Positions 1-64,000 of a DNA stretch of 64,000 nucleotides are shown piece by piece; positions within the stretch are counted from its first letter, which is position 1; the number at the start of each line of letters is the position of its first letter. The stretch is taken from positions 10,198,501 through 10,262,500 of the forward strand of contig NC_079881.1 in the NCBI RefSeq assembly GCF_029227915.1, read 5' to 3'. Position numbers and translations under genes: made by a program. The notes beneath the pieces were generated by a model that searched no databases, was not told the origin of the DNA, and saw only the letters and a program-made list of their open reading frames with translations. This stretch comes from Hydractinia symbiolongicarpus (taxonomy: Eukaryota; Cnidaria; Hydrozoa; Anthoathecata; Hydractiniidae).

Positions 1-42
1 TTAACACGCGCAAGGTCCCCGGTTCGAGCCCGGGCGGAATCA
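1..42 (+). tRNA. tRNA-Val(AAC), 5' cut by window edge
   Basis: U0. Only nt 32-73 are in the window. Confidence 0.85.
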
Positions 43-49
43 TTGATGT

Positions 50-71
50 TTCCGCGAAGCGAACCTCGGAA
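50..71 (+). other. Val-Gln linker hairpin (representative of every unit)
   Basis: The 40 nt linker between Val and Gln has TTCCG pairing with CGGAA, and an inner CGC-GAA-GCG. It has no run of four T, so it is not expected to end pol III transcription. Its role is unknown; it may be a processing spacer in a Val-Gln precursor. Confidence 0.5.
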
Positions 72-82
72 GAGCCTCTGTA

Positions 83-154
83 GGTTCCATGGTGTAATGG
101 TTAGCACTCAGGACTCTGAATCTTGGGATCCGAGTTCAAGTCTCGGTGGAACCT
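83..154 (+). tRNA. tRNA-Gln(CTG)
   Basis: U0. It has TTGGG instead of CTGCG after the anticodon arm; one pair becomes a G-U wobble. Confidence 0.9.
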
Positions 155-208
155 GTGCCGTTATTTGTGCCTCGGAAGCACCTATTGGGCGTTTGGAAGC
201 AACGGCAC
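155..208 (+). other. Conserved hairpin abutting the Gln 3' end (representative)
   Basis: GTGCCGTT directly after the Gln gene pairs perfectly with AACGGCAC 38 nt later. Inside is a second stem, GTGC/GCAC, closing a 7 nt loop CTCGGAA. The same element follows nearly every Gln in the array, at A+160 to A+213. It has no T-loop or B box, so it is not an ordinary tRNA. It could be a structured precursor trailer, a decayed tRNA-like sequence or a small RNA. Confidence 0.5.
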
Positions 209-216
209 TTCAAATA

Positions 217-220
217 TTTT
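217..220 (+). terminator. Pol III terminator for Val-Gln (representative)
   Basis: TTTT in AAATATTTTAG is the first run of four T downstream of both Val and Gln, 63 nt past the Gln 3' end. It recurs at about A+222 in most units. Confidence 0.6.
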
Positions 221-285
221 AGTCATTTGCAAGAAGACATTGTAATAACAACGTTCTTCTGAAATGCATCGGATTAGGGCACAGT

Positions 286-358
286 GCCTTGTTAGCGCAG
301 TAGGCAGCGCGTCAGTCTCATAATCTGAAGGTCGTGAGTTCGATCCTCACACAGGGCA
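286..358 (+). tRNA. tRNA-Met(CAT), elongator
   Basis: U0, consensus. The sequence is elongator type, not initiator type. Confidence 0.95.
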
Positions 359-359
359 A

Positions 360-373
360 GGCTTTTAAAAGCC
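360..373. terminator. Palindromic terminator GGCTTTTAAAAGCC (representative)
   Basis: This perfect 14 bp palindrome starts two bases after the Met gene and supplies TTTT on both strands. It would stop the Met transcript and also any minus-strand read-through from Val-CAC. It recurs at A+365 in almost all units. Confidence 0.75.
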
Positions 374-403
374 GCAGTGAATCAAATGTTTGACGCCTAT
401 TAC

Positions 404-407
404 AAAA
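404..407 (-). terminator. Pol III terminator for minus-strand Val-CAC (representative)
   Basis: AAAA on the + strand is TTTT on the minus strand, 16 nt beyond the Val-CAC 3' end. It recurs in almost every unit. Confidence 0.7.
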
Positions 408-422
408 CTAGCAACTCAACAA

Positions 423-495
423 TGATTCCGCCCGAGCTCGAACCGGGGACCTTGCGCGTGTGAAGCGCACGTGATAACCGCTACACTACGTTATC
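423..495 (-). tRNA. tRNA-Val(CAC)
   Basis: U0. The 5' acceptor has GATAACG, so one or two pairs are weakened. Confidence 0.8.
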
Positions 496-585
496 CAATG
501 AATTTTGGAACCTATGACGAAGGAAAGCAATACAAGGCTAAATAAGCTAGAAAAAAAGCAAAAACATGTCGCTTCTTAGTTGCCA
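496..585. other. Divergent spacer between Val-CAC(-) and next Val(+) (representative)
   Basis: About 90 bp of A-rich sequence forms the shared 5' flank of the two Val genes. I see no clear TATA element; transcription is expected to rely on the internal A and B boxes. Confidence 0.5.
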
Positions 586-604
586 GATTCCGTTGTGTAG
601 TGGT
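586..604 (+). pseudogene. tRNA-Val 5' stub
   Basis: U1. Only the first 19 nt remain before the inversion breakpoint. Confidence 0.75.
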
Positions 605-654
605 CGGATCGCATGATTCAGAGTCCTGAGTGCTAACCATTACACCATGGAACC
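605..654 (-). pseudogene. tRNA-Gln(CTG) fragment, inverted
   Basis: U1. Nt 1-50 are present; the T arm and 3' acceptor are missing. Confidence 0.8.
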
Positions 655-694
655 TACAGGGGCTCTTCCGAGGTTCGCTTCGCAGAAACATCAA

Positions 695-767
695 TGATTC
701 CGCCCGAGCTCGAACCGGGGACCTTGCGCGTGTAAAGCGCACGTGATAACAGCTACACTACGTAATC
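695..767 (-). tRNA. tRNA-Val(TAC), inverted
   Basis: U1. This is a full-length Val-TAC on the minus strand, where Val-CAC is normal. It has one acceptor mismatch (GATTACG). Confidence 0.75.
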
Positions 768-865
768 CAATGAATTTTAGAACCTATGACGAAGGAAAGC
801 AATACAAGGCTAAAATAGCTAGAGAAAAAAGCAAACACATGTCGCTTGTTAGTTGCCAGATTTCA

Positions 866-876
866 TAGTGTAGTGG
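866..876 (+). promoter_or_regulatory. Internal A box of tRNA-Val (representative)
   Basis: TAGTGTAGTGG fits the pol III A-box pattern TRGYNNARNNG. Confidence 0.8.
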
Positions 877-909
877 TTATCACGTGTGCTTTACACGCGC
901 AAGGTCCCC

Positions 910-920
910 GGTTCGAGCCC
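910..920 (+). promoter_or_regulatory. Internal B box of tRNA-Val (representative)
   Basis: GGTTCGAGCCC fits the pol III B-box pattern GGTTCGANNCC. Confidence 0.85.
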
Positions 921-971
921 GGGCGGAATCATTGATGTTTCCGCGAAGCGAACCTCGGAAGAGCCTCTGTA

Positions 972-1043
972 GGTTCCATGGTGTAATGGTTAGCACTCAG
1001 GACTCTGAATCTTGGGATCCGAGTTCAAGTCTCGGTGGAACCT
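972..1043 (+). tRNA. tRNA-Gln(CTG)
   Basis: U2. It has the TTGGG variant of U0. Confidence 0.9.
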
Positions 1044-1174
1044 GTGCCGTTATTTGTGCCTCGGAAGCACCTATTGGGCGTTTGGAAGCAACGGCACTTC
1101 AAATATTTTAGTCATTTGCAAGAAGATATTGTAATAACAACGTTCTTCTGAAATGCATCGGATTAGGGCACAGT

Positions 1175-1247
1175 GCCTTGTTAGCGCAGTAGGCAGCGCG
1201 TCAGTCTCATAATCTGAAGGTCGTGAGTTCGATCCTCACACAGGGCA
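1175..1247 (+). tRNA. tRNA-Met(CAT), elongator
   Basis: U2, consensus. Confidence 0.95.
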
Positions 1248-1311
1248 AGGCTTTTAAAAGCCGCAGTGAATCAAATGTTTGACGCCTATTACAAAACTAG
1301 CAACTCAACAA

Positions 1312-1384
1312 TGATTCCGCCCGGGCTCGAACCGGGGAGCTTGCGCGTGTGAAGCGCACGTGATAACCGCTACACTACGGAATC
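1312..1384 (-). tRNA. tRNA-Val(CAC)
   Basis: U2. There is one variable-loop change. Confidence 0.92.
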
Positions 1385-1475
1385 CAATGAATTCTGGAAC
1401 CTATGACGAAGGAAAGCAATACAAGGCTAAAATAGCTAGAGAAAAAAGCAAAAACATGTCGCTTGTTAGTTGCCA

Positions 1476-1548
1476 GATTCCGTAGTGTAGTGGTTATCAC
1501 GTGCGCTTAACACGCGCAAGGTCCCCGGTTCGAGCCCGGGCGGAATCA
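1476..1548 (+). tRNA. tRNA-Val(AAC)
   Basis: U3, consensus. Confidence 0.95.
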
Positions 1549-1588
1549 TTGATGTTTCCGCGAAGCGAACCTCGGAAGAGCCTCTGTA

Positions 1589-1660
1589 GGTTCCATGGTG
1601 TAATGGTTAGCACTCAGGACTCTGAATCTTGGGATCCGAGTTCAAGTCTCGGTGGAACCT
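1589..1660 (+). tRNA. tRNA-Gln(CTG)
   Basis: U3. It has the TTGGG variant. Confidence 0.9.
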
Positions 1661-1791
1661 GTGCCGTTATTTGTGCCTCGGAAGCACCTATTGGGCGTTT
1701 GGAAGCAACGGCACTTTAAATACTTTAGTCATTTGCAAGAAGACATTGTAATAACAACGTTCTTCTGAAATGCATCGAATTAGGGCACAGC

Positions 1792-1864
1792 GCCTTGTTA
1801 GTGCAGTAGGCAGCGCGTCAGTCTCATAATCTGAAGGTCGTGAGTTCGATCCTCACACAGGGCA
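1792..1864 (+). tRNA. tRNA-Met(CAT), elongator
   Basis: U3. C11T gives a D-stem wobble. Confidence 0.9.
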
Positions 1865-1928
1865 AGGCTTTTAAAAGCCGCAGTGAATCAAATGTTTGAC
1901 GCCTATTACCAAACTAGCAACTCAACAA

Positions 1929-2001
1929 TGATTCCGCCCGAGCTCGAACCGGGGATCTTGCGCGTGTGAAGCGCACGTGATAACCGCTACACTACGTTAT
2001 C
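1929..2001 (-). tRNA. tRNA-Val(CAC)
   Basis: U3. The acceptor is weakened as in U0. Confidence 0.8.
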
Positions 2002-2091
2002 AAATGAATTTTGGAACCTATGACGAAGGAAAGCAATACAAGGCTAAATAAGCTAGAAAAAAAGCAAAAACATGTCGCTTGTTAGTTGCCA

Positions 2092-2164
2092 GATTCCGTT
2101 GTGTAGTGGTTATCACGTGCGCTTTACACGCGCAAGGTCCCCGGTTCGAGCCCGGGCGGAATCA
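2092..2164 (+). tRNA. tRNA-Val(TAC)
   Basis: U4. A9T (CCGTTGTG) lies outside the stems. Confidence 0.9.
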
Positions 2165-2204
2165 TTGATGTTTCCGCGAAGCGAACCTCGGAAGAGCCTC
2201 TGTA

Positions 2205-2276
2205 GGTTCCATGGTGTAATGGTTAGCACTCAGGACTCTGAATCCTGCGATCCGAGTTCAAGTCTCGGTGGAACCT
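2205..2276 (+). tRNA. tRNA-Gln(CTG)
   Basis: U4, consensus. It lies just upstream of the LINE insertion. Confidence 0.95.
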
Positions 2277-2366
2277 GTGCCGTTATTTGTGCGTCGGAAG
2301 CACCTATTGGGCGTTTGGAAGCAACGACACTTCAAATATTTTAGTCATTTGCAAGAAGACATTGTA

Positions 2367-3683
2367 ATGGAGAACTATAGACCTGTTAGCTTGCTTCCCT
2401 GTTTATCAAAGGTTTTTGAAAGAATTATTCTTAATCAAATGCACACTTTTATGCATGACAAACTCAGCCCTCATCTATCAGGCTTTAGAAAGGGTTATAA
2501 TACACAATATGCTCTCATTCGAATGATTGAACAATGGAAAAGCACACTTGATAATAAGGGTGTAGTTGGAGCAGTGCTAATGGACCTTTCAAAAGCTTTT
2601 AATACTATCAACCATGATTTGCTTATTGGAAAGCTGCATGCCTATGGTTTTTCTGAATCTTCTTTATTATTTATTCACTCATACTTGAAAAATCGTTTTC
2701 AGAGAACCAGAATAAATTCTTCTTTTAGCGAATGGCTTCCTCTTCAAGTTGGAGTTCCACAAGGATCAATCTTAGGACCTCCTTTCTTCAATTATTCTAT
2801 AAACGATTTATTCTGGTTCATTATTCAATCATCCCTTTGTAACTTTGCAGATGATAACACCTTATATGCTTGTGAAAATTCATTAGAAGATGTAAAACAA
2901 ACACTGCTTACTAATTTGGTCATAGTTAATAATTGGTTTTATGAAAATTACTTAGCAATAAATTTGAAAAAGTATCAATATATTGTATTAGGTCATCACG
3001 ATGAAAGTTTGATATTTAACCATTTGAAAATTGCGTGTAAATCGTCTGTAGTGCTTCTTGGTGTTACGATTGACTCGAGACTAAACTTTCATTCGCATGT
3101 CAAAAACATCTGTAATAAGGCTAGTAGGAAACTCAACGTGCTTCAAAGGATATCTTCCTTTTTGACACCCAAGATGAAGCGTTTTCTCTTCAATTCATTT
3201 ATTTTGTCTCAGTTTTCTTACTGTCCCTTAGTATGGATGTTTTGTGGAAAAGTTGCGAATAATCGAATCAATCGTATTCATGAACGTTGTCTAAGAATCA
3301 TACAGGACGATATAAATGGCAGTTACGATGAACTTTTATCTTTATGTAATGTTAAAAATATTCACATCATCAATTTACAGAATTTAATGAAAGAGGTTTA
3401 CAAATTTCTAAATGGATTGTCACCTCTATATATGAACGAGATATTTTCTGTTAGGGAAAACAAGTACAACCTTCGTTGCTTTAATTTGATCAGGCGACCA
3501 ACTTGTCGGACAACGTACTATGGCTTAAATACTTTATCAAATATTGCAGGGAAGCTATGGATATCTGTGCCTGACGCTACAAAGAATGCTCCTTCTCTCG
3601 AAGCCTTCCGTAGCTCAATAAAATTTTGGGAAGGTGATGCTTGCACCTGTAAAATATGCATGGATATACCATACATATTTTAA
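2367..3683 (+). CDS. LINE reverse transcriptase, C-terminal part of ORF2
   Basis: The frame gives 438 residues from an ATG partly formed at the insertion junction and stays open to TAA. It starts at the conserved ENYRPVSLLP block. Motif A is LMDLSKAFN, which keeps the first (catalytic) Asp but has Asn where family members usually have Asp. Motif B is GVPQGSILG, followed by an unusual PPFFNYS. Motif C is FADD at residues 160-163 counted from this ATG. The C-terminal region has the thumb-like RIHERCLRII block typical of CR1/L2-like elements. No endonuclease is present, so it is a truncated and probably immobile copy. The frame also reads back open into the Gln tRNA to 2268, which is chance. Confidence 0.85.
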   Translation: MENYRPVSLLPCLSKVFERIILNQMHTFMHDKLSPHLSGFRKGYNTQYALIRMIEQWKSTLDNKGVVGAVLMDLSKAFNTINHDLLIGKLHAYGFSESSLLFIHSYLKNRFQRTRINSSFSEWLPLQVGVPQGSILGPPFFNYSINDLFWFIIQSSLCNFADDNTLYACENSLEDVKQTLLTNLVIVNNWFYENYLAINLKKYQYIVLGHHDESLIFNHLKIACKSSVVLLGVTIDSRLNFHSHVKNICNKASRKLNVLQRISSFLTPKMKRFLFNSFILSQFSYCPLVWMFCGKVANNRINRIHERCLRIIQDDINGSYDELLSLCNVKNIHIINLQNLMKEVYKFLNGLSPLYMNEIFSVRENKYNLRCFNLIRRPTCRTTYYGLNTLSNIAGKLWISVPDATKNAPSLEAFRSSIKFWEGDACTCKICMDIPYIF

Positions 3684-3839
3684 CTTTACTTATTTATTTA
3701 TTTATTTTTCTTATTTTTTATCGCTGTTTGCCTTGTTTTACGTTTTGTTGTCGATTTAAATTAGTTATTTAAATACTATTGTATCTATCGACGTTAAATA
3801 AAGAGAAAATCAAAAAAATCAAAAAAAAATCAAAAAATC
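2369..3839 (+). mobile_element. 5'-truncated non-LTR (LINE) retrotransposon inserted in U4
   Basis: Foreign sequence interrupts the Gln-Met spacer between TTGTAAT and AATAACAACG. It begins at the start of the reverse transcriptase domain, so the 5' region and any endonuclease are missing. It has an AT-rich 3' UTR and a tail of TCAAAAAA-like repeats, as in CR1/L2-type elements. At most AAT is shared at the two ends, so no clear target-site duplication is visible. Confidence 0.88.
3803..3839 (+). repeat. A-rich 3' tail repeats of the LINE
   Basis: Several TCAAAAAA-type repeats of variable length end the element, the usual 3' end of CR1/L2-like LINEs. Confidence 0.7.
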
Positions 3840-3881
3840 AATAACAACGTTCTTCTGAAATGCATCGGATTAGGGCACAGT

Positions 3882-3954
3882 GCCTTGTTAGCGCAGTAGG
3901 CAGCGCGTCAGTCTCATAATCTGAAGGTCGTGAGTTCGATCCTCACACAGGGCA
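3882..3954 (+). tRNA. tRNA-Met(CAT), elongator
   Basis: U4, consensus. It is separated from its unit by the LINE. Confidence 0.95.
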
Positions 3955-4018
3955 AGGCTTTTAAAAGCCGCAGTGAATCAAATGTTTGACGCCTATTACA
4001 AAACTAGCAACTCAACAA

Positions 4019-4091
4019 TGATTCCGCCCGGGCTCGAACCGGGGACCTTGCACGTGTGAAGCGCAGGTGATAACCGCTACACTACGGAATC
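4019..4091 (-). tRNA. tRNA-Val(CAC)
   Basis: U4. Two changes near the anticodon stem (GCACGTG, GCAGGTG). Confidence 0.8.
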
Positions 4092-4182
4092 CAATGAATT
4101 TTGGAACCTATGACGAAGGAAAGCAATACAAGGCTAAAATAGCTAGAGAAAAAAGCAAAAACATGTCGCTTGTTAGTTGCCA

Positions 4183-4255
4183 GATTCCGTAGTGTAGTGG
4201 TTATCACGTGCGCTTAACACGCGCAAGGTCCCCGGTGCGAGCCCGGGCGGAAGCA
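4183..4255 (+). tRNA. tRNA-Val(AAC)
   Basis: U5. The B box is GTGCGA instead of GTTCGA and the acceptor ends GAAGC; promoter and fold are both weakened. Confidence 0.65.
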
Positions 4256-4295
4256 TTGATGTTTCCGCGAAGCGAACCTCGGAAGAGCCTCTGTA

Positions 4296-4367
4296 GGTTC
4301 CATGGTGTAATGGTTAGCACTCAGGACTCTGAATCCTGCGATCGGAGTTCAAGTCTTGGTGGAACCT
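4296..4367 (+). tRNA. tRNA-Gln(CTG)
   Basis: U5. There are T-stem changes GATCGG and CTTGG. Confidence 0.8.
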
Positions 4368-4498
4368 GTGCCGTTAGTTGTGCCTCGGAAGCACCTATTG
4401 GGCGTTTGGAAGCAACGGCACTTGAAATATGTTAGTCATTTGCAAGAAGACATTGTAATAACAACGTTCTTCTGAAATGCATCGGATTAGGGCACAGT

Positions 4499-4571
4499 GT
4501 CTTGTTAGCGCAGTAGGCAGCGCGTCAGTCTCATAGTCTGAAGGTCGTGAGTTCGATCCTCACACAGGGCA
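4499..4571 (+). tRNA. tRNA-Met(CAT), elongator
   Basis: U5. C2T in the acceptor is a wobble, and the anticodon loop has A38G. Confidence 0.85.
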
Positions 4572-4635
4572 AGGCTTTTAAAAGCCGCAGTGAATCAAAT
4601 GTTTGACGCCTATTACAAAACTAGCAACTCCACAA

Positions 4636-4708
4636 TGATTCCGCCCGCGCTCAAACCGGGGACCTTGCGCGTGTGAAGCGCACGTGATAACCGCTACACT
4701 ACGGAATC
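4636..4708 (-). tRNA. tRNA-Val(CAC)
   Basis: U5. It has T-arm changes, including the T-loop C to T. Confidence 0.75.
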
Positions 4709-4799
4709 CAATGAATTTTATAACCTATGACGAAGGAAAGCAATACAAGGCTAAAATAGCTAGAGAAAAAAGCAAAAACATGTCGCTTGTTAGTTGCCA

Positions 4800-4872
4800 G
4801 ATTCCGTAGTGTAGTGGTTATCACGTGCGCTTAACATGCGCAAGGTCCCCGGTTCGAGCCCGGGTGGAATCA
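4800..4872 (+). tRNA. tRNA-Val(AAC)
   Basis: U6. C38T changes the anticodon loop; the last acceptor pair is G-U. Confidence 0.88.
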
Positions 4873-4912
4873 TTGATGTTTCCGCGAAGCGAACCACGGA
4901 AGAGCCTCCGTA

Positions 4913-4984
4913 GGTTCCATGGTGTAATGGTTAGCACTCAGGGCTCTGACTCCTGCGATCCGAGTTCAAGTCTCGGTGGAACCT
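4913..4984 (+). tRNA. tRNA-Gln(CTG)
   Basis: U6. The loop is GGGCTCTGACTCC: G31-U39 wobble and A38C. Confidence 0.88.
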
Positions 4985-5115
4985 GTGCCGTTAGTTGTGC
5001 CTCGGAAGCACCTATTGGGCGTTTGGAAGCAACGGCACTTCAAATATTTTAGTCATTTGCAAGAAGACATTGTAATACCAACGTTCTTCTGAAATGCATC
5101 GGATTAGGGCACAGT

Positions 5116-5188
5116 GCCTTGTTAGCGCAGTAGGCAGCGCGTCAGTCTCATAATCTGAAGGTCGTGAGTTCGATCCTCACACAGGGCA
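5116..5188 (+). tRNA. tRNA-Met(CAT), elongator
   Basis: U6, consensus. Confidence 0.95.
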
Positions 5189-5252
5189 AGGCTTTTAAAA
5201 GCCGCAGTGAATCAAATGTTTGACGCCTATTACAAAACTAGCAACTCAACAA

Positions 5253-5325
5253 TGATTCCGCCCGGGCTTGAACCGGGGACATTGCGCGTGTGAAGCGCAC
5301 GTGATAACCGCTACACTACGGAATC
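5253..5325 (-). tRNA. tRNA-Val(CAC)
   Basis: U6. There is a T-loop change and a variable-loop change. Confidence 0.85.
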
Positions 5326-5416
5326 CAATGAATTTTGGAACCTATGACGAAGGAAAGCAATACAAGGCTAAAATAGCTAGAGAAAAAAGCAAAAACATGT
5401 CGCTTGTTAGTTGCCA

Positions 5417-5489
5417 GATTCCGTTGTGTAGTGGTTATCACGTGCGCTTAACACGCGCAAGGTCCCCGGTTCGAGCCCGGGCGGAATCA
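5417..5489 (+). tRNA. tRNA-Val(AAC)
   Basis: U7. A9T only. Confidence 0.92.
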
Positions 5490-5529
5490 TTCATGTTTCC
5501 GCGAAGCGAACCTCGGAAGAGCCTCTGTA

Positions 5530-5601
5530 GGTTCCATGGTGTAATGGTTAGCACTCAGGACTCTGAATCCTGCGATCCGAGTTCAAGTCTCGGTGGAACC
5601 T
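5530..5601 (+). tRNA. tRNA-Gln(CTG)
   Basis: U7, consensus. Confidence 0.95.
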
Positions 5602-5732
5602 GTGCCGTTAGTTTTGCCGCGGAAGCACCTATTGGGCGTTTGGAAGCAACGGCACTTCAAATATTTTAGTCATTTGCAAGAAGACATTGTAATAACAACG
5701 TTCTTCTGAAATGCATCGGATTAGGGCACAGT

Positions 5733-5805
5733 GCCTTGTTAGCGCAGTAGGCAGCGCGTCAGTCTCATAATCTGAAGGTCGTGAGTTCGATCCTCACACA
5801 GGGCA
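5733..5805 (+). tRNA. tRNA-Met(CAT), elongator
   Basis: U7, consensus. Confidence 0.95.
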
Positions 5806-5869
5806 AGGCTTTTAAAAGCCGCAGTGAATCAAATGTTTGACGCCTATTTCAAAACTAGCAACTCAACAA

Positions 5870-5942
5870 TGATTCCGCCCGGGCTCAAACCGGGGACCTT
5901 GCGCGTGTGAAGCGCACGTGATAACCACTACACTACGGAATC
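5870..5942 (-). tRNA. tRNA-Val(CAC)
   Basis: U7. The T-loop is TTTGA rather than TTCGA, which weakens the B box. Confidence 0.8.
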
Positions 5943-6033
5943 CAATGAATTTTGGAACCGATGACGAAGGAAAGCAATACAAGGCTAAAATAGCTAGAGA
6001 AAAAAGCAAAAACATGTCGCTTGTTAGTTGCCA

Positions 6034-6106
6034 GATTCCGTAGTGTAGTGCTTATCACGTGCGCTTTACCCGCGCAAGGTCCCCGGTTCGAGCCCGGGCG
6101 GAATCA
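6034..6106 (+). tRNA. tRNA-Val(TAC)
   Basis: U8. D-loop GTGCTT and anticodon-loop A37C. Confidence 0.8.
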
Positions 6107-6146
6107 TTGATGTTTCCGCAAAGCGAACCTCGGAAGAGCCTCTGTA

Positions 6147-6218
6147 GGTTCCATGGTGTAATGGTTAGCACTCAGGACTCTGAATCTTGCGATCCGAGTT
6201 TAAGTTTCGGTGGAACCT
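6147..6218 (+). tRNA. tRNA-Gln(CTG)
   Basis: U8. T arm GTTTAAGTTTC; a stem pair becomes a wobble. Confidence 0.82.
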
Positions 6219-6349
6219 GTGCCGTTATTTGTGCCTCGGAAGCACCTATTGGGCGTTTAGATGCAACGGCACTTCAAATATTTCAGTCATTTGCAAGAAG
6301 ACATTGTAATAACAACGTTCTTCTGAAATGCATCGGATTAGGGCACAGT

Positions 6350-6422
6350 GCCTTGTTAGCGCAGTAGGCAGCGCGTCAGTCTCATAATATGAAGGTCGTG
6401 AGTTCGATTCTCACACAGGGCA
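6350..6422 (+). tRNA. tRNA-Met(CAT), elongator
   Basis: U8. C40A breaks one anticodon-stem pair. Confidence 0.8.
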
Positions 6423-6486
6423 AGGCTTTTAAAAGCCGCAGTGAATCAAATGTTTGACGCCTATTAAAAAACTAGCAACTCTACAA

Positions 6487-6559
6487 TGATTCCGCCCGGG
6501 CTCGAACCGGGGACCTTGCGCGTGTGAAGCGCACGTGATAACCGCTACACTACGGAATC
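6487..6559 (-). tRNA. tRNA-Val(CAC)
   Basis: U8, consensus. Confidence 0.95.
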
Positions 6560-6650
6560 CAATGAATTTTGGAACCGATGACAAAGGAAAGAAATACAAG
6601 GCTATAATAGCTAGAGAAAAAAGCAAAAACATGTCGCTTGTTAGTTGCCA

Positions 6651-6723
6651 GATTCCGTAGTGTAGTGGTTATCATGTGCGCTTAACACGCGCAAGGTCCC
6701 CGGTTCGAGTCCGGGCGGAAGAC
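6651..6723 (+). tRNA. tRNA-Val(AAC), chimeric 3' end
   Basis: U9. The last acceptor bases come from the GAAGACATT spacer because the Gln-bearing segment is deleted, so the terminal pairs fail. There is no Gln in this unit. Confidence 0.6.
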
Positions 6724-6769
6724 ATTATAATAACAACGTTCTTCTGAAATACATCGGATTAGGCACAGT

Positions 6770-6842
6770 GCCTTGTTAGCGCAGTAGGCAGCGCGTCAGT
6801 CTCATAATCTGAAGGTCGTGAGTTTGATCCTCAAACAGGGCA
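6770..6842 (+). tRNA. tRNA-Met(CAT), elongator
   Basis: U9. T-loop TTTGA and one broken T-stem pair. Confidence 0.78.
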
Positions 6843-6906
6843 AGGCTTTTAAAAGCCGCAGTGAATCAAATGTTTGACGCCTATTACAAAACTAGCAACT
6901 CAACAA

Positions 6907-6979
6907 TGATTCCGCCCGGGCTCGAACCGGGGACCTTGCGCGTGTGAAGCGCACGTGAGAACCGCTACACTACGGAATC
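6907..6979 (-). tRNA. tRNA-Val(CAC)
   Basis: U9. One D-arm change (GAGAACC). Confidence 0.88.
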
Positions 6980-7070
6980 CAATGAATTTTGTAACCTGTG
7001 ACGAAGGAAAGCAATACAAGGCTAAAATAGCTAGAGAAAAAAGCAAAAACATGTCGCTTGTTAGTTGTCA

Positions 7071-7143
7071 GATTCCGTAGTGTAGTGGTTATCACGTGCG
7101 CTTTACACGCGCAAGGTCCCCGGTTCGAGCCCGGGCGGAATCA
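7071..7143 (+). tRNA. tRNA-Val(TAC)
   Basis: U10, consensus. Confidence 0.95.
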
Positions 7144-7183
7144 TTGATGTTTCGGCGAAGCGAACCTCGGAAGAGCCTCTGTA

Positions 7184-7255
7184 GGTTCCATGGTGTAATG
7201 GTTAGCACTCAGGACTCTGAATCTTGCGATCCGAGTTCAAGTCTCGGTGGAACCT
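7184..7255 (+). tRNA. tRNA-Gln(CTG)
   Basis: U10. C41T wobble. Confidence 0.93.
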
Positions 7256-7386
7256 GTGCCGTTATTTGTGCCTCGGAAGCACCTATTGGGCGTTTGGAAG
7301 CAACGGCACTTCAAATATTTCAGTCATTTGCAAGAAGACATTGTAATAACAACGTTCTTCTGAAATGCATCGGATTAGGGCACAGT

Positions 7387-7459
7387 GCCTTGTTAGCGCA
7401 GTAGGCAGCGCGTCAGTCTCATAATCTGAAGGTCGTGAGTTTGATCCTCAAACAGGGCA
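7387..7459 (+). tRNA. tRNA-Met(CAT), elongator
   Basis: U10. It has the same T-arm changes as the U9 Met. Confidence 0.78.
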
Positions 7460-7523
7460 AGGCTTTTAAAAGCCGCAGTGAATCAAATGTTTGACGCCTA
7501 TTACAAAACTAGCAACTCAACAA

Positions 7524-7596
7524 TGATTCCGCCCGGGCTCGAACCGGGGACCTTGCGCGTGTGAAGCGCACGTGAGAACCGCTACACTACGGAATC
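7524..7596 (-). tRNA. tRNA-Val(CAC)
   Basis: U10. D-arm change as in U9. Confidence 0.88.
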
Positions 7597-7687
7597 CAAT
7601 GAATTTTGTAACCTGTGACGAAGGAAAGCAATACAAGGCTAAAATAGCTAGAGAAAAAAGCAAAAACATGTCGCTTGTTAGTTGTCA

Positions 7688-7760
7688 GATTCCGTAGTGT
7701 AGTGGTTATCACGTGCGCTTTACACGCGCAAGGTCCCCGGTTCGAGCCCGGGCGGAATCA
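7688..7760 (+). tRNA. tRNA-Val(TAC)
   Basis: U11, consensus. Confidence 0.95.
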
Positions 7761-7800
7761 TTGATGTTTCGGCGAAGCGAACCTCGGAAGAGCCTCTGTA

Positions 7801-7872
7801 GGTTCCATGGTGTAATGGTTAGCACTCAGGACTCTGAATCTTGCGATCCGAGTTCAAGTCTCGGTGGAACCT
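7801..7872 (+). tRNA. tRNA-Gln(CTG)
   Basis: U11. C41T wobble. Confidence 0.93.
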
Positions 7873-8003
7873 GTGCCGTTATTTGTGCCTCGGAAGCACC
7901 TATTGGGCGTTTGGAAGCAACGGCACTTCAAATATTTCAGTCATTTGCAAGAAGACATTGTAATAACAACGTTCTTCTGAAATGCATCGGATTAGGGCAC
8001 AGT

Positions 8004-8076
8004 GCCTTGTTAGCGCAGTAGGCAGCGCGTCAGTCTCATAATATGAAGGTCGTGAGTTCCATTCTCACACAGGGCA
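8004..8076 (+). tRNA. tRNA-Met(CAT), elongator
   Basis: U11. C40A and T-loop TTCCATT. Confidence 0.7.
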
Positions 8077-8140
8077 AGGCTTTTAAAAGCCGCAGTGAAT
8101 TAAATGTTTGACGCCTATTACAAAACTAGCAACTCAACAA

Positions 8141-8213
8141 TGATTTCGCCCGGGCTCGAACCGGGGACCTTGCGCGTGTGAAGCGCACGTGATAACCGCT
8201 ACACTACGGAATC
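8141..8213 (-). tRNA. tRNA-Val(CAC)
   Basis: U11. One acceptor C-A mismatch (plus-strand TGATTTCG). Confidence 0.85.
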
Positions 8214-8304
8214 AAATGAATTTTGGAACCGATGACAAAGGAAAGCAATGCAAGGCTAAAACAGCTAGAGAAAAAAGCAAAAACATGTCGCTTGTTAGTT
8301 GCCA

Positions 8305-8377
8305 GATTCCGTAGTGTAGTGGTTATCACGTGCGCTTAACACGCGCAATGTCCCCGGTTCGAGCCCGGACGGAATTA
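8305..8377 (+). tRNA. tRNA-Val(AAC)
   Basis: U12. G65A breaks one T-stem pair and the terminal acceptor pair is G-U. Confidence 0.78.
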
Positions 8378-8417
8378 TTGATGTTTCCGCGAAGCGAACC
8401 TCGGAAGAACCTCTGTA

Positions 8418-8489
8418 GGTTCCATGGTGTAATGGTTAGCACTCAGGACTCTGAATCCTGCGATCCGAGTTCAAGTCTCGGTGGAACCT
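8418..8489 (+). tRNA. tRNA-Gln(CTG)
   Basis: U12, consensus. Confidence 0.95.
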
Positions 8490-8620
8490 GTGCCGTTAGT
8501 TGTGCCTGGGAAGCACCTATTGGGCGTTTGGAAGCAACGGCACTTGAAATATGTTAGTCATTTGCAAGAAGACATTGTAATAACAACGTTCTTCTGAAAT
8601 GCATCGGATTAGGGCACAGT

Positions 8621-8693
8621 GCCTTGTTAGCGCAGTAGGCAGCGCGTCAGTCTCATAGTCTGAAGGTCGTGAGTTCGATCCTCACACAGGGCA
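8621..8693 (+). tRNA. tRNA-Met(CAT), elongator
   Basis: U12. A38G in the anticodon loop. Confidence 0.92.
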
Positions 8694-8757
8694 AGGCTTT
8701 TAAAAGCCGCAGTGAATGAAATGTTTGACGCCTATTACAAAACTAGCAACTCAACAA

Positions 8758-8830
8758 TGATTCCGCCCGGGCTCGAACCGGGGACCTTGCGCGTGTGAAG
8801 CGCACGTGATAACCGCTACACTACGGAATC
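8758..8830 (-). tRNA. tRNA-Val(CAC)
   Basis: U12, consensus. Confidence 0.95.
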
Positions 8831-8921
8831 CAATGAATTTTGTAACCTGTGACGAAGGAAAGCAATACAAGGCTAAAATAGCTAGAGAAAAAAGCAAAAA
8901 CATGTCGCTTGTTAGTTGTCA

Positions 8922-8994
8922 GATTCCGTAGTGTAGTGGTTATCACGTGCGCTTTACACGCGCAAGGTCCCCGGTTCGAGCCCGGGCGGAATCA
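8922..8994 (+). tRNA. tRNA-Val(TAC)
   Basis: U13, consensus. Confidence 0.95.
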
Positions 8995-9034
8995 TTGATG
9001 TTTCCGCGAAGCGAACCTCGGAAGAGCCTCTGTA

Positions 9035-9106
9035 GGTTCCATGGTGTAATGGTTAGCACTCAGGGCTCTGACTCCTGCGATCCGAGTTCAAGTCTCGGTG
9101 GAACCT
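9035..9106 (+). tRNA. tRNA-Gln(CTG)
   Basis: U13. It has the GGGCTCTGACTCC loop of U6. Confidence 0.88.
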
Positions 9107-9237
9107 GTGCCGTTAGTTGTGCCTCGGAAGCACCTATTGGGCGTTTGGAAGCAACGGCACTTAAAATATTTTAGTCATTTGCAAGAAGACATTGTAATAC
9201 CAACGTTCTTCTGAAATGCATCGGATTAGGGCACAGT

Positions 9238-9310
9238 GCCTTGTTAGCGCAGTAGGCAGCGCGTCAGTCTCATAATCTGAAGGTCGTGAGTTCGATCCTC
9301 ACACAGGGCA
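9238..9310 (+). tRNA. tRNA-Met(CAT), elongator
   Basis: U13, consensus. Confidence 0.95.
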
Positions 9311-9374
9311 AGGCTTTTAAAAGCCGCAGTGAATCAAATGTTTGACGCCTATTACAAAACTAGCAACTCAACAA

Positions 9375-9447
9375 TGATTCCGCCCGGGCTTGAACCGGGG
9401 ACATTGCGCGTGTGAAGCGCACGTGATAACCGCTACACTACGGAATC
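9375..9447 (-). tRNA. tRNA-Val(CAC)
   Basis: U13. Same changes as in U6. Confidence 0.85.
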
Positions 9448-9538
9448 CAATGAATTTTGGAACCTATGACGAAGGAAAGCAATACAAGGCTAAAATAGCT
9501 AGAGAAAAAAGCAAAAACATGTCGCTTGTTAGTTGCCA

Positions 9539-9611
9539 GATTCCGTAGTGTAGTGGTTATCACGTGCGCTTAACACGCGCAAGGTCCCCGGTTCGAGCCC
9601 GGGCGGAATCA
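9539..9611 (+). tRNA. tRNA-Val(AAC)
   Basis: U14, consensus. Confidence 0.95.
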
Positions 9612-9651
9612 TTGATGTTTCCGCGAAGCGAACCTCGGAAGAGCCTCTGTA

Positions 9652-9723
9652 GGTTCCATGGTGTAATGGTTAGCACTCAGGACTCTGAATCCTGCGATCC
9701 GAGTTCAAGTCTCGGTGGAACCT
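9652..9723 (+). tRNA. tRNA-Gln(CTG)
   Basis: U14, consensus. Confidence 0.95.
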
Positions 9724-9854
9724 GTGCCGTTAGTTTTGCCGCGGAAGCACCTATTGGGCGTTTGGAAGCAACGGCACTTCAAATATTTTAGTCATTTGCA
9801 AGAAGACATTGTAATAACAACGTTCTTCTGAAATGCATCGGATTAGGGCACAGT

Positions 9855-9927
9855 GCCTTGTTAGCGCAGTAGGCAGCGCGTCAGTCTCATAATCTGAAGG
9901 TCGTGAGTTCGATCCTCACACAGGGCA
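9855..9927 (+). tRNA. tRNA-Met(CAT), elongator
   Basis: U14, consensus. Confidence 0.95.
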
Positions 9928-9991
9928 AGGCTTTTAAAAGCCGCAGTGAATCAAATGTTTGACGCCTATTTCAAAACTAGCAACTCAACAA

Positions 9992-10064
9992 TGATTCCGC
10001 CCGGGCTCAAACCGGGGACCTTGCGCGTGTGAAGCGCACGTGATAACCACTACACTACGGAATC
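9992..10064 (-). tRNA. tRNA-Val(CAC)
   Basis: U14. T-loop TTTGA. Confidence 0.8.
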
Positions 10065-10155
10065 CAATGAATTTTGGAACCTATGACGAAGGAAAGCAAT
10101 ACAAGGCTAAAATAGCTAGAGAAAAAAGCAAAAACATGTCGCTTGTTAGTTGCCA

Positions 10156-10228
10156 GATTCCGTAGTGTAGTGGTTATCACGTGCGCTTAACACGCGCAAG
10201 GTCCCCGGTTCGAGCCCGGGCGGAATCA
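10156..10228 (+). tRNA. tRNA-Val(AAC)
   Basis: U15, consensus. Confidence 0.95.
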
Positions 10229-10268
10229 TTCATGTTTCCGCGAAGCGAACCTCGGAAGAGCCTCTGTA

Positions 10269-10340
10269 GGTTCCATGGTGTAATGGTTAGCACTCAGGAC
10301 TCTGAATCCTGCGATCCGAGTTCAAGTCTCGGTGGAACCT
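10269..10340 (+). tRNA. tRNA-Gln(CTG)
   Basis: U15, consensus. Confidence 0.95.
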
Positions 10341-10471
10341 GTGCCGTTAGTTTTGCCGCGGAAGCACCTATTGGGCGTTTGGAAGCAACGGCACTTCAAA
10401 TATTTTAGTCATTTGCAAGAAGACATTGTAATAACAACGTTCTTCTGAAATGCATCGGATTAGGGCACAGT

Positions 10472-10544
10472 GCCTTGTTAGCGCAGTAGGCAGCGCGTCA
10501 GTCTCATAATCTGAAGGTCGTGAGTTCGATCCTCACACAGGGCA
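10472..10544 (+). tRNA. tRNA-Met(CAT), elongator
   Basis: U15, consensus. Confidence 0.95.
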
Positions 10545-10608
10545 AGGCTTTTAAAAGCCGCAGTGAATCAAATGTTTGACGCCTATTTCAAAACTAGCAA
10601 CTCAACAA

Positions 10609-10681
10609 TGATTCCGCCCGGGCTCAAACCGGGGACCTTGCGCGTGTGAAGCGCACGTGATAACCACTACACTACGGAATC
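10609..10681 (-). tRNA. tRNA-Val(CAC)
   Basis: U15. T-loop TTTGA. Confidence 0.8.
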
Positions 10682-10772
10682 CAATGAATTTTGGAACCGA
10701 TGACGAAGGAAAGCAATACAAGGCTAAAATAGCTAGAGAAAAAAGCAAAAACATGTCGCTTGTTAGTTGCCA

Positions 10773-10845
10773 GATTCCGTAGTGTAGTGCTTATCACGTG
10801 CGCTTTACCCGCGCAAGGTCCCCGGTTCGAGCCCGGGCGGAATCA
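10773..10845 (+). tRNA. tRNA-Val(TAC)
   Basis: U16. It has the U8 variants. Confidence 0.8.
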
Positions 10846-10885
10846 TTGATGTTTCCGCAAAGCGAACCTCGGAAGAGCCTCTGTA

Positions 10886-10957
10886 GGTTCCATGGTGTAA
10901 TGGTTAGCACTCAGGACTCTGAATCTTGCGATCCGAGTTTAAGTTTCGGTGGAACCT
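10886..10957 (+). tRNA. tRNA-Gln(CTG)
   Basis: U16. It has the U8 T-arm variant. Confidence 0.82.
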
Positions 10958-11088
10958 GTGCCGTTATTTGTGCCTCGGAAGCACCTATTGGGCGTTTAGA
11001 TGCAACGGCACTTCAAATATTTCAGTCATTTGCAAGAAGACATTGTAATAACAACGTTCTTCTGAAATGCATCGGATTAGGGCACAGT

Positions 11089-11161
11089 GCCTTGTTAGCG
11101 CAGTAGGCAGCGCGTCAGTCTCATAATATGAAGGTCGTGAGTTCGATTCTCACACAGGGCA
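11089..11161 (+). tRNA. tRNA-Met(CAT), elongator
   Basis: U16. C40A. Confidence 0.8.
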
Positions 11162-11225
11162 AGGCTTTTAAAAGCCGCAGTGAATCAAATGTTTGACGCC
11201 TATTAAAAAACTAGCAACTCTACAA

Positions 11226-11298
11226 TGATTCCGCCCGGGCTCGAACCGGGGACCTTGCGCGTGTGAAGCGCACGTGATAACCGCTACACTACGAAATC
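11226..11298 (-). tRNA. tRNA-Val(CAC)
   Basis: U16. One acceptor change (ACGAAATC on the plus strand). Confidence 0.87.
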
Positions 11299-11389
11299 CA
11301 ATGAATTTTGGAACCGATGACAAAGGAAAGAAATACAAGGCTATAATAGCTAGAGAAAAAAGCAAAAACATGTCGCTTGTTAGTTGCCA

Positions 11390-11462
11390 GATTCCGTAGT
11401 GTAGTGGTTATCATGTGCGCTTAACACGCGCAAGGTCCCCGGTTCGAGTCCGGGCGGAAGAC
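11390..11462 (+). tRNA. tRNA-Val(AAC), chimeric 3' end
   Basis: U17. It has the same Gln-deletion junction as U9. Confidence 0.6.
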
Positions 11463-11508
11463 ATTATAATAACAACGTTCTTCTGAAATACATCGGATTA
11501 GGCACAGT

Positions 11509-11581
11509 GCCTTGTTACCGCAGTAGGCAGCGCGTCAGTCTCATAATCTGAAGGTCGTGAGTTTGATCCTCAAACAGGGCA
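11509..11581 (+). tRNA. tRNA-Met(CAT), elongator
   Basis: U17. T-arm changes of U9 plus G10C in the D stem. Confidence 0.7.
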
Positions 11582-11645
11582 AGGCTTTTAAAAGCCGCAG
11601 TGAATCAAATGTTTGACGCCTATTACAAAACTAGCAACTCAACAA

Positions 11646-11718
11646 TGATTCCGCCCGGGCTCGAACCGGGGACCTTGCGCGTGTGAAGCGCACGTGAGAA
11701 CCGCTACACTACGGAATC
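11646..11718 (-). tRNA. tRNA-Val(CAC)
   Basis: U17. D-arm change GAGAACC. Confidence 0.88.
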
Positions 11719-11809
11719 CAATGAATTTTGTAACCTGTGACGAAGGAAAGCAATACAAGGCTAAAATAGCTAGAGAAAAAAGCAAAAACATGTCGCTTGT
11801 TAGTTGTCA

Positions 11810-11882
11810 GATTCCGTAGTGTAGTGGTTATCACGTGCGCTTTACACGCGCAAGGTCCCCGGTTCGAGCCCGGGCGGAATCA
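11810..11882 (+). tRNA. tRNA-Val(TAC)
   Basis: U18, consensus. Confidence 0.95.
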
Positions 11883-11922
11883 TTGATGTTTCCGCGAAGC
11901 GAACCTCGGAAGAGCCTCTGTA

Positions 11923-11994
11923 GGTTCCATGGTGTAATGGTTAGCACTCAGGACTCTGAATCTTGCGATCCGAGTTCAACTCTCGGTGGAACCT
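11923..11994 (+). tRNA. tRNA-Gln(CTG)
   Basis: U18. C41T wobble and a T-loop G to C. Confidence 0.87.
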
Positions 11995-12125
11995 GTGCCG
12001 TTATTTGTGCCTCGGAAGCACCTATTGGGCGTTTGGAAGCAACGGCACTTCAAATATTTCAGTCATTTGCAAGAAGACATTGTAATAACAACGTTCTTCT
12101 GAAATGCATCGGATTAGGGCACAGT

Positions 12126-12198
12126 GCCTTGTTAGCGCAGTAGGCAGCGCGTCAGTCTCATAATATGAAGGTCGTGAGTTCCATTCTCACACAGGGCA
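12126..12198 (+). tRNA. tRNA-Met(CAT), elongator
   Basis: U18. C40A and T-loop TTCCATT. Confidence 0.7.
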
Positions 12199-12262
12199 AG
12201 GCTTTTAAAAGCCGCAGTGAATTAAATGTTTGACGCCTATTACAAAACTAGCAACTCAACAA

Positions 12263-12335
12263 TGATTTCGCCCGGGCTCGAACCGGGGACCTTGCGCGTG
12301 TGAAGCGCACGTGATAACCGCTACACTACGGAATC
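12263..12335 (-). tRNA. tRNA-Val(CAC)
   Basis: U18. One acceptor mismatch. Confidence 0.85.
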
Positions 12336-12426
12336 AAATGAATTTTGGAACCGATGACAAAGGAAAGCAATACAAGGCTAAAATAGCTAGAGAAAAAAGC
12401 AAAAACATGTCGCTTGTTAGTTGTCA

Positions 12427-12499
12427 GATTCCGTAGTGTAGTGGTTATCACGTGCGCTTTACACGCGCAAGGTCCCCGGTTCGAGCCCGGGCGGAATCA
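12427..12499 (+). tRNA. tRNA-Val(TAC)
   Basis: U19, consensus. Confidence 0.95.
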
Positions 12500-12539
12500 T
12501 TGATGTTTCCGCGAAGCGAACCTCGGAAGAGCCTCTGTA

Positions 12540-12611
12540 GGTTCCATGGTGTAATGGTTAGCACTCAGGGCTCTGACTCCTGCGATCCGAGTTCAAGTCT
12601 CGGTGGAACCT
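12540..12611 (+). tRNA. tRNA-Gln(CTG)
   Basis: U19. GGGCTCTGACTCC loop. Confidence 0.88.
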
Positions 12612-12742
12612 GTGCCGTTAGTTGTGCCTCGGAAGCACCTATTGGGCGTTTGGAAGCAACGGCACTTGAAATATTTTAGTCATTTGCAAGAAGACATTGT
12701 AATAACAACGTTCTTCTGAAATGCATCGGATTAGGGCACAGT

Positions 12743-12815
12743 GCCTTGTTAGCGCAGTAGGCAGCGCGTCAGTCTCATAATCTGAAGGTCGTGAGTTCGA
12801 TCCTCACACAGGGCA
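12743..12815 (+). tRNA. tRNA-Met(CAT), elongator
   Basis: U19, consensus. Confidence 0.95.
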
Positions 12816-12879
12816 AGGCTTTTAAAAGCCGCAGTGAATCAAATGTTTGACGCCTATTACAAAACTAGCAACTCAACAA

Positions 12880-12952
12880 TGATTCCGCCCGGGCTTGAAC
12901 CGGGGACATTGCGCGTGTGAAGCGCACGTGATAACCGCTACACTACGGAATC
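12880..12952 (-). tRNA. tRNA-Val(CAC)
   Basis: U19. Same changes as U6. Confidence 0.85.
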
Positions 12953-13043
12953 CAATGAATTTTGGAACCTATGACGAAGGAAAGCAATACAAGGCTAAAA
13001 TAGCTAGAGAAAAAAGCAAAAACATGTCGCTTGTTAGTTGCCA

Positions 13044-13116
13044 GATTCCGTAGTGTAGTGGTTATCACGTGCGCTTAACACGCGCAAGGTCCCCGGTTCG
13101 AGCCCGGGCGGAATCA
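13044..13116 (+). tRNA. tRNA-Val(AAC)
   Basis: U20, consensus. Confidence 0.95.
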
Positions 13117-13156
13117 TTCATGTTTCCGCGAAGCGAACCTCGGAAGAGCCTCTGTA

Positions 13157-13228
13157 GGTTCCATGGTGTAATGGTTAGCACTCAGGACTCTGAATCCTGC
13201 GATCCGAGTTCAAGTCTCGGTGGAACCT
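13157..13228 (+). tRNA. tRNA-Gln(CTG)
   Basis: U20, consensus. Confidence 0.95.
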
Positions 13229-13359
13229 GTGCCGTTAGTTTTGCCGCGGAAGCACCTATTGGGCGTTTGGAAGCAACGGCACTTCAAATATTTTAGTCAT
13301 TTGCAAGAAGACATTGTAATAACAACGTTCTTCTGAAATGCATCGGATTAGGGCACAGT

Positions 13360-13432
13360 GCCTTGTTAGCGCAGTAGGCAGCGCGTCAGTCTCATAATCT
13401 GAAGGTCGTGAGTTCGATCCTCACACAGGGCA
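13360..13432 (+). tRNA. tRNA-Met(CAT), elongator
   Basis: U20, consensus. Confidence 0.95.
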
Positions 13433-13496
13433 AGGCTTTTAAAAGCCGCAGTGAATCAAATGTTTGACGCCTATTTCAAAACTAGCAACTCAACAA

Positions 13497-13569
13497 TGAT
13501 TCCGCCCGGGCTCAAACCGGGGACCTTGCGCGTGTGAAGCGCACGTGATAACCACTACACTACGGAATC
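13497..13569 (-). tRNA. tRNA-Val(CAC)
   Basis: U20. T-loop TTTGA. Confidence 0.8.
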
Positions 13570-13660
13570 CAATGAATTTTGGAACCGATGACGAAGGAAA
13601 GCAATACAAGGCTAAAATAGCTAGAGAAAAAAGCAAAAACATGTCGCTTGTTAGTTGCCA

Positions 13661-13733
13661 GATTCCGTAGTGTAGTGCTTATCACGTGCGCTTTACCCGC
13701 GCAAGGTCCCCGGTTCGAGCCCGGGCGGAATCA
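13661..13733 (+). tRNA. tRNA-Val(TAC)
   Basis: U21. It has the U8 variants. Confidence 0.8.
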
Positions 13734-13773
13734 TTGATGTTTCCGCAAAGCGAACCTCGGAAGAGCCTCTGTA

Positions 13774-13845
13774 GGTTCCATGGTGTAATGGTTAGCACTC
13801 AGGACTCTGAATCTTGCGATCCGAGTTTAAGTTTCGGTGGAACCT
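13774..13845 (+). tRNA. tRNA-Gln(CTG)
   Basis: U21. It has the U8 T-arm variant. Confidence 0.82.
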
Positions 13846-13976
13846 GTGCCGTTATTTGTGCCTCGGAAGCACCTATTGGGCGTTTAGATGCAACGGCACT
13901 TCAAATATTTCAGTCATTTGCAAGAAGACATTGTAATAACAACGTTCTTCTGAAATGCATCGGATTAGGGCACAGT

Positions 13977-14038
13977 GCCTTGTTAGCGCAGTAGGCAGCG
14001 CGTCAGTCTCATCGTGAGTTCGATTCTCACACAGGGCA
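13977..14038 (+). pseudogene. tRNA-Met with 11 nt deletion
   Basis: U21. The bases after the CAT anticodon, including the 3' anticodon stem and variable loop, are missing, so the fold cannot form. Confidence 0.88.
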
Positions 14039-14102
14039 AGGCTTTTAAAAGCCGCAGTGAATCAAATGTTTGACGCCTATTAAAAAACTAGCAACTCTAC
14101 AA

Positions 14103-14175
14103 TGATTCCGCCCGGGCTCGAACCGGGGACCTTGCGCGTGTGAAGCGCACGTGATAACCGCTACACTACGGAATC
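14103..14175 (-). tRNA. tRNA-Val(CAC)
   Basis: U21, consensus. Confidence 0.95.
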
Positions 14176-14266
14176 CAATGAATTTTGGAACCGATGACAA
14201 AGGAAAGAAATACAAGGCTATAATAGCTAGAGAAAAAAGCAAAAACATGTCGCTTGTTAGTTGCCA

Positions 14267-14339
14267 GATTCCGTAGTGTAGTGGTTATCATGTGCGCTTA
14301 ACACGCGCAAGGTCCCCGGTTCGAGTCCGGGCGGAAGAC
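14267..14339 (+). tRNA. tRNA-Val(AAC), chimeric 3' end
   Basis: U22. It has the same Gln-deletion junction as U9 and U17. Confidence 0.6.
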
Positions 14340-14386
14340 ATTATAATAACAACGTTCTTCTGAAATACATCGGATTAGGGCACAGT

Positions 14387-14459
14387 GCCTTGTTAGCGCA
14401 GTAGGCAGCGCGTCAGTCTCATAATCTGAAGGTCGTGAGTTTGATCCTCAAACAGGGCA
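14387..14459 (+). tRNA. tRNA-Met(CAT), elongator
   Basis: U22. T-arm changes of U9. Confidence 0.78.
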
Positions 14460-14523
14460 AGGCTTTTAAAAGCCGCAGTGAATCAAATGTTTGACGCCTA
14501 TTACAAAACTAGCAACTCAACAA

Positions 14524-14596
14524 TGGTTCCGCCCGGGCTCGAACCGGGGACCTTGCGCGTGTGAAGCGCACGTGATAACCGCTACACTACGGAATC
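14524..14596 (-). tRNA. tRNA-Val(CAC)
   Basis: U22. One acceptor change near the 3' end (TGGTTCCG on the plus strand). Confidence 0.87.
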
Positions 14597-14687
14597 CAAT
14601 GAATTTTGTAACCTGTGACGAAGGAAAGCAATACAAGGCTAAAATAGCTAGAGAAAAAAGCAAAAACATGTCGCTTGTTAGTTGTCA

Positions 14688-14760
14688 GATTCCGTAGTGT
14701 AGTGGTTATCACGTGCGCTTTACACGCGCAAGGTCCCCGGTTCGAGCCCGGGCGGAATCA
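14688..14760 (+). tRNA. tRNA-Val(TAC)
   Basis: U23, consensus. Confidence 0.95.
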
Positions 14761-14800
14761 TTGATGTTTCCGCGAAGCGAACCTCGGAAGAGCCTCTGTA

Positions 14801-14872
14801 GGTTCCATGGTGTAATGGTTAGCACTCAGGACTCTGAATCTTGCGATCCGAGATCAAGTCTCGGTGGAACCT
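14801..14872 (+). tRNA. tRNA-Gln(CTG)
   Basis: U23. B box AGATCAAG instead of AGTTCAAG. Confidence 0.8.
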
Positions 14873-15003
14873 GTGCCGTTATTTGTGCCTCGGAAGCACC
14901 TATTGGGCGTTTGGAAGCAACGGCACTTCAAATATTTCAGTCATTTGCAAGAAGACATTGTAATAACAACGTTCTTCTGAAATGCATCGGATTAGGGCAC
15001 AGT

Positions 15004-15076
15004 GCCTTGTTAGCGCAGTAGGCAGCGCGTCAGTCTCATAATATGAAGGTCGTGAGTTCCATTCTCACACAGGGCA
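15004..15076 (+). tRNA. tRNA-Met(CAT), elongator
   Basis: U23. C40A and T-loop TTCCATT. Confidence 0.7.
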
Positions 15077-15140
15077 AGGCTTTTAAAAGCCGCAGTGAAT
15101 TAAATGTTTGACGCCTATTACAAAACTAGCAACTCAACAA

Positions 15141-15213
15141 TGATTTCGCCCGGGCTCGAACCGGGGACCTTGCGCGTGTGAAGCGCACGTGATAACCGCT
15201 ACACTACGGAATC
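15141..15213 (-). tRNA. tRNA-Val(CAC)
   Basis: U23. One acceptor mismatch. Confidence 0.85.
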
Positions 15214-15304
15214 AAATGAATTTTAGAACCGATGACAAAGGAAAGCAATGCAAGGCTAAAACAGCTAGAGAAAAAAGCAAAAACATGTCGCTTGTTAGTT
15301 GCCA

Positions 15305-15377
15305 GATTCCGTAGTGTAGTGGTTATCACGTGCGCTTAACACGCGCAATGTCCCCGGTTCGAGCCCGGACGGAATTA
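15305..15377 (+). tRNA. tRNA-Val(AAC)
   Basis: U24. It has the U12 variants. Confidence 0.78.
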
Positions 15378-15417
15378 TTGATGTTTCCGCGAAGCGAACC
15401 TCGGAAGAACCTCTGTA

Positions 15418-15489
15418 GGTTCCATGGTGTAATGGTTAGCACTCAGGACTCTGAATCCTGCGATCCGAGTTCAAGTCTCGGTGGAACCT
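15418..15489 (+). tRNA. tRNA-Gln(CTG)
   Basis: U24, consensus. Confidence 0.95.
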
Positions 15490-15620
15490 GTGCCGTCAGT
15501 TGTGCCTCGGAAGCACCTATTGGGCGTTTGGAAACAACGGCACTTGAAATATGTTAGTCATTTGCAAGAAGACATTGTAATAACAACGTTCTTCTGAAAT
15601 GCATCGGATTAGGGCACAGT

Positions 15621-15693
15621 GCCTTGTTAGCGCAGTAGGCAGCGCGTCAGTCTCATAGTCTGAAGGTCGTGAGTTCGATCCTCACACAGGGCA
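15621..15693 (+). tRNA. tRNA-Met(CAT), elongator
   Basis: U24. A38G. Confidence 0.92.
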
Positions 15694-15757
15694 AGGCTTT
15701 TAAAAGCCGCAGTGAATCAAATGTTTGACGCCTTTTACAAAACTAGCAACTCAACAA

Positions 15758-15830
15758 TGATTCCGCCCGGGCTCGAACCGGGGACCTTGCGCGTGTGAAG
15801 CGCACGTGATAACCGCTACACTACGGAATC
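15758..15830 (-). tRNA. tRNA-Val(CAC)
   Basis: U24, consensus. Confidence 0.95.
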
Positions 15831-15921
15831 CAATGAATTTTGTAACCTGTGACGAAGGAAAGCAATACAAGGCTAAAATAGCTAGAGAAAAAAGCAAAAA
15901 CATGTCGCTTGTTAGTTGTCA

Positions 15922-15994
15922 GATTCCGTAGTGTAGTGGTTATCACGTGCGCTTTACACGCGCAAGGTCCCCGGTTCGAGCCCGGGCGGAATCA
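15922..15994 (+). tRNA. tRNA-Val(TAC)
   Basis: U25, consensus. Confidence 0.95.
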
Positions 15995-16034
15995 TTGATG
16001 TTTCCGCGAAGCGAACCTCGGAAGAGCCTCTGTA

Positions 16035-16106
16035 GGTTCCATGGTGTAATGGTTAGCACTCAGGTCTCTGAATCTTGCGATCCGAGTTCAAGTCTCGGTG
16101 GAACCT
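16035..16106 (+). tRNA. tRNA-Gln(CTG)
   Basis: U25. A31T breaks the pair closing the anticodon loop. Confidence 0.82.
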
Positions 16107-16237
16107 GTGCCGTTATTTGTGCCTCGGAAGCACCTATTGGGCGTTTGGAAGCAACGGCACTTCAAATATTTCAGTCATTTGCAAGAAGACATTGTAATAA
16201 CAACGTTCTTCTGAAATGCATCGGATTAGGGCACAGT

Positions 16238-16310
16238 GCCTTGTTAGCGCAGTAGGCAGCGCGTCAGTCTCATAATATGAAGGTCGTGAGTTCCATTCTC
16301 ACACAGGGCA
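16238..16310 (+). tRNA. tRNA-Met(CAT), elongator
   Basis: U25. C40A and T-loop TTCCATT. Confidence 0.7.
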
Positions 16311-16374
16311 AGGCTTTTAAAAGCCGCAGTGAATTAAATGTTTGACGCCTATTACAAAACTAGCAACTCAACAA

Positions 16375-16447
16375 TGATTTCGCCCGGGCTCGAACCGGGG
16401 ACCTTGCACGTGTGAAGCGCACGTGATAACCGCTACACTACGGAATC
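16375..16447 (-). tRNA. tRNA-Val(CAC)
   Basis: U25. One acceptor and one anticodon-stem change. Confidence 0.8.
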
Positions 16448-16538
16448 AAATGAATTTTGGAACCGATGACAAAGGAAAGCAATGCAAGGCTAAAACAGCT
16501 AGAGAAAAAAGCAAAAACATGTCGCTTGTTAGTTGCCA

Positions 16539-16611
16539 GATTCCGTAGTGTAGTGGTTATCACGTGCGCTTAACACGCGCAATGTCCCCGGTTCGAGCCC
16601 GGACGGAATTA
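16539..16611 (+). tRNA. tRNA-Val(AAC)
   Basis: U26. It has the U12 variants. Confidence 0.78.
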
Positions 16612-16651
16612 TTGATGTTTCCGCGAAGCGAACCTCGGAAGAACCTCTGTA

Positions 16652-16723
16652 GGTTCCATGGTGTAATGGTTAGCACTCAGGACTCTGAATCCTGCGATCC
16701 GAGTTCAAGTCTCGGTGGAACCT
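16652..16723 (+). tRNA. tRNA-Gln(CTG)
   Basis: U26, consensus. Confidence 0.95.
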
Positions 16724-16854
16724 GTGCCGTTAGTTGTGCCTCGGAAGCACCTATTGGGCGTTTGGAAGCAACGGCACTTGAAATATGTTAGTCATTTGCA
16801 AGAAGACATTGTAATAACAACGTTCTTCTGAAATGCATCGGATTAGGGCACAGT

Positions 16855-16927
16855 GCCTTGTTAGCGCAGTAGGCAGCGCGTCAGTCTCATAGTCTGAAGG
16901 TCGTGAGTTCGATCCTCACACAGGGCA
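16855..16927 (+). tRNA. tRNA-Met(CAT), elongator
   Basis: U26. A38G. Confidence 0.92.
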
Positions 16928-16991
16928 AGGCTTTTAAAAGCCGCAGTGAATCAAATGTTTGACGCCTATTACAAAACTAGCAACTCAACAA

Positions 16992-17064
16992 TGATTCCGC
17001 CCGAGCTCGAACCGGGGACCTTGCGCGTGTGAAGCGCACGTGATAACCGCTACACTACGCAATC
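16992..17064 (-). tRNA. tRNA-Val(CAC)
   Basis: U26. The acceptor has GATTGCG and a T-stem change. Confidence 0.82.
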
Positions 17065-17155
17065 CAATGAATTTTGGAACCTATGACGAAGGAAAGCAAT
17101 ACAAGGCTAAAATAGCTAGAGAAAAAAGCAAAAACATGTCGCTTGTTAGTTTCCA

Positions 17156-17228
17156 GATTTCGTAGTGTAGTGGTTATCACGTGCGCTTAACACGCGCAAG
17201 GTCCCCTGTTCGAGCCCGGGCGGAATCA
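17156..17228 (+). tRNA. tRNA-Val(AAC)
   Basis: U27. G52T breaks a T-stem pair (CCCCTGTTCG); the acceptor has one wobble. Confidence 0.78.
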
Positions 17229-17268
17229 TTGATGTTTCCGCGAAGCGAACCTCGGAAGAGCCTCTGTA

Positions 17269-17340
17269 GGTTCCATGGTGTAATGGTTAGCACTCAGGAC
17301 TCTGAATCCTGCAATCCGAGTTCAAGTCTCGGTGGAACCT
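17269..17340 (+). tRNA. tRNA-Gln(CTG)
   Basis: U27. Variable-loop change only. Confidence 0.92.
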
Positions 17341-17471
17341 GTGCCCTTATTTGTGCTTTGGAAGCACCTATGGGGCGTTTGGAAGCAATGGCACTTCAAA
17401 TATTTTAGTCATCTGCAAGAAGGCATTGTAATAACAACGTTCTTCTGAAATGCATCGGATTAGGGCACAGT

Positions 17472-17544
17472 GCCTTGTTAGCGCACTAGGCAGCGCGTCA
17501 ATCTCATAATCTGAAGGTCGTGAGTTCGATCCTCACACAGGGCA
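17472..17544 (+). tRNA. tRNA-Met(CAT), elongator
   Basis: U27. G30A breaks an anticodon-stem pair. Confidence 0.8.
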
Positions 17545-17608
17545 AGACTTTTAAAAGCCGCAGTGAATCAAATGTTTGACGCCTATTACAAAACTAGCAA
17601 CTCAACAA

Positions 17609-17681
17609 TGATTCCGCCCGGGCTCGAACCGGGGACCTTGGGCGTGTGAAGCGCACGTGATAACCGCTACACACCGGAATC
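17609..17681 (-). tRNA. tRNA-Val(CAC)
   Basis: U27. One anticodon-stem C-C mismatch and a changed nt 8-9 region. Confidence 0.75.
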
Positions 17682-17772
17682 CAATGAATTTTGGATCCGA
17701 TTACGAAGGAAAGCAATACAAGGCTAAAAGAGCTAGAGAAAAAAGCAAAAACATGTCGCTTGTTAGTTGCCA

Positions 17773-17845
17773 GACTCCGTAGTGTAGTGGTTATCACGTG
17801 CGCTTAACACGCGCAAGGTCCCCGGTTCGAGCCCGGGCGGAATCA
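17773..17845 (+). tRNA. tRNA-Val(AAC)
   Basis: U28. T3C acceptor mismatch. Confidence 0.85.
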
Positions 17846-17884
17846 TGATGTTTCCGCGAAGCGAACCTCGGAAGAGCCTCTGTA

Positions 17885-17956
17885 GGTTCCATAGTGTAAT
17901 GTTTAGCACTCAGGACTCTGAATCCTGCGATCCGAGTTCAAGTCTCGGTGGAACCT
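17885..17956 (+). tRNA. tRNA-Gln(CTG)
   Basis: U28. The A-box region is altered (ATAGTGTAATGTTTAG). Confidence 0.8.
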
Positions 17957-18087
17957 GTGCCGTTATTTGTGCTTTGGAAGCACCTATGGGGCGTTTGGAA
18001 GCAACGGCACTTCAAATATTTTAGTCATTTGCAAGAAGACATTGTAATAACAACGTTCTTCTGAAATGCATCGGATTAGGGCACAGT

Positions 18088-18160
18088 GCCTTGTTAGCGC
18101 AGTAGGCAGCGCGTCAATCTCATAATCTGAAGGTCGTGAGTTCGATCCTCACACAGGGCA
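18088..18160 (+). tRNA. tRNA-Met(CAT), elongator
   Basis: U28. G30A. Confidence 0.8.
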
Positions 18161-18224
18161 AGACTTTTAAAAGCCGCAGTGAATCAAATGTTTGACGCCT
18201 ATTACAAAACTAGCAACTCAACGA

Positions 18225-18297
18225 TGATTCCGCCCGGGCTCGAACCGGGGACCTTGGGCGTGTGAAGCGCACGTGATAACCGCTACACTACGGAATC
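18225..18297 (-). tRNA. tRNA-Val(CAC)
   Basis: U28. One anticodon-stem mismatch. Confidence 0.82.
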
Positions 18298-18388
18298 CAA
18301 TGAATTTTGGAACCAATTACGAAGGAAAGCAATACAAGGCTAAAAGAGCTAGAGAAAAAAGCAAAAACATGTCGCTTGTTAGTTGACA

Positions 18389-18461
18389 GACTCCGTAGTG
18401 TAGTGGTTATCACGTGCGCTTAACAAGCACAAGGTCCCCGGTTCGAGCCCGGGCGGAATCA
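18389..18461 (+). tRNA. tRNA-Val(AAC)
   Basis: U29. Acceptor T3C and two changes next to the anticodon stem. Confidence 0.65.
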
Positions 18462-18501
18462 TTGATGTTTCCGCGAAGCGAACCTCGGAAGAGCCTCTGT
18501 A

Positions 18502-18573
18502 GATTCCATAGTGTAATGTTTAGCACTCAGGACTCTGAATCTTGCGATCCTAGTTCAAGTCTCGGTGGAACCT
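18502..18573 (+). tRNA. tRNA-Gln(CTG)
   Basis: U29. Acceptor GATTCC, an altered A box and a T-stem change. Confidence 0.65.
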
Positions 18574-18700
18574 GTGCCGTTAGTTGTGCCTCGGAAGCAC
18601 CTACTGGGCGTTTGGAAGCAACGGCACTTGAAATATTTTAGTCATTTGCAAAAAGACATTGTAATACCATCTTCTGAAATGCATCGGATTAGGGCTCAGT

Positions 18701-18773
18701 GCCTTGTTAGCGCAGTAGGCAGCGCGTCAGTCTCATAATCTGAAGGTCGTGAGTTCGATCCTCACACAGGGCA
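18701..18773 (+). tRNA. tRNA-Met(CAT), elongator
   Basis: U29, consensus. The upstream spacer has lost 4 nt. Confidence 0.95.
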
Positions 18774-18837
18774 AGGCTTTTAAAAGCCGCAGTGAATCAA
18801 ATGTTTGACGCCTATTACGAAACTAGCAACTCAACAA

Positions 18838-18910
18838 TGATTCCGCCCGGGCTCGAACCGGGGACCTTGCGCGTGTGAAGCGCACGTGATTACCGCTACA
18901 CTACGGAATC
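18838..18910 (-). tRNA. tRNA-Val(CAC)
   Basis: U29. D-loop change only. Confidence 0.92.
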
Positions 18911-19001
18911 CAATGAATTTTGGAACCTATGACGAAGGAAAGCAATACAAGGCTAAAATAGCTAGAGAAAAAAGCAAAAACATGTCGCTTGTTAGTTGCC
19001 A

Positions 19002-19074
19002 GATTCCGTAGTGTAGTGGTTATCACGTGCGTTTAACACGCGCAAGGTCCCCGGTTCGAGCCCGGGCGGAATCA
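19002..19074 (+). tRNA. tRNA-Val(AAC)
   Basis: U30. C31T gives a wobble at the base of the anticodon loop. Confidence 0.88.
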
Positions 19075-19114
19075 TTGATGTTTCCTCGAAGCGAACCTCG
19101 GAAGAGCCTCTGTA

Positions 19115-19186
19115 GGTTCCATAGTGTAATGGTTAGCACTCAGGACTCTGAATCTTGCGATCCTAGTTCAAGTCTCGGTGGAACCT
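19115..19186 (+). tRNA. tRNA-Gln(CTG)
   Basis: U30. G9A and a T-stem change. Confidence 0.8.
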
Positions 19187-19317
19187 GTGCCGATGGTTGT
19201 GCCTCGGAAGCACCTATTGGGTGTTTGGAAGCAACGGCACTTGAAATATTTTAGTCATTTGCAAGAAGACATTGTAATAACAACATTCTTCTGAAATGCA
19301 TCGGATTCAGGCACAGT

Positions 19318-19390
19318 GCCTTGTTAGCGCAGTAGGCAGCGCGTCAGTCTCATAATCTGAAGGTCGTGAGTTCGATCCTCACACAGGGCA
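19318..19390 (+). tRNA. tRNA-Met(CAT), elongator
   Basis: U30, consensus. Confidence 0.95.
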
Positions 19391-19454
19391 AGGCTTTTAA
19401 AAGCCGCAGTGAATCAAATGTTTGACGCCTATTACAAAACTAGCAACTCAACAA

Positions 19455-19526
19455 TGATTCCGCCCGGGCTCGAACGGGGACCTTGCGCGTGTGAAGTGCA
19501 CGTGATAACCGCTACACTACGGAATC
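19455..19526 (-). tRNA. tRNA-Val(CAC), 1 nt short
   Basis: U30. One base of the T stem is deleted, leaving 72 nt; function is doubtful. Confidence 0.6.
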
Positions 19527-19618
19527 CAATGAATTTTGGAACCTATGACGAAGGAAAGCAATACAAGGCTAAAATAGCTAGAGAAAAAAGCAAAAAACAT
19601 GTCGCTTGTTAGTTGCCA

Positions 19619-19691
19619 GATTCCGTAGTGTAGTGGTTATCACGTGCGCTTAACACGCGCAAGGTCCCCGGTTCGAGCCCGGGCGGAATCA
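19619..19691 (+). tRNA. tRNA-Val(AAC)
   Basis: U31, consensus. Confidence 0.95.
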
Positions 19692-19731
19692 TTGATGTTT
19701 CCGCGAAGCGAACCTCGGAAGAGCCTCTGTA

Positions 19732-19803
19732 GGTTCCATGGTGCAATGGTTAGCACTCAGGACTTTGAATCCTGCGATCCGAGTTCAAGTCTCGGTTGAA
19801 CCT
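19732..19803 (+). tRNA. tRNA-Gln(TTG)
   Basis: U31. C34T makes the other Gln anticodon, TTG. The acceptor has one G-to-T change (GGTTGAACC). Confidence 0.8.
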
Positions 19804-19934
19804 GTGCCGTTAGTTGTGCCTCGGAAGCACCTATTGGGCGTTTGGAAGCAACGGCACTTGAAATATTTTAGTCATTTGCAAGAAGACATTGTAATAACAA
19901 CGTTCTTCTGAAATGCATCGGATTAGGGCACAGT

Positions 19935-20007
19935 GCCTTGTTAGCGCAGTAGGCAGCGCGTCAGTCTCATAATCTGAAGGTCGTGAGTTCGATCCTCACA
20001 CAGGGCA
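19935..20007 (+). tRNA. tRNA-Met(CAT), elongator
   Basis: U31, consensus. Confidence 0.95.
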
Positions 20008-20071
20008 AGGCTTTTAAAAGCCGCAGTGAATCAAAGGTTTGACGCCTATTACAAAACTAGCAACTCAACAA

Positions 20072-20144
20072 TGATTCCGCCCGGGCTCGAACCGGGGACC
20101 TTGCGCGTGTGAAGCGCACGTAATAACCACTACACTACGGAATC
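20072..20144 (-). tRNA. tRNA-Val(CAC)
   Basis: U31. Minor D-arm changes. Confidence 0.88.
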
Positions 20145-20235
20145 CAATGAATTTAGGAACCTATGAAGAAGGAAAGCAATACAAGGCTAAAATAGCTAGA
20201 GAAAAAAGCAAAAACATGTCGCTTGTTAGTTGCCA

Positions 20236-20308
20236 GATTCCGTAGTGTAGTGGTTATCACGTGCGCTTAACACGCGCAAGGTCCCCGGTTCGAGCCCGGG
20301 CGGAATCA
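20236..20308 (+). tRNA. tRNA-Val(AAC)
   Basis: U32, consensus. Confidence 0.95.
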
Positions 20309-20348
20309 TTGATGTTTCCGCGAAGCGAACCTCGGAAGAGCCTCTGTA

Positions 20349-20420
20349 GGTTCCATGGTGCAATGGTTAGCACTCAGGACTTTGAATCCTGCGATCCGAG
20401 TTCAAGTCTCGGTTGAACCT
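20349..20420 (+). tRNA. tRNA-Gln(TTG)
   Basis: U32. It has the same TTG form as U31, 617 bp upstream. Confidence 0.8.
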
Positions 20421-20551
20421 GTGCCGTTAGTTGTGCCTCGGAAGCACCTATTGGGCGTTTGGAAGCAACGGCACTTGAAATATTTTAGTCATTTGCAAGA
20501 AGACATTGTAATAACAACGTTCTTCTGAAATGCATCGGATTAGGGCACAGT

Positions 20552-20624
20552 GCCTTGTTAGCGCAGTAGGCAGCGCGTCAGTCTCATAATCTGAAGGTCG
20601 TGAGTTCGATCCTCACACAGGGCA
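20552..20624 (+). tRNA. tRNA-Met(CAT), elongator
   Basis: U32, consensus. Confidence 0.95.
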
Positions 20625-20688
20625 AGGCTTTTAAAAGCCGCAGTGAATCAAATGTTTGACGCCTATTACAAAACTAGCAACTCAACAA

Positions 20689-20761
20689 TGATTCCGAGCG
20701 GGCTCGAACCGGGAACCTTGCGCGTGTGAAGCGCACGTGATAACCGCTACACTACGGAATC
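20689..20761 (-). tRNA. tRNA-Val(CAC)
   Basis: U32. T-stem and acceptor junction changes (GAGCGGG, GGGAACC on the plus strand). Confidence 0.75.
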
Positions 20762-20853
20762 CAATGAATTTTGGAACCGATGACGAAGGAAAGCAATACA
20801 AGGCTAAAATAGCTAGAGAAAAAAGCAAAAAACATGTCGCTTGTTAGTTGCCA

Positions 20854-20926
20854 GATTCCGTAGTGTGGTGGTTATCACGTGCGCTTAACACGCGCAAGGT
20901 CCCCGGTTCGAGCCCGGGTGGAATCA
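20854..20926 (+). tRNA. tRNA-Val(AAC)
   Basis: U33. A14G changes the A box; one acceptor wobble. Confidence 0.82.
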
Positions 20927-20966
20927 TTGATGTTTCCGCGAAGCGAACCTCGGAAGAGCCTCTGTA

Positions 20967-21038
20967 GGTTCCATGGTGTAATGGTTAGCACTCAGGACTC
21001 TGAATCCTGCGATCCGAGTTCAAGTCTCTGTGAAACCT
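20967..21038 (+). tRNA. tRNA-Gln(CTG)
   Basis: U33. T-stem and acceptor changes (TCTCTGTGAAACC). Confidence 0.7.
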
Positions 21039-21169
21039 GTGCCGTTAGTTGTGCCTCGGAAGCACCTATTGGGTGTTTGGAAGCAACGGCACTTCAAATA
21101 TATTAGTCACTTGCAAGAAGACATTGTAATAACAACGTTCTTCTGAAATGCATTGGATTAGGGCACAGT

Positions 21170-21242
21170 GCCTTGTTAGCACAGTAGGCAGCGCGTCAGT
21201 CTCATAATCTGAAGGTCGTGAGTTCGATCCTCACACAGGGCA
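21170..21242 (+). tRNA. tRNA-Met(CAT), elongator
   Basis: U33. G12A in the D stem. Confidence 0.85.
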
Positions 21243-21306
21243 AGGCTTTTAAAAGCCGCAGTGAATCAAATGTTTGACGCCTATTACAAAACTAGCAACT
21301 CAACAA

Positions 21307-21378
21307 TGATTCCGAGCGGGCTCGAACCGGGAACCTTGCGCGTGTGAAGCGCACGTGATAACCGCTACACTACGAATC
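21307..21378 (-). tRNA. tRNA-Val(CAC), 1 nt short
   Basis: U33. One acceptor base is missing, plus the U32 T-stem changes. Confidence 0.6.
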
Positions 21379-21469
21379 CAATGCATTATGGAATCTATGA
21401 CGAAGGAAAGCAATACAAGACTAAAATGGCTAGAGAAAGAAGCCAAAACATGTCGCTTGTTAGGTGCCA

Positions 21470-21542
21470 GATTCCGTAGTGTAGTGGTTATTACGTGCGC
21501 TTTACACGCGCAAGGTCCCCGGTTCGAGCCCGGGCGGAATCA
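21470..21542 (+). tRNA. tRNA-Val(TAC)
   Basis: U34. One D-stem change (TTATTACG). Confidence 0.88.
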
Positions 21543-21582
21543 TTGATGTTTCCGCGAAGCGAACCTCGGAAGAGCCTCTGTA

Positions 21583-21654
21583 GGTTCCATGGTGTAATGG
21601 TTAGCACTCAGGACTCTGAATCCTGCGATCCGAGTTCAAGTCTCGGTGGAATCT
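21583..21654 (+). tRNA. tRNA-Gln(CTG)
   Basis: U34. One acceptor wobble. Confidence 0.9.
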
Positions 21655-21785
21655 GTGCCGTTATTTGTGCCTCGGTAGCAACTACTGGGCGTTTGGAAGC
21701 AACGGCACTTCAAATATTTTAGTCATTTGCAAGAAGACATTGTAATAACAACGTTCTTCTGAAATGCATCGGATTAGGGCACAGT

Positions 21786-21858
21786 GCCTTGTTAGCGCAG
21801 TAGGCAGCGCGTCAGTCTCATAATCTGAAGGTCGTGGGTTCGATCCTCACACAGGGCA
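21786..21858 (+). tRNA. tRNA-Met(CAT), elongator
   Basis: U34. One T-stem wobble. Confidence 0.9.
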
Positions 21859-21922
21859 AGACTTTTAAAAGCCGCAGTGAATCAAATGTTTGACGCCTAT
21901 TACAAAACTAGCAACTCAACAA

Positions 21923-21995
21923 TGATTCCGCCCGGGCTCGAACCGGGGACCTTGGGCGTGTGAAGCGCACGTGATAACCGCCACACTAAGGAATC
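21923..21995 (-). tRNA. tRNA-Val(CAC)
   Basis: U34. Anticodon-stem mismatch and A-box changes. The spacer after it is deleted. Confidence 0.75.
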
Positions 21996-22002
21996 CAATG
22001 AA

Positions 22003-22056
22003 TATCACGTGCGCTTAACACGCTCAAGGTCCCCGGTTCGAGCCCGGGCGGAATCA
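22003..22056 (+). pseudogene. tRNA-Val(AAC) lacking its 5' third
   Basis: U35. The first 19 nt and the whole upstream spacer are deleted, so the A box is gone. Confidence 0.85.
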
Positions 22057-22096
22057 TTGATGTTTCCGCGAAGCGAACCTCGGAAGAGCCTCTGTA

Positions 22097-22168
22097 GGTT
22101 CCATAGTGTAATGTTTAGCACTCAGGACTCTGAATCTTGCGATCCTAGTTCAAGTCTCGGTGGAATCT
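22097..22168 (+). tRNA. tRNA-Gln(CTG)
   Basis: U35. A-box and T-stem changes. Confidence 0.75.
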
Positions 22169-22299
22169 GTGCCGTTATTTGTGCCTCGGAAACACCTATT
22201 GGGCGTTTGGAAGCAACGGCACTTCAAATATTTTAGTCATTTGCAAGAAGACATTGTAATAACAACGTTCTTCTGAAATGCATCGGATTAGGGCACAGT

Positions 22300-22372
22300 G
22301 CCTTGTTAGCGCAGTAGGCAGCGCGTCAGTCTCATAATCTGAAGGTCGTGGGTTCGATCCTCACACAGGGCA
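22300..22372 (+). tRNA. tRNA-Met(CAT), elongator
   Basis: U35. One T-stem wobble. Confidence 0.9.
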
Positions 22373-22436
22373 AGACTTTTAAAAGCCGCAGTGAATCAAA
22401 TGTTTGACGCCTATTACAAAACTAGCAACTCAACAA

Positions 22437-22509
22437 TGATTCCGCCCGGCCTCGAACCGGGGACCTTGCGCGTGTGAAGTGCACGTGATAACCGCTACAC
22501 TACGGAATC
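22437..22509 (-). tRNA. tRNA-Val(CAC)
   Basis: U35. Minor T-arm and anticodon-stem changes. Confidence 0.82.
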
Positions 22510-22601
22510 CAATGAATTTTGGAACCTATGACGAAGGAAAGCAATACAAGGCTAAAATAGCTAGAGAAAAAAGCAAAAAACATGTCGCTTGTTAGTTGCC
22601 A

Positions 22602-22674
22602 GATTCCGTAGTGTAGTGGTTATCACGTGCGCTTAACACGCGCAAGGTCCCCGGTTCGAGCCCGGGTGGAATCA
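22602..22674 (+). tRNA. tRNA-Val(AAC)
   Basis: U36. One acceptor wobble. Confidence 0.92.
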
Positions 22675-22714
22675 TTGATGTTTCCGCGAAGCGAACCTCG
22701 GAAGAGCCTCTGTA

Positions 22715-22786
22715 GGTTCCATGGTGTAATGGTTAGCACTCAGGACTCTGAATCCTGCGATCCGAGTTCAAGTCTCGGTGAAACCT
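22715..22786 (+). tRNA. tRNA-Gln(CTG)
   Basis: U36. One change at the T-stem/acceptor junction. Confidence 0.87.
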
Positions 22787-22917
22787 GTGCCGTTAGTTGT
22801 GCCTCGGAAGCACCTATTGGGTGTTTGGAAGCAACGGCACTTCAAATATATTAGTCACTTGCAAGAAGACATTGTAATAACAACGTTCTTCTGAAATGCA
22901 TCGGATTAGGGCACAGT

Positions 22918-22990
22918 GCCTTGTTAGCACAGTAGGCAGCGCGTCAGTCTCATAATCTGAAGGTCGTGAGTTCGATCCTCACACAGGGCA
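22918..22990 (+). tRNA. tRNA-Met(CAT), elongator
   Basis: U36. G12A. Confidence 0.85.
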
Positions 22991-23054
22991 AGGCTTTTAA
23001 AAGCCGCAGTGAATCAAATGTTTGACGCCTATTACAAAACTAGCAACTCAACAA

Positions 23055-23127
23055 TGATCCCGCCCGGGCTCGAACCGGGAACCTTGCGCGTGTGAAGCGC
23101 ACGTGACAACCGCTACACTACGGAATC
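23055..23127 (-). tRNA. tRNA-Val(CAC)
   Basis: U36. Acceptor, T-stem and D-arm changes. Confidence 0.75.
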
Positions 23128-23218
23128 CAATGAATTTTGGAACCTATGACGAAGGAAAGCAATACAAGGCTAAAATAGCTAGGGAAAAAAGCAAAAACAT
23201 GTCGCTTGTTAGTTGCCA

Positions 23219-23291
23219 GATTCCGTAGTGTAGTGGTTATCACGTACACTTAAAACGCGCAAGGTCCCCGGTTCGAGGCCGGGCGGAATCA
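23219..23291 (+). tRNA. tRNA-Val body with AAA anticodon
   Basis: U37. C36A makes the anticodon AAA (Phe codon UUU). Two anticodon-stem pairs and a T-loop base are also broken, so it is probably a decaying gene. Confidence 0.5.
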
Positions 23292-23331
23292 TTGATGTTT
23301 CCGCGAAACGAACCTCGGAAGAGCCTCTGTA

Positions 23332-23403
23332 GGTTCCATGGTGTAATGGTTAGCACTCAGGACTCTGAATCCTGCGATCCGAGTTCAAGTCTCGGTGGAA
23401 CCT
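23332..23403 (+). tRNA. tRNA-Gln(CTG)
   Basis: U37, consensus. Confidence 0.95.
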
Positions 23404-23534
23404 GTGCCGTTAGTTGTGCCTCGGAAGCACCTATTGGGCGTTTGGAAGCAACGGCACTTCAAATATTTTAGTCATTTGCAAGAAGACATTGTAATAACAA
23501 CGTTCTTCTGAAATGCATCGGATTAGGGCACAGT

Positions 23535-23607
23535 GCCTTGTTAGCGCAGTAGGCAGCGCGTCAGTCTCATAATCTGAAGGTCGTGAGTTTGATCCTCACA
23601 CAGGGCA
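23535..23607 (+). tRNA. tRNA-Met(CAT), elongator
   Basis: U37. T-loop TTTGA. Confidence 0.83.
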
Positions 23608-23671
23608 AGGCTTTTAAAAGCCGCAGTGAATCAAATGTTTGACGCCTATTACAAAACTAGCAACTTAACAA

Positions 23672-23744
23672 TGATTCCGCCCGGGCTCGAACCGGGGAGT
23701 TTGCGCGTGTGAAGCGCACGTGATAACCGCTACACTACGGAATC
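23672..23744 (-). tRNA. tRNA-Val(CAC)
   Basis: U37. Variable-loop changes. Confidence 0.88.
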
Positions 23745-23835
23745 CAATGAATTTTGGAACCTATGACGAAGGAAAGCAATACAAGGCTAAAATAGCTAGA
23801 GAAAAAAGCAAAAACATGTCGCTTGTTAGTTGCCA

Positions 23836-23908
23836 GGTTTCGTAGTGTAGTGGTTATCACGTGCGCTTTACACGCGCAAGGTCCCCCGTTCGAGCCCGGG
23901 CGGAATCA
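23836..23908 (+). tRNA. tRNA-Val(TAC)
   Basis: U38. Acceptor GGTTTCG pairs through two wobbles; one T-stem mismatch. Confidence 0.75.
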
Positions 23909-23948
23909 TTGATGTTTCCGCGAAGCGAACCTCGGAAGAGCCTCTGTA

Positions 23949-24020
23949 GGTTCCATGGTGTAATGGTTAGCACTCAGGACTCTGAATCCTGCGATCCGAG
24001 TTCAAGTCTCGGTGGAACCT
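23949..24020 (+). tRNA. tRNA-Gln(CTG)
   Basis: U38, consensus. Confidence 0.95.
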
Positions 24021-24151
24021 TTGCCGTTATTTGTGCCTCGGAAGCACCTATTGGGCGTTTGGAAGCAACGGCACTTGAAATATTTTAGTCATTTGCAAGA
24101 AGACATTGTAATAACAACGTTATTCTGAAATGCATCGGATTAGGGCACAGT

Positions 24152-24224
24152 GCCTTGTTAGCGCAGTAGGCAGCGCGTCAGTCTCATAATCTGAACGTCG
24201 TGAGTTCGATCCTCACACAGGGCA
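24152..24224 (+). tRNA. tRNA-Met(CAT), elongator
   Basis: U38. Variable-loop change. Confidence 0.92.
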
Positions 24225-24288
24225 AGGCTTTTAAAAGCCGCAGTGAATCAAATGTTTGACGCCTATTACAAAACTAGCAACTCAACAA

Positions 24289-24361
24289 TGATTCCGCCCG
24301 GGCTCGAACCGGGGACCTTGCGCGTGTGAAGCGCACGTGATAACCGCTACACTACGGAATC
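24289..24361 (-). tRNA. tRNA-Val(CAC)
   Basis: U38, consensus. Confidence 0.95.
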
Positions 24362-24452
24362 CAATGAATTTTGGAACCTATGACGAAGGAAAGCAATACA
24401 AGGCTAAAATAGCTAGGGAAAAAAGCAAAAACATGTCGCTTGTTAGTTGCCA

Positions 24453-24525
24453 GATTCCGTAGTGTAGTGGTTATCACGTGCACTTCACACGCGCAAGGTC
24501 CCCGGTTCGAGCCCGGGCAGAATCA
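24453..24525 (+). tRNA. tRNA-Val(CAC) in the plus-strand slot
   Basis: U39. The plus-strand Val has CAC here, not AAC or TAC. One anticodon-stem and one acceptor pair are mismatched. Confidence 0.7.
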
Positions 24526-24565
24526 TTGATGTTTCCGCGAAGCGAACCTCGGAAAAGCCTCTGTA

Positions 24566-24637
24566 GGTTCCATGGTGTAATAGTTAGCAGTCAGGACTCT
24601 GAATCCTGCGATCCGAGTTTAAGTCTCGGTGGAACCT
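24566..24637 (+). tRNA. tRNA-Gln(CTG)
   Basis: U39. D-arm and B-box changes (TAATAGTTAGCAG, GTTTAAG). Confidence 0.72.
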
Positions 24638-24768
24638 GTGCCGTTAGTTGTGCCTCGGAAGCACCTATTGGGCGTTTGGAAGCAACGGCACTTGAAATAT
24701 TTTAGTCATTTGCAAGAAGACATTGTAATAACAACGTTCTTCTGACATGCATCGGATTAGGGCACAGT

Positions 24769-24841
24769 GCCTTGTTAGCGCAGTAGGCAGCGCGTCAGTC
24801 TCATAATCTGAAGGTTGTGAGTTCGATCCTCACACAGGGCA
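24769..24841 (+). tRNA. tRNA-Met(CAT), elongator
   Basis: U39. Variable-loop C48T. Confidence 0.92.
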
Positions 24842-24905
24842 AGGCTTTTAAAAGCCGCAGTGAATCAAATGTTTGACGCCTATTACAAAACTAGCAACTC
24901 AACAA

Positions 24906-24978
24906 TGATTCCTCCCGGGCTCGAACCGGGGACCTTGCGCGTGTGAAGCGCACGTGATAACCGCTACACTACGGAATC
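24906..24978 (-). tRNA. tRNA-Val(CAC)
   Basis: U39. One acceptor-end change (TGATTCCT on the plus strand). Confidence 0.87.
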
Positions 24979-25069
24979 CAATGAATTTTGGAACCTATGA
25001 CGAAGGAAAGCAAAACAAGGCTAAAATAGCTAGAGAAAAAAGCAAAAACATGTCGCTTGTTAGTTGCCA

Positions 25070-25142
25070 GATTCCGTAGTGTAGTGGTTATCACGTGCGC
25101 TTAACACGCGCAAGGTCCCCGGTTCGAGCCCGGGCGGAATCA
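25070..25142 (+). tRNA. tRNA-Val(AAC)
   Basis: U40, consensus. Confidence 0.95.
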
Positions 25143-25182
25143 TTGATGTTTCCGCCAAGCGAACCTCGGAAGAGCCTCTGTA

Positions 25183-25254
25183 GATTCCATGGTGTAATGG
25201 TTAGCACTCAGGACTCTGAATCCTGCGATCCGAGTTCAAGTCTCGGTGGAACCT
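25183..25254 (+). tRNA. tRNA-Gln(CTG)
   Basis: U40. G2A acceptor mismatch. Confidence 0.85.
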
Positions 25255-25387
25255 GTGCCGTTAGTTGTGCCTCGGAAGCACCTATTGGGCGTTTGGAAGC
25301 AACGGCACGTCAATTATATTATAGTCATTTGCAAGAAAACATTTTAATAACAACGTTCTTCTGAAATGAATCGGATTAGGGCACAGT

Positions 25388-25460
25388 GCCTTGTTAGCGC
25401 AGTAGGCAGCGCGTCAGTCTCATAATCTGAATGTCGTGAGTTCGATCCTCACACAGGGCA
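25388..25460 (+). tRNA. tRNA-Met(CAT), elongator
   Basis: U40. Variable-loop change (GAATGTCG). Confidence 0.92.
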
Positions 25461-25524
25461 AGGCTTTTAAAAGCCGCAGTGAATCAAATGTTTGACGCCT
25501 ATTACAAAACTAGCAACTCAACAA

Positions 25525-25597
25525 TGATTCCGCCCGGGCTCGAACCGGGGACCTTGCGCGTGTGAAGCGCACGTGATAACTGCTACACTACGGAATC
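25525..25597 (-). tRNA. tRNA-Val(CAC)
   Basis: U40. D-loop change (G17A). Confidence 0.88.
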
Positions 25598-25688
25598 CAA
25601 TGAATTTTGGAACCGATGACGAAGGAAAGCAATACAAGGCTAAAATAGCTAGAGAAAAAAGCAAAAACATGTCGCTTGTTAGTTGCCA

Positions 25689-25761
25689 GATTCCGTAGTG
25701 TAGTGGTTATCACGTGCGATTAACACGCGCAAGGTCCCCGGTTCGAGCCCGGGCGGAATCA
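25689..25761 (+). tRNA. tRNA-Val(AAC)
   Basis: U41. C31A breaks the pair closing the anticodon loop. Confidence 0.82.
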
Positions 25762-25801
25762 TTGATGTTTCCGCGAAGCGAACCTCGGAAGAGCCTCTGT
25801 A

Positions 25802-25873
25802 GGTTCCATGGTGTAATGGTTAGCACTCAGGACTCTGAATCCTGCGATCCGAGTTCAAGTCTCGGTGGAACCT
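25802..25873 (+). tRNA. tRNA-Gln(CTG)
   Basis: U41, consensus. Confidence 0.95.
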
Positions 25874-26004
25874 GTGCCGTTAGTTGTGCCTCGGAAGCAC
25901 CTATTGGGCGTTTGAAAGCAACGGCACTTGAAATATTTTAGTCAATTGCAAGAAGACATTGTAATAACAACGTTCTTCTGAAATGCATCGAATTAGGGCA
26001 CAGT

Positions 26005-26077
26005 GCCTTGTTAGCGCAGTAGGCAGCGCGTCAGTCTCATAATCTGAAGGTCGTGAGTTCGATCCTCACACAGGGCA
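26005..26077 (+). tRNA. tRNA-Met(CAT), elongator
   Basis: U41, consensus. Confidence 0.95.
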
Positions 26078-26141
26078 AGGCTTTTAAAAGCCGCAGTGAA
26101 TCAAATGTTTGACGCCTATTACAAAACTAGCAACTCAACAA

Positions 26142-26214
26142 TGATTCCGCCCGGGCTCGAACCGGGGACCTTGCGCGTATGAAGCGCACGTGATAACCGC
26201 TACACTACGGAATC
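26142..26214 (-). tRNA. tRNA-Val body with CAT (Met) anticodon
   Basis: U41. The plus strand reads GCGTATGAAGCG where Val-CAC has GCGTGTGAAGCG, so the anticodon is CAT and would read AUG. The rest of the Val body is consensus. Confidence 0.85.
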
Positions 26215-26305
26215 CAATGAATTTTGGAACCTATGACGAAGGAAAGCAATACAAGGCTAAAATAGCTAGAGAAAAAAGCAAAAACATGTCGCTTGTTAGT
26301 TGCCA

Positions 26306-26378
26306 GATTCCGTAGTGTAGTGGTTATCACGTGCGCGTTACACGCGCAAGGTCCCCGGTTCGAGCCCGGGCGGAATCA
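26306..26378 (+). tRNA. tRNA-Val(TAC)
   Basis: U42. Anticodon loop nt 32 is G instead of T. Confidence 0.85.
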
Positions 26379-26418
26379 TTGATGTTTCCGCGAAGCGAAC
26401 CTCGGAAGAGCCTCTGTA

Positions 26419-26490
26419 GGTTCCATGGTGTAATGGTTAGCACTCAGGACTCTGAATCCTGCGATCCGTGTTCAAGTCTCGGTGGAACCT
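26419..26490 (+). tRNA. tRNA-Gln(CTG)
   Basis: U42. One T-stem mismatch (CCGTGTTC). Confidence 0.85.
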
Positions 26491-26621
26491 GTGCCGTTAG
26501 TTGTGCCTCGGAAGCACCTATTGGGCGTTTGGAAGCAACGGCACTTCAAATATTTTAGTCATTTGCAAGAAGACATTGTAATAACAACGTTCTTCTGAAA
26601 TGCATCGGATTAGGGCACAGT

Positions 26622-26694
26622 GCCTTGTTAGCGCAGTAGGCAGCGCGTCAGTCTCATAATCTGAAGGTCGTGAGTTCGATCCTCACACAGGGCA
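26622..26694 (+). tRNA. tRNA-Met(CAT), elongator
   Basis: U42, consensus. The terminator palindrome after it is altered (GGTTTTTAAAAGCC). Confidence 0.95.
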
Positions 26695-26758
26695 TGGTTT
26701 TTAAAAGCCGCAGTGAATCAAATGTTTGACGCCTATTACAAAACTAGCAACTCAACAA

Positions 26759-26831
26759 TGATTTCGCCCGGGCTCGAAACGGGGACCTTGCGCGTGTGAA
26801 GCGCACGTGATAACTGCTACACTACGGAATC
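26759..26831 (-). tRNA. tRNA-Val(CAC)
   Basis: U42. Acceptor, T-stem (CGAAACGG) and D-loop changes. Confidence 0.75.
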
Positions 26832-26922
26832 CAATGAATTTTGGAACCTATGACGAAGAAAAGCAATACAAGGCTAAAATAGCTAGAGATAAAAGCAAAA
26901 ACATGTCGCTTGTTAGTTGCCA

Positions 26923-26995
26923 GATTCCGTAGTGTAGTGGTTATCACGTACGCTTAACACGCGCAAGGTCCCCGGTTCGAGCCCGGGCGGAATCA
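26923..26995 (+). tRNA. tRNA-Val(AAC)
   Basis: U43. G28A breaks an anticodon-stem pair (CGTACGC). Confidence 0.82.
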
Positions 26996-27035
26996 TTGAT
27001 GTTTCCGCGAAGCGAACCTCGGAAGAGCCTCTGTA

Positions 27036-27107
27036 GGTTCCATGGTGTAATGGTTAGCACTCAGGACTCTGAATCCTGCGATCCGTGTTCAAGTCTCGGT
27101 GGAACCT
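27036..27107 (+). tRNA. tRNA-Gln(CTG)
   Basis: U43. T-stem mismatch as in U42. Confidence 0.85.
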
Positions 27108-27238
27108 GTGCCGTTAGTTGTGCCTCGGAAGCACCTATTGGGCGTTTGGAAGCAACGGCACGTCAAATATTTTAGTCATTTGCAAGAAAACATTGTAATA
27201 ACAACGTTTTTCTGAAATGAATCGGATTAGGGCACAGT

Positions 27239-27311
27239 GCCTTGTTAGCGCAGTAGGCAGCGCGTCAGTCTCATAATCTGAATGTCGTGAGTTCGATCCT
27301 CACACAGGGCA
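27239..27311 (+). tRNA. tRNA-Met(CAT), elongator
   Basis: U43. Variable-loop change. Confidence 0.92.
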
Positions 27312-27375
27312 AGGCTTTTAAAAGCCGCAGTGAATCAAATGTTTGACGCCTATTACAAAACTAGCAACTCAACAA

Positions 27376-27448
27376 TGATTCCGCCCGGGCTCGAACCGGG
27401 GACTTTGCGCGTGTGAAGCGCACGTGATAACTGCTACACTACGGAATC
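27376..27448 (-). tRNA. tRNA-Val(CAC)
   Basis: U43. Variable-loop and D-loop changes. Confidence 0.87.
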
Positions 27449-27539
27449 CAATGAATTTTGAAACCGATGACGAAAGAAAGCAATACAAGGCTATAATAGC
27501 TAGAGAAAAAAACAAAAACATGTCGCTTGTTAGTTGCCA

Positions 27540-27612
27540 GATTCCGTAGTGTAGTGGTTATCACGTGCGCTTAACACGCGCAAGGTCCCCGGTTCGAGCC
27601 CGGTCGGAATCA
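27540..27612 (+). tRNA. tRNA-Val(AAC)
   Basis: U44. G65T breaks one T-stem pair. Confidence 0.84.
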
Positions 27613-27652
27613 TTGATGTTTCCGCGAAGCAAACCTCGGAAGAGCCTCTGTA

Positions 27653-27724
27653 GGTTCCATGGTGTAATGGTTAGCACTCAGGACTCTGAATCCTGCGATC
27701 CGAGTTCAAGTCTCGGTGGAACCT
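27653..27724 (+). tRNA. tRNA-Gln(CTG)
   Basis: U44, consensus. Confidence 0.95.
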
Positions 27725-27855
27725 GTGCCGTTAGTTGTGCCTCGGAAGCACCTATTGGGCGTTTGGAAGCAACGGCACTTGAAATAATTTAGTCAATTGC
27801 AAGAAGACATTGCAATAACAACGTTCTTCTGAAATGCATCGGATTAGGGCACAGT

Positions 27856-27928
27856 GCCTTGTTAGCGCAGTAGGGAGCGCGTCAGTCTCATAATCTGAAG
27901 GTCGTGAGTTCGATCCTCACACAGGGCA
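27856..27928 (+). tRNA. tRNA-Met(CAT), elongator
   Basis: U44. D-loop C20G. Confidence 0.92.
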
Positions 27929-27992
27929 AGGCTTCTAAAAGCCGCAGTGAATCAAATGTTTGACGCCTATTACATAACTAGCAACTCAACAA

Positions 27993-28065
27993 TGATTCCG
28001 CCCGGGCTTGAACCGGGGACCTTGCGCGTATGAAGCGCACGTGATAACCGCTACACTACGGAATC
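27993..28065 (-). tRNA. tRNA-Val body with CAT (Met) anticodon
   Basis: U44. It has the same GTATGAAG change as U41, plus a T-loop change. Confidence 0.82.
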
Positions 28066-28156
28066 CAATGAATTTTGGAACCTATGACGAAGGAAAGCAA
28101 TACAAGGCTAAAATAGCTAGAGATAAAAGCAAAAACATGTCGCTTGTTAGTTGCCA

Positions 28157-28229
28157 GATTCCGTAGTGTAGTGGTTATCACGTGCGCTTTACACGCGCAA
28201 GGTCCCCGGTTCGAGCCCGGGCGGAATCA
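28157..28229 (+). tRNA. tRNA-Val(TAC)
   Basis: U45, consensus. Confidence 0.95.
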
Positions 28230-28269
28230 TGGATGTTTCCCCGAAGCGAACCTCGGAAGAGCCTCTGTA

Positions 28270-28341
28270 GGTTCCATGGTGTAATGGTTAGCACTCAGAA
28301 CTCTGAATCCTGCGATCGGAGTTCAAGTCTCGGTGGAACCT
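28270..28341 (+). tRNA. tRNA-Gln(CTG)
   Basis: U45. G30A anticodon-stem mismatch and a T-stem change. Confidence 0.75.
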
Positions 28342-28472
28342 GTGCCGTTATTTGTGCCTCGGAAGCACCTATTGGGCGTTTGGAAGCAACGGCACTTCAA
28401 ATATTTTAGTCATTTGCAAGAAAACATTGTAATAACAACGTTCTTCTGAAATGAATCGGATTAGGGCACAGT

Positions 28473-28545
28473 GCCTTGTTAGCGCAGTAGGCAGCGCGTC
28501 AGTCTCATAATCTGAATGTCGTGAGTTCGATCCTCACACAGGGCA
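28473..28545 (+). tRNA. tRNA-Met(CAT), elongator
   Basis: U45. Variable-loop change. Confidence 0.92.
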
Positions 28546-28609
28546 AGGCTTTTAAAAGCCGCAGTGAATCAAATGTTTGACGCCTATTACAAAACTAGCA
28601 ACTCAACAA

Positions 28610-28682
28610 TGATTCCGCCCGGGCTCGAACCGGGGACCTTGCGCGTGTGAAGCGCACGTGATAACTGCTACACTACGGAATC
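28610..28682 (-). tRNA. tRNA-Val(CAC)
   Basis: U45. D-loop change. Confidence 0.88.
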
Positions 28683-28773
28683 CAATGAATTTTGGAACCG
28701 ATGACGAAGGAAAGCAATACAAGGCTAAAATAGCTAGAGAAAAAAGCAAAAACATGTCGCTTGTTAGTTGCCA

Positions 28774-28846
28774 GATTCCGTAGTGTAGTGGTTATCACGT
28801 GCGATTAACACGCGCAAGGTCCCCGGTTCGAGCCCGGGCGGAATCA
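28774..28846 (+). tRNA. tRNA-Val(AAC)
   Basis: U46. C31A, as in U41. Confidence 0.82.
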
Positions 28847-28886
28847 TTGATGTTTCCGCGAAGCGAACCTCGGAAGAGCCTCTGTA

Positions 28887-28958
28887 GGTTCCATGGTGTA
28901 ATGGTTAGCACTCAGGACTCTGAATCCTGCGATCCGAGTTCAAGTCTTGGTGGAACCT
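28887..28958 (+). tRNA. tRNA-Gln(CTG)
   Basis: U46. One T-stem wobble. Confidence 0.9.
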
Positions 28959-29089
28959 GTGCCGTTAGTTGTGCCTCGGAAGCACCTATTGGGCGTTTGG
29001 AAGCAACGGCACTTGAAATATTTTAGTCAATTGCAAGAAGACATTGTAATAACAACGTTCTTCTGAAATGCATCGAATTAGGGCACAGT

Positions 29090-29162
29090 GCCTTGTTAGC
29101 GCAGTAGGCAGCGCGTCAGTCTCATAATCTGAAGGTCGTGAGTTCGATCCTCACACAGGGCA
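29090..29162 (+). tRNA. tRNA-Met(CAT), elongator
   Basis: U46, consensus. Confidence 0.95.
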
Positions 29163-29226
29163 AGGCTTTTAAAAGCCGCAGTGAATCAAATGTTTGACGC
29201 CTATTACAAAACTAGCAACTCAACAA

Positions 29227-29299
29227 TGATTCCGCCCGGGCTCGAACCGGGGACCTTGCGCGTATGAAGCGCACGTGATAACCGCTACACTACGGAATC
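29227..29299 (-). tRNA. tRNA-Val body with CAT (Met) anticodon
   Basis: U46. Duplicate of the U41 gene. Confidence 0.85.
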
Positions 29300-29390
29300 C
29301 AATGAATTTTGGAACCTATGACGAAGGAAAGCAATACAAGGCTAAAATAGCTAGAGAAAAAAGCAAAAACATGTCGCTTGTTAGTTGCCA

Positions 29391-29463
29391 GATTCCGTAG
29401 TGTAGTGGTTATCACGTGCGCGTTACACGCGCAAGGTCCCCGGTTCGAGCCCGGGCGGAATCA
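29391..29463 (+). tRNA. tRNA-Val(TAC)
   Basis: U47. T32G, as in U42. Confidence 0.85.
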
Positions 29464-29503
29464 TTGATGTTTCCGCGAAGCGAACCTCGGAAGAGCCTCT
29501 GTA

Positions 29504-29575
29504 GGTTCCATGGTGTAATGGTTAGCACTCAGGACTCTGAATCCTGCTATCCGTGTTCAAGTCTCGGTGGAACCT
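29504..29575 (+). tRNA. tRNA-Gln(CTG)
   Basis: U47. Variable-loop change and T-stem mismatch. Confidence 0.82.
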
Positions 29576-29706
29576 GTGCCGTTAGTTGTGCCTCGGAAGC
29601 ACCTATTGGGCGTTTGGAAGCAACGGCACTTCAAATATTTTAGTCATTTGCAAGAAGACATTGTAATAACAACGTTCTTCTGAAATGCATCGGATTAGGG
29701 CACAGT

Positions 29707-29779
29707 GCCTTGTTAGCGCAGTAGGCAGCGCGTCAGTCTCATAATCTGAAGGTCGTGAGTTCGATCCTCACACAGGGCA
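29707..29779 (+). tRNA. tRNA-Met(CAT), elongator
   Basis: U47, consensus. Confidence 0.95.
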
Positions 29780-29843
29780 TGGTTTTTAAAAGCCGCAGTG
29801 AATCAAATGTTTGACGCCTATTACAAAACTAGCAACTCAACAA

Positions 29844-29916
29844 TGATTTCGCCCGGGCTCGAAACGGGGACCTTGCGCGTGTGAAGCGCACGTGATAACT
29901 GCTACACTACGGAATC
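29844..29916 (-). tRNA. tRNA-Val(CAC)
   Basis: U47. It has the U42 changes. Confidence 0.75.
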
Positions 29917-30007
29917 CAATGAATTTTGGAACCTATGACGAAGAAAAGCAATACAAGGCTAAAATAGCTAGAGATAAAAGCAAAAACATGTCGCTTGTTA
30001 GTTGCCA

Positions 30008-30080
30008 GATTCCGTAGTGTAGTGGTTATCACGTACGCTTAACACGCGCAAGGTCCCCGGTTCGAGCCCGGGCGGAATCA
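30008..30080 (+). tRNA. tRNA-Val(AAC)
   Basis: U48. G28A, as in U43. Confidence 0.82.
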
Positions 30081-30120
30081 TTGATGTTTCCGCGAAGCGA
30101 ACCTCGGAAGAGCCTCTGTA

Positions 30121-30192
30121 GGTTCCATGGTGTAATGGTTAGCACTCAGGACTCTGAATCCTGCGATCCGTGTTCAAGTCTCGGTGGAACCT
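30121..30192 (+). tRNA. tRNA-Gln(CTG)
   Basis: U48. T-stem mismatch. Confidence 0.85.
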
Positions 30193-30323
30193 GTGCCGTT
30201 AGTTGTGCCTCGGAAGCACCTATTGGGCGTTTGGAAGCAACGGCACGTCAAATATTTTAGTCATTTGCAAGAAAACATTGTAATAACAACGTTTTTCTGA
30301 AATGAATCGGATTAGGGCACAGT

Positions 30324-30396
30324 GCCTTGTTAGCGCAGTAGGCAGCGCGTCAGTCTCATAATCTGAATGTCGTGAGTTCGATCCTCACACAGGGCA
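30324..30396 (+). tRNA. tRNA-Met(CAT), elongator
   Basis: U48. Variable-loop change. Confidence 0.92.
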
Positions 30397-30460
30397 AGGC
30401 TTTTAAAAGCCGCAGTGAATCAAATGTTTGACGCCTATTACAAAACTAGCAACTCAACAA

Positions 30461-30533
30461 TGATTCCGCCCGGGCTCGAACCGGGGACTTTGCGCGTGTG
30501 AAGCGCACGTGATAACTGCTACACTACGGAATC
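30461..30533 (-). tRNA. tRNA-Val(CAC)
   Basis: U48. It has the U43 changes. Confidence 0.87.
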
Positions 30534-30624
30534 CAATGAATTTTGAAACCGATGACGAAAGAAAGCAATACAAGGCTATAATAGCTAGAGAAAAAAACAA
30601 AAACATGTCGCTTGTTAGTTGCCA

Positions 30625-30697
30625 GATTCCATAGTGTAGTGGTTATCACGTGCGCTTAACACGCGCAAGGTCCCCGGTTCGAGCCCGGTCGGAATCA
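30625..30697 (+). tRNA. tRNA-Val(AAC)
   Basis: U49. G7A acceptor mismatch and G65T. Confidence 0.75.
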
Positions 30698-30737
30698 TTG
30701 ATGTTTCCGCGAAGCAAACCTCGGAAGAGCCTCTGTA

Positions 30738-30809
30738 GGTTCCATGGTGTAATGGTTAGCACTCAGGACTCTGAATCCTGCGATCCGAGTTCAAGTCTCG
30801 GTGGAACCT
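30738..30809 (+). tRNA. tRNA-Gln(CTG)
   Basis: U49, consensus. Confidence 0.95.
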
Positions 30810-30940
30810 GTGCCGTTAGTTGTGCCTCGGAAGCACCTATTGGGCGTTTGGAAGCAACGGCACTTGAAATAATTTAGTCAATTGCAAGAAGACATTGCAA
30901 TAACAACGTTCTTCTGAAATGCATCGGATTAGGGCACAGT

Positions 30941-31013
30941 GCCTTGTTAGCGCAGTAGGGAGCGCGTCAGTCTCATAATCTGAAGGTCGTGAGTTCGATC
31001 CTCACACAGGGCA
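30941..31013 (+). tRNA. tRNA-Met(CAT), elongator
   Basis: U49. C20G. Confidence 0.92.
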
Positions 31014-31077
31014 AGGCTTCTAAAAGCCGCAGTGAATCAAATGTTTGACGCCTATTACATAACTAGCAACTCAACAA

Positions 31078-31150
31078 TGATTCCGCCCGGGCTTGAACCG
31101 GGGACCTTGCGCGTATGAAGCGCACGTGATAACCGCTACACTACGGAATC
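31078..31150 (-). tRNA. tRNA-Val body with CAT (Met) anticodon
   Basis: U49. Duplicate of the U44 gene. Confidence 0.82.
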
Positions 31151-31241
31151 CAATGAATTTTGGAACCTATGACGAAGGAAAGCAATACAAGGCTAAAATA
31201 GCTAGAGATAAAAGCAAAAACATGTCGCTTGTTAGTTGCCA

Positions 31242-31314
31242 GATTCCGTAGTGTAGTGGTTATCACGTGCGCTTTACACGCGCAAGGTCCCCGGTTCGAG
31301 CCCGGGCGGAATCA
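31242..31314 (+). tRNA. tRNA-Val(TAC)
   Basis: U50, consensus. Confidence 0.95.
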
Positions 31315-31354
31315 TGGATGTTTCCCCGAAGCGAACCTCGGAAGAGCCTCTGTA

Positions 31355-31426
31355 GGTTCCATGGTGTAATGGTTAGCACTCAGAACTCTGAATCCTGCGA
31401 TCGGAGTTCAAGTCTCGGTGGAACCT
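31355..31426 (+). tRNA. tRNA-Gln(CTG)
   Basis: U50. It has the U45 changes. Confidence 0.75.
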
Positions 31427-31557
31427 GTGCCGTTATTTGTGCCTCGGAAGCACCTATTGGGCGTTTGGAAGCAACGGCACTTCAAATATTTTAGTCATTT
31501 GCAAGAAAACATTGTAATAACAACGTTCTTCTGAAATGCATCGGATTAGGGCACAGT

Positions 31558-31629
31558 GCCTTGTTAGCGCAGTAGGGAGCGCGTCAGTCTCATAATCTGA
31601 AGGTCGTGAGTTCGATCCTCACACAGAGA
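31558..31629 (+). pseudogene. tRNA-Met with damaged 3' acceptor
   Basis: U50. The 3' end reads ACAGAGA instead of ACAGGGCA, so the terminal acceptor pairs are lost. Confidence 0.65.
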
Positions 31630-31693
31630 AGGCTTTTAAAAGCCGCAGTGAATCAAATGTTTGACGCCTATTACAAAACTAGCAACTCAACAA

Positions 31694-31766
31694 TGATTCC
31701 GCCCGGGCTCGAATCGGGGACCTTGCGCGTGTGAAGCGCACGTGATAACCGCTAGACTACGGTATC
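31694..31766 (-). tRNA. tRNA-Val(CAC)
   Basis: U50. T-stem, A-box and acceptor changes. Confidence 0.72.
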
Positions 31767-31857
31767 CAATGAATTTTGGAACCTATGACGAAGGAAAGCA
31801 ATACAAGGCTAAAATAGCTAGAGAAAAAAGCAAAAACATGTCGCTTGTTAGTTGCCA

Positions 31858-31930
31858 GATTCCGTAGTGTAGTGGTTATCACGTGCGCTTTACACGCGCA
31901 AGGTCCCCGGTTCGAGCCCGGGCGGAATCA
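31858..31930 (+). tRNA. tRNA-Val(TAC)
   Basis: U51, consensus. Confidence 0.95.
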
Positions 31931-31970
31931 TTGATGTTTCCGCGAAGCGAACCTCGGAAGAGCCTCTGTA

Positions 31971-32042
31971 GGTTCCATGGTGTAATGGTTAGCACTCAGG
32001 ACTCTGAATCCTGCGATCCGAGTTCAAGTCTCAGTGGAACCT
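31971..32042 (+). tRNA. tRNA-Gln(CTG)
   Basis: U51. One T-stem mismatch. Confidence 0.85.
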
Positions 32043-32173
32043 GTGCCGTTAGTTGTGCCTCGGAAGCACCTATTGGGCGTTTGCAAGCAACGGCACTTGA
32101 AATATTTTAGTCATTTGCATGAAGACATTGTAATAACAACGTTCTTTTGAAATGCATCGAATTAGGGCACAGT

Positions 32174-32246
32174 GCCTTGTTAGCGCAGTAGGCAGCGCGT
32201 CAGTCTCATAATCTGAAGGTCGTGAGTTCGATCCTCACACAGGGCA
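32174..32246 (+). tRNA. tRNA-Met(CAT), elongator
   Basis: U51, consensus. Confidence 0.95.
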
Positions 32247-32310
32247 AGGCTTTTAAAAGCCGCAGTGAATCAAATGTTTGACACCTATTACAAAACTAGC
32301 AACTCAACAA

Positions 32311-32383
32311 TGATTCCGCCCGGGCTCGAATCGGGGACCTTGCGCGTGTGAAGCGCCCGTGATAACCACTACACTAAGGAATC
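32311..32383 (-). tRNA. tRNA-Val(CAC)
   Basis: U51. T-stem, anticodon-stem and acceptor changes. Confidence 0.7.
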
Positions 32384-32474
32384 CAATGAATTTTGGAACC
32401 TATGACGAAGGAAAGCAATACAAGGCTAAAATAGCTAGAGAAAAAAGCAAAAACATGTCGCTTGTTAGTTTCCA

Positions 32475-32547
32475 GATTCCGTAGTGTAGTGGTTATCACG
32501 TGCGCTTAACACGCGCAAGGTCCCCGGTCCGAGCCCGGGCGGAATCA
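32475..32547 (+). tRNA. tRNA-Val(AAC)
   Basis: U52. T-loop GTCCGA instead of GTTCGA weakens the B box. Confidence 0.8.
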
Positions 32548-32587
32548 TTGATGTTTCTGCGAAGCGAACCTCGGAGGAGCCTCTGTA

Positions 32588-32659
32588 GGTTCCATGGTGT
32601 AATGGTTAGCACTCAGGACTCTGAATCCTGCGATCCGAGTTCAAGTCTCGGTGGAACCT
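32588..32659 (+). tRNA. tRNA-Gln(CTG)
   Basis: U52, consensus. Confidence 0.95.
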
Positions 32660-32789
32660 GTGCCGTTAGTTGTGCCTCGGAAGCACCTATTGGGCGTTTG
32701 GAAGCAACGGCACTTGAAATATTTTAGTCATTTCAAGAAGACATTGTAATAACAACGTTCTTCTGAAATGCATCGGATTAGGGCACAGT

Positions 32790-32862
32790 GCCTTGTTAGC
32801 GCAGTAGGCAGCGCGTCAGTCTCATAATCTAAAGGTCGTGAGTTCGATCCTCACACAGGGCA
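32790..32862 (+). tRNA. tRNA-Met(CAT), elongator
   Basis: U52. G42A anticodon-stem mismatch. Confidence 0.83.
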
Positions 32863-32926
32863 AGGCTTTTAAAAGCCGCAGTGAATCAAATGTTTGACGC
32901 CTATTACAAAACTAGCAACTCAACAA

Positions 32927-32999
32927 TGATTCCGCCCGGGCTCGAACCGGGGACCTTGCGCGTGTGAAGCGCACGTGATAACCGCTACACTACGGAATC
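32927..32999 (-). tRNA. tRNA-Val(CAC)
   Basis: U52, consensus. Confidence 0.95.
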
Positions 33000-33090
33000 C
33001 AATGAATTTTGGAACCTATGACGAAGGAAAGCAATACAAGGCTAAAATAGCTAGAGAAAAAAGCAAAAACATGTCGCTTGTTAGTTGTCA

Positions 33091-33163
33091 GATTCCGTAG
33101 TGTAGTGGTTATCACGTGCGCTTAACACGCGCAAGGACCCCGGTTCGATCCCGGGCGGAATCA
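33091..33163 (+). tRNA. tRNA-Val(AAC)
   Basis: U53. Variable-loop and T-loop changes. Confidence 0.9.
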
Positions 33164-33203
33164 TTGATGTTTCCGCGAAGCGAACCTCGGAAGAGCCTCT
33201 GTA

Positions 33204-33275
33204 GGTTCCATGGTGTAATGGTTAGCACTCAGGACTCTGAATCCTGCGATCCGAGTTCAAGTCTCGGTGGAACTT
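33204..33275 (+). tRNA. tRNA-Gln(CTG)
   Basis: U53. One terminal acceptor change. Confidence 0.88.
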
Positions 33276-33406
33276 GTGCCGTTAGTTGTGCCTCGGAAGC
33301 ACCTTTTGGGCGTTTGGAAGCAACGGCACTTGAAATATTTTAGTCATTTGCAAGAAGACATTGTAATAACAACGTTCTTCTGAAATGCATCGGATTAGGG
33401 CACAGT

Positions 33407-33479
33407 GCCTTGTTAGCGCAGTAGGCAGCGCGTCAGTCTCATAATCTGAAGGTCGTGAGTTCGATCCTCACACAGGGCA
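33407..33479 (+). tRNA. tRNA-Met(CAT), elongator
   Basis: U53, consensus. Confidence 0.95.
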
Positions 33480-33543
33480 AGGCTTTTAGAAGCCGCAGTG
33501 AATCAATTGTTTGACGCCTATTACAAAACTAGCAACTCAACAA

Positions 33544-33616
33544 TGATTCCGCCCGGGCTCGAACCGGGGACCTTGCGCGTGTGAAGCGCACGTGATAACC
33601 GCTACACTACGGAATC
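33544..33616 (-). tRNA. tRNA-Val(CAC)
   Basis: U53, consensus. Confidence 0.95.
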
Positions 33617-33707
33617 CAATGAATTTTGCAACCTATGACGAAGGAAAGCAATACAAGGCTAAAATAGCTAGAGAAAAAAGCAAAAACATGTCGCTTGTTA
33701 GTTGCCA

Positions 33708-33780
33708 GATTCCGTAGTGTATTGGTTATCACGTGCGCTTAACACGCCCAAGGTCCCCTGTTCGAGCCCGGGCGGAATCA
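33708..33780 (+). tRNA. tRNA-Val(AAC)
   Basis: U54. D-loop, anticodon-stem and T-stem (G52T) changes. Confidence 0.7.
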
Positions 33781-33820
33781 TTGATGTTTCCGCGAAGCGA
33801 ACCTCGGAAGAGCCTCTGTA

Positions 33821-33892
33821 GGTTCCATGGTGTGATGGTTAGCACTCAGGACTCTGAATCCTGCGATCCGAGTTCAAGTCTCGGTGGAACCT
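33821..33892 (+). tRNA. tRNA-Gln(CTG)
   Basis: U54. A14G in the A box. Confidence 0.87.
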
Positions 33893-34023
33893 GTGCCGTT
33901 AGTTGTGCCTCGGAAGCACCTATTGGGCGTTTGGAAGCAACGGCACTTCAAATATTTTAGTCATTTGCAAGAAGACATTGTAATAACAACGTTCTTCTGA
34001 AATGCATCGGATTAGGGCACAGT

Positions 34024-34096
34024 GCCTTGTTAGCGCAGTAAGCAGCGCGTCAGTCTCATAATCTGAAGGTCGTGAGTTCGATCCTCACACAGGGCA
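34024..34096 (+). tRNA. tRNA-Met(CAT), elongator
   Basis: U54. D-loop GTAAGC instead of GTAGGC. Confidence 0.87.
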
Positions 34097-34160
34097 AGGC
34101 TTTTAAAAGCCGTAGTGAATCAAATGTTTGACGACTATTACAAAACTAGCAACTCAACAA

Positions 34161-34233
34161 TGATTCCGCCCGGGCTCGAACCGGGGACCTTGCGCGTGTG
34201 AAGCGCACGTGATAACCGCTACACTACGGAATC
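34161..34233 (-). tRNA. tRNA-Val(CAC)
   Basis: U54, consensus. Confidence 0.95.
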
Positions 34234-34324
34234 CAATGAAATTTGGAACCTATGACGAAGGAAAGCAATACAAGGCTAAAATAGCTAGAGAAAAAAGCAA
34301 AAACATGTCGCTTTTTAGTTGCCA

Positions 34325-34397
34325 GATTCCGTAGTGTAGTGGTTATCACGTGCGCTTAACACGCGCAAGGTCCCCGGTTCGAGCCCGGGCGGAATCA
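34325..34397 (+). tRNA. tRNA-Val(AAC)
   Basis: U55, consensus. Confidence 0.95.
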
Positions 34398-34437
34398 TTG
34401 ATGTTTCCGCGAAGCGAACCTCGGAAGAGCCTCTGTA

Positions 34438-34509
34438 GGTTCCATAGTGTAATGGTTAGCACTCAGGACTCTGAATCCTGCGATCCCAGTTCAAGTCTCG
34501 GTGGAACCT
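34438..34509 (+). tRNA. tRNA-Gln(CTG)
   Basis: U55. G9A and a T-stem change. Confidence 0.82.
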
Positions 34510-34640
34510 GTGCCGTTAGTTGTGCCTCGGAAGCACCTATTGGGTGTTTGGAAGCAACGGCACTTGAAATATTTTAGTCATTTGCAAGAAGACATTGTAA
34601 TAACAACGTTCTTCTGAAATGCATCGGATTAGGGCACAGT

Positions 34641-34713
34641 GCCTTGTTAGCGCAGAAGGCAGCGCGTCAGTCTCATAATCTGAAGGTCGTGAGTTCGATC
34701 CTCACACAGGGCA
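34641..34713 (+). tRNA. tRNA-Met(CAT), elongator
   Basis: U55. D-loop change (GCAGAAGG). Confidence 0.9.
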
Positions 34714-34777
34714 AGGCTTTTAAAAGCCGCAGTGAATCAAATGTTTGACGCCTATTACAAAACTAGCACCTCAACAA

Positions 34778-34850
34778 TGATTCCGCCCGGGCTCGAACCG
34801 GGGACCTTGCGCGTGTGAAGTGCGCGTGATAACCGCTACACTGCGGAATT
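34778..34850 (-). tRNA. tRNA-Val(CAC)
   Basis: U55. Several stem changes and an altered first base. Confidence 0.7.
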
Positions 34851-34941
34851 CAATGAGTTTTGAAACCTATGACGAAGGAAAGCAATACAAGGCTAAAATA
34901 GCTAGAGAAAAAAGCAAAAACATGTCGCTTGTTAGTTGCCA

Positions 34942-35014
34942 GATTCCGTAGTGTAGTGGTTATCACGTGCGCTTAACACGCGCAAGGTCCCCGGTTCGAG
35001 CCCGGGCAGAATCA
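34942..35014 (+). tRNA. tRNA-Val(AAC)
   Basis: U56. G67A acceptor mismatch. Confidence 0.85.
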
Positions 35015-35054
35015 TTGATGTTTCCGCGAAGTGAACCTCGGAAGAGCCTTTTTA

Positions 35055-35126
35055 GGTTCCTTGGTGTAATGGTTAGCACTCAGGACTCTGAATCCTGCGA
35101 TCCGAGTTCAAGTCTAGGTGGAACCT
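35055..35126 (+). tRNA. tRNA-Gln(CTG)
   Basis: U56. A7T and a T-stem mismatch. Confidence 0.78.
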
Positions 35127-35257
35127 GTGCCGTTAGTTGTGCCTCGGAAGCACCTATTGGGCGTTTGGAAGCAACGGCACTTGAAATATTTTAGTCATTT
35201 GCATGAAGACATTGTAATAACAACGTTCTTCTGAAATGCATCGGATTAGGGCGAAGT

Positions 35258-35330
35258 GCCTTGTTAGCGCAGTAGGCAGCGCGTCAGTCTCATAATCTGA
35301 AGGTCGTGAGTTCGACCTTCACACAGGGCA
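35258..35330 (+). tRNA. tRNA-Met(CAT), elongator
   Basis: U56. T-arm GACCTTC. Confidence 0.82.
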
Positions 35331-35394
35331 AGGCTTTTAAAAGCCGCAGTGAATCAAATGTTTGACGCCTATTACAAAACTAGCAACTCAACAA

Positions 35395-35467
35395 TGATTC
35401 CGCCCGGGCTCGAACCGGGGACCTTGCGCGTGTGAAGCGCACGTGATAACCGCTACACTACGGAATC
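35395..35467 (-). tRNA. tRNA-Val(CAC)
   Basis: U56, consensus. Confidence 0.95.
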
Positions 35468-35558
35468 CAATGATTTTTGGAACCTATGACAAAGGAAAGC
35501 AATACAAGGCTAAAATAGCTAGAGAAAAAAGCAAAAACATGTCGCTTGTTAGTTGCCA

Positions 35559-35631
35559 GATTCCGTAGTGTAGTGGTTATCACGTGCGCTTAACACGCGC
35601 AAGGTCCCCGGTTCGAGCCCGGGCGGAATCA
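35559..35631 (+). tRNA. tRNA-Val(AAC)
   Basis: U57, consensus. Confidence 0.95.
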
Positions 35632-35671
35632 TTGATGATTCCGCGAAGCGAACCTCGGAAGAGCCTCTGTA

Positions 35672-35742
35672 GGTTCCTGGTGTAATGGTTAGCACTCAGG
35701 ACTCTGAATCCTGCGATCCGAGTTCAAATCTCGGTGGAACCT
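35672..35742 (+). tRNA. tRNA-Gln(CTG), 1 nt short
   Basis: U57. One base is lost at the acceptor/D-arm junction (GGTTCCTGG). Confidence 0.68.
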
Positions 35743-35873
35743 GTGCCGTTAGTTCTGCCTCGGAAGCACCTATTGGGCGTTTGGAAGCAACGGCACTTGA
35801 AATATTTTAGTCATTTGCAAGAAGACATTGTAATAACAACGTTCTTCTGAAATGCATCGGATTAGGGCACAGT

Positions 35874-35946
35874 GCCTTGTTAGCGCAGTAGGCAGCGCGT
35901 CAGTCTCATAATCTGAAGGTCGTGAGTTCGATCCTCACACAGGGCA
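35874..35946 (+). tRNA. tRNA-Met(CAT), elongator
   Basis: U57, consensus. Confidence 0.95.
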
Positions 35947-36010
35947 AGGCTTTTAAAAGCCGCAGTGAATCAAATGTTTGACGCCTATTAAAAAACTAGC
36001 CACTCAACAA

Positions 36011-36083
36011 TGATTCCGCCCGGGCTTGAACCGGGGACCTTTCGCGTGTGAAGCGCACGTGATAACCGCTACACTACGGAATC
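36011..36083 (-). tRNA. tRNA-Val(CAC)
   Basis: U57. Minor T-loop and stem changes. The inverted duplication begins exactly at its 5' end. Confidence 0.82.
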
Positions 36084-36174
36084 TGGCAACTAACAAGCGA
36101 CATGTTTGTGCTTTTATCTCTAGCTATTTTAGCCTTGTATTGCTTTCCGTCGTCATAGGTTCCAAAATTCATTG

Positions 36175-36247
36175 GATTCCGTAGTGTAGCAGTTATCACG
36201 TGCGCTTCACACGCGCAAGGTCCCCGTTTCGAGCCCGGGCGGAATCA
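36175..36247 (+). tRNA. tRNA-Val(CAC), inverted copy
   Basis: Left arm of the inverted duplication; counterpart of 37402-37474. It has the G53T T-stem mismatch. Confidence 0.8.
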
Positions 36248-36311
36248 TTGTTGAGTTGCTAGTTTTGTAATAGGCGTCAAACATTTGATTCACTGCGGCT
36301 TTTAAAAGCCT

Positions 36312-36384
36312 TGCCCTGTGTGAGGATCAAACTCACGACCTTCACATTATGAGACTGACGTGCTGCCTACTGCGCTAACAAGGC
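36312..36384 (-). tRNA. tRNA-Met(CAT), inverted copy
   Basis: Left arm; counterpart of 37265-37337, with the same C40G and T-loop TTTGA. Confidence 0.75.
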
Positions 36385-36515
36385 ACTGTGCCCTAATCCG
36401 GTGCATTTCAGAAGAACGTTGTTATTACAATGTCTTCTTGCAAATGACTAAAATATTTGAAGTGCCGTTGCTTCCAAACGCCCAATAGCTGCTTCCGAGG
36501 CACAAGTAAAGGCAC

Positions 36516-36587
36516 AGGTTCCACCGAGACTTGAACTCGGATCGCAGGATTCAGAGTCCTGAGTGCTAACCATTACACCATGGAACC
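36516..36587 (-). tRNA. tRNA-Gln(CTG), inverted copy
   Basis: Left arm; consensus. Confidence 0.93.
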
Positions 36588-36627
36588 TACAGAGGCTCTT
36601 CCGAGGTTCGCTTCGCGGAAACATCAA

Positions 36628-36700
36628 TGATTCCGCCCGGGCTCGAACCGGGGACCTTGCGCGTGTTAAGCGCACGTGATAACCACTACACTACGGAATC
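36628..36700 (-). tRNA. tRNA-Val(AAC), inverted copy
   Basis: Left arm; consensus Val-AAC on the minus strand. Confidence 0.93.
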
Positions 36701-36791
36701 TGGCAACTAACAAGCGACATGTTTTTGCTTTTTTCTCTAGCTATTTTAGCCTTGTATTGCTTTCCTTCGTCATAGGTTCCAAAATTCATTG

Positions 36792-36864
36792 GATTCCGTA
36801 GTCTAGCGGTTATCACGTGCGCTTCACACGCGCAAGGTCCGCGATTCGAGCCCGGGCGGAATCA
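36792..36864 (+). tRNA. tRNA-Val(CAC), in palindrome loop
   Basis: It is inverted relative to the array. The T arm reads CCGCGATTCG, which breaks two pairs, and the A box has one change. Confidence 0.65.
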
Positions 36865-36948
36865 TTGTTGAGTTGCTAGTTTTGTAAAGCAATACAAGGC
36901 TAAAATAGCTAGAGAAAAAAGCAAAAACATGTCGCTTGTTAGTTGCCA

Positions 36949-37021
36949 GATTCCGTAGTGTAGTGGTTATCACGTGCGCTTAACACGCGCAAGGTCCCCG
37001 GTTCGAGCCCGGGCGGAATCA
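36949..37021 (+). tRNA. tRNA-Val(AAC)
   Basis: U58, consensus. Confidence 0.95.
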
Positions 37022-37061
37022 TTGATGTTTCCGCGAAGCGAACCTCGGAAGAGCCTCTGTA

Positions 37062-37133
37062 GGTTCCATGGTGTAATGGTTAGCACTCAGGACTCTGAAT
37101 CCTGCGATCCGAGTTCAAGTCTCGGTGGAACCT
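37062..37133 (+). tRNA. tRNA-Gln(CTG)
   Basis: U58, consensus. Confidence 0.95.
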
Positions 37134-37264
37134 GTGCCTTTACTTGTGCCTCGGAAGCAGCTATTGGGCGTTTGGAAGCAACGGCACTTCAAATATTTTA
37201 GTCATTTGCAAGAAGACATTGTAATAACAACGTTCTTCTGAAATGCACCGGATTAGGGCACAGT

Positions 37265-37337
37265 GCCTTGTTAGCGCAGTAGGCAGCACGTCAGTCTCAT
37301 AATGTGAAGGTCGTGAGTTTGATCCTCACACAGGGCA
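37265..37337 (+). tRNA. tRNA-Met(CAT), elongator
   Basis: U58. C40G anticodon-stem mismatch, a D/anticodon junction change and T-loop TTTGA. Confidence 0.75.
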
Positions 37338-37401
37338 AGGCTTTTAAAAGCCGCAGTGACTCAAATGTTTGACGCCTATTACAAAACTAGCAACTCAACA
37401 A

Positions 37402-37474
37402 TGATTCCGCCCGGGCTCGAAACGGGGACCTTGCGCGTGTGAAGCGCACGTGATAACTGCTACACTACGGAATC
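37402..37474 (-). tRNA. tRNA-Val(CAC)
   Basis: U58. G53T and D-loop change. Confidence 0.8.
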
Positions 37475-37565
37475 CAATGAATTTTGGAACCTATGACGAC
37501 GGAAAGCAATACAAGGCTAAAATAGCTAGAGATAAAAGCAAAAACATGTCGCTTGTTAGTTGCCG

Positions 37566-37638
37566 GATTCCGTAGTGTAGTGGTTATCACGTGCGCTTAA
37601 CACGCGCAAGGTCCCCGGTTCGAGCCCGGGCGGAATCA
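37566..37638 (+). tRNA. tRNA-Val(AAC)
   Basis: U59, consensus. Confidence 0.95.
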
Positions 37639-37678
37639 TTGATGTTTCCGCGAAGCGAACCTCGGAAGAGCCTCTGTA

Positions 37679-37750
37679 GGTTCCATGGTGTAATGGTTAG
37701 CACTCAGGACTCTGAATCCTGCGATCCGAGTTCAAGTCTCAGTGGAACCT
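37679..37750 (+). tRNA. tRNA-Gln(CTG)
   Basis: U59. One T-stem mismatch. Confidence 0.85.
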
Positions 37751-37881
37751 GTGCCGTTAGTTGTGCCTCGGATGCACCTATTGGGCGTTTGGAAGCAACG
37801 GCACGTCAAATATTTTAGTCATTTGCAAGAAAACATTGTAATAACAACGTTCTTCTGAAATGCATCGGATTAGGGCACAGT

Positions 37882-37954
37882 GCCTTGTTAGCGCAGTAGG
37901 CAGCGCGTCAGTGTCATAATCTGAAGGTCGTGAGTTCAATCCTCACACAGGGCA
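37882..37954 (+). tRNA. tRNA-Met(CAT), elongator
   Basis: U59. C32G and T-loop TTCAA. Confidence 0.83.
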
Positions 37955-38018
37955 AGGCTTTTAAAAGCCGCAGTGAATCAAATGTTTGACGCCTATTACA
38001 AAACTAGCAACTCAACAA

Positions 38019-38091
38019 TGATTCCGCCCGGGCTCGAACCGGGGACCTTGCGCGTGTGAAGCGCACGTGATAACTGCTACACTACAGAATC
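38019..38091 (-). tRNA. tRNA-Val(CAC)
   Basis: U59. D-loop and one acceptor change. Confidence 0.85.
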
Positions 38092-38182
38092 CAATGAATT
38101 TTGGAACCCATGACGAAGGAAAGCAATACAAGGCTAAAATAGCTAGAGAAAAAAGCAAAAACATGTCGCTTGTTAGTTGCCA

Positions 38183-38255
38183 GACTCCGTAGTGTAGTGG
38201 TTATCACGTGCGCTTAACACGCGCAAGGTCCCCGGTTCGAGCCCGGGCGGAATCA
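38183..38255 (+). tRNA. tRNA-Val(AAC)
   Basis: U60. T3C acceptor mismatch. Confidence 0.86.
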
Positions 38256-38295
38256 TTGATGTTTCCGCGAAGCGAACCTCGGAAGAGCCTCTGTA

Positions 38296-38367
38296 GGTTC
38301 CATGGTGTAATGGTTAGCACTCAGGACTCTGAATCCTGCAATCCAAGTTCAAGTCTCGGTGGAACCT
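38296..38367 (+). tRNA. tRNA-Gln(CTG)
   Basis: U60. Variable-loop and T-stem changes. Confidence 0.84.
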
Positions 38368-38498
38368 GTGCCGTTAGTTGTGCCTCGGAAGCACCTATTG
38401 GGCGTTTGGAAGCAACGGCACTTGAAATATTTTAGTCATTTGCAAGAAGACATTGTAATAACAACGTTCTTCTGAAATGCATCGGATTAGCGCACAGT

Positions 38499-38571
38499 GC
38501 CTTGTTAGCGCAGTAGGCAGCGCGTCAGTCTCATAATCTGAAGGTCGTGAGTTCGATCCTCACACAGGGCA
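38499..38571 (+). tRNA. tRNA-Met(CAT), elongator
   Basis: U60, consensus. Confidence 0.95.
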
Positions 38572-38635
38572 AGGCTTTTAAAAGCCGCAGTGAATCAAAT
38601 GTTTGACGCTTATTACAAAACTAGCAACTCAACAA

Positions 38636-38708
38636 TGATTCCGCCCGGGCTCGAACCGGGGACCTTGCGCGTGTGAAGCGCACGTGATAACCGCTACACT
38701 ACGGAATC
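38636..38708 (-). tRNA. tRNA-Val(CAC)
   Basis: U60, consensus. Confidence 0.95.
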
Positions 38709-38799
38709 CAATGAATTTTGGAACCTATGACGAAGGAAAGCAATACAAGGCTAAAATAGCTAGAGAAAAAAGCAAAAACATGTCGCTTGTTAGTTGCCA

Positions 38800-38872
38800 G
38801 ATTCCGTAGTGTAGTGGTTATCACGTGCGGTTAACACGCGCAAGATCCCCGGTTCGAGCCCGGGCGGAATCC
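38800..38872 (+). tRNA. tRNA-Val(AAC)
   Basis: U61. C31G breaks the loop-closing pair, and the discriminator base is C instead of A. Confidence 0.72.
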
Positions 38873-38912
38873 TTGATGTTTCCGCGAAGCGAACCTCGGA
38901 AGAGCCTCTGTA

Positions 38913-38984
38913 GGTTCCATAGTGTAATGGTTAGCACTCAGGACTCTGAATCCTGCGATCCGAGTTCAAGTCTCGGTGGAACCT
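38913..38984 (+). tRNA. tRNA-Gln(CTG)
   Basis: U61. G9A. Confidence 0.9.
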
Positions 38985-39115
38985 GTGCCGTTAGTTGTGC
39001 CTCGGAAGCACCTATTGGGCGTTTGGAAGCAACGGCACTTGAAATATTTTAGTCATTTGCAAGAAGACATTGTAATAACAACGTCCTTCTGAAATGCATC
39101 GGATTAGCGCACAGT

Positions 39116-39188
39116 GCCTTGTTAGCGCAGTAGGCAGCGCGTCAGTCTCATAATCTGAAGGTCGTGAGTTCGATCCTCACACAGGGCA
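39116..39188 (+). tRNA. tRNA-Met(CAT), elongator
   Basis: U61, consensus. Confidence 0.95.
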
Positions 39189-39252
39189 AGGCTTTTAAAA
39201 GCCGCAGTGAATCAAATGTTTGACGCCTATTACAAAACTAGCAACTCAACAA

Positions 39253-39325
39253 TGATTCCGCCCGCGCTCGAACCGGGAACATCGCGCGTGTGAAGCGCAC
39301 GTGATAACCGCTACACTACGCAATC
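39253..39325 (-). tRNA. tRNA-Val(CAC)
   Basis: U61. Several T-stem and acceptor changes. Confidence 0.68.
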
Positions 39326-39416
39326 CAATGAATTTTGGAACCTATGACGAAGGAAAGCAATACAAGGCTAAAATAGCTAGAGAAAAAAGCAAAAACATGT
39401 CGCTTGTTAGTTGCCA

Positions 39417-39489
39417 GATTCCGTAGTGTAGTGGTTATCACGTGCGCTTAACACGCGCAAGGTCCCCGGTTCGAGCCCGGGCGGAATCA
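39417..39489 (+). tRNA. tRNA-Val(AAC)
   Basis: U62, consensus. Confidence 0.95.
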
Positions 39490-39529
39490 TTGATGTTTCC
39501 GCGAAGCGAACCTCGGAAGAGCCTCTGTA

Positions 39530-39601
39530 GGTTCCATGGTGTAATGGTTAGCACTCAGGACTCTGAATCCTGCGATCCGAGTTCAAGTCTTGGTGGAACC
39601 T
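39530..39601 (+). tRNA. tRNA-Gln(CTG)
   Basis: U62. One T-stem wobble. Confidence 0.9.
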
Positions 39602-39732
39602 GTGCCGTTTGTTGTGCCTCGGAAGCACCTATTGGGCGTTTGGAAGCAACGGCACTTCAAATATTTTAGTCATTTGCAAGAAGACATTGTAATAACAACG
39701 TTCTTCTGAAATGCATCGGATTAGGGCACAGC

Positions 39733-39805
39733 GCCTTGTTAGCGCAGTAGGCAGCGCGTCAGTCTCATAATCTGAAGGTCGTGAGTTCGATCCTTACACA
39801 GGGCA
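39733..39805 (+). tRNA. tRNA-Met(CAT), elongator
   Basis: U62. One T-stem wobble (CCTTAC). Confidence 0.9.
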
Positions 39806-39869
39806 AGGCTTTTAAAAGCCGCAGTGAATCAAATGTTTGACGCCTATTTCAAAACTAGCAACTCAACAA

Positions 39870-39942
39870 TGATTCCGCCCGGGCTCGAACCGGTGACCTT
39901 GCGCGTGTGAAGCGCACGTGATAACCGCTACACTACGGAATC
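39870..39942 (-). tRNA. tRNA-Val(CAC)
   Basis: U62. One T-stem mismatch. Confidence 0.86.
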
Positions 39943-40018
39943 CAATGAATTTTGGAACCGATGACGAAGGAAAGCAATACAAGGCTAAAATAGCTAAAGA
40001 AAAAAGCAAAAACATGTC

Positions 40019-40080
40019 GCTTGGAAACCGCCTTGGGGCGTTTGGAAGCAACGGCACTTGAAATATTTTAGTCATTTGCA
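40019..40080. other. Deletion junction: U63 lacks Val(+) and Gln
   Basis: The spacer CATGTCGCTTG runs into a short unexplained stretch and then GGCGTTTGGAAGC from the post-Gln region. About 240 bp, including Val(+) and Gln, are missing. Confidence 0.8.
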
Positions 40081-40134
40081 AGAAGACATTGTAATAACAA
40101 CGTTCTTCTGAAATGCATCGGATTAGGGCACAGC

Positions 40135-40207
40135 GCCTTGTTAGCGCAGTAGGCAGCGCGTCAGTCTCATAATCTGAAGGTCGTGAGTTCGATCCTTACA
40201 CAGGGCA
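40135..40207 (+). tRNA. tRNA-Met(CAT), elongator
   Basis: U63. T-stem wobble as in U62. Confidence 0.9.
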
Positions 40208-40271
40208 AGGCTTTTAAAAGCCGCAGTGAATCAAATGTTTGACGCCTATTACAAAACTAGCAACTCAACAA

Positions 40272-40344
40272 TGATTCCGCCCGAGCTCGAACCGGGGACC
40301 TTGCGCTTGTGAAGCGCACATGATAACCGCTACACTACGCAATC
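40272..40344 (-). tRNA. tRNA-Val(CAC)
   Basis: U63. Anticodon-stem and acceptor changes. Confidence 0.72.
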
Positions 40345-40435
40345 CAATGAATTTTGGAACCTATGACGAAGGAAAGCAATACACGGATAAAATAGCTAGA
40401 GAAAAAAGCAAAAACATGTCGCTTGTTAGTTTTCA

Positions 40436-40508
40436 GATTTCGTAGTGTAGTGGTTATCACGTGCGCTTAACACGCACAAGGTCCCCTGTTCGAGCCCGGG
40501 CGGAATCA
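40436..40508 (+). tRNA. tRNA-Val(AAC)
   Basis: U64. G52T T-stem mismatch, one anticodon-stem change and an acceptor wobble. Confidence 0.72.
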
Positions 40509-40548
40509 TTGATGTTTCCGCGAAGCGAACCTCGGAAGAGCCTCTGTA

Positions 40549-40620
40549 GGTTCCATGGTGTAATGGTTAGCACTCAGGACTCTGAATCCTGCGATCCGAG
40601 TTCAAGTCTCGGTGGAACCT
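40549..40620 (+). tRNA. tRNA-Gln(CTG)
   Basis: U64, consensus. Confidence 0.95.
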
Positions 40621-40751
40621 GTGCCGTTATTTGTGCTTTGGAAGCACCTATGGGGCGTTTGGAAGCAACGGCACTTCAAATATTTTAGTCATTTGCAAGA
40701 AGACATTGTAATAACAACGTTCTCCTGAAATGCATCGGATTAGGGCACAGT

Positions 40752-40824
40752 GCCTTGTTAGCGCAGTAGGCAGCGCGTCAATCTCATAATCTGAAGGTCG
40801 TGAGTTCGATCCTCACACAGGGCA
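40752..40824 (+). tRNA. tRNA-Met(CAT), elongator
   Basis: U64. G30A. Confidence 0.82.
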
Positions 40825-40888
40825 AGGCTTTTAAAAGCCGCAGTGAATCAAATGTTTGACGCCTATTACAAAACTAGCAACTCAACAA

Positions 40889-40961
40889 TGATTCCGCCCG
40901 GGCTCGAACCGGGGACCTTGGGCGTGTGAAGCGCACGTGATAACCGCTACACTACGGAATC
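40889..40961 (-). tRNA. tRNA-Val(CAC)
   Basis: U64. One anticodon-stem mismatch. Confidence 0.83.
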
Positions 40962-41051
40962 CAAGAATTTTGGAACCGATGACGAAGGAAAGCAATACAA
41001 GGCTAAAATAGCTAGAGAAAAAAGCAAAAACATGTCGCTTGTTAGTTGCCA

Positions 41052-41124
41052 GACTCCGTAGTGTAGTGGTTATCACGTGCGCTTAACACGCGCAAGGTCC
41101 CCGTTTCGAGCCCGGGAGGAATCA
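41052..41124 (+). tRNA. tRNA-Val(AAC)
   Basis: U65. T3C, G53T and C66A mismatches. Confidence 0.6.
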
Positions 41125-41164
41125 TTGATGTTTCCGCGAAGCGAACCTCGGAAGAGCCTCTGTA

Positions 41165-41236
41165 GGTTCCATAGTGTAATGTTTAGCACTCAGGACTCTG
41201 AATCTTGCGATCCTAGTTCAAGTCTCGGTGGAACCT
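41165..41236 (+). tRNA. tRNA-Gln(CTG)
   Basis: U65. A-box and T-stem changes. Confidence 0.75.
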
Positions 41237-41367
41237 GTGCCGATAGTTGTGCCTCGGAAGCACCTATTGGGCGTTTGGAAGCAACGGCACTTCAAATATT
41301 TTAGTCATTTGCAAGAAGACATTGTAATAACAACGTTCTTCTGAAATGCATCGGATTAGGGCACAGT

Positions 41368-41440
41368 GCCTTGTTAGCGCAGTAGGCAGCGCGTCAGTCT
41401 CATAGTCTGAAGGTCGTGAGTGCGATCCTCACACAGGGCA
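41368..41440 (+). tRNA. tRNA-Met(CAT), elongator
   Basis: U65. A38G and B box GTGCGATCC. Confidence 0.78.
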
Positions 41441-41504
41441 AGGCTTTTAAAAGCCGCAGTGAATCAAATGTTTGACGCCTATTACAAAACTAGCAACTCA
41501 ACAA

Positions 41505-41577
41505 TGATTCCGCCCGAGCTCGAACCGGGGACCTTGCGCGTGTGAAGCGCACGTGATAACCGCTACACTACGCAATC
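41505..41577 (-). tRNA. tRNA-Val(CAC)
   Basis: U65. T-stem and acceptor changes as in U26. Confidence 0.82.
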
Positions 41578-41668
41578 CAATGAATTTTGGAACCTATGAC
41601 GAAGGAAAGCAATACAAGGATAAAATAGCTAGAGAAAAAACCAAAAACATGTCGCTTGTTAGTTTTCA

Positions 41669-41741
41669 GATTTCGTAGTGTAGTGGTTATCACGTGCGCT
41701 TAACACGCGCAAGGTCCCCTGTTCGAGCCCGGGCGGAATCA
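41669..41741 (+). tRNA. tRNA-Val(AAC)
   Basis: U66. G52T and an acceptor wobble. Confidence 0.8.
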
Positions 41742-41781
41742 TTGATGTTTCCGCGAAGCGAACCTCGGAAGAGCCTCTGTA

Positions 41782-41853
41782 GGTTCCATGGTGTAATGGT
41801 TAGCACTCAGGACTCTGAATCCTGCGATCCGAGTTCAAGTCTCGGTGGAACCT
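41782..41853 (+). tRNA. tRNA-Gln(CTG)
   Basis: U66, consensus. Confidence 0.95.
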
Positions 41854-41984
41854 GTGCCGTTATTTGTGCTTTGGAAGCACCTATGGGGCGTTTGGAAGCA
41901 ACGGCACTTCAAATATTTTAGTCATTTGCAAGAAGACATTGTAATAACAACGTTCTCCTGAAATGCATCGGATTAGTGCACAGT

Positions 41985-42057
41985 GCCTTGTTAGCGCAGT
42001 AGGCAGCGCGTCAATCTCATAATCTGAAGGTCGTGAGTTCGATCCTCACACAGGGCA
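41985..42057 (+). tRNA. tRNA-Met(CAT), elongator
   Basis: U66. G30A. Confidence 0.82.
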
Positions 42058-42121
42058 AGGCTTTTAAAAGCCGCAGTGAATCAAATGTTTGACGCCTATT
42101 ACAAAACTAGCAACTCAACAA

Positions 42122-42194
42122 TGATTCCGCCCGGGCTCGAACCGGGGACCCTGGGCGTGTGAAGCGCACGTGATAACCGCTACACTACGGTATC
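42122..42194 (-). tRNA. tRNA-Val(CAC)
   Basis: U66. Anticodon-stem and acceptor mismatches. Confidence 0.76.
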
Positions 42195-42285
42195 CAAGAA
42201 ATTTTGGAACCGATGACGAAGGAAAGCAATACAAGGCTAAAATAGCTAGAGAAAAAAGCAAAAACATGTCGCTTGTTAGTTGCCA

Positions 42286-42358
42286 GATTCCGTAGTGTAG
42301 TGGTTATCACGTGCGCTTTACACGCGCAAGGTCCCCGGTTCGAGCCCGGGCGGAATCA
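42286..42358 (+). tRNA. tRNA-Val(TAC)
   Basis: U67, consensus. Confidence 0.95.
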
Positions 42359-42398
42359 TTGACGTTTCCGCGAAGCGAACCTCGGAAGAGCCTCTGTA

Positions 42399-42470
42399 GG
42401 TTCCATGGTGTAATGGTTAGAACACAGAACTCTGAATCCTGCGATCCGAGTTCAAGTGTCGGTGGAACCT
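42399..42470 (+). tRNA. tRNA-Gln(CTG)
   Basis: U67. D-stem, anticodon-stem and T-stem changes. Confidence 0.65.
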
Positions 42471-42601
42471 GTGCCGTTATTTGTGCTTTGGAAGCACCTA
42501 TGGGGCGTTTGGAAGCAACGGCACTTCAAATATTTTAGTCATTTGCCAGAAGACATTGTAATAACAACGTTCTTCTGAAATGCATCGGATTAGGGCTCAG
42601 T

Positions 42602-42674
42602 GCCTTGTTAGCGCAGTAGGCAGCGCGTCAGTCTCATAATCTGAAGGTCGTGAGTTCGATCCTCACACAGGGCA
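42602..42674 (+). tRNA. tRNA-Met(CAT), elongator
   Basis: U67, consensus. Confidence 0.95.
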
Positions 42675-42738
42675 AGGCTTTTAAAAGCCGCAGTGAATCA
42701 AATGTTTGACGCCTATTACGAAACTAGCAACTCAACAA

Positions 42739-42811
42739 TGATTCCGCCCGGGCTCGAACCGGGGACCTTGCGCGTGTGAAGCGCACGTGATTACCGCTAC
42801 ACTACGGAATC
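42739..42811 (-). tRNA. tRNA-Val(CAC)
   Basis: U67. D-loop change only. Confidence 0.92.
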
Positions 42812-42902
42812 CAATGATTTTTGGAACCTATGACGAAGGAAAGCAATACAAGGCTAAAATAGCTAGAGAAAAAAGCAAAAACATGTCGCTTGTTAGTTGC
42901 CA

Positions 42903-42975
42903 GATTCCGTAGTGTAGTGGTTATCACGTGCGCTTAACACGCGCAAGGTCCCCGGTTCGAGCCCGGGCGGAATCA
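42903..42975 (+). tRNA. tRNA-Val(AAC)
   Basis: U68, consensus. Confidence 0.95.
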
Positions 42976-43015
42976 TTGATGTTTCCGCGAAGCGAACCTC
43001 GGAGGAGCCTCTGTA

Positions 43016-43087
43016 GGTTCCATCGTGTAATGGTTAGCACTCAGGACTCTGAATCCTGCGATCCGAGTTCAAGTCTCGGTGGAACCT
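43016..43087 (+). tRNA. tRNA-Gln(CTG)
   Basis: U68. G9C (CCATCGTG). Confidence 0.9.
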
Positions 43088-43218
43088 GTGCCGTTAGTTG
43101 TGCCTCGGAAGCACCTATTGGGCGTTTGGAAGCAACGGCGCTTCAAATATTTTAGTCATTTGCAAGAAGACATTGTAATAACAACGTTCTTCTGAAATGC
43201 ATCGGATTAGGCCACAGT

Positions 43219-43291
43219 GCCTTGTTAGCGCAGTAGGCAGCGCGTCAGTCTCATAATCTGAAGGTCGTGAGTTCGATCCTCACACAGGGCA
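43219..43291 (+). tRNA. tRNA-Met(CAT), elongator
   Basis: U68, consensus. Confidence 0.95.
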
Positions 43292-43355
43292 AGGCTTTTA
43301 AAAGCTGCAGTGAATCAAATGTTTGACGCCTATTACAAAACTAGCAACTCAACAA

Positions 43356-43428
43356 TGATTCCGCCCGGGCTCCAACCGGGGACCTTGCGCGTGTGAAGCG
43401 CACGTTATAACCGCTACACTACGGAATC
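43356..43428 (-). tRNA. tRNA-Val(CAC)
   Basis: U68. T-loop C56G and D-stem C23A. Confidence 0.75.
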
Positions 43429-43519
43429 CAATGAATTTTGGAACCGATGACGAAGGAAAGCAATACAAGGCTAAAATAGCTAAAGAAAAAAGCAAAAACA
43501 TGTCGCTTGTTAGTTGCCA

Positions 43520-43592
43520 GATTCCGTAGTGTCGTGGTTATCACGTGCACTTTACACGCGCAAGGTCCCCGGTTCGAGCCCGGGCGGATTCA
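43520..43592 (+). tRNA. tRNA-Val(TAC)
   Basis: U69. A14C in the A box, one anticodon-stem and one acceptor mismatch. Confidence 0.68.
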
Positions 43593-43632
43593 TTGATGTT
43601 TCCGCGAAGCGAACCTCGGAAGAGCCTCTGTA

Positions 43633-43704
43633 GGTTCCATGGTGTAATGGTTAGCACTCAGGACTCTGAATCTTGCGATCCGAGTTCAAGTCTCGGTGGA
43701 ACCT
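43633..43704 (+). tRNA. tRNA-Gln(CTG)
   Basis: U69. C41T wobble. Confidence 0.93.
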
Positions 43705-43835
43705 GTGCCGTTATTTGTGCCTCTGAAGCACCTATTGGGCGTTTGGAAGCAACGGCACTTCAAATATTTCAGTCATTTGCAAGAAGACATTGTAATAACA
43801 ACGTTCTTCTGAAATGCATCGGATTAGGGCACAGT

Positions 43836-43908
43836 GCCTTGTTAGCGCAGTAGGCAGCGCGTCAGTCTCATAATATGAAGGTCGTGAGTTAGATTCTCAC
43901 ACAGGGCA
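43836..43908 (+). tRNA. tRNA-Met(CAT), elongator
   Basis: U69. C40A and T-loop TTAGA. Confidence 0.72.
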
Positions 43909-43972
43909 AGGTTTTTAAAAGCCGCAGTGAATCAAATGTTTGACGCCTATTACAAAACTAGCAACTCAACAA

Positions 43973-44045
43973 TGATTCCGCCCGGGCTCGAACCGGGGAC
44001 TTTGCGCGTGTGAAGCGCACGTGATAACCGCTACACTACGGAATC
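43973..44045 (-). tRNA. tRNA-Val(CAC)
   Basis: U69. Variable-loop change. Confidence 0.92.
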
Positions 44046-44136
44046 AAATGAATTTTGGAACCGATGACAAAGGAAAGCAATGCAAGGCTAAAATAGCTAG
44101 AGAAAAAAGCAAAAACATGTCGCTTGTTAGTTGCCA

Positions 44137-44209
44137 GATTCCGTAGTGTAGTGGTTATCACGTTCGCTTAACACGCGCAATGACCCCGGTTCGAGCCCGG
44201 GCAGAATCA
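44137..44209 (+). tRNA. tRNA-Val(AAC)
   Basis: U70. Anticodon-stem G28T and acceptor G67A. Confidence 0.7.
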
Positions 44210-44249
44210 TTGATGTTTCCGCGAAGCGAACCTCGGAAGAGCCTCTGTA

Positions 44250-44321
44250 GGTTCCATGGTGTAATGGTTAGCACTCAGGACTCTGAATCCTGCGATCCGA
44301 GTTCAAGTCTCGGTGGAACCT
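44250..44321 (+). tRNA. tRNA-Gln(CTG)
   Basis: U70, consensus. Confidence 0.95.
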
Positions 44322-44452
44322 GTGCCGTTATTTGTGCCTCGGAAGCACCTATTGGACGTTTGGAAGCAACGGCACTTCAAATATTTTAGTCATTTGCAAG
44401 AAGACATTGTAATAACAACGTTCTTCTGAAATGCATCGGATTAGGGCACAGT

Positions 44453-44525
44453 GCCTTGTTAGCGCAGTAGGCAGCGCGTCAGTCTCATAGTCTGAAGGTC
44501 GTGAGTGCAATCCTCACACAGGGCA
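44453..44525 (+). tRNA. tRNA-Met(CAT), elongator
   Basis: U70. A38G and B box GTGCAATCC. Confidence 0.74.
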
Positions 44526-44589
44526 AGGCTTTTAAAAGCCGCAGTGAATCAAATGTTTGACGCCTAATACAAAACTAGCAACTCAACAA

Positions 44590-44663
44590 TGATTCCGCCC
44601 GAGCTCGAACCGTGGGACCTTGTGCGTGTGAAGCGCACGTGATAACCGCTACACTACGCAATC
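44590..44663 (-). tRNA. tRNA-Val(CAC), 1 nt long
   Basis: U70. One T-stem base is inserted (CCGTGGGACC on the plus strand). Confidence 0.6.
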
Positions 44664-44754
44664 CAATGAATTTTGGAACCTATGACGAAGGAAAGAAATA
44701 CAAGGCTAAAATAGCTAGAGAAAAAAGCAAAAACATGTCGCTTGTTAGTTTCCA

Positions 44755-44827
44755 GATTTCGTAGTGTAGTGGTTATCACGTGCGCTTAACACGCGCAAGG
44801 TCCCCTGTTCGAGCCCGGGCAGAATCA
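44755..44827 (+). tRNA. tRNA-Val(AAC)
   Basis: U71. G52T, G67A and an acceptor wobble. Confidence 0.7.
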
Positions 44828-44867
44828 TTGATGTTTCCGCGAAGCGAACCTCGGAAGAGCCTCTGTA

Positions 44868-44939
44868 GGTTCCATGGTGTAATGGTTAGCACTCAGGACT
44901 CTGAATCCTGCGATCCGAGTTCAAGTCTCGGTGGAACCT
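44868..44939 (+). tRNA. tRNA-Gln(CTG)
   Basis: U71, consensus. Confidence 0.95.
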
Positions 44940-45070
44940 GTGCCGTTATTTGTGCTTTGGAAGCACCTATGGGGCGTTTGGAAGCAACGGCACTTCAAAT
45001 ATTTTAGTCATTTGCCAGAAGACATTGTAATAACAACGTTCTTCTGAAATGCATCGGATTAGGCCACAGT

Positions 45071-45143
45071 GCCTTGTTAGCGCAGTAGGCAGCGCGTCAG
45101 TCTCATAATCTGAAGGTCGTGAGTTCGATCCTCATACAGGGCA
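45071..45143 (+). tRNA. tRNA-Met(CAT), elongator
   Basis: U71. One T-stem wobble. Confidence 0.9.
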
Positions 45144-45207
45144 AGGCTTTTAAAAGCCGCAGTGAATCAAATGTTTGACGCCTATTACAAAACTAGCAAC
45201 TCAACAA

Positions 45208-45280
45208 TGATTCCGCCCGGGCTCCAACCGGGGACCTTGCGCGTGTGAAGCGCACGTTATAACCGCTGCACTACGGAATC
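45208..45280 (-). tRNA. tRNA-Val(CAC)
   Basis: U71. T-loop C56G, D-stem C23A and an A-box change. Confidence 0.7.
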
Positions 45281-45371
45281 CAATGAATTTTGGAACCTAT
45301 GACGAAGGAAAGCAATACAAGGCTAAAATAGCTAGAGAGAAAAGCAAAAACATGTCGCTTGTTAGTTGCCA

Positions 45372-45444
45372 GATTCCGTAGTGTAGTGGTTATCACGTGC
45401 GCTTAACACGCGCAAGGTCCCCGGTTCGAGCCCGGGCGGAATCA
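45372..45444 (+). tRNA. tRNA-Val(AAC)
   Basis: U72, consensus. Confidence 0.95.
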
Positions 45445-45484
45445 TTGATGTTTCCGCGAAGCGAACCTCGGAAGAGCCTCTGTA

Positions 45485-45556
45485 GGTTCCATGGTGCAAT
45501 GGTTAGCACTCAGGACTCCGAATCCTGCGATCCGAGTTCAAGTCTCGGTGGATCCT
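45485..45556 (+). tRNA. tRNA-Gln body with CCG (Arg) anticodon
   Basis: U72. T35C changes the anticodon from CTG to CCG, which would read the Arg codon CGG. The duplicate at 50422 keeps CTG. There is also one acceptor change (GGATCC). Confidence 0.8.
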
Positions 45557-45687
45557 GTGTCGTCAGTTGTGCCTCGGAAGCACCTATTGGGCGTTTGGAA
45601 GCAACGGCACTTCAAATATTTTAGTCATTTGCAAGAAGACATTGTAATAACAACCTTCTTCTGAAATGCATCGGATTAGGGCACAGT

Positions 45688-45760
45688 GCCTTGTTAGCGC
45701 AGTAGGCAGCGCGTCAGTCTCATAATCTGAAGGTCGTGAGTTCGATCCTCACACAGGGCA
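45688..45760 (+). tRNA. tRNA-Met(CAT), elongator
   Basis: U72, consensus. Confidence 0.95.
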
Positions 45761-45824
45761 AGACTTTTAAAAGCCGCAGTGAATCAAATGTTTGACGCCT
45801 ATTACAAAACTAGCAACTCAACAA

Positions 45825-45897
45825 TGATTCCGCCCGGGCTCGAACCGGGGACCTTGGGCGTGTGAAGCGCACGTGATAACCGCTACACTACGGAATC
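45825..45897 (-). tRNA. tRNA-Val(CAC)
   Basis: U72. One anticodon-stem mismatch. Confidence 0.83.
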
Positions 45898-45988
45898 CAA
45901 TAAATTTTGGAACCGATAACGAAGGAAAGCAATACAAGGCTAAAATAGCTAGAGAAAAAAGCAAAAACATGTCGCTTGTTAGTTGCCA

Positions 45989-46061
45989 GACTCCGTAGTG
46001 TAGTGGTTATCACGTGCGCTTAACACGCGCAAGGTCCCCGGTTCGAGCCCGGGCGGAATCA
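45989..46061 (+). tRNA. tRNA-Val(AAC)
   Basis: U73. T3C. Confidence 0.86.
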
Positions 46062-46101
46062 TTGATGTTTCCGCGAAGCAAACCTCGGAAGAGCCTCTGT
46101 A

Positions 46102-46173
46102 GGTTCCATAGTGTAATGGTTAGCACTCAGGACTCTGAATCTTGCGATCCTAGTTCAAGTCTCGGTGGAACCT
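46102..46173 (+). tRNA. tRNA-Gln(CTG)
   Basis: U73. G9A, C41T and a T-stem change. Confidence 0.8.
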
Positions 46174-46304
46174 GTGCCGATAGTTGTGCCTCGGAAGCAC
46201 CTATTGGGCGTTTGGAAACAACGGCACTTGAAATATTTTAGTCATTTGCAAGAAGACATTGTAATAACAACGTTCTTCTGAAATGCATCGTATTAGGGCA
46301 CAGT

Positions 46305-46377
46305 GCCTTGTTAGCGCAGTAGGCAGCGCGTCAGTCTCATAATCTGAAGGTCGTGAGTTCGATCCTCACACAGGGCA
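46305..46377 (+). tRNA. tRNA-Met(CAT), elongator
   Basis: U73, consensus. Confidence 0.95.
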
Positions 46378-46441
46378 AGGCTTTTAAAAGCCGCAGTGAA
46401 TCAAATGTTTGACGCCTATTACAAAACTAGCAACTCAACAA

Positions 46442-46514
46442 TGATTCCGCCGGGGTTCGAACCGGGGACCTTGCGCGTGTGAAGCGCACGTGATGACCGC
46501 TACACTACGGAATC
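46442..46514 (-). tRNA. tRNA-Val(CAC)
   Basis: U73. T-stem and D-arm changes. Confidence 0.78.
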
Positions 46515-46605
46515 CAATGAATTTTGGAACCTATGACGAAGGAAATCAATACAAGGCTAAAATAGCTAGAGAAAAAAGCAAAAACATGTCGCTTGTTAGT
46601 TGCCA

Positions 46606-46678
46606 GATTCCGTAGTGTAGTGGTTATCACGTGCGCTTTACACGCGCAAGGTCCCCGGTTCGAGCCCGGGCGGAATCA
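46606..46678 (+). tRNA. tRNA-Val(TAC)
   Basis: U74, consensus. Confidence 0.95.
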
Positions 46679-46718
46679 TTGATGTTTCCGCGAAGCGAAC
46701 CTCGGAAGAGCCTCTGTA

Positions 46719-46790
46719 GGTTCCATGGTGTAATGGTTAGCACTCAGGACTCTGAATCCTGCGATCCGAGTTCAAGTCTCGGTGGAACCT
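46719..46790 (+). tRNA. tRNA-Gln(CTG)
   Basis: U74, consensus. Confidence 0.95.
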
Positions 46791-46921
46791 GTGCCGTTAT
46801 TTTTGCCTCGGAAGCACCTATTGGGCGTTTGGAAGCAACGGCACTTCAAATATTTTAGTCATTTGCAAGAAGACATTGTAATAACAACGTTCTTCTGAAA
46901 TGCATCGGATTAGGGCACAGT

Positions 46922-46994
46922 GCCTTGTTAGCGCAGTAGGCAGCGCGTCAGTCTCATAATCTGAAGGTCGTGATTTCGATCCTCACACAGGGCA
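46922..46994 (+). tRNA. tRNA-Met(CAT), elongator
   Basis: U74. G53T at the end of the T stem. Confidence 0.85.
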
Positions 46995-47058
46995 AGGTTT
47001 TTAAAAGCCGCAGTGAATCAAATGTTTGACGCCTATTACAAAACTAGCAACTAAACAA

Positions 47059-47131
47059 TGATTCCGCCCGAGCTCGAATCGGGGACCTTGCGCGTGTGAA
47101 GCGCACGTGATAACCGCTACACTAAGGAATC
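47059..47131 (-). tRNA. tRNA-Val(CAC)
   Basis: U74. T-stem and acceptor changes. Confidence 0.75.
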
Positions 47132-47222
47132 CAATAAATTTTGGAACCTATGACGAAGGAAAGCAATACAAGGCTAAAATAGCTAGAGAAAAAAGCAAAA
47201 ACATGTCGCTTGTTAGTTGCCA

Positions 47223-47295
47223 GATTCCGTAGTGTAGTGGTTATCACGTGCGCTTAACACGCGCAAGGTCCCCGGTTCGAGCCCGGGCGGAATCA
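47223..47295 (+). tRNA. tRNA-Val(AAC)
   Basis: U75, consensus. Confidence 0.95.
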
Positions 47296-47335
47296 TTGAT
47301 GTTTCCGCGAAGCGAACCTCGGAGGAGCCTCTGTA

Positions 47336-47407
47336 GGTTCCATCGTGTAATGGTTAGCACTCAGGACTCTGAATCCTGCGATCCGAGTTCAAGTCTCGGT
47401 GGAACCT
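47336..47407 (+). tRNA. tRNA-Gln(CTG)
   Basis: U75. G9C. Confidence 0.9.
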
Positions 47408-47538
47408 GTGCCGTTAGTTGTGCCTCGGAAGCACCTATTGGGCGTTTGGAAGCAACGGCACTTCAAATATTTTAGTCATTTGCAAGAAGACATTGTAATA
47501 ACAACGTTCTTCTGAAATGCATCGGATTAGGCCACAGT

Positions 47539-47611
47539 GCCTTGTTAGCGCAGTAGGCAGCGCGTCAGTCTCATAATCTGAAGGTCGTGAGTTCGATCCT
47601 CACACAGGGCA
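47539..47611 (+). tRNA. tRNA-Met(CAT), elongator
   Basis: U75, consensus. Confidence 0.95.
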
Positions 47612-47675
47612 AGGCTTTTAAAAGCCGCAGTGAATCAAATGTTTGACGCCTATTACAAAACTAGCAACTCAACAA

Positions 47676-47748
47676 TGATTCCGCCCGGGCTCCAACCGGG
47701 GACCTTGCGCGTGTGAAGCGCACGTTATAACCGCTACACTACGGAATC
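47676..47748 (-). tRNA. tRNA-Val(CAC)
   Basis: U75. It has the U68 changes. Confidence 0.75.
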
Positions 47749-47839
47749 CAATGAATTTTGGAACCGATGACGAAGGAAAGCAATACAAGGCTAAAATAGC
47801 TAAAGAAAAAAGCAAAAACATGTCGCTTGTTAGTTGCCA

Positions 47840-47912
47840 GATTCCGTAGTGTAGTGGTTATCACGTGCGCTTTACATGCGCAAGGTCCCCGGTTCGAGCC
47901 CGGGCGGATTCA
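47840..47912 (+). tRNA. tRNA-Val(TAC)
   Basis: U76. C38T and one acceptor mismatch. Confidence 0.78.
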
Positions 47913-47952
47913 TTGATGTTTCCGCGAAGCGAACCTCGGAAGAGCCTCTGTA

Positions 47953-48024
47953 GGTTCCATGGTGTAATGGTTAGCACTCAGGACTCTGAATCTTGCGATC
48001 CGAGTTCAAGTCTCGGTGGAACCT
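47953..48024 (+). tRNA. tRNA-Gln(CTG)
   Basis: U76. C41T wobble. Confidence 0.93.
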
Positions 48025-48155
48025 GTGCCGTTATTTGTGCCTCTGAAGCACCTATTGGGCGTTTGGAAGCAACGGCACTTCAAATATTTCAGTCATTTGC
48101 AAGAAGACATTGTAATAACAACGTTCTTCTGAAATGCATCGGACTAGGGCACAGT

Positions 48156-48228
48156 GCCTTGTTAGCGCAGTAGGCAGCGCGTCAGTGTCATAATATGAAG
48201 GTCGTGAGTTCGATTCTCACACAGGGCA
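48156..48228 (+). tRNA. tRNA-Met(CAT), elongator
   Basis: U76. C32G and C40A. Confidence 0.75.
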
Positions 48229-48292
48229 AGGCTTTTAAAAGCCGCAGTGAATCAAATGTTTGACGCCTATTACAAAACTAGCAACTCAACAA

Positions 48293-48365
48293 TGATTCCG
48301 CCCGGGCTCGAACCGGGGACCTTGCGCGTGTGAAGCGCACGTGATAACCGCTACACTACGGAATC
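48293..48365 (-). tRNA. tRNA-Val(CAC)
   Basis: U76, consensus. Confidence 0.95.
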
Positions 48366-48456
48366 AAATGAATTTTGGAACCGATGACAAAGGAAAGCAA
48401 TGCAAGGCTAAAATAGCTAGAGAAAAAAGCAAAAACATGTCGCTTGTTAGTTGCCA

Positions 48457-48529
48457 GATTCCGTAGTGTAGTGGTTATCACGTTCGCTTAACACGCGCAA
48501 TGTCCCCGGTTCGAGCCCGGGCGGAATCA
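48457..48529 (+). tRNA. tRNA-Val(AAC)
   Basis: U77. G28T anticodon-stem mismatch. Confidence 0.82.
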
Positions 48530-48569
48530 TTGATGTTTCCGCGAAGCGAACCTCGGAAGAACCTCTGTA

Positions 48570-48641
48570 GGTTCCATGGTGTAATGGTTAGCACTCAGGA
48601 CTCTGAATCCTGCGATCCGAGTTCAAGTCTCGGTGGAACCT
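48570..48641 (+). tRNA. tRNA-Gln(CTG)
   Basis: U77, consensus. Confidence 0.95.
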
Positions 48642-48772
48642 GTGCCGTTATTTGTGCCTCGGAAGCACCTATTGGGCGTTTGGAAGCAACGGCACTTCAA
48701 ATATTTTAGTCATTTGCAAGAAGACATTGTAATAACAACGTTCTTCTGAAATGCATCGGATTAGGGCACAGT

Positions 48773-48845
48773 GCCTTGTTAGCGCAGTAGGCAGCGCGTC
48801 AGTCTCATAGTCTGAACGTCGTGAGTGCGATCCTCACACAGGGCA
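48773..48845 (+). tRNA. tRNA-Met(CAT), elongator
   Basis: U77. A38G, a variable-loop change and B box GTGCGATCC. Confidence 0.76.
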
Positions 48846-48909
48846 AGGCTTTTAAAAGCCGCAGTGAATCAAATGTTTGACGCCTATTACAAAACTAGCA
48901 ACTCAACAA

Positions 48910-48983
48910 TGATTCCGCCCGAGCTCGAACCGTGGGACCTTGCGCGTGTGAAGCGCACGTGATAACCGCTACACTACGCAATC
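48910..48983 (-). tRNA. tRNA-Val(CAC), 1 nt long
   Basis: U77. Same T-stem insertion as U70. Confidence 0.6.
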
Positions 48984-49074
48984 CAATGAATTTTGGAACC
49001 TATGACGAAGGAAAGCAATACAAGGCTAAAATAGCTAGAGAAAAAAGCAAAAACATGTCGCTTGTTAGTTTCCA

Positions 49075-49147
49075 GATTTCGTAGTGTAGTGGTTATCACG
49101 TGCGCTTAACACGCGCAAGGTCCCCTGTTCGAGCCCGGGCAGAATCA
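49075..49147 (+). tRNA. tRNA-Val(AAC)
   Basis: U78. It has the U71 changes. Confidence 0.7.
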
Positions 49148-49187
49148 TTGATGTTTCCGCGAAGCGAACCTCGGAAGAGCCTCTGTA

Positions 49188-49259
49188 GGTTCCATGGTGT
49201 AATGGTTAGCACTCAGGACTCTGAATCCTGCGATCCGAGTTCAAGTCTCGGTGGAACCT
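49188..49259 (+). tRNA. tRNA-Gln(CTG)
   Basis: U78, consensus. Confidence 0.95.
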
Positions 49260-49390
49260 GTGCCGTTATTTGTGCTTCGGAAGCACCTATGGGGCGTTTG
49301 GAAGCAACGGCACTTTAAATATTTTAGTCATTTGCCAGAAGACATTGTAATAACAACGTTCTTCTGAAATGCATCGGATTAGGGCTCAGT

Positions 49391-49463
49391 GCCTTGTTAG
49401 CGCAGTAGGCAGCGCGTCAGTCTCATAATCTGAAGGTCGTGAGTTCGATCCTCACACAGGGCA
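49391..49463 (+). tRNA. tRNA-Met(CAT), elongator
   Basis: U78, consensus. Confidence 0.95.
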
Positions 49464-49527
49464 AGGCTTTTAAAAGCCGCAGTGAATCAAATGTTTGACG
49501 CCTATTACGAAACTAGCAACTCAACAA

Positions 49528-49600
49528 TGATTCCGCCCGGGCTCGAACCGGGGACCTTGCGCGTGTGAAGCGCACGTGATTACCGCTACACTACGGAATC
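49528..49600 (-). tRNA. tRNA-Val(CAC)
   Basis: U78. D-loop change only. Confidence 0.92.
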
Positions 49601-49691
49601 CAATGATTTTTGGAACCTATGACGAAGGAAAGCAATACAAGGCTAAAATAGCTAGAGAAAAAAGCAAAAACATGTCGCTTGTTAGTTGCCA

Positions 49692-49764
49692 GATTCCGTA
49701 GTGTAGTGGTTATCACGTGCGCTTAACACGCGCAAGGTCCCCGGTTCGAGCCCGGGCGGAATCA
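49692..49764 (+). tRNA. tRNA-Val(AAC)
   Basis: U79, consensus. Confidence 0.95.
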
Positions 49765-49804
49765 TTGATGTTTCCGCGAAGCGAACCTCGGAGGAGCCTC
49801 TGTA

Positions 49805-49876
49805 GGTTCCATCGTGTAATGGTTAGCACTCAAGACTCTGAATCCTGCGATCCGAGTTCAAGTCTCGGTGGAACCT
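49805..49876 (+). tRNA. tRNA-Gln(CTG)
   Basis: U79. G9C and G29A. Confidence 0.8.
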
Positions 49877-50007
49877 GTGCCGTTAGTTGTGGCTCGGAAG
49901 CACCTATTGGGCGTTTGGAAGCAACGGCACTTCAAATATTTTAGTCATTTGCAAGAAGACATTGTAATAACAACGTTCTTCTGAAATGCATCGGATTAGG
50001 CCACAGT

Positions 50008-50080
50008 GCCTTGTTAGCGCAGTAGGCAGCGCGTCAGTCTCATAATCTGAAGGTCGTGAGTTCGATCCTCACACAGGGCA
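50008..50080 (+). tRNA. tRNA-Met(CAT), elongator
   Basis: U79, consensus. Confidence 0.95.
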
Positions 50081-50144
50081 AGGCTTTTAAAAGCCGCAGT
50101 GAATCAAATGTTTGACGCCTATTACAAAACTAGCAACTCAACAA

Positions 50145-50217
50145 TGATTCCGCCCGGGCTCCAACCTGGGACCTTGCGCGTGTGAAGCGCACGTTATAAC
50201 CGCTACACTACGGAATC
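50145..50217 (-). tRNA. tRNA-Val(CAC)
   Basis: U79. U68 changes plus one more T-stem change. Confidence 0.7.
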
Positions 50218-50308
50218 CAATGAATTTTGGAACCTATGACGAAGGAAAGCAATACAAGGCTAAAATAGCTAGAGAGAAAAGCAAAAACATGTCGCTTGTT
50301 AGTTGCCA

Positions 50309-50381
50309 GATTCCGTAGTGTAGTGGTTATCACGTGCGCTTAACACGCGCAAGGTCCCCGGTTCGAGCCCGGGCGGAATCA
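50309..50381 (+). tRNA. tRNA-Val(AAC)
   Basis: U80, consensus. Confidence 0.95.
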
Positions 50382-50421
50382 TTGATGTTTCCGCGAAGCG
50401 AACCTCGGAAGAGCCTCTGTA

Positions 50422-50493
50422 GGTTCCATGGTGCAATGGTTAGCACTCAGGACTCTGAATCCTGCGATCCGAGTTCAAGTCTCGGTGGATCCT
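50422..50493 (+). tRNA. tRNA-Gln(CTG)
   Basis: U80. Duplicate of the CCG-bearing gene at 45485, but with the normal anticodon. Confidence 0.86.
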
Positions 50494-50624
50494 GTGCCGT
50501 TAGTTGTGCCTCGGAAGCACCTATTGGGCGTTTGGAAGCAACGGCACTTCAAATATTTTAGTCATTTGCAAGAAGACATTGTAATAACAACCTTCTTCTG
50601 AAATGCATCGGATTAGGGCACAGT

Positions 50625-50697
50625 GCCTTGTTAGCGCAGTAGGCAGCGCGTCAGTCTCATAATCTGAAGGTCGTGAGTTCGATCCTCACACAGGGCA
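50625..50697 (+). tRNA. tRNA-Met(CAT), elongator
   Basis: U80, consensus. Confidence 0.95.
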
Positions 50698-50761
50698 AGA
50701 CTTTTAAAAGCCGCAGTGAATCAAATGTTTGACGCCTATTACAAAACTAGCAACTCAACAA

Positions 50762-50834
50762 TGATTCCGCCCGGGCTCGAACCGGGGACCTTGGGCGTGT
50801 GAAGCGCACGTGATAACCGCTACACTACGGAATC
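50762..50834 (-). tRNA. tRNA-Val(CAC)
   Basis: U80. One anticodon-stem mismatch. Confidence 0.83.
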
Positions 50835-50925
50835 CAATAAATTTTGGAACCGATAACGAAGGAAAGCAATACAAGGCTAAAATAGCTAGAGAAAAAAGCA
50901 AAAACATGTCGCTTGTTAGTTGCCA

Positions 50926-50998
50926 GACTCCGTAGTGTAGTGGTTATCACGTGCGCTTAACACGCGCAAGGTCCCCGGTTCGAGCCCGGGCGGAATCA
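50926..50998 (+). tRNA. tRNA-Val(AAC)
   Basis: U81. T3C. Confidence 0.86.
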
Positions 50999-51038
50999 TT
51001 GATGTTTCCGCGAAGCAAACCTCGGAAGAGCCTCTGTA

Positions 51039-51110
51039 GGTTCCATAGTGTAATGGTTAGCACTCAGGACTCTGAATCTTGCGATCCTAGTTCAAGTCTC
51101 GGTGGAACCT
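51039..51110 (+). tRNA. tRNA-Gln(CTG)
   Basis: U81. G9A, C41T and a T-stem change. Confidence 0.8.
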
Positions 51111-51241
51111 GTGCCGATAGTTGTGCCTCGGAAGCACCTATTGGGCGTTTGGAAACAACGGCACTTGAAATATTTTAGTCATTTGCAAGAAGACATTGTA
51201 ATAACAACGTTCTTCTGAAATGCATCGTATTAGGGCACAGT

Positions 51242-51314
51242 GCCTTGTTAGCGCAGTAGGCAGCGCGTCAGTCTCATAATCTGAAGGTCGTGAGTTCGAT
51301 CCTCACACAGGGCA
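51242..51314 (+). tRNA. tRNA-Met(CAT), elongator
   Basis: U81, consensus. Confidence 0.95.
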
Positions 51315-51378
51315 AGGCTTTTAAAAGCCGCAGTGAATCAAATGTTTGACGCCTATTACAAAACTAGCAACTCAACAA

Positions 51379-51451
51379 TGATTCCGCCCGGGTTCGAACC
51401 GGGGACCTTGCGCGTGTGAAGCGCACGTGATAACCGCTACACTACGGAATC
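51379..51451 (-). tRNA. tRNA-Val(CAC)
   Basis: U81. One T-loop change. Confidence 0.92.
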
Positions 51452-51542
51452 CAATGAATTTTGGAACCTATGACGAAGGAAAGCAATACAAGGCTAAAAT
51501 AGCTAGAGAAAAAAGCAAAAACATGTCGCTTGTTAGTTGCCA

Positions 51543-51615
51543 GATTCCGTAGTGTAGTGGTTATCACGTGCGCTTAACACGCGCAAGATCCCCGGTTCGA
51601 GCCCGGGGGGATTCA
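51543..51615 (+). tRNA. tRNA-Val(AAC)
   Basis: U82. Two acceptor mismatches (GGGGATTC) and a variable-loop change. Confidence 0.7.
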
Positions 51616-51655
51616 TTGATGTTCCCGCGAAGCGAACCTCGGAAGAGCCTCTGTA

Positions 51656-51727
51656 GGTTCCATGGTTTAATGGTTAGCACTCAGGACTCTGAATCCTGCG
51701 ATCCGAGTTCAAGTCTCGGTGGAACCT
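51656..51727 (+). tRNA. tRNA-Gln(CTG)
   Basis: U82. G12T in the D stem (GGTTTAATGG). Confidence 0.84.
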
Positions 51728-51858
51728 GTGCTGTTAGTTGTGCCTCGGAAGCACCTATTGGGCGTTTGGAAGCAACGGCACTTCAAATATTTTAGTCATT
51801 TGCAAGAAGACATTGTAATAACAACGTTCTTTTGAAATGCATCGGATTAGGGCACAGT

Positions 51859-51931
51859 GCCTTGTTAGCGCAGTAGGCAGCGCGTCAGTCTCATAATCTG
51901 AAGGGCGTGAGTTCGATCCTCACACAGGGCA
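51859..51931 (+). tRNA. tRNA-Met(CAT), elongator
   Basis: U82. Variable-loop change. Confidence 0.92.
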
Positions 51932-51995
51932 AGCCTTTTAAAAGCCGCAGTGAATCAAATGTTTGACGCCTATTACAAAACTAGCAACTCAACAA

Positions 51996-52068
51996 TGTTT
52001 CCGCCCGGGCTCGAACCGGGGACCTTGCGCGTGTGAAGCGCACGTGATAACCGCTACACTACGGAATC
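51996..52068 (-). tRNA. tRNA-Val(CAC)
   Basis: U82. One terminal acceptor change. Confidence 0.86.
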
Positions 52069-52159
52069 CAATGAATTTTGGAACCTATGACGAAGGAAAG
52101 CAATACAAGGCTAAAATAGCTAGAGAAAAAAGCAAAAACATGTCGCTTGTTAGTTGCCA

Positions 52160-52232
52160 GACTCCGTAGTATAGTGGTTATCACGTGCGCTTAACACGCG
52201 CAAGGTCCCCGCTTCGAGCCCGGGCGGAATCA
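52160..52232 (+). tRNA. tRNA-Val(AAC)
   Basis: U83. T3C, A-box G12A and G53C mismatches. Confidence 0.62.
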
Positions 52233-52272
52233 TTGATGTTTCCGCGAAGCAAACTTCGGAAGAGCCTCTGTA

Positions 52273-52344
52273 GGTTCCATGGTTTAATGGTTAGCACTCA
52301 GGACTCTGAATCCTGCGATCCGAGTTCAAGTCTCGGTGGAACCT
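52273..52344 (+). tRNA. tRNA-Gln(CTG)
   Basis: U83. G12T. Confidence 0.84.
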
Positions 52345-52475
52345 GTGCCGTTAGTTGTGCCTCGGAAGCACCTATTGGGCGTTTGGAAGCAACGGCACTT
52401 CAAATATTTTAGTCATTTGCAAGAAGACATTGTAATAACAACGTTCTTCTGAAATGCATCGGATTAGGGCACAGT

Positions 52476-52548
52476 GCCTTGTTAGCGCAGTAGGCAGCGC
52501 GTCAGTCTCATAATCTGAAGGTCGTGAGTTCGATCCTCACACAGGGCA
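52476..52548 (+). tRNA. tRNA-Met(CAT), elongator
   Basis: U83, consensus. Confidence 0.95.
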
Positions 52549-52612
52549 AGGCTTTTAAAAGCCGCAGTGAATCAAATGTTTGACGCCTATTACAAAACTA
52601 GCAACTCAACAA

Positions 52613-52685
52613 TGATTCCGCCCGGGCTCGAACCGGGGACCTTGCGCCTGTGAAGCGCACGTGATAACCGCTACACTACGGAATC
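52613..52685 (-). tRNA. tRNA-Val(CAC)
   Basis: U83. One anticodon-stem change. Confidence 0.85.
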
Positions 52686-52775
52686 CAATGAATTTTGGAA
52701 CCTATGACGAAGGAAAGCAATACAAGGCTAAAATAGCTAGAGAAAAAGCAAAAACATGTCGCTTGTTAGTTGCCA

Positions 52776-52848
52776 GATTCCGTAGTGTAGTCGTTATCAC
52801 GTGCGCTTTACACGCGCAAGGTCCCCGGTTCGAGCCCGGGCGGAATCA
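52776..52848 (+). tRNA. tRNA-Val(TAC)
   Basis: U84. D-loop G17C. Confidence 0.87.
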
Positions 52849-52888
52849 TTGACGTTTCAGCGAAGCGAACCTCGGAAGAGCCTCTGTA

Positions 52889-52960
52889 GGTTCCATGGTG
52901 TAATGGTTAGAACTCAGGACTCTAAATCCTGCGATCCGAGTTCAAGTCTCGGTGGAACCT
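52889..52960 (+). tRNA. tRNA-Gln body with CTA (amber) anticodon
   Basis: U84. G36A changes the anticodon CTG to CTA (52922-52924), which pairs with the UAG stop codon. Anticodon stem, T arm and acceptor are consensus. The D stem has one change (TTAGAAC for TTAGCAC). It is a candidate amber suppressor if expressed and charged. Confidence 0.87.
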
Positions 52961-53091
52961 GTGCCGTTATTTGTGCCTCGGAAGCACCTATTGGGCGTTT
53001 GGAAGCAACAGCACTTCAAATATTTTAGTCATTTGCAAGAAGACATTGTAATAACAACGTTCTTCTGAAATGCATCGGATTAGGGCACAGT

Positions 53092-53164
53092 GCCTTGTTA
53101 GCGCAGTAGGCAGCGCGTCAGTCTCATGATCTGAAGGCCGTGAGTTCGATCCTCACACAGGGCA
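53092..53164 (+). tRNA. tRNA-Met(CAT), elongator
   Basis: U84. A37G next to the anticodon and a variable-loop change. Confidence 0.85.
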
Positions 53165-53228
53165 AGGCTTTTAAAAGCCGCAGTGAATCAAATGTTTGAC
53201 GCCTATTACAAAACTAGCAACTCAACAA

Positions 53229-53301
53229 TGATTCCGCCCGGGCTCGAACCAGGGACCTTGCGCGTGTGAAGCGCACGTGATAACCGCTACACTACGGAAT
53301 C
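53229..53301 (-). tRNA. tRNA-Val(CAC)
   Basis: U84. One T-stem wobble or mismatch. Confidence 0.88.
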
Positions 53302-53392
53302 CAATGAATTTTGGAACCTATGACGAAGGAAAGCAATACAAGGCTAAAATAGCTAGAGAAAAAAGCAAAAACATGTCGCTTGTTAGTTGCCA

Positions 53393-53465
53393 GATTCCGT
53401 AGTGTAGTGGTTATCACGTGCGCTTAACACGCGCAAGGTTCCCGGTTCGAGCCCGGGCGGAATCA
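53393..53465 (+). tRNA. tRNA-Val(AAC)
   Basis: U85. One T-stem or variable-loop change (GGTTCCCGG). Confidence 0.88.
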
Positions 53466-53505
53466 TTGATGTTTCCGCGAAGCGAACCTCGGAAGAGCCT
53501 CTGTA

Positions 53506-53577
53506 GGTTCCATGGTCTAATGGTTAGCACTCATGACGTTGAATCCTGCGATCTGAGTTCAAGTCTCGGTGGAACTT
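53506..53577 (+). tRNA. tRNA-Gln(TTG), U33 lost
   Basis: U85. The loop reads CGTTGAA: anticodon TTG, but the invariant U33 is G. D-stem, anticodon-stem and T-stem changes suggest decay. Confidence 0.6.
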
Positions 53578-53708
53578 GTGCCGTTAGTTGTGCCTCGGAA
53601 GCACCTATTGGGCGTTTGGAAGCAACGGCACTTCAAATATTTTAGTCATTTGCAAGAAGACATTGTAATAACAACGTTCTTCTGAAATGCATCGGATTAG
53701 GGCACAGT

Positions 53709-53781
53709 GCCTTGTTAGCGCAGTAGGCAGAGCGTCAGTCTCATAATCTGAAGGTCGTGAGTTCGATCCTCACACAGGGCA
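53709..53781 (+). tRNA. tRNA-Met(CAT), elongator
   Basis: U85. One D-stem change (GGCAGAGCG). Confidence 0.87.
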
Positions 53782-53845
53782 AGGCTTTTAAAAGCCGCAG
53801 TGAATCAAATGTTTGACGCCTATTACAAAACTAGCAACTCAACAA

Positions 53846-53918
53846 TGATTTCGCCCGGGCTCGAACCGGGGACCTTGCGCGTGTGAAGCGCACGTGATAA
53901 CCGCTACACTACGGAATC
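53846..53918 (-). tRNA. tRNA-Val(CAC)
   Basis: U85. One acceptor mismatch. Confidence 0.86.
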
Positions 53919-53992
53919 CAATGAATTTTGGAACCTATGACGAAGGAAAGCAATACAAGGCTAAAATAGCTAGAGAAAAAAGCAAAAAAACA

Positions 53993-54033
53993 TTACACGC
54001 GCAAGGTCCCCGGTTCGAGCCCGGGCGGAATCA
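53993..54033 (+). pseudogene. tRNA-Val(TAC) 3' part
   Basis: U86. A deletion from the poly-A spacer to the anticodon removed nt 1-32. Confidence 0.85.
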
Positions 54034-54073
54034 TTGACGTTTCCGCGAAGCGAACCTCGGAAGAGCCTCTGTA

Positions 54074-54145
54074 GGTTCCATGGTGTAATGGTTAGAACTC
54101 AGGACTCTAAATCCTGCGATCCGAGTTCAAGTCTCGGTGGAACCT
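54074..54145 (+). tRNA. tRNA-Gln body with CTA (amber) anticodon
   Basis: U86. Second copy of the CTA gene (anticodon 54107-54109), with sequence as at 52889. Its upstream Val partner is truncated, so if Gln depends on the Val promoter it may be less expressed; its own A and B boxes are present. Confidence 0.87.
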
Positions 54146-54276
54146 GTGCCGTTATTTGTGCCTCGGAAGCACCTATTGGGCGTTTGGAAGCAACAGCACT
54201 TCAAATATTTTAGTCATTCGCAAGAAGACATTGTAATAACAACGTTCTTCTGAAATGCATCGGATTAGGGCACAGT

Positions 54277-54349
54277 GCCTTGTTAGCGCAGTAGGCAGCG
54301 CGTCAGTCTCATGATCTGAAGGCCGTGAGTTCGATCCTCACACAGGGCA
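54277..54349 (+). tRNA. tRNA-Met(CAT), elongator
   Basis: U86. It has the U84 changes, marking the two units as recent duplicates. Confidence 0.85.
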
Positions 54350-54413
54350 AGGCTTTTAAAAGCCGCAGTGAATCAAATGTTTGACGCCTATTACAAAACT
54401 AGCAACTCAACAA

Positions 54414-54486
54414 TGATTCCGCCCGGGCTCGAACCGGGGACCTTGCGCGTGTGAAGCGCACGTGATAACCGCTACACTACGGAATC
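54414..54486 (-). tRNA. tRNA-Val(CAC)
   Basis: U86, consensus. Confidence 0.95.
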
Positions 54487-54577
54487 CAATGAATTTTGGA
54501 ACCTATGACGAAGGAAAGCAATACAAGGCTAAAATAGCTAGAGAAAAAAGCAAAAACATGTCGTTTGTTAGTTGCCA

Positions 54578-54650
54578 GATTCCGTAGTGTAGTGGTTATC
54601 ACGTGCGCTTAACACGCGCAAGGTCCCCTGTTCGAGCCCGGGCGGAATCA
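54578..54650 (+). tRNA. tRNA-Val(AAC)
   Basis: U87. G52T. Confidence 0.84.
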
Positions 54651-54690
54651 TTGATGTTTCCGCGAAGCGAACCTCGGAAGAGCTTCTGTA

Positions 54691-54762
54691 GGTTCCATGG
54701 TGTAATGGTTAGCACTCAGGACTCTGAATCCTGCGATCCGAGTTCAAGTCTCGGTGGAACCT
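54691..54762 (+). tRNA. tRNA-Gln(CTG)
   Basis: U87, consensus. Confidence 0.95.
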
Positions 54763-54893
54763 GTGCCGTTAGTTGTGCCTCGGAAGCACCTATTGGGCGT
54801 TTGGAAGCAACGGCACTTGAAATATTTTAGTCATTTGCAAGAAGACATTGTAATAACAACGTTCTTCTGAAATGCACCGGATTAGGGCACAGT

Positions 54894-54966
54894 GCCTTGT
54901 TAGCGCAGTAGGCAGCGCGTCAGTCTCATAATCTGAAGGTCGTGAGTTCGATCCTCACACAGGGCA
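54894..54966 (+). tRNA. tRNA-Met(CAT), elongator
   Basis: U87, consensus. Confidence 0.95.
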
Positions 54967-55030
54967 AGGCTTTTAAAAGCCACAGTGAATCAAATGTTTG
55001 ACGCCTATTACAAAACTAGCAACTCAACAA

Positions 55031-55103
55031 TGATTCCGCCCGGGCTCGAATCGGGGACTTTGCGCGTGTGAAGTGCACGTGATAACCGCTATACTACGGA
55101 ATC
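55031..55103 (-). tRNA. tRNA-Val(CAC)
   Basis: U87. T-stem, anticodon-stem and A-box changes. Confidence 0.7.
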
Positions 55104-55194
55104 CAATGAATTTTGGAACCTATGACGAAGGAAAGAAATACAAGGCTAAAATAGCTAGAGAAAAAAGCAAAAACATGTCGCTTGTTAGTTGCCA

Positions 55195-55263
55195 GATTCC
55201 GTAGTGTAGTGGCACGTGCGCTTTACACGCGCAAGGTCCCCGGTTCGAGCCCGGGCGGAATCA
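55195..55263 (+). tRNA. tRNA-Val(TAC), 4 nt D-arm deletion
   Basis: U88. TTAT is missing after GTAGTGG, which shortens the D loop and stem. The same deletion recurs at 58891 and 60737. Confidence 0.6.
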
Positions 55264-55303
55264 TTGATGTTTCCGCGAAGCGAACCTCGGAAGAGCCTCT
55301 GTA

Positions 55304-55375
55304 GGTTCCATGGTGTAATGGTTAGCACTCAGGACTCTGAATCCTGCGATCCGAGTGCAAGTCCCGGTGGAACCT
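55304..55375 (+). tRNA. tRNA-Gln(CTG)
   Basis: U88. B box GTGCAAGTCC. Confidence 0.75.
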
Positions 55376-55506
55376 GTGCCGTTATTTGTGCCTCGGAAGC
55401 ACCTATTGGGCGTTTGGAAGCAACGGCACTTGAAATATTTTAGTAATTTGCAAGAAGACATTGTAATAACAACGTTCTTCTGAAATGCATCGGATTAGGG
55501 CACAGT

Positions 55507-55579
55507 GCCTTGTTAGCGCAGTAGGCAGCGCGTCAGTCTCATAATCTGAAGGTCGTGAGTTCGATCCTCACACAGGGCA
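55507..55579 (+). tRNA. tRNA-Met(CAT), elongator
   Basis: U88, consensus. Confidence 0.95.
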
Positions 55580-55643
55580 AGGCTTTTAAAAGCCGCAGTG
55601 AATCAAATGTTTGACGCCTATTACAAAACTAGCAACTCAACAA

Positions 55644-55716
55644 TGATCCCACCCGGGCTCGAGCCGGGGACCTTGCGCGTGTGAAGCGCACGTGATAACC
55701 GCTACACTACGGAATC
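55644..55716 (-). tRNA. tRNA-Val(CAC)
   Basis: U88. Two acceptor changes and one T-loop change. Confidence 0.76.
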
Positions 55717-55806
55717 CAATGAATTTTGGAACCTATGACGAAGGAAAGCAATACAAGGCTAAAATAGCTAGAGAAAAAGCAAAAGCATGTCGCTTGTTAG
55801 TTGCCA

Positions 55807-55879
55807 TATTCCGTAGTGTAGTGGTTATCACGTGCGCTTTACACGCGCAAGGTCCCCGGTTCGAGCCCGGGCGGAATCA
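55807..55879 (+). tRNA. tRNA-Val(TAC)
   Basis: U89. First base T instead of G breaks the terminal pair. Confidence 0.82.
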
Positions 55880-55919
55880 TTGACGTTTCCGCGAAGCGAA
55901 CCTCGGAAGAGCCTCTGTA

Positions 55920-55991
55920 GGTTCCATGGTGTAATGGTTAGAACTCAGGACTCTGAATCCTGCGATCCGAGTTCAAGTCTCGGTGGAACCT
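55920..55991 (+). tRNA. tRNA-Gln(CTG)
   Basis: U89. It shares the TTAGAAC D-stem change of the CTA genes but has a normal anticodon, so it may be their parent type. Confidence 0.86.
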
Positions 55992-56122
55992 GTGCCGTTA
56001 TTTGTGCTTTGGAAGCACCTATGGGGCGTTTGGAAGCAACGGCACTTCAAATATTTTAGTCATTTGCCAGAAGACATTGTAATAACAACGTTCTTCTGAA
56101 ATGCATCGATTTAGGGCTCAGT

Positions 56123-56195
56123 GCCTTGTTAGCGCAGTAGGCAGCGCGTCAGTCTCATAATCTGAAGGTCGTGAGTTCGATCCTCACACAGGGCA
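56123..56195 (+). tRNA. tRNA-Met(CAT), elongator
   Basis: U89, consensus. Confidence 0.95.
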
Positions 56196-56259
56196 AGGCT
56201 TTTAAAGGCCGCAGTGAATCAAATGTTTGACGCCTATTACGAAACTAGCAACTCAACAA

Positions 56260-56332
56260 TGATTCCGCCCGGGCTCGAACCGGGGACCTTGCGCGTGTGA
56301 AGCGCACGTGATTACCGCTACACTACGGAATC
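56260..56332 (-). tRNA. tRNA-Val(CAC)
   Basis: U89. D-loop change only. Confidence 0.92.
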
Positions 56333-56423
56333 CAATAATTTTTGGAATCTATGACGAAGGAAAGCAATACAAGGCTAAAATAGCTAGAGAAAAAAGCAAA
56401 AACATGTCGCTTGTTAGTTGCCA

Positions 56424-56496
56424 GATTCCGTAGTGTAGTGGTTATCACGTGCGCTTAACACGCGCAAGGTCCCCGGTTCGAGCCCGGGCGGAATCA
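56424..56496 (+). tRNA. tRNA-Val(AAC)
   Basis: U90, consensus. Confidence 0.95.
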
Positions 56497-56536
56497 TTGA
56501 TGTTTCCGCGAAGCGAACCTCGGAAGAGCTTCTGTA

Positions 56537-56608
56537 GGTTCCATGGTGTAATGGTTAGCACTCAGGACTCTGAATCCTGCGATCCGAGTTCAAGTCTCGG
56601 TGGAACCT
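56537..56608 (+). tRNA. tRNA-Gln(CTG)
   Basis: U90, consensus. Confidence 0.95.
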
Positions 56609-56739
56609 GTGCCGTTAGTTGTGCCTCGGAAGCACCTATTGGGCGTTTGGAAGCAACGGCACTTAAAATATTTTAGTCATTTGCAAGAAGACATTGTAAT
56701 AACAACTTTCTTCTGAAATGCATCGGATTAGGGCACAGT

Positions 56740-56812
56740 GCCTTGTTAGCGCAGTAGGCAGCGCGTCAGTCTCATAATCTGAAGGTCGTGAGTTCGATCC
56801 TCACACAGGGCA
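56740..56812 (+). tRNA. tRNA-Met(CAT), elongator
   Basis: U90, consensus. Confidence 0.95.
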
Positions 56813-56876
56813 AGGCTTTTAAAAGCCACAGTGAATCAAATGTTTGACGCCTATTACAAAACTAGCAACTCAACAA

Positions 56877-56949
56877 TGATTGCGCCCGGGCTCGAACCGG
56901 GGACCTTGCGCGTGTGAAGCGCACGTGATAACCGCTACACTACGGAATC
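56877..56949 (-). tRNA. tRNA-Val(CAC)
   Basis: U90. One acceptor mismatch. Confidence 0.86.
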
Positions 56950-57039
56950 TAATGATTTTTGGAACCTATGACGAAGGAAAGCAATACAAGGCTAAAATAG
57001 CTAGAGAAAAAGCAAAAGCATGTCGCTTGTTAGTTGCCA

Positions 57040-57112
57040 GACTCCGTAGTGTAGTGGTTATCACGTGCGCTTTACACGCGCAAGGTCCCCGGTTCGAGCC
57101 CGGGCGGAATCA
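57040..57112 (+). tRNA. tRNA-Val(TAC)
   Basis: U91. T3C. Confidence 0.86.
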
Positions 57113-57152
57113 TTGACGTTTCCGCGAAGCGAACCTCGGAAGAGCCTTTGTA

Positions 57153-57224
57153 GGTTCCATGGTGTAATGGTTAGAACACAGGACTCTGAATCCTGCGATC
57201 CGAGTTCAAGTCTCGGTGGAACCT
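57153..57224 (+). tRNA. tRNA-Gln(CTG)
   Basis: U91. D-stem change TTAGAACAC. Confidence 0.8.
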
Positions 57225-57355
57225 GTGCCGTTATTTGTGCTTTGGAAGCACCTATGGGGCGTTTGGAAGCAACGGCACTTCAAATATTTTAGTCATTTGC
57301 CAGAAGACATTGTAATAACAACGTTCTTCTGAAATGCATCGGATTAGGGCTCAGT

Positions 57356-57428
57356 GCCTTGTTAGCGCAGTAGGCAGCGCGTCAGTCTCATAATCTGAAG
57401 GTCGTGAGTTCGATCCTCACACAGGGCA
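57356..57428 (+). tRNA. tRNA-Met(CAT), elongator
   Basis: U91, consensus. Confidence 0.95.
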
Positions 57429-57492
57429 AGGCTTTTAAAAGCCGCAGTGAATCAAATGTTTGACGCCTATTACGAAACTAGCAACTCAACAA

Positions 57493-57565
57493 TGATTCCG
57501 CCCGGGCTCGAACCGGGGACCTTGCGCGTGTGAAGCGCACGTGATTACCGCTACAATACGGAATC
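57493..57565 (-). tRNA. tRNA-Val(CAC)
   Basis: U91. D-loop and A-box changes. Confidence 0.84.
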
Positions 57566-57656
57566 CAATGATTTTTGGAACCTATGACGAAGGAAAGCAA
57601 TACAAGGCTAAAATAGCTAGAGAAAAAAGCAAAAACATGTCGCTTGTTAGTTGCCA

Positions 57657-57729
57657 GATTCCGTAGTGTAGTGGTTATCACGTGCGCTTAACACGCGCAA
57701 GGTCCCCGGTTCGAGCCCGGGCGGAATCA
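57657..57729 (+). tRNA. tRNA-Val(AAC)
   Basis: U92, consensus. Confidence 0.95.
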
Positions 57730-57769
57730 TTGATGTTTCCGCGAAGCGAACCTCGGAAGAGCTTCTGTA

Positions 57770-57841
57770 GGTTCCATGGTGTAATGGTTAGCACTCAGGA
57801 CTCTGAATCCTGCGATCCGAGTTCAAGTCTCGGTGAAACCT
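57770..57841 (+). tRNA. tRNA-Gln(CTG)
   Basis: U92. One change at the T-stem/acceptor junction. Confidence 0.87.
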
Positions 57842-57972
57842 GTGCCGTTAGTTGTGCCTCGGAAGCACCTATTGGGCGTTTGGAAGCAACGGCACTTGAA
57901 ATATTTTAGTCATTTGCAAGAAGACATTGTAATAACAACGTTCTTCTGAAATGCATCGGATTAGGGCACAGT

Positions 57973-58045
57973 GCCTTGTTAGCGCAGTAGGCAGCGCGTC
58001 AGTCTCATAATCTGAAGGTCGTGAGTTCGATCCTCACACAGGGCA
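57973..58045 (+). tRNA. tRNA-Met(CAT), elongator
   Basis: U92, consensus. Confidence 0.95.
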
Positions 58046-58109
58046 AGGCTTTTAAAAGCCACAGTGAATCAATTGTTTGACGCCTATTACAAAACTAGCA
58101 ACTCAACAA

Positions 58110-58182
58110 TGATTCCGCCTGGGCTCGAACCGGGGACCTTGCGCGTGTGAAGCGCACGTGATAACCGCTACACTACGGAATC
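58110..58182 (-). tRNA. tRNA-Val(CAC)
   Basis: U92. One T-stem change. Confidence 0.88.
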
Positions 58183-58273
58183 CAATGAATTTTGGAACCT
58201 ATGACGAAGGAAAGAAATACAAGGCTAAAATAGCTAGAGAAAAAAGCAAAAACATGTCGCTTGTTAGTTGCCA

Positions 58274-58346
58274 GATTCCGTAGTGTAGTGGTTATCACGT
58301 GCGCTTAACACGCGCAAGGTCCCCGGTTCGAGCCCGGGCGGAATCA
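58274..58346 (+). tRNA. tRNA-Val(AAC)
   Basis: U93, consensus. Confidence 0.95.
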
Positions 58347-58386
58347 TTGATGTTTCCGCGAAGCGAACCTCGGAAGAGCCTCTGTA

Positions 58387-58458
58387 GGTTCCATGGTCTA
58401 ATTGTTAGCACTCACGACTCTGAATCCTGCGATCCGAGTTCAAGTCTCGGTGGAACCT
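58387..58458 (+). tRNA. tRNA-Gln(CTG)
   Basis: U93. D-stem, D-loop (ATTGTTAG) and anticodon-stem (G29C) changes. Confidence 0.66.
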
Positions 58459-58589
58459 GTGCCGTTAGTTGTGCCTCGGAAGCACCTATTGGGCGTTTGG
58501 AAGCAACGGCACTTCAAATATTTTAGTCATTTGCAAGAAGACATTGTAATAACAACGTTCTTCTGAAATGCATCGGATTAGGGCACAGT

Positions 58590-58662
58590 GCCTTGTTAGC
58601 GCAGTAGGCAGCGCGTCAGTCTCATAATCTGAACGTCGTGAGTTCGATCCTCACACAGGGCA
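58590..58662 (+). tRNA. tRNA-Met(CAT), elongator
   Basis: U93. Variable-loop change. Confidence 0.92.
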
Positions 58663-58726
58663 AGGCTTTTAAAAGCCGCAGTGAATCAAATGTTTGACGC
58701 CTATTACAAAACTAGCAACTCAACAA

Positions 58727-58799
58727 TGATTTCGCCCGGGCTCGAACCGGGGACCTTGCGCGTGTGAAGCGCACGTGATAACCGCTACACTACGGAATC
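58727..58799 (-). tRNA. tRNA-Val(CAC)
   Basis: U93. One acceptor mismatch. Confidence 0.86.
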
Positions 58800-58890
58800 C
58801 AATGAATTTTGGAACCTATGACGAAGGAAAGCAATACAAGGCTAAAATAGCTAGAGAAAAAAGCAAAAACATGTCACTTGTTAGTTGCCA

Positions 58891-58959
58891 GATTCCGTAG
58901 TGTAGTGGCACGTGCGCTTTACACGCGCAAGGTCCCCGGTTCGAGCCCGGGCGGAATCA
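58891..58959 (+). tRNA. tRNA-Val(TAC), 4 nt D-arm deletion
   Basis: U94. Same deletion as U88. Confidence 0.6.
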
Positions 58960-58999
58960 TTGATGTTTCCGCGAAGCGAACCTCGGAAGAGCCTCTGTA

Positions 59000-59071
59000 G
59001 GTTCCATGGTGTAATGGTTAGCACTCAGGACTCTGAATCCTGCGATCCGAGTTCAAGTCTCGGTGGAACAT
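59000..59071 (+). tRNA. tRNA-Gln(CTG)
   Basis: U94. C71A breaks the terminal acceptor pair. Confidence 0.84.
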
Positions 59072-59202
59072 GTGCCGTTAGTTGTGCCTCGGAAGCACCT
59101 ATTGGGCGTTTGGAAGCAACGGCACTTGAAATATTTTAGTCATTTGCAAGAAGACATTGTAATAACAACGTTCTTCTGAAATGCATCGGATTAGGGCACA
59201 TT

Positions 59203-59275
59203 GCCTTGTTAGCGCAGTAGGCAGCGCGTCAGTCTCATAATCTGAAGGTCGTGAGTTTGATCCTCACACAGGGCA
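59203..59275 (+). tRNA. tRNA-Met(CAT), elongator
   Basis: U94. T-loop TTTGA. Confidence 0.83.
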
Positions 59276-59339
59276 AGGCTTTTAAAAGCCGCAGTGAATC
59301 AAATGTTTGACGCCTATTACAAAACTAGCAACTCAACAA

Positions 59340-59412
59340 TGATTCCGCCCGGGCTCGAACCGGGGACCTTGCGCGTGTGAAGCGCACGTGATAACCGCTT
59401 CACTACGGAATC
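59340..59412 (-). tRNA. tRNA-Val(CAC)
   Basis: U94. One A-box base change. Confidence 0.89.
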
Positions 59413-59503
59413 CAATGAATTTTGAAACCTATGACAAAGGAAAGCAATACAAGGCTAAAATAGCTAGAGAAAAAAGCAAAAACATGTCGCTTGTTAGTTA
59501 CCA

Positions 59504-59576
59504 GATTCCGTAGTGTAGTTGTTATCACGTGCGCTTAACACGCGCAAGGTCCCCGGTTCGAGTCCGGGCGGAATCA
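59504..59576 (+). tRNA. tRNA-Val(AAC)
   Basis: U95. D-loop G17T and a T-loop change. Confidence 0.88.
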
Positions 59577-59616
59577 TTGATGTTTCCGCGAAGCGAACCT
59601 CGGAAGAGCCTCTGTA

Positions 59617-59688
59617 GGTTCCATGGTGTAATGGTTAGCACTCAGGACTCTGAATCCTGCGATCCGAGTTCAAGTCTCGGTGGAACCT
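59617..59688 (+). tRNA. tRNA-Gln(CTG)
   Basis: U95, consensus. Confidence 0.95.
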
Positions 59689-59818
59689 GTGCCGTTAGTT
59701 GTGCCTCGGAAGCACCTATTGGGCGTTTGGAAGCAACGGCCTTTCAAATATTTTAGTCATTTGCAAGAAGACATTGTAATAACAACTTCTTCTGAAATGC
59801 ATCGGATTAGGGCACAGT

Positions 59819-59891
59819 GCCTTGTTAGCGCAGTAGGCAGCGCGTCAGTCTCATAATCTGAAGGTCGTGAGTTCGATCCTCACACAGGGCA
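59819..59891 (+). tRNA. tRNA-Met(CAT), elongator
   Basis: U95, consensus. Confidence 0.95.
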
Positions 59892-59955
59892 AGGCTTTTA
59901 AAAGCCGCAGTGAATCAAATGTTTGACACCTATTACAAAACTAGCAACTTAACAA

Positions 59956-60028
59956 TGATTCCGCCCGGGCTCGAACCGGGGACCTTGCGCGTGTGAAGCG
60001 CACGTGATAACCGCTACACTACGGAATC
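59956..60028 (-). tRNA. tRNA-Val(CAC)
   Basis: U95, consensus. Confidence 0.95.
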
Positions 60029-60119
60029 CAATGAATTTTGGAACCTATGACGGAGGAAAGAAATACAAGGCTGAAATAGCTAGAGAAAAAAGCAAAAACA
60101 TGTCGCTTGTTAGTTGCCA

Positions 60120-60192
60120 GATTCCGTAGTGTAGTGGTTATCACGTGCGCTTAACACGCGCAAGGTCTCCGGTTCGAGCCCGGGTGGAATCA
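60120..60192 (+). tRNA. tRNA-Val(AAC)
   Basis: U96. One T-stem wobble and one acceptor wobble. Confidence 0.88.
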
Positions 60193-60232
60193 TTGATGTT
60201 TCCGCGAAGCGAACCTCGGAAGAGCCTCTGTA

Positions 60233-60304
60233 GGTTCCATGGTGTAATGGTTAGCACTCAGGACTCTGAATCCTGCGATCCGAGTTCAAGTCTCGGTGGA
60301 ACCT
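60233..60304 (+). tRNA. tRNA-Gln(CTG)
   Basis: U96, consensus. Confidence 0.95.
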
Positions 60305-60435
60305 GTGCCGTTAGTTGTGCCTCGGAAGCACCTATTGGGCGTTTGGAAGCAACGGCACTTCAAATATTTTAGTCATTTGCAAGAAGACATTGTAATAACA
60401 ACGTTCTTCTGAAATGCATCGGATTAGGGCACAGT

Positions 60436-60508
60436 GCCTTGTTAGCGCAGTAGGCAGCGCGTCAGTCTCATAATCTGAAGGTCGTGAGTTCGATCCTCAC
60501 ACAGGGCA
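60436..60508 (+). tRNA. tRNA-Met(CAT), elongator
   Basis: U96, consensus. Confidence 0.95.
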
Positions 60509-60572
60509 AGGCTTTTAAAAGCCGCAGTGAATCAAATGTTTGACGCCTATTACAAAACTAGCAACTCAACAA

Positions 60573-60645
60573 TGATTTCGCCCGGGCTCGAACCGGGGAC
60601 CTTGCGCGTGTGAAGCGCACGTGATAACCGCTACACTACGGAATC
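60573..60645 (-). tRNA. tRNA-Val(CAC)
   Basis: U96. One acceptor mismatch. Confidence 0.86.
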
Positions 60646-60736
60646 CAATGAATTTTGGAACCTATGACGAAGGAAAGCAATACAAGGCTAAAATAGCTAG
60701 AGAAAAAAGCAAAGACATGTCGCTTGTTAGTTGCCA

Positions 60737-60805
60737 GATTCCGTAGTGTAGTGGCACGTGCGCTTTACACGCGCAAGGTCCCCGGTTCGAGCCCGGGCGG
60801 AATCA
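60737..60805 (+). tRNA. tRNA-Val(TAC), 4 nt D-arm deletion
   Basis: U97. Same deletion as U88 and U94. Confidence 0.6.
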
Positions 60806-60845
60806 TTGATGTTTCCGCGAAGCGAACCTCGGAAGACCCTCTGTA

Positions 60846-60917
60846 GGTTCCATGGTGTAATGGTTAGCACTCAGGACTCTGAATCCTGCGATCCGAGTTC
60901 AAGTCTCGGTGGAACCT
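60846..60917 (+). tRNA. tRNA-Gln(CTG)
   Basis: U97, consensus. Confidence 0.95.
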
Positions 60918-61048
60918 GTGCCGTTATTTGTGCCTCGGAAGCACCTATTGGGCGTTTGGAAGCAACGGCACTTCAAATATTTTAGTCATTTGCAAGAAGA
61001 CATTGTAATAAAAACGTTCTTCGGAAATGCATCGGATTAGGGCACAGT

Positions 61049-61121
61049 GCCTTGTTAGCGCAGTAGGCAGCGCGTCAGTCTCATAATCTGAAGGTCGTGA
61101 GTTCGATCCTCACACAGGGCA
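61049..61121 (+). tRNA. tRNA-Met(CAT), elongator
   Basis: U97, consensus. Confidence 0.95.
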
Positions 61122-61185
61122 AGGCTTTTAAAAGCCGCAGTGAATCAAATGTTTGACGCCTATTACAAAACTAGCAACTCAACAA

Positions 61186-61258
61186 TGATTTCGCCCGGGC
61201 TCGAACCGGGGACCTTGCGCGTGTGAAGCGCACGTGATAACCGCTACACTACGGAATC
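61186..61258 (-). tRNA. tRNA-Val(CAC)
   Basis: U97. One acceptor mismatch. Confidence 0.86.
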
Positions 61259-61348
61259 CAATGAATTTTGGAACCTATGACGAAGGAAAGCAATACAAGG
61301 CTAAAATAGCTAGAGAAAAAGCAAAAACATGTCGCTTGTTAGTTGCCA

Positions 61349-61421
61349 GATTCCGTAGTGTAGTGGTTATCACGTGCGCTTAACACGCGCAAGGTCCCCG
61401 GTTCGAGCCCGGGCGGAATCA
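61349..61421 (+). tRNA. tRNA-Val(AAC)
   Basis: U98, consensus. Confidence 0.95.
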
Positions 61422-61461
61422 TTGATGTTTCCGCGAAGCGAACCTCGGAAGAGCTTCTGTA

Positions 61462-61533
61462 GGTTCCATGGTGTAATGGTTAGCACTCAGGACTCTGAAT
61501 CCTGCGATCCGAGTTCAAGTCTCGATGGAACCT
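61462..61533 (+). tRNA. tRNA-Gln(CTG)
   Basis: U98. One T-stem mismatch (CTCGATGG). Confidence 0.85.
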
Positions 61534-61664
61534 GTGCCGTTAGTTGTGCCTCGGAAGCACCTATTGGGCGTTTGGAAGCAACGGCACTTCAAATATTTTA
61601 GTCATTTGCAAGAAGACATTGTAATAAAAACGTTCTTCTGAAATGCATCGGATTAGGGCACAGT

Positions 61665-61737
61665 GCCTTGTTAGCGCAGTAGGCAGCGCGTCAGTCTCAT
61701 AATCTGAAGGTCGTGAGTTCGATCCTCACACAGGGCA
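61665..61737 (+). tRNA. tRNA-Met(CAT), elongator
   Basis: U98, consensus. Confidence 0.95.
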
Positions 61738-61801
61738 AGGCTTTTAAAAGCCGCAGTGAATCAAATGTTTGACGCCTATTACAAAACTAGCAACTCAACA
61801 A

Positions 61802-61874
61802 TGATTCCGCCCGGGCTCGAACCGGGGACCTTGCGCGTGTGAAGCGCACGTGATAACCGCTACACTACGGAATC
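61802..61874 (-). tRNA. tRNA-Val(CAC)
   Basis: U98, consensus. Confidence 0.95.
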
Positions 61875-61965
61875 CAATGAATTTTGGAACCTATGTCGAA
61901 GGAAAGAAATACAAGGCTAAAATAGCTAGAGAAAAAAGCAAAAACATGTCGCTTGTTAGTTGCCA

Positions 61966-62038
61966 GGTTCCGTAGTGTAGTGGTTATCACGTGCGCTTAA
62001 CACGCGCAAGGTCCCCGGTTCGTGCCCGGGCGGAATCA
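61966..62038 (+). tRNA. tRNA-Val(AAC)
   Basis: U99. Acceptor A2G wobble and T-loop TTCGTGC (A58T). Confidence 0.78.
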
Positions 62039-62078
62039 TTGATGTTTCCGCGAAGCGAACCTCGGAAGAGCCTCTGTA

Positions 62079-62150
62079 GGTTCCATGGTGTAATGGTTAG
62101 CACTCAGGACTCTGAATCCTGCGATCCGAGTTCAAGTCTCGGTGGAACCT
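62079..62150 (+). tRNA. tRNA-Gln(CTG)
   Basis: U99, consensus. Confidence 0.95.
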
Positions 62151-62281
62151 GTGCCGTTAGTTGTGCCTCGGAAGCACCTATTGGGCGTTTGGAAGCAACG
62201 GCACTTCACATATTTTAGTCATTTGCAAGAAGACATTGTAATAACAACGTTCTTCTGAAATGCATCGGATTAGGGCACAGT

Positions 62282-62354
62282 GCCTTGTTAGCGCAGTAGG
62301 CAGCGCGTCAGTCTCATAATCTGAAGGTCGTGAGTTCGATCCTCACACAGGGCA
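62282..62354 (+). tRNA. tRNA-Met(CAT), elongator
   Basis: U99, consensus. Confidence 0.95.
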
Positions 62355-62418
62355 AGGCTTTTAAAAGCCGCAGTGAATCAAATGTTTGACGCCTATTACA
62401 AAACTAGCAACTCAACAA

Positions 62419-62491
62419 TGATTTCGCCCGGGCTCGAACCGGGGACCTTGCGCGTGTGAAGCGCACGTGATAACCGCTACACTACGGAATC
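62419..62491 (-). tRNA. tRNA-Val(CAC)
   Basis: U99. One acceptor mismatch. Confidence 0.86.
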
Positions 62492-62581
62492 CAATGAATT
62501 TTGGAACCTATGACGAAGGAAAGCAATACAAGGCTAAAATAGCTAGAGAAAAAGCAAAAACATGTCGCTTGTTAGTTGCCA

Positions 62582-62654
62582 GATTCCGTAGTGTAGTGGT
62601 TATCACGTGCGCTTAACACGCGCAAGGTCCCCGGTTCGAGCCCGGGCGGAATCA
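62582..62654 (+). tRNA. tRNA-Val(AAC)
   Basis: U100, consensus. Confidence 0.95.
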
Positions 62655-62694
62655 TTGATGTTTCCGCGAAGCGAACCTCGGAAGAGCTTCTGTA

Positions 62695-62766
62695 GGTTCC
62701 ATGGTGTAATGGTTAGCACTCAGGACTCTGAATCCTGCGATCCGAGTTCAAGTCTCGATGGAACCT
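62695..62766 (+). tRNA. tRNA-Gln(CTG)
   Basis: U100. T-stem mismatch as in U98. Confidence 0.85.
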
Positions 62767-62897
62767 GTGCCGTTAGTTGTGCCTCGGAAGCACCTATTGG
62801 GCGTTTGGAAGCAACGGCACTTCAAATATTTTAGTCATTTGCAAGAAGACATTGTAATAAAAACGTTCTTCGGAAATGCATCGGATTAGGGCACAGT

Positions 62898-62970
62898 GCC
62901 TTGTTAGCGCAGTAGGCAGCGCGTCAGTCTCATAATCTGAAGGTCGTGAGTTCGATCCTCACACAGGGCA
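62898..62970 (+). tRNA. tRNA-Met(CAT), elongator
   Basis: U100, consensus. Confidence 0.95.
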
Positions 62971-63034
62971 AGGCTTTTAAAAGCCGCAGTGAATCAAATG
63001 TTTGACGCCTTTTACAAAACTAGCAACTCAACAA

Positions 63035-63107
63035 TGATTTCGCCCGGGCTCGAACCGGGGACCTTGCGCGTGTGAAGCGCACGTGATAACCGCTACACTA
63101 CGGAATC
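63035..63107 (-). tRNA. tRNA-Val(CAC)
   Basis: U100. One acceptor mismatch. Confidence 0.86.
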
Positions 63108-63198
63108 CAATGAATTTTGGAACCTATGACGAAGGAAAGCAATACAAGGCTAAAATAGCTAGAGAAAAAAGCAAAAACATGTCGCTTGTTAGTTGCCA

Positions 63199-63271
63199 GA
63201 TTCCGTAGTGTAGTGGTTATCACGTGCGCTTTACACGCGCAAGGTCCCCGGTTCGAGCCCGGGCGGAAACA
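63199..63271 (+). tRNA. tRNA-Val(TAC)
   Basis: U101. T71A acceptor mismatch. Confidence 0.85.
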
Positions 63272-63311
63272 TTGATGTTTCCGCGAAGCGAACCTCGGAA
63301 GAGCCTCTGTA

Positions 63312-63383
63312 GGTTCCATGGTGTAATGGTTAGCACTCAGGACTCTGAATCCTGCGATCCGAGTTCAAGTCTCGGTGGAACCT
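63312..63383 (+). tRNA. tRNA-Gln(CTG)
   Basis: U101, consensus. Confidence 0.95.
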
Positions 63384-63514
63384 GTGCCGTTAGTTGTGCC
63401 TCGGAAGCCCCTATTGGGCGTTTGGAAGCAACGGCACTTCAAATATTTTAGTCATTTGCAAGAAGACATTGTAATAACAACGTTCTTCTGAAATGCATCG
63501 GATTAGGGCACAGT

Positions 63515-63587
63515 GCCTTGTTAGCGCAGTAGGCAGCGCGTCAGTCTCATAATCTGAAGGTCGTGAGTTCGATCCTCACACAGGGCA
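63515..63587 (+). tRNA. tRNA-Met(CAT), elongator
   Basis: U101, consensus. Confidence 0.95.
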
Positions 63588-63651
63588 AGGCTTTTAAAAG
63601 CCGCAGTGAATCAAATGTTTGACGCCAATTACAAAACTAGCAACTTAACAA

Positions 63652-63724
63652 TGATTCCGCCCGGGCTCGAACCGGGGACCTTGCGCGTGTGAAGCGCACG
63701 TGATAACCGCTACACTACGGAATC
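63652..63724 (-). tRNA. tRNA-Val(CAC)
   Basis: U101, consensus. Confidence 0.95.
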
Positions 63725-63815
63725 CAATGAATTTTGGAACCTATGACAAAGGAAAGCAATACAAGGCTAAAATAGCTAGAGAAAAAAGCAAAAACATGTC
63801 GCTTGTTAGTTGCCA

Positions 63816-63888
63816 GATTCCGTAGTGTAGTTGTTATCACGTGCGCTTAACACGCGCAAGGTCCCCGGTTCGATCCCGGGCGGAATCA
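63816..63888 (+). tRNA. tRNA-Val(AAC)
   Basis: U102. D-loop G17T and a T-loop change. Confidence 0.88.
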
Positions 63889-63928
63889 TTGATGTTTCCG
63901 CGAAGCGAACCTCGGAAGAGCCTCTGTA

Positions 63929-64000
63929 GGTTCCATGGTGTAATGGTTAGCACTCAGGACTCTGAATCCTGCGATCCGAGTTCAAGTCTCGGTGGAACCT
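63929..64000 (+). tRNA. tRNA-Gln(CTG)
   Basis: U102, consensus. It ends exactly at the window edge; the array evidently continues. Confidence 0.95.

What the first reader, a model, noticed from the sequence alone, without database searches (positions are those of the whole stretch)
1..64000. tRNA genes organised as a satellite: four tRNA genes per 617 bp unit, about 100 units
Nearly the whole 64 kb is one tandem repeat whose unit encodes Val, Gln, Met and Val tRNAs, giving about 400 loci with only these three amino acids, and both edges are still inside the array. Tandem tRNA arrays are known (for example in Entamoeba), but an animal-type array of this exact composition is not one I recognise. 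Most copies keep intact folds and promoters, which suggests selection or strong homogenisation.
Basis: partly seen in the sequence, partly recalled or inferred. Interest (0 to 1): 0.9.

Follow-up and report, generated by a model that had tools for sequence, protein, structure and literature searches.

The report
Hydractinia's tandem array of tRNA genes
This stretch lies inside a roughly 700-kilobase tandem array of valine, glutamine and methionine tRNA genes on chromosome 7 of the colonial hydroid Hydractinia symbiolongicarpus, a kind of array already reported in this animal, and its gene copies vary about as freely as the DNA between them.

Summary
62,511 of 64,000 bases match one 617-bp unit with four tRNA genes, Val(+), Gln, Met, Val(-); ARAGORN finds 400 tRNA genes. 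The window lies on chromosome 7 of Hydractinia symbiolongicarpus: two scaffold lengths equal the published ones. The array spans about 707 kb, partly read and partly sampled. Tandem tRNA arrays for all 20 amino acids were already reported in this species (PMC11067881), so the kind is known. Within the array tRNA genes are as variable as spacers (pi ratio 1.02, 95% 0.77-1.34), allele spectra match, and stem changes break pairs at the chance rate (163 of 207; 161.9 expected). Yet the consensus is canonical: Gln is identical to a dispersed C12 gene, and Val differs from dispersed C1 genes in stems only by pair-preserving changes. Near-identical units are enriched within about 10 kb. So copies are exchanged locally, and selection on single Val or Gln copies is not visible; Met may be an exception. 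Transcription was not tested.

The parts
1..64000 (+). Part of a tDNA tandem array, 617-bp unit, about 101 unit lengths here; the whole array on C7 is about 707 kb
   Evidence: bounds
4786..5402 (+). Example of one complete unit
   Evidence: anchors at 4786 and 5403
4800..4872 (+). tRNA-Val (AAC in this unit; over 88 full units AAC 59, TAC 27, other 2)
4913..4984 (+). tRNA-Gln (CTG in 84 of 88 full units)
5116..5188 (+). tRNA-Met (CAT in 88 of 88 full units; elongator type by my reading); TTTT tract 4 nt after the gene kept in 86 of 88 units
5253..5325 (-). tRNA-Val (CAC in 84 of 88 full units, CAT in 4)
2369..3839 (+). Retrotransposon fragment (reverse transcriptase domain, A-rich tail; by my reading a 5'-truncated non-LTR element) inserted in the Gln-Met spacer
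   Evidence: (RVT_1, E 3.3e-29)
604..767 (-). Inverted piece; its right junction lies within the Val/Val inverted homology
36008..36887 (-). Inverted segment of more than one unit; left junction within the 76-bp Val/Val inverted homology, right junction at a short overlap
6637..7056 (+). Shortened 420-bp unit; the same junction (unit positions 84 to 278) recurs at about 11457 and 14334, so one deletion probably spread by block duplication
25675..31227 (+). Five-unit lag: four consecutive unit pairs (25675/28760, 26292/29377, 26909/29994, 27526/30611) differ at 2, 1, 0 and 1 sites
26142..26214 (-). Val-backbone tRNA with CAT anticodon; the same type at 27993, 29227 and 31078
52888..52961 (+). 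Gln-backbone tRNA with CTA (amber-reading) anticodon; another at 54073

Best explanation
The window is part of a ~707-kb tDNA array on chromosome 7 of Hydractinia symbiolongicarpus. Each 617-bp unit carries Val, Gln, elongator-type Met and Val genes. The array most likely supplies these tRNAs in bulk, rDNA-fashion (inferred). Units arise and are replaced by local unequal exchange and multi-unit block duplication (inferred from the pattern of near-identical units, which is shown). With about a thousand copies of each gene, the loss of one copy should cost almost nothing (inferred), and mutations in the Val and Gln genes do spread within the array as easily as spacer mutations (shown). The consensus has stayed canonical, either because selection acts on the total number of working copies or because the array grew recently from working genes (inferred, not separated here). 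At least some other isoacceptors sit in other arrays: Gln-TTG with Ser and Lys on C14; Asp, Lys, Ala, initiator-type Met and others on C3.
For: Species: C7 length 33,314,500 and C1 length 42,572,105 equal the published N50 (L50 = 7) and longest scaffold of HSymV2.0 (PMC10411563 Table 2). Arrays in this species: PMC11067881 section 14. Extent. The exact Val 3' 31-mer occurs 711+476 times genome-wide, reversed control 0; 57+44 in the window, so scaling by array length predicts about 629+486 and the C7 array can account for most of them. A Val 5' 24-mer occurs 824+22 times against 75+5 in the window, 828+55 predicted. Neutrality: pi 0.0336 tRNA, 0.0329 spacer; ratio 1.02 (0.77-1.34) in the window, 1.14 (0.85-1.52) there without Met, 1.14 (0.87-1.50) in 218 further units without Met; spectra chi2 p 0.97 and 0.92; stem and loop alleles 1.26 and 1.26 per site; pair-breaking 163 of 207, 161.9 expected. 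Local exchange: share of unit pairs with 3 or fewer differences is 0.016-0.034 below 5 kb, 0.008 at 5-10 kb, 0.003 at 10-50 kb, 0.000 above 50 kb. Constraint on consensus: Gln 73 of 73 bp identical to a dispersed C12 copy whose flanks do not match the unit; Val differs from dispersed C1 genes in stems only at 2/71, 28/42 and 5, all keeping pairs (0 of 5 against 163 of 207, p 0.0006, or 0 of 3 as independent events, p 0.011). Gln-TTG: 258 genome matches; of the first 100 listed, in contig order, 5 are on C7 and 91 on C14.
Against: No RNA data: transcription is inferred from intact cloverleaves and internal promoter regions only. In the consensus Val(+) has no TTTT before the Gln gene (first at 174 nt) and Gln's first is at 62 nt; the TTTT tracts are not specially conserved in the window (Met 86, Val(-) 80, Gln 69 of 88, against a mean of 0.93 for any 4-mer). 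Dispersed Val-CAC, Val-TAC and Gln-CTG genes exist, so the array is not the only source of these. Signs of constraint: Met has pi 0.022 and 13 alleles in 42 stem sites against 19 in 31 loop sites (p 0.016), though the neighbouring spacer is as low (0.0205); Val(+) A box varies less than the rest of the gene (0.009 against 0.027), as does Met's (0.006 against 0.010), but those of Val(-) and Gln do not. The genome counts include an excess of forward 31-mer matches over the prediction (711 against 629) that I did not place.
Confidence: 0.75

Rival explanations
1. Inert satellite. A small tRNA cluster was amplified by unequal exchange and is silent or nearly so; the dispersed genes on C1 and C12 do the work.
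For: Per-copy neutrality; dispersed Val-CAC, Val-TAC and Gln-CTG genes exist; anticodon mutants such as Val-CAT (4 of 88) and Gln-CTA (5 of 306) persist, and the Val-CAT ones lie in a duplicated block; CpG positions carry more C>T or G>A alleles than other C/G positions (44 of 82 against 83 of 218, p 0.018), as methylation would cause; a tandem Ser/Tyr tDNA cluster in Arabidopsis is silenced in most tissues (PMC12308677 abstract).
Against: No dispersed Val-AAC gene appeared among the 5 dispersed Val matches listed, all on C1; the list was cut off within C7, so later contigs are unseen. CpG observed/expected in the unit is 1.13, and 1.01 in its spacers, against 0.53 and 0.65 in two stretches beyond the right edge, which argues mildly against long heavy methylation. 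Most Gln, Met and Val(+) copies have no broken pair.
Confidence: 0.2
2. Each copy is held intact by purifying selection.
For: More than half of Val(+), Gln and Met copies have no broken pair; Met is less variable than the other genes.
Against: Diversity, allele spectra, stem/loop ratio and pair-breaking rate over all four genes together are those of spacer or chance.
Confidence: 0.03
3. Assembly artefact: repeated units multiplied by the assembler.
For: HiFi read N50 13.2 kb is far shorter than the array (PMC10411563), so total length could be wrong.
Against: Units differ by 21 sites on average, so each HiFi read should have its own pattern; the window has no N; PMC11067881 reports tRNA arrays in both Hydractinia genomes and in a differently made H. 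echinata draft.
Confidence: 0.02

Closest known systems
Hydractinia ncRNA tandem arrays (PMC11067881, 2024)
   Same: Same species; evenly spaced tens to hundreds of near-identical tRNA copies with near-identical spacers; tRNAs for all 20 amino acids
   Different: In what I read (section 14 whole, other tRNA passages) the main text gives no unit of this composition, no array of this length and no variation test; its supplementary tables could not be opened here
Entamoeba tRNA gene arrays (PMC2652664, abstract and first part of discussion)
   Same: Tandem units of up to 5 tRNA genes; random spread of variants by concerted evolution was proposed there
   Different: E. histolytica and E. dispar have short tandem repeats between genes, and almost all E. 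histolytica tRNA genes are in arrays; here no such repeats were found, and dispersed tRNA genes exist
Human 1q23.3 tRNA VNTR (PMC4041453, abstract and outline)
   Same: Animal tandem repeat with tRNA genes in each unit
   Different: 7.3-kb units, 9-43 copies, CTCF site; tRNA genes under 6% of the unit, here 295 of 617 bp
Nematostella and teleost tDNA clusters (PMC2888827, abstract and passages)
   Same: Very large tRNA gene clusters in animals; Nematostella has over 17,000 tRNA genes and pseudogenes, 89% in clusters
   Different: Unit structure and variation within arrays not described in the passages read
Xenopus laevis tDNA repeats (recalled, no call confirmed it)
   Same: Several different tRNA genes per tandem unit in an animal
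   Different: Recalled unit about 3 kb with other genes; searches did not return the original work

Membership tests
Hydractinia tRNA tandem arrays (PMC11067881) | Located in a Hydractinia genome | tested here: met
   Two scaffold lengths identical to HSymV2.0
Hydractinia tRNA tandem arrays (PMC11067881) | Evenly spaced, near-identical copies and spacers, tens to hundreds | tested here: met
   70 of 98 spacings exactly 617; mean 21 differences per unit pair
Hydractinia tRNA tandem arrays (PMC11067881) | This array listed in the paper's tables | not testable with these tools
Entamoeba-type tRNA arrays | Tandem unit with several tRNA genes | tested here: met
   Four genes per unit
Entamoeba-type tRNA arrays | Nearly all tRNA genes in arrays | tested here: inconclusive
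   Small dispersed groups on C1, C11, C12 exist; no full census possible
Entamoeba-type tRNA arrays | Short tandem repeats between genes (E. histolytica, E. dispar only) | tested here: not met
   Of 5 TRF rows in the window the only short-period one lies in the retrotransposon tail
Satellite-like tandem DNA | Long head-to-tail array with local homogenisation and no visible per-copy constraint | tested here: met
   Met a possible exception
tRNA-derived SINE | Dispersed insertions of a tRNA head with a tail and target duplications | tested here: not met
   The sequence is a head-to-tail array of bare tRNA genes with fixed spacing
tRNA pseudogene array | Most copies fail covariance scoring | tested here: not met
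   In 4150-12000 all 51 ARAGORN genes match the Rfam model at 43 bits or more, cut-off 29; elsewhere only fast-filter counts; tRNAscan-SE not available
Functional tDNA array | Copies are transcribed by Pol III | not tested
   No RNA data held

The most novel reading that the evidence does not exclude
Hydractinia runs much of its tRNA supply like rDNA: large arrays that divide isoacceptors among them (Gln-CTG on C7, Gln-TTG on C14), in which selection acts only on the array total. Individual copies drift neutrally, including ones with missense or amber-reading anticodons, and an anticodon variant (Val A34 to T, 116 of 306 units) has drifted to high frequency. Such arrays would be a natural reservoir of variant tRNAs.
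Probability: 0.35. Interest if true: 0.6.

Novelty: already known. Interest (0 to 1): 0.4.

Why it matters
Tandem tRNA arrays were known in this animal, with their significance called unclear. An array of about a thousand units, read unit by unit, lets one ask whether selection sees single tRNA genes. In 306 units there is no sign that it does for Val and Gln, while the consensus stays canonical. That makes the mutation load, and the tolerance of anticodon-mutant tRNAs, directly measurable by tRNA sequencing.

Tried and rejected
Pseudogene array: rejected for the stretch tested, since the Rfam shortfall there (39) vanished with laxer filters (52 tRNA matches, covering all 51 ARAGORN genes); the whole-window count of 301 was not rerun. 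SINE origin: rejected by fixed head-to-tail spacing. Odd ARAGORN anticodons (Leu-taa, SeC-tca): read as parsing offsets (anticodon at position 33). Plant miRNA family matches (RF04128, RF04143; 6 rows) lie far below their cut-offs and sit on the Val/Val inverted pair: rejected. Gene conversion between Val(+) and Val(-): 67 shared alleles, 59.9 expected, no clear excess. The retrotransposon's relatives (best hit 51% identical) carried no organism names and did not help identify the species. The second array (C3, 13 units) gave pi 0.0119 tRNA and 0.0133 spacer, a small sample; there ARAGORN missed what I read as an intron-bearing Leu gene, which was counted as spacer. Copy-frequency measures go both ways: Val(+) stems 0.017 and loops 0.028, Val(-) stems 0.028 and loops 0.015, Gln 0.019 and 0.019.

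Papers: searches were answered (27 with no paper; 78 failed). None of the listings they gave showed, by title or abstract, a test of per-copy selection in a tRNA array; that is not proof that none exists. PMC13119343 (Podocoryna genome) was seen in passages only: it has no occurrence of 'tandem'.

Rows dropped before counts: 10 of 98 window units with lengths outside 610-622. Of the 262 anchor-to-anchor intervals in the 18 fetched array stretches (L009-L026), 218 of 610-622 bp were used. Met was left out of the fetched-unit test because 42% of its letters there are masked.
Full report
WHAT IS THERE. The window is one tandem array. ARAGORN finds 400 tRNA genes: 191 Val, 102 Met, 96 Gln and 11 others. 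An 18-base anchor finds 99 unit starts, and 70 of 98 spacings are exactly 617 bp. 62,511 of 64,000 bases match the 617-bp consensus; the one long gap, 2369-3839, is a retrotransposon fragment. The consensus, from the 88 of 98 units with lengths of 610-622 bp, holds Val(+) at unit positions 15-87, Gln at 127-200, Met at 330-404 and Val(-) at 468-540.

WHERE IT IS. The genome search places the window at C7:10,198,501-10,262,500 of a 480,894,487-base assembly. C7 is 33,314,500 bases long and C1 is 42,572,105. The published Hydractinia symbiolongicarpus assembly HSymV2.0 has N50 33,314,500 with L50 7, and a longest scaffold of 42,572,105 (PMC10411563 Table 2, passages). I take the identification as settled, although the held copy has 76 contigs and the published one 84 sequences.

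HOW BIG IT IS. The first Val match on C7 is at 9,678,469; sampled 700-base stretches from 9,598,501 to 9,677,200 show no unit, and the 1.3 kb between was not read. On the right the unit match stops about 10,385,042 (L050). That is about 707 kb, or 1,145 unit lengths; at the window's density, roughly 4,400 tRNA genes (an estimate). All 18 ten-kilobase stretches read between 9,998,501 and 10,362,500 hold the array, though one of them is more than half masked and another has about 1.2 kb that does not match. The rest was only sampled (12 of 12 sampled 700-base stretches inside the bounds match), so smaller interruptions are possible. An exact 31-mer from the Val 3' half occurs 711+476 times in the genome with a reversed control of 0; the first 100 places listed are all on C7. 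The window holds 57+44, so the C7 array predicts about 629+486. A Val 5' 24-mer occurs 824+22 times, 828+55 predicted from 75+5 in the window.

INTACT OR DEAD. With Rfam's fast filters 301 matches reach the cut-off in the window and 39 in 4150-12000. With laxer filters that stretch gives 52 tRNA matches of at least 43 bits, cut-off 29, covering all 51 ARAGORN genes there. Copies with no broken stem pair: Val(+) 196 of 306, Gln 193 of 306, Val(-) 141 of 306, Met 69 of 88.

SELECTION OR HOMOGENISATION. In the window pi is 0.0336 in tRNA genes and 0.0329 in spacers; the ratio is 1.02 (bootstrap 0.77-1.34), or 1.14 (0.85-1.52) without Met. In 218 further units, Met left out, it is 1.14 (0.87-1.50). 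Allele spectra (single, 2-4, 5 or more copies) do not differ (p 0.97 in the window, 0.92 over all units). Stem and loop sites carry 1.26 alleles each, and 163 of 207 stem alleles break a pair where 161.9 are expected. So single copies are not visibly protected. Against this: Met has pi 0.022 and fewer stem than loop alleles (13 in 42 sites, 19 in 31; p 0.016), but its neighbouring spacer is just as low (0.0205), so this may be a regional effect. The A box varies less than the rest of the gene in Val(+) and Met but not in Val(-) and Gln.

Homogenisation is local. Pairs of units with three or fewer differences make up 1.6-3.4% of pairs below 5 kb, 0.8% at 5-10 kb, 0.3% at 10-50 kb and 0.0% above 50 kb. 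Block duplications are plain: four consecutive units from 25675 recur five units later with 0-2 differences, and one deletion junction recurs at three places. Toward the right end 617-bp units are mixed with 579-580-bp ones, often in turn, and the shorter ones lack a detectable Val(+).

CONSTRAINT AT THE CONSENSUS. Dispersed genes outside the array give a yardstick. A Gln-CTG gene on C12, whose flanks do not match the unit, matches the array consensus at 73 of 73 bases. Dispersed Val-CAC (two) and Val-TAC (three) genes on C1 differ from the array consensus in stems only at 2/71, 28/42 and 5, all keeping pairs, besides positions 16 and 34. Zero of 5 breaking, against 163 of 207 within the array, gives p 0.0006; counted as three events, 0.011. 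This comparison is small. The array's TAC copies mostly do not carry the dispersed TAC gene's other bases (2 of 116 have one of the two looked at), so they look like a point change A34 to T inside Val-AAC that rose to 116 of 306 units.

DIVISION OF LABOUR. Gln-TTG is nearly absent from C7: a Gln-TTG pattern has 258 matches, of which the first 100 are listed in contig order, with 5 on C7, 2 each on C11 and C12, and 91 on C14, where one 3-kb stretch shows it together with Ser-GCT and Lys-CTT. A C3 array repeats Asp, Lys, Ala, initiator-type Met and others every 1.3 kb. Anticodon mutants occur: Val-CAT in 4 of 88 window units and 1 of 218 others, Gln-CTA in 1 of 88 and 4 of 218.

TRANSCRIPTION SIGNALS. 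TTTT tracts lie 4 nt after Met (kept in 86 of 88 window units, 191 of 218 others) and 15 nt after Val(-) (80 of 88, 204 of 218). Val(+) has none before Gln, and Gln's first is at 62 nt (69 of 88, 210 of 218). A random 4-mer of the unit is intact in 93% of window units, so only Met's tract is above that in the window. Val(+) and Gln may be made as one transcript; this is inference. CpG observed/expected is 1.13 in the unit and 1.01 in its spacers, 0.53 and 0.65 in two stretches beyond the right edge, which speaks mildly against long silencing by methylation; but CpG positions do carry more C>T or G>A alleles than other C/G positions (44 of 82 against 83 of 218, p 0.018).

WHAT IS KNOWN. PMC11067881 (section 14 read in full; other passages) reports tandem arrays of tRNAs for all 20 amino acids in both Hydractinia genomes, and tRNA arrays in Nematostella, with significance 'unclear'. 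Its supplementary tables were not readable here. PMC2888827 (abstract and passages) reports over 17,000 tRNA genes and pseudogenes in Nematostella, 89% clustered. PMC2652664 (abstract and first part of the discussion) describes Entamoeba arrays and proposes random spread of variants by concerted evolution. PMC4041453 and PMC12308677 were seen as abstracts and outlines. The kind of object is therefore already known; the variation analysis, the extent and the unit composition are what this report adds to what I could read.

VERDICT. A real, very large tDNA array of a published kind in its published species. Copies evolve like a satellite; the consensus stays a canonical set of tRNAs. Whether the array is used or inert is the open question, and tRNA sequencing would settle it.

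Noticed in passing
window 2369-3839: Retrotransposon fragment with reverse transcriptase domain and A-rich tail, inserted in the Gln-Met spacer; best protein relatives about 50% identical.
   Followed up: partly
window 604-767 and 36008-36887: Two inverted pieces, each with one junction inside the 76-bp inverted homology between the Val(+) and Val(-) genes, as if that pair promotes inversions.
   Followed up: partly
L024-L026 (G000 C7, between 10,312,501 and 10,362,500): Toward the right end, 617-bp and 580-bp units are mixed and often alternate, the shorter lacking a detectable Val(+): possibly a young two-unit higher-order repeat.
   Followed up: partly
unit positions 200-254 (Gln-Met spacer): Sequence after Gln can fold into a hairpin (-22.7 kcal/mol, z -2.65); meaning unknown.
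   Followed up: no
L062 (G000 C14:7,621,001-7,624,000) and matches from C14:7,288,958 on: A separate, less regular array of Ser-GCT, Gln-TTG and Lys-CTT genes.
   Followed up: partly
L001, L003, L004, L055, L056 (G000 C3, 3.35-8.96 Mb): Blocks of a 1.3-kb unit with Asp, Lys, Ala, Ala, initiator-type Met and what I read as intron-bearing Tyr and Leu genes (ARAGORN calls one of them Leu-tag and misses the other).
   Followed up: partly
window, Val(-)/Val(+) head-to-head pairs: The pair forms a long inverted repeat that weakly matches plant miRNA families RF04128 and RF04143, far below their cut-offs.
   Followed up: no
whole assembly G000: The tRNA family search had 49,105 first-look candidates, of which only 63 were scored: a loose hint at very many tRNA-like loci, not a count.
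   Followed up: no
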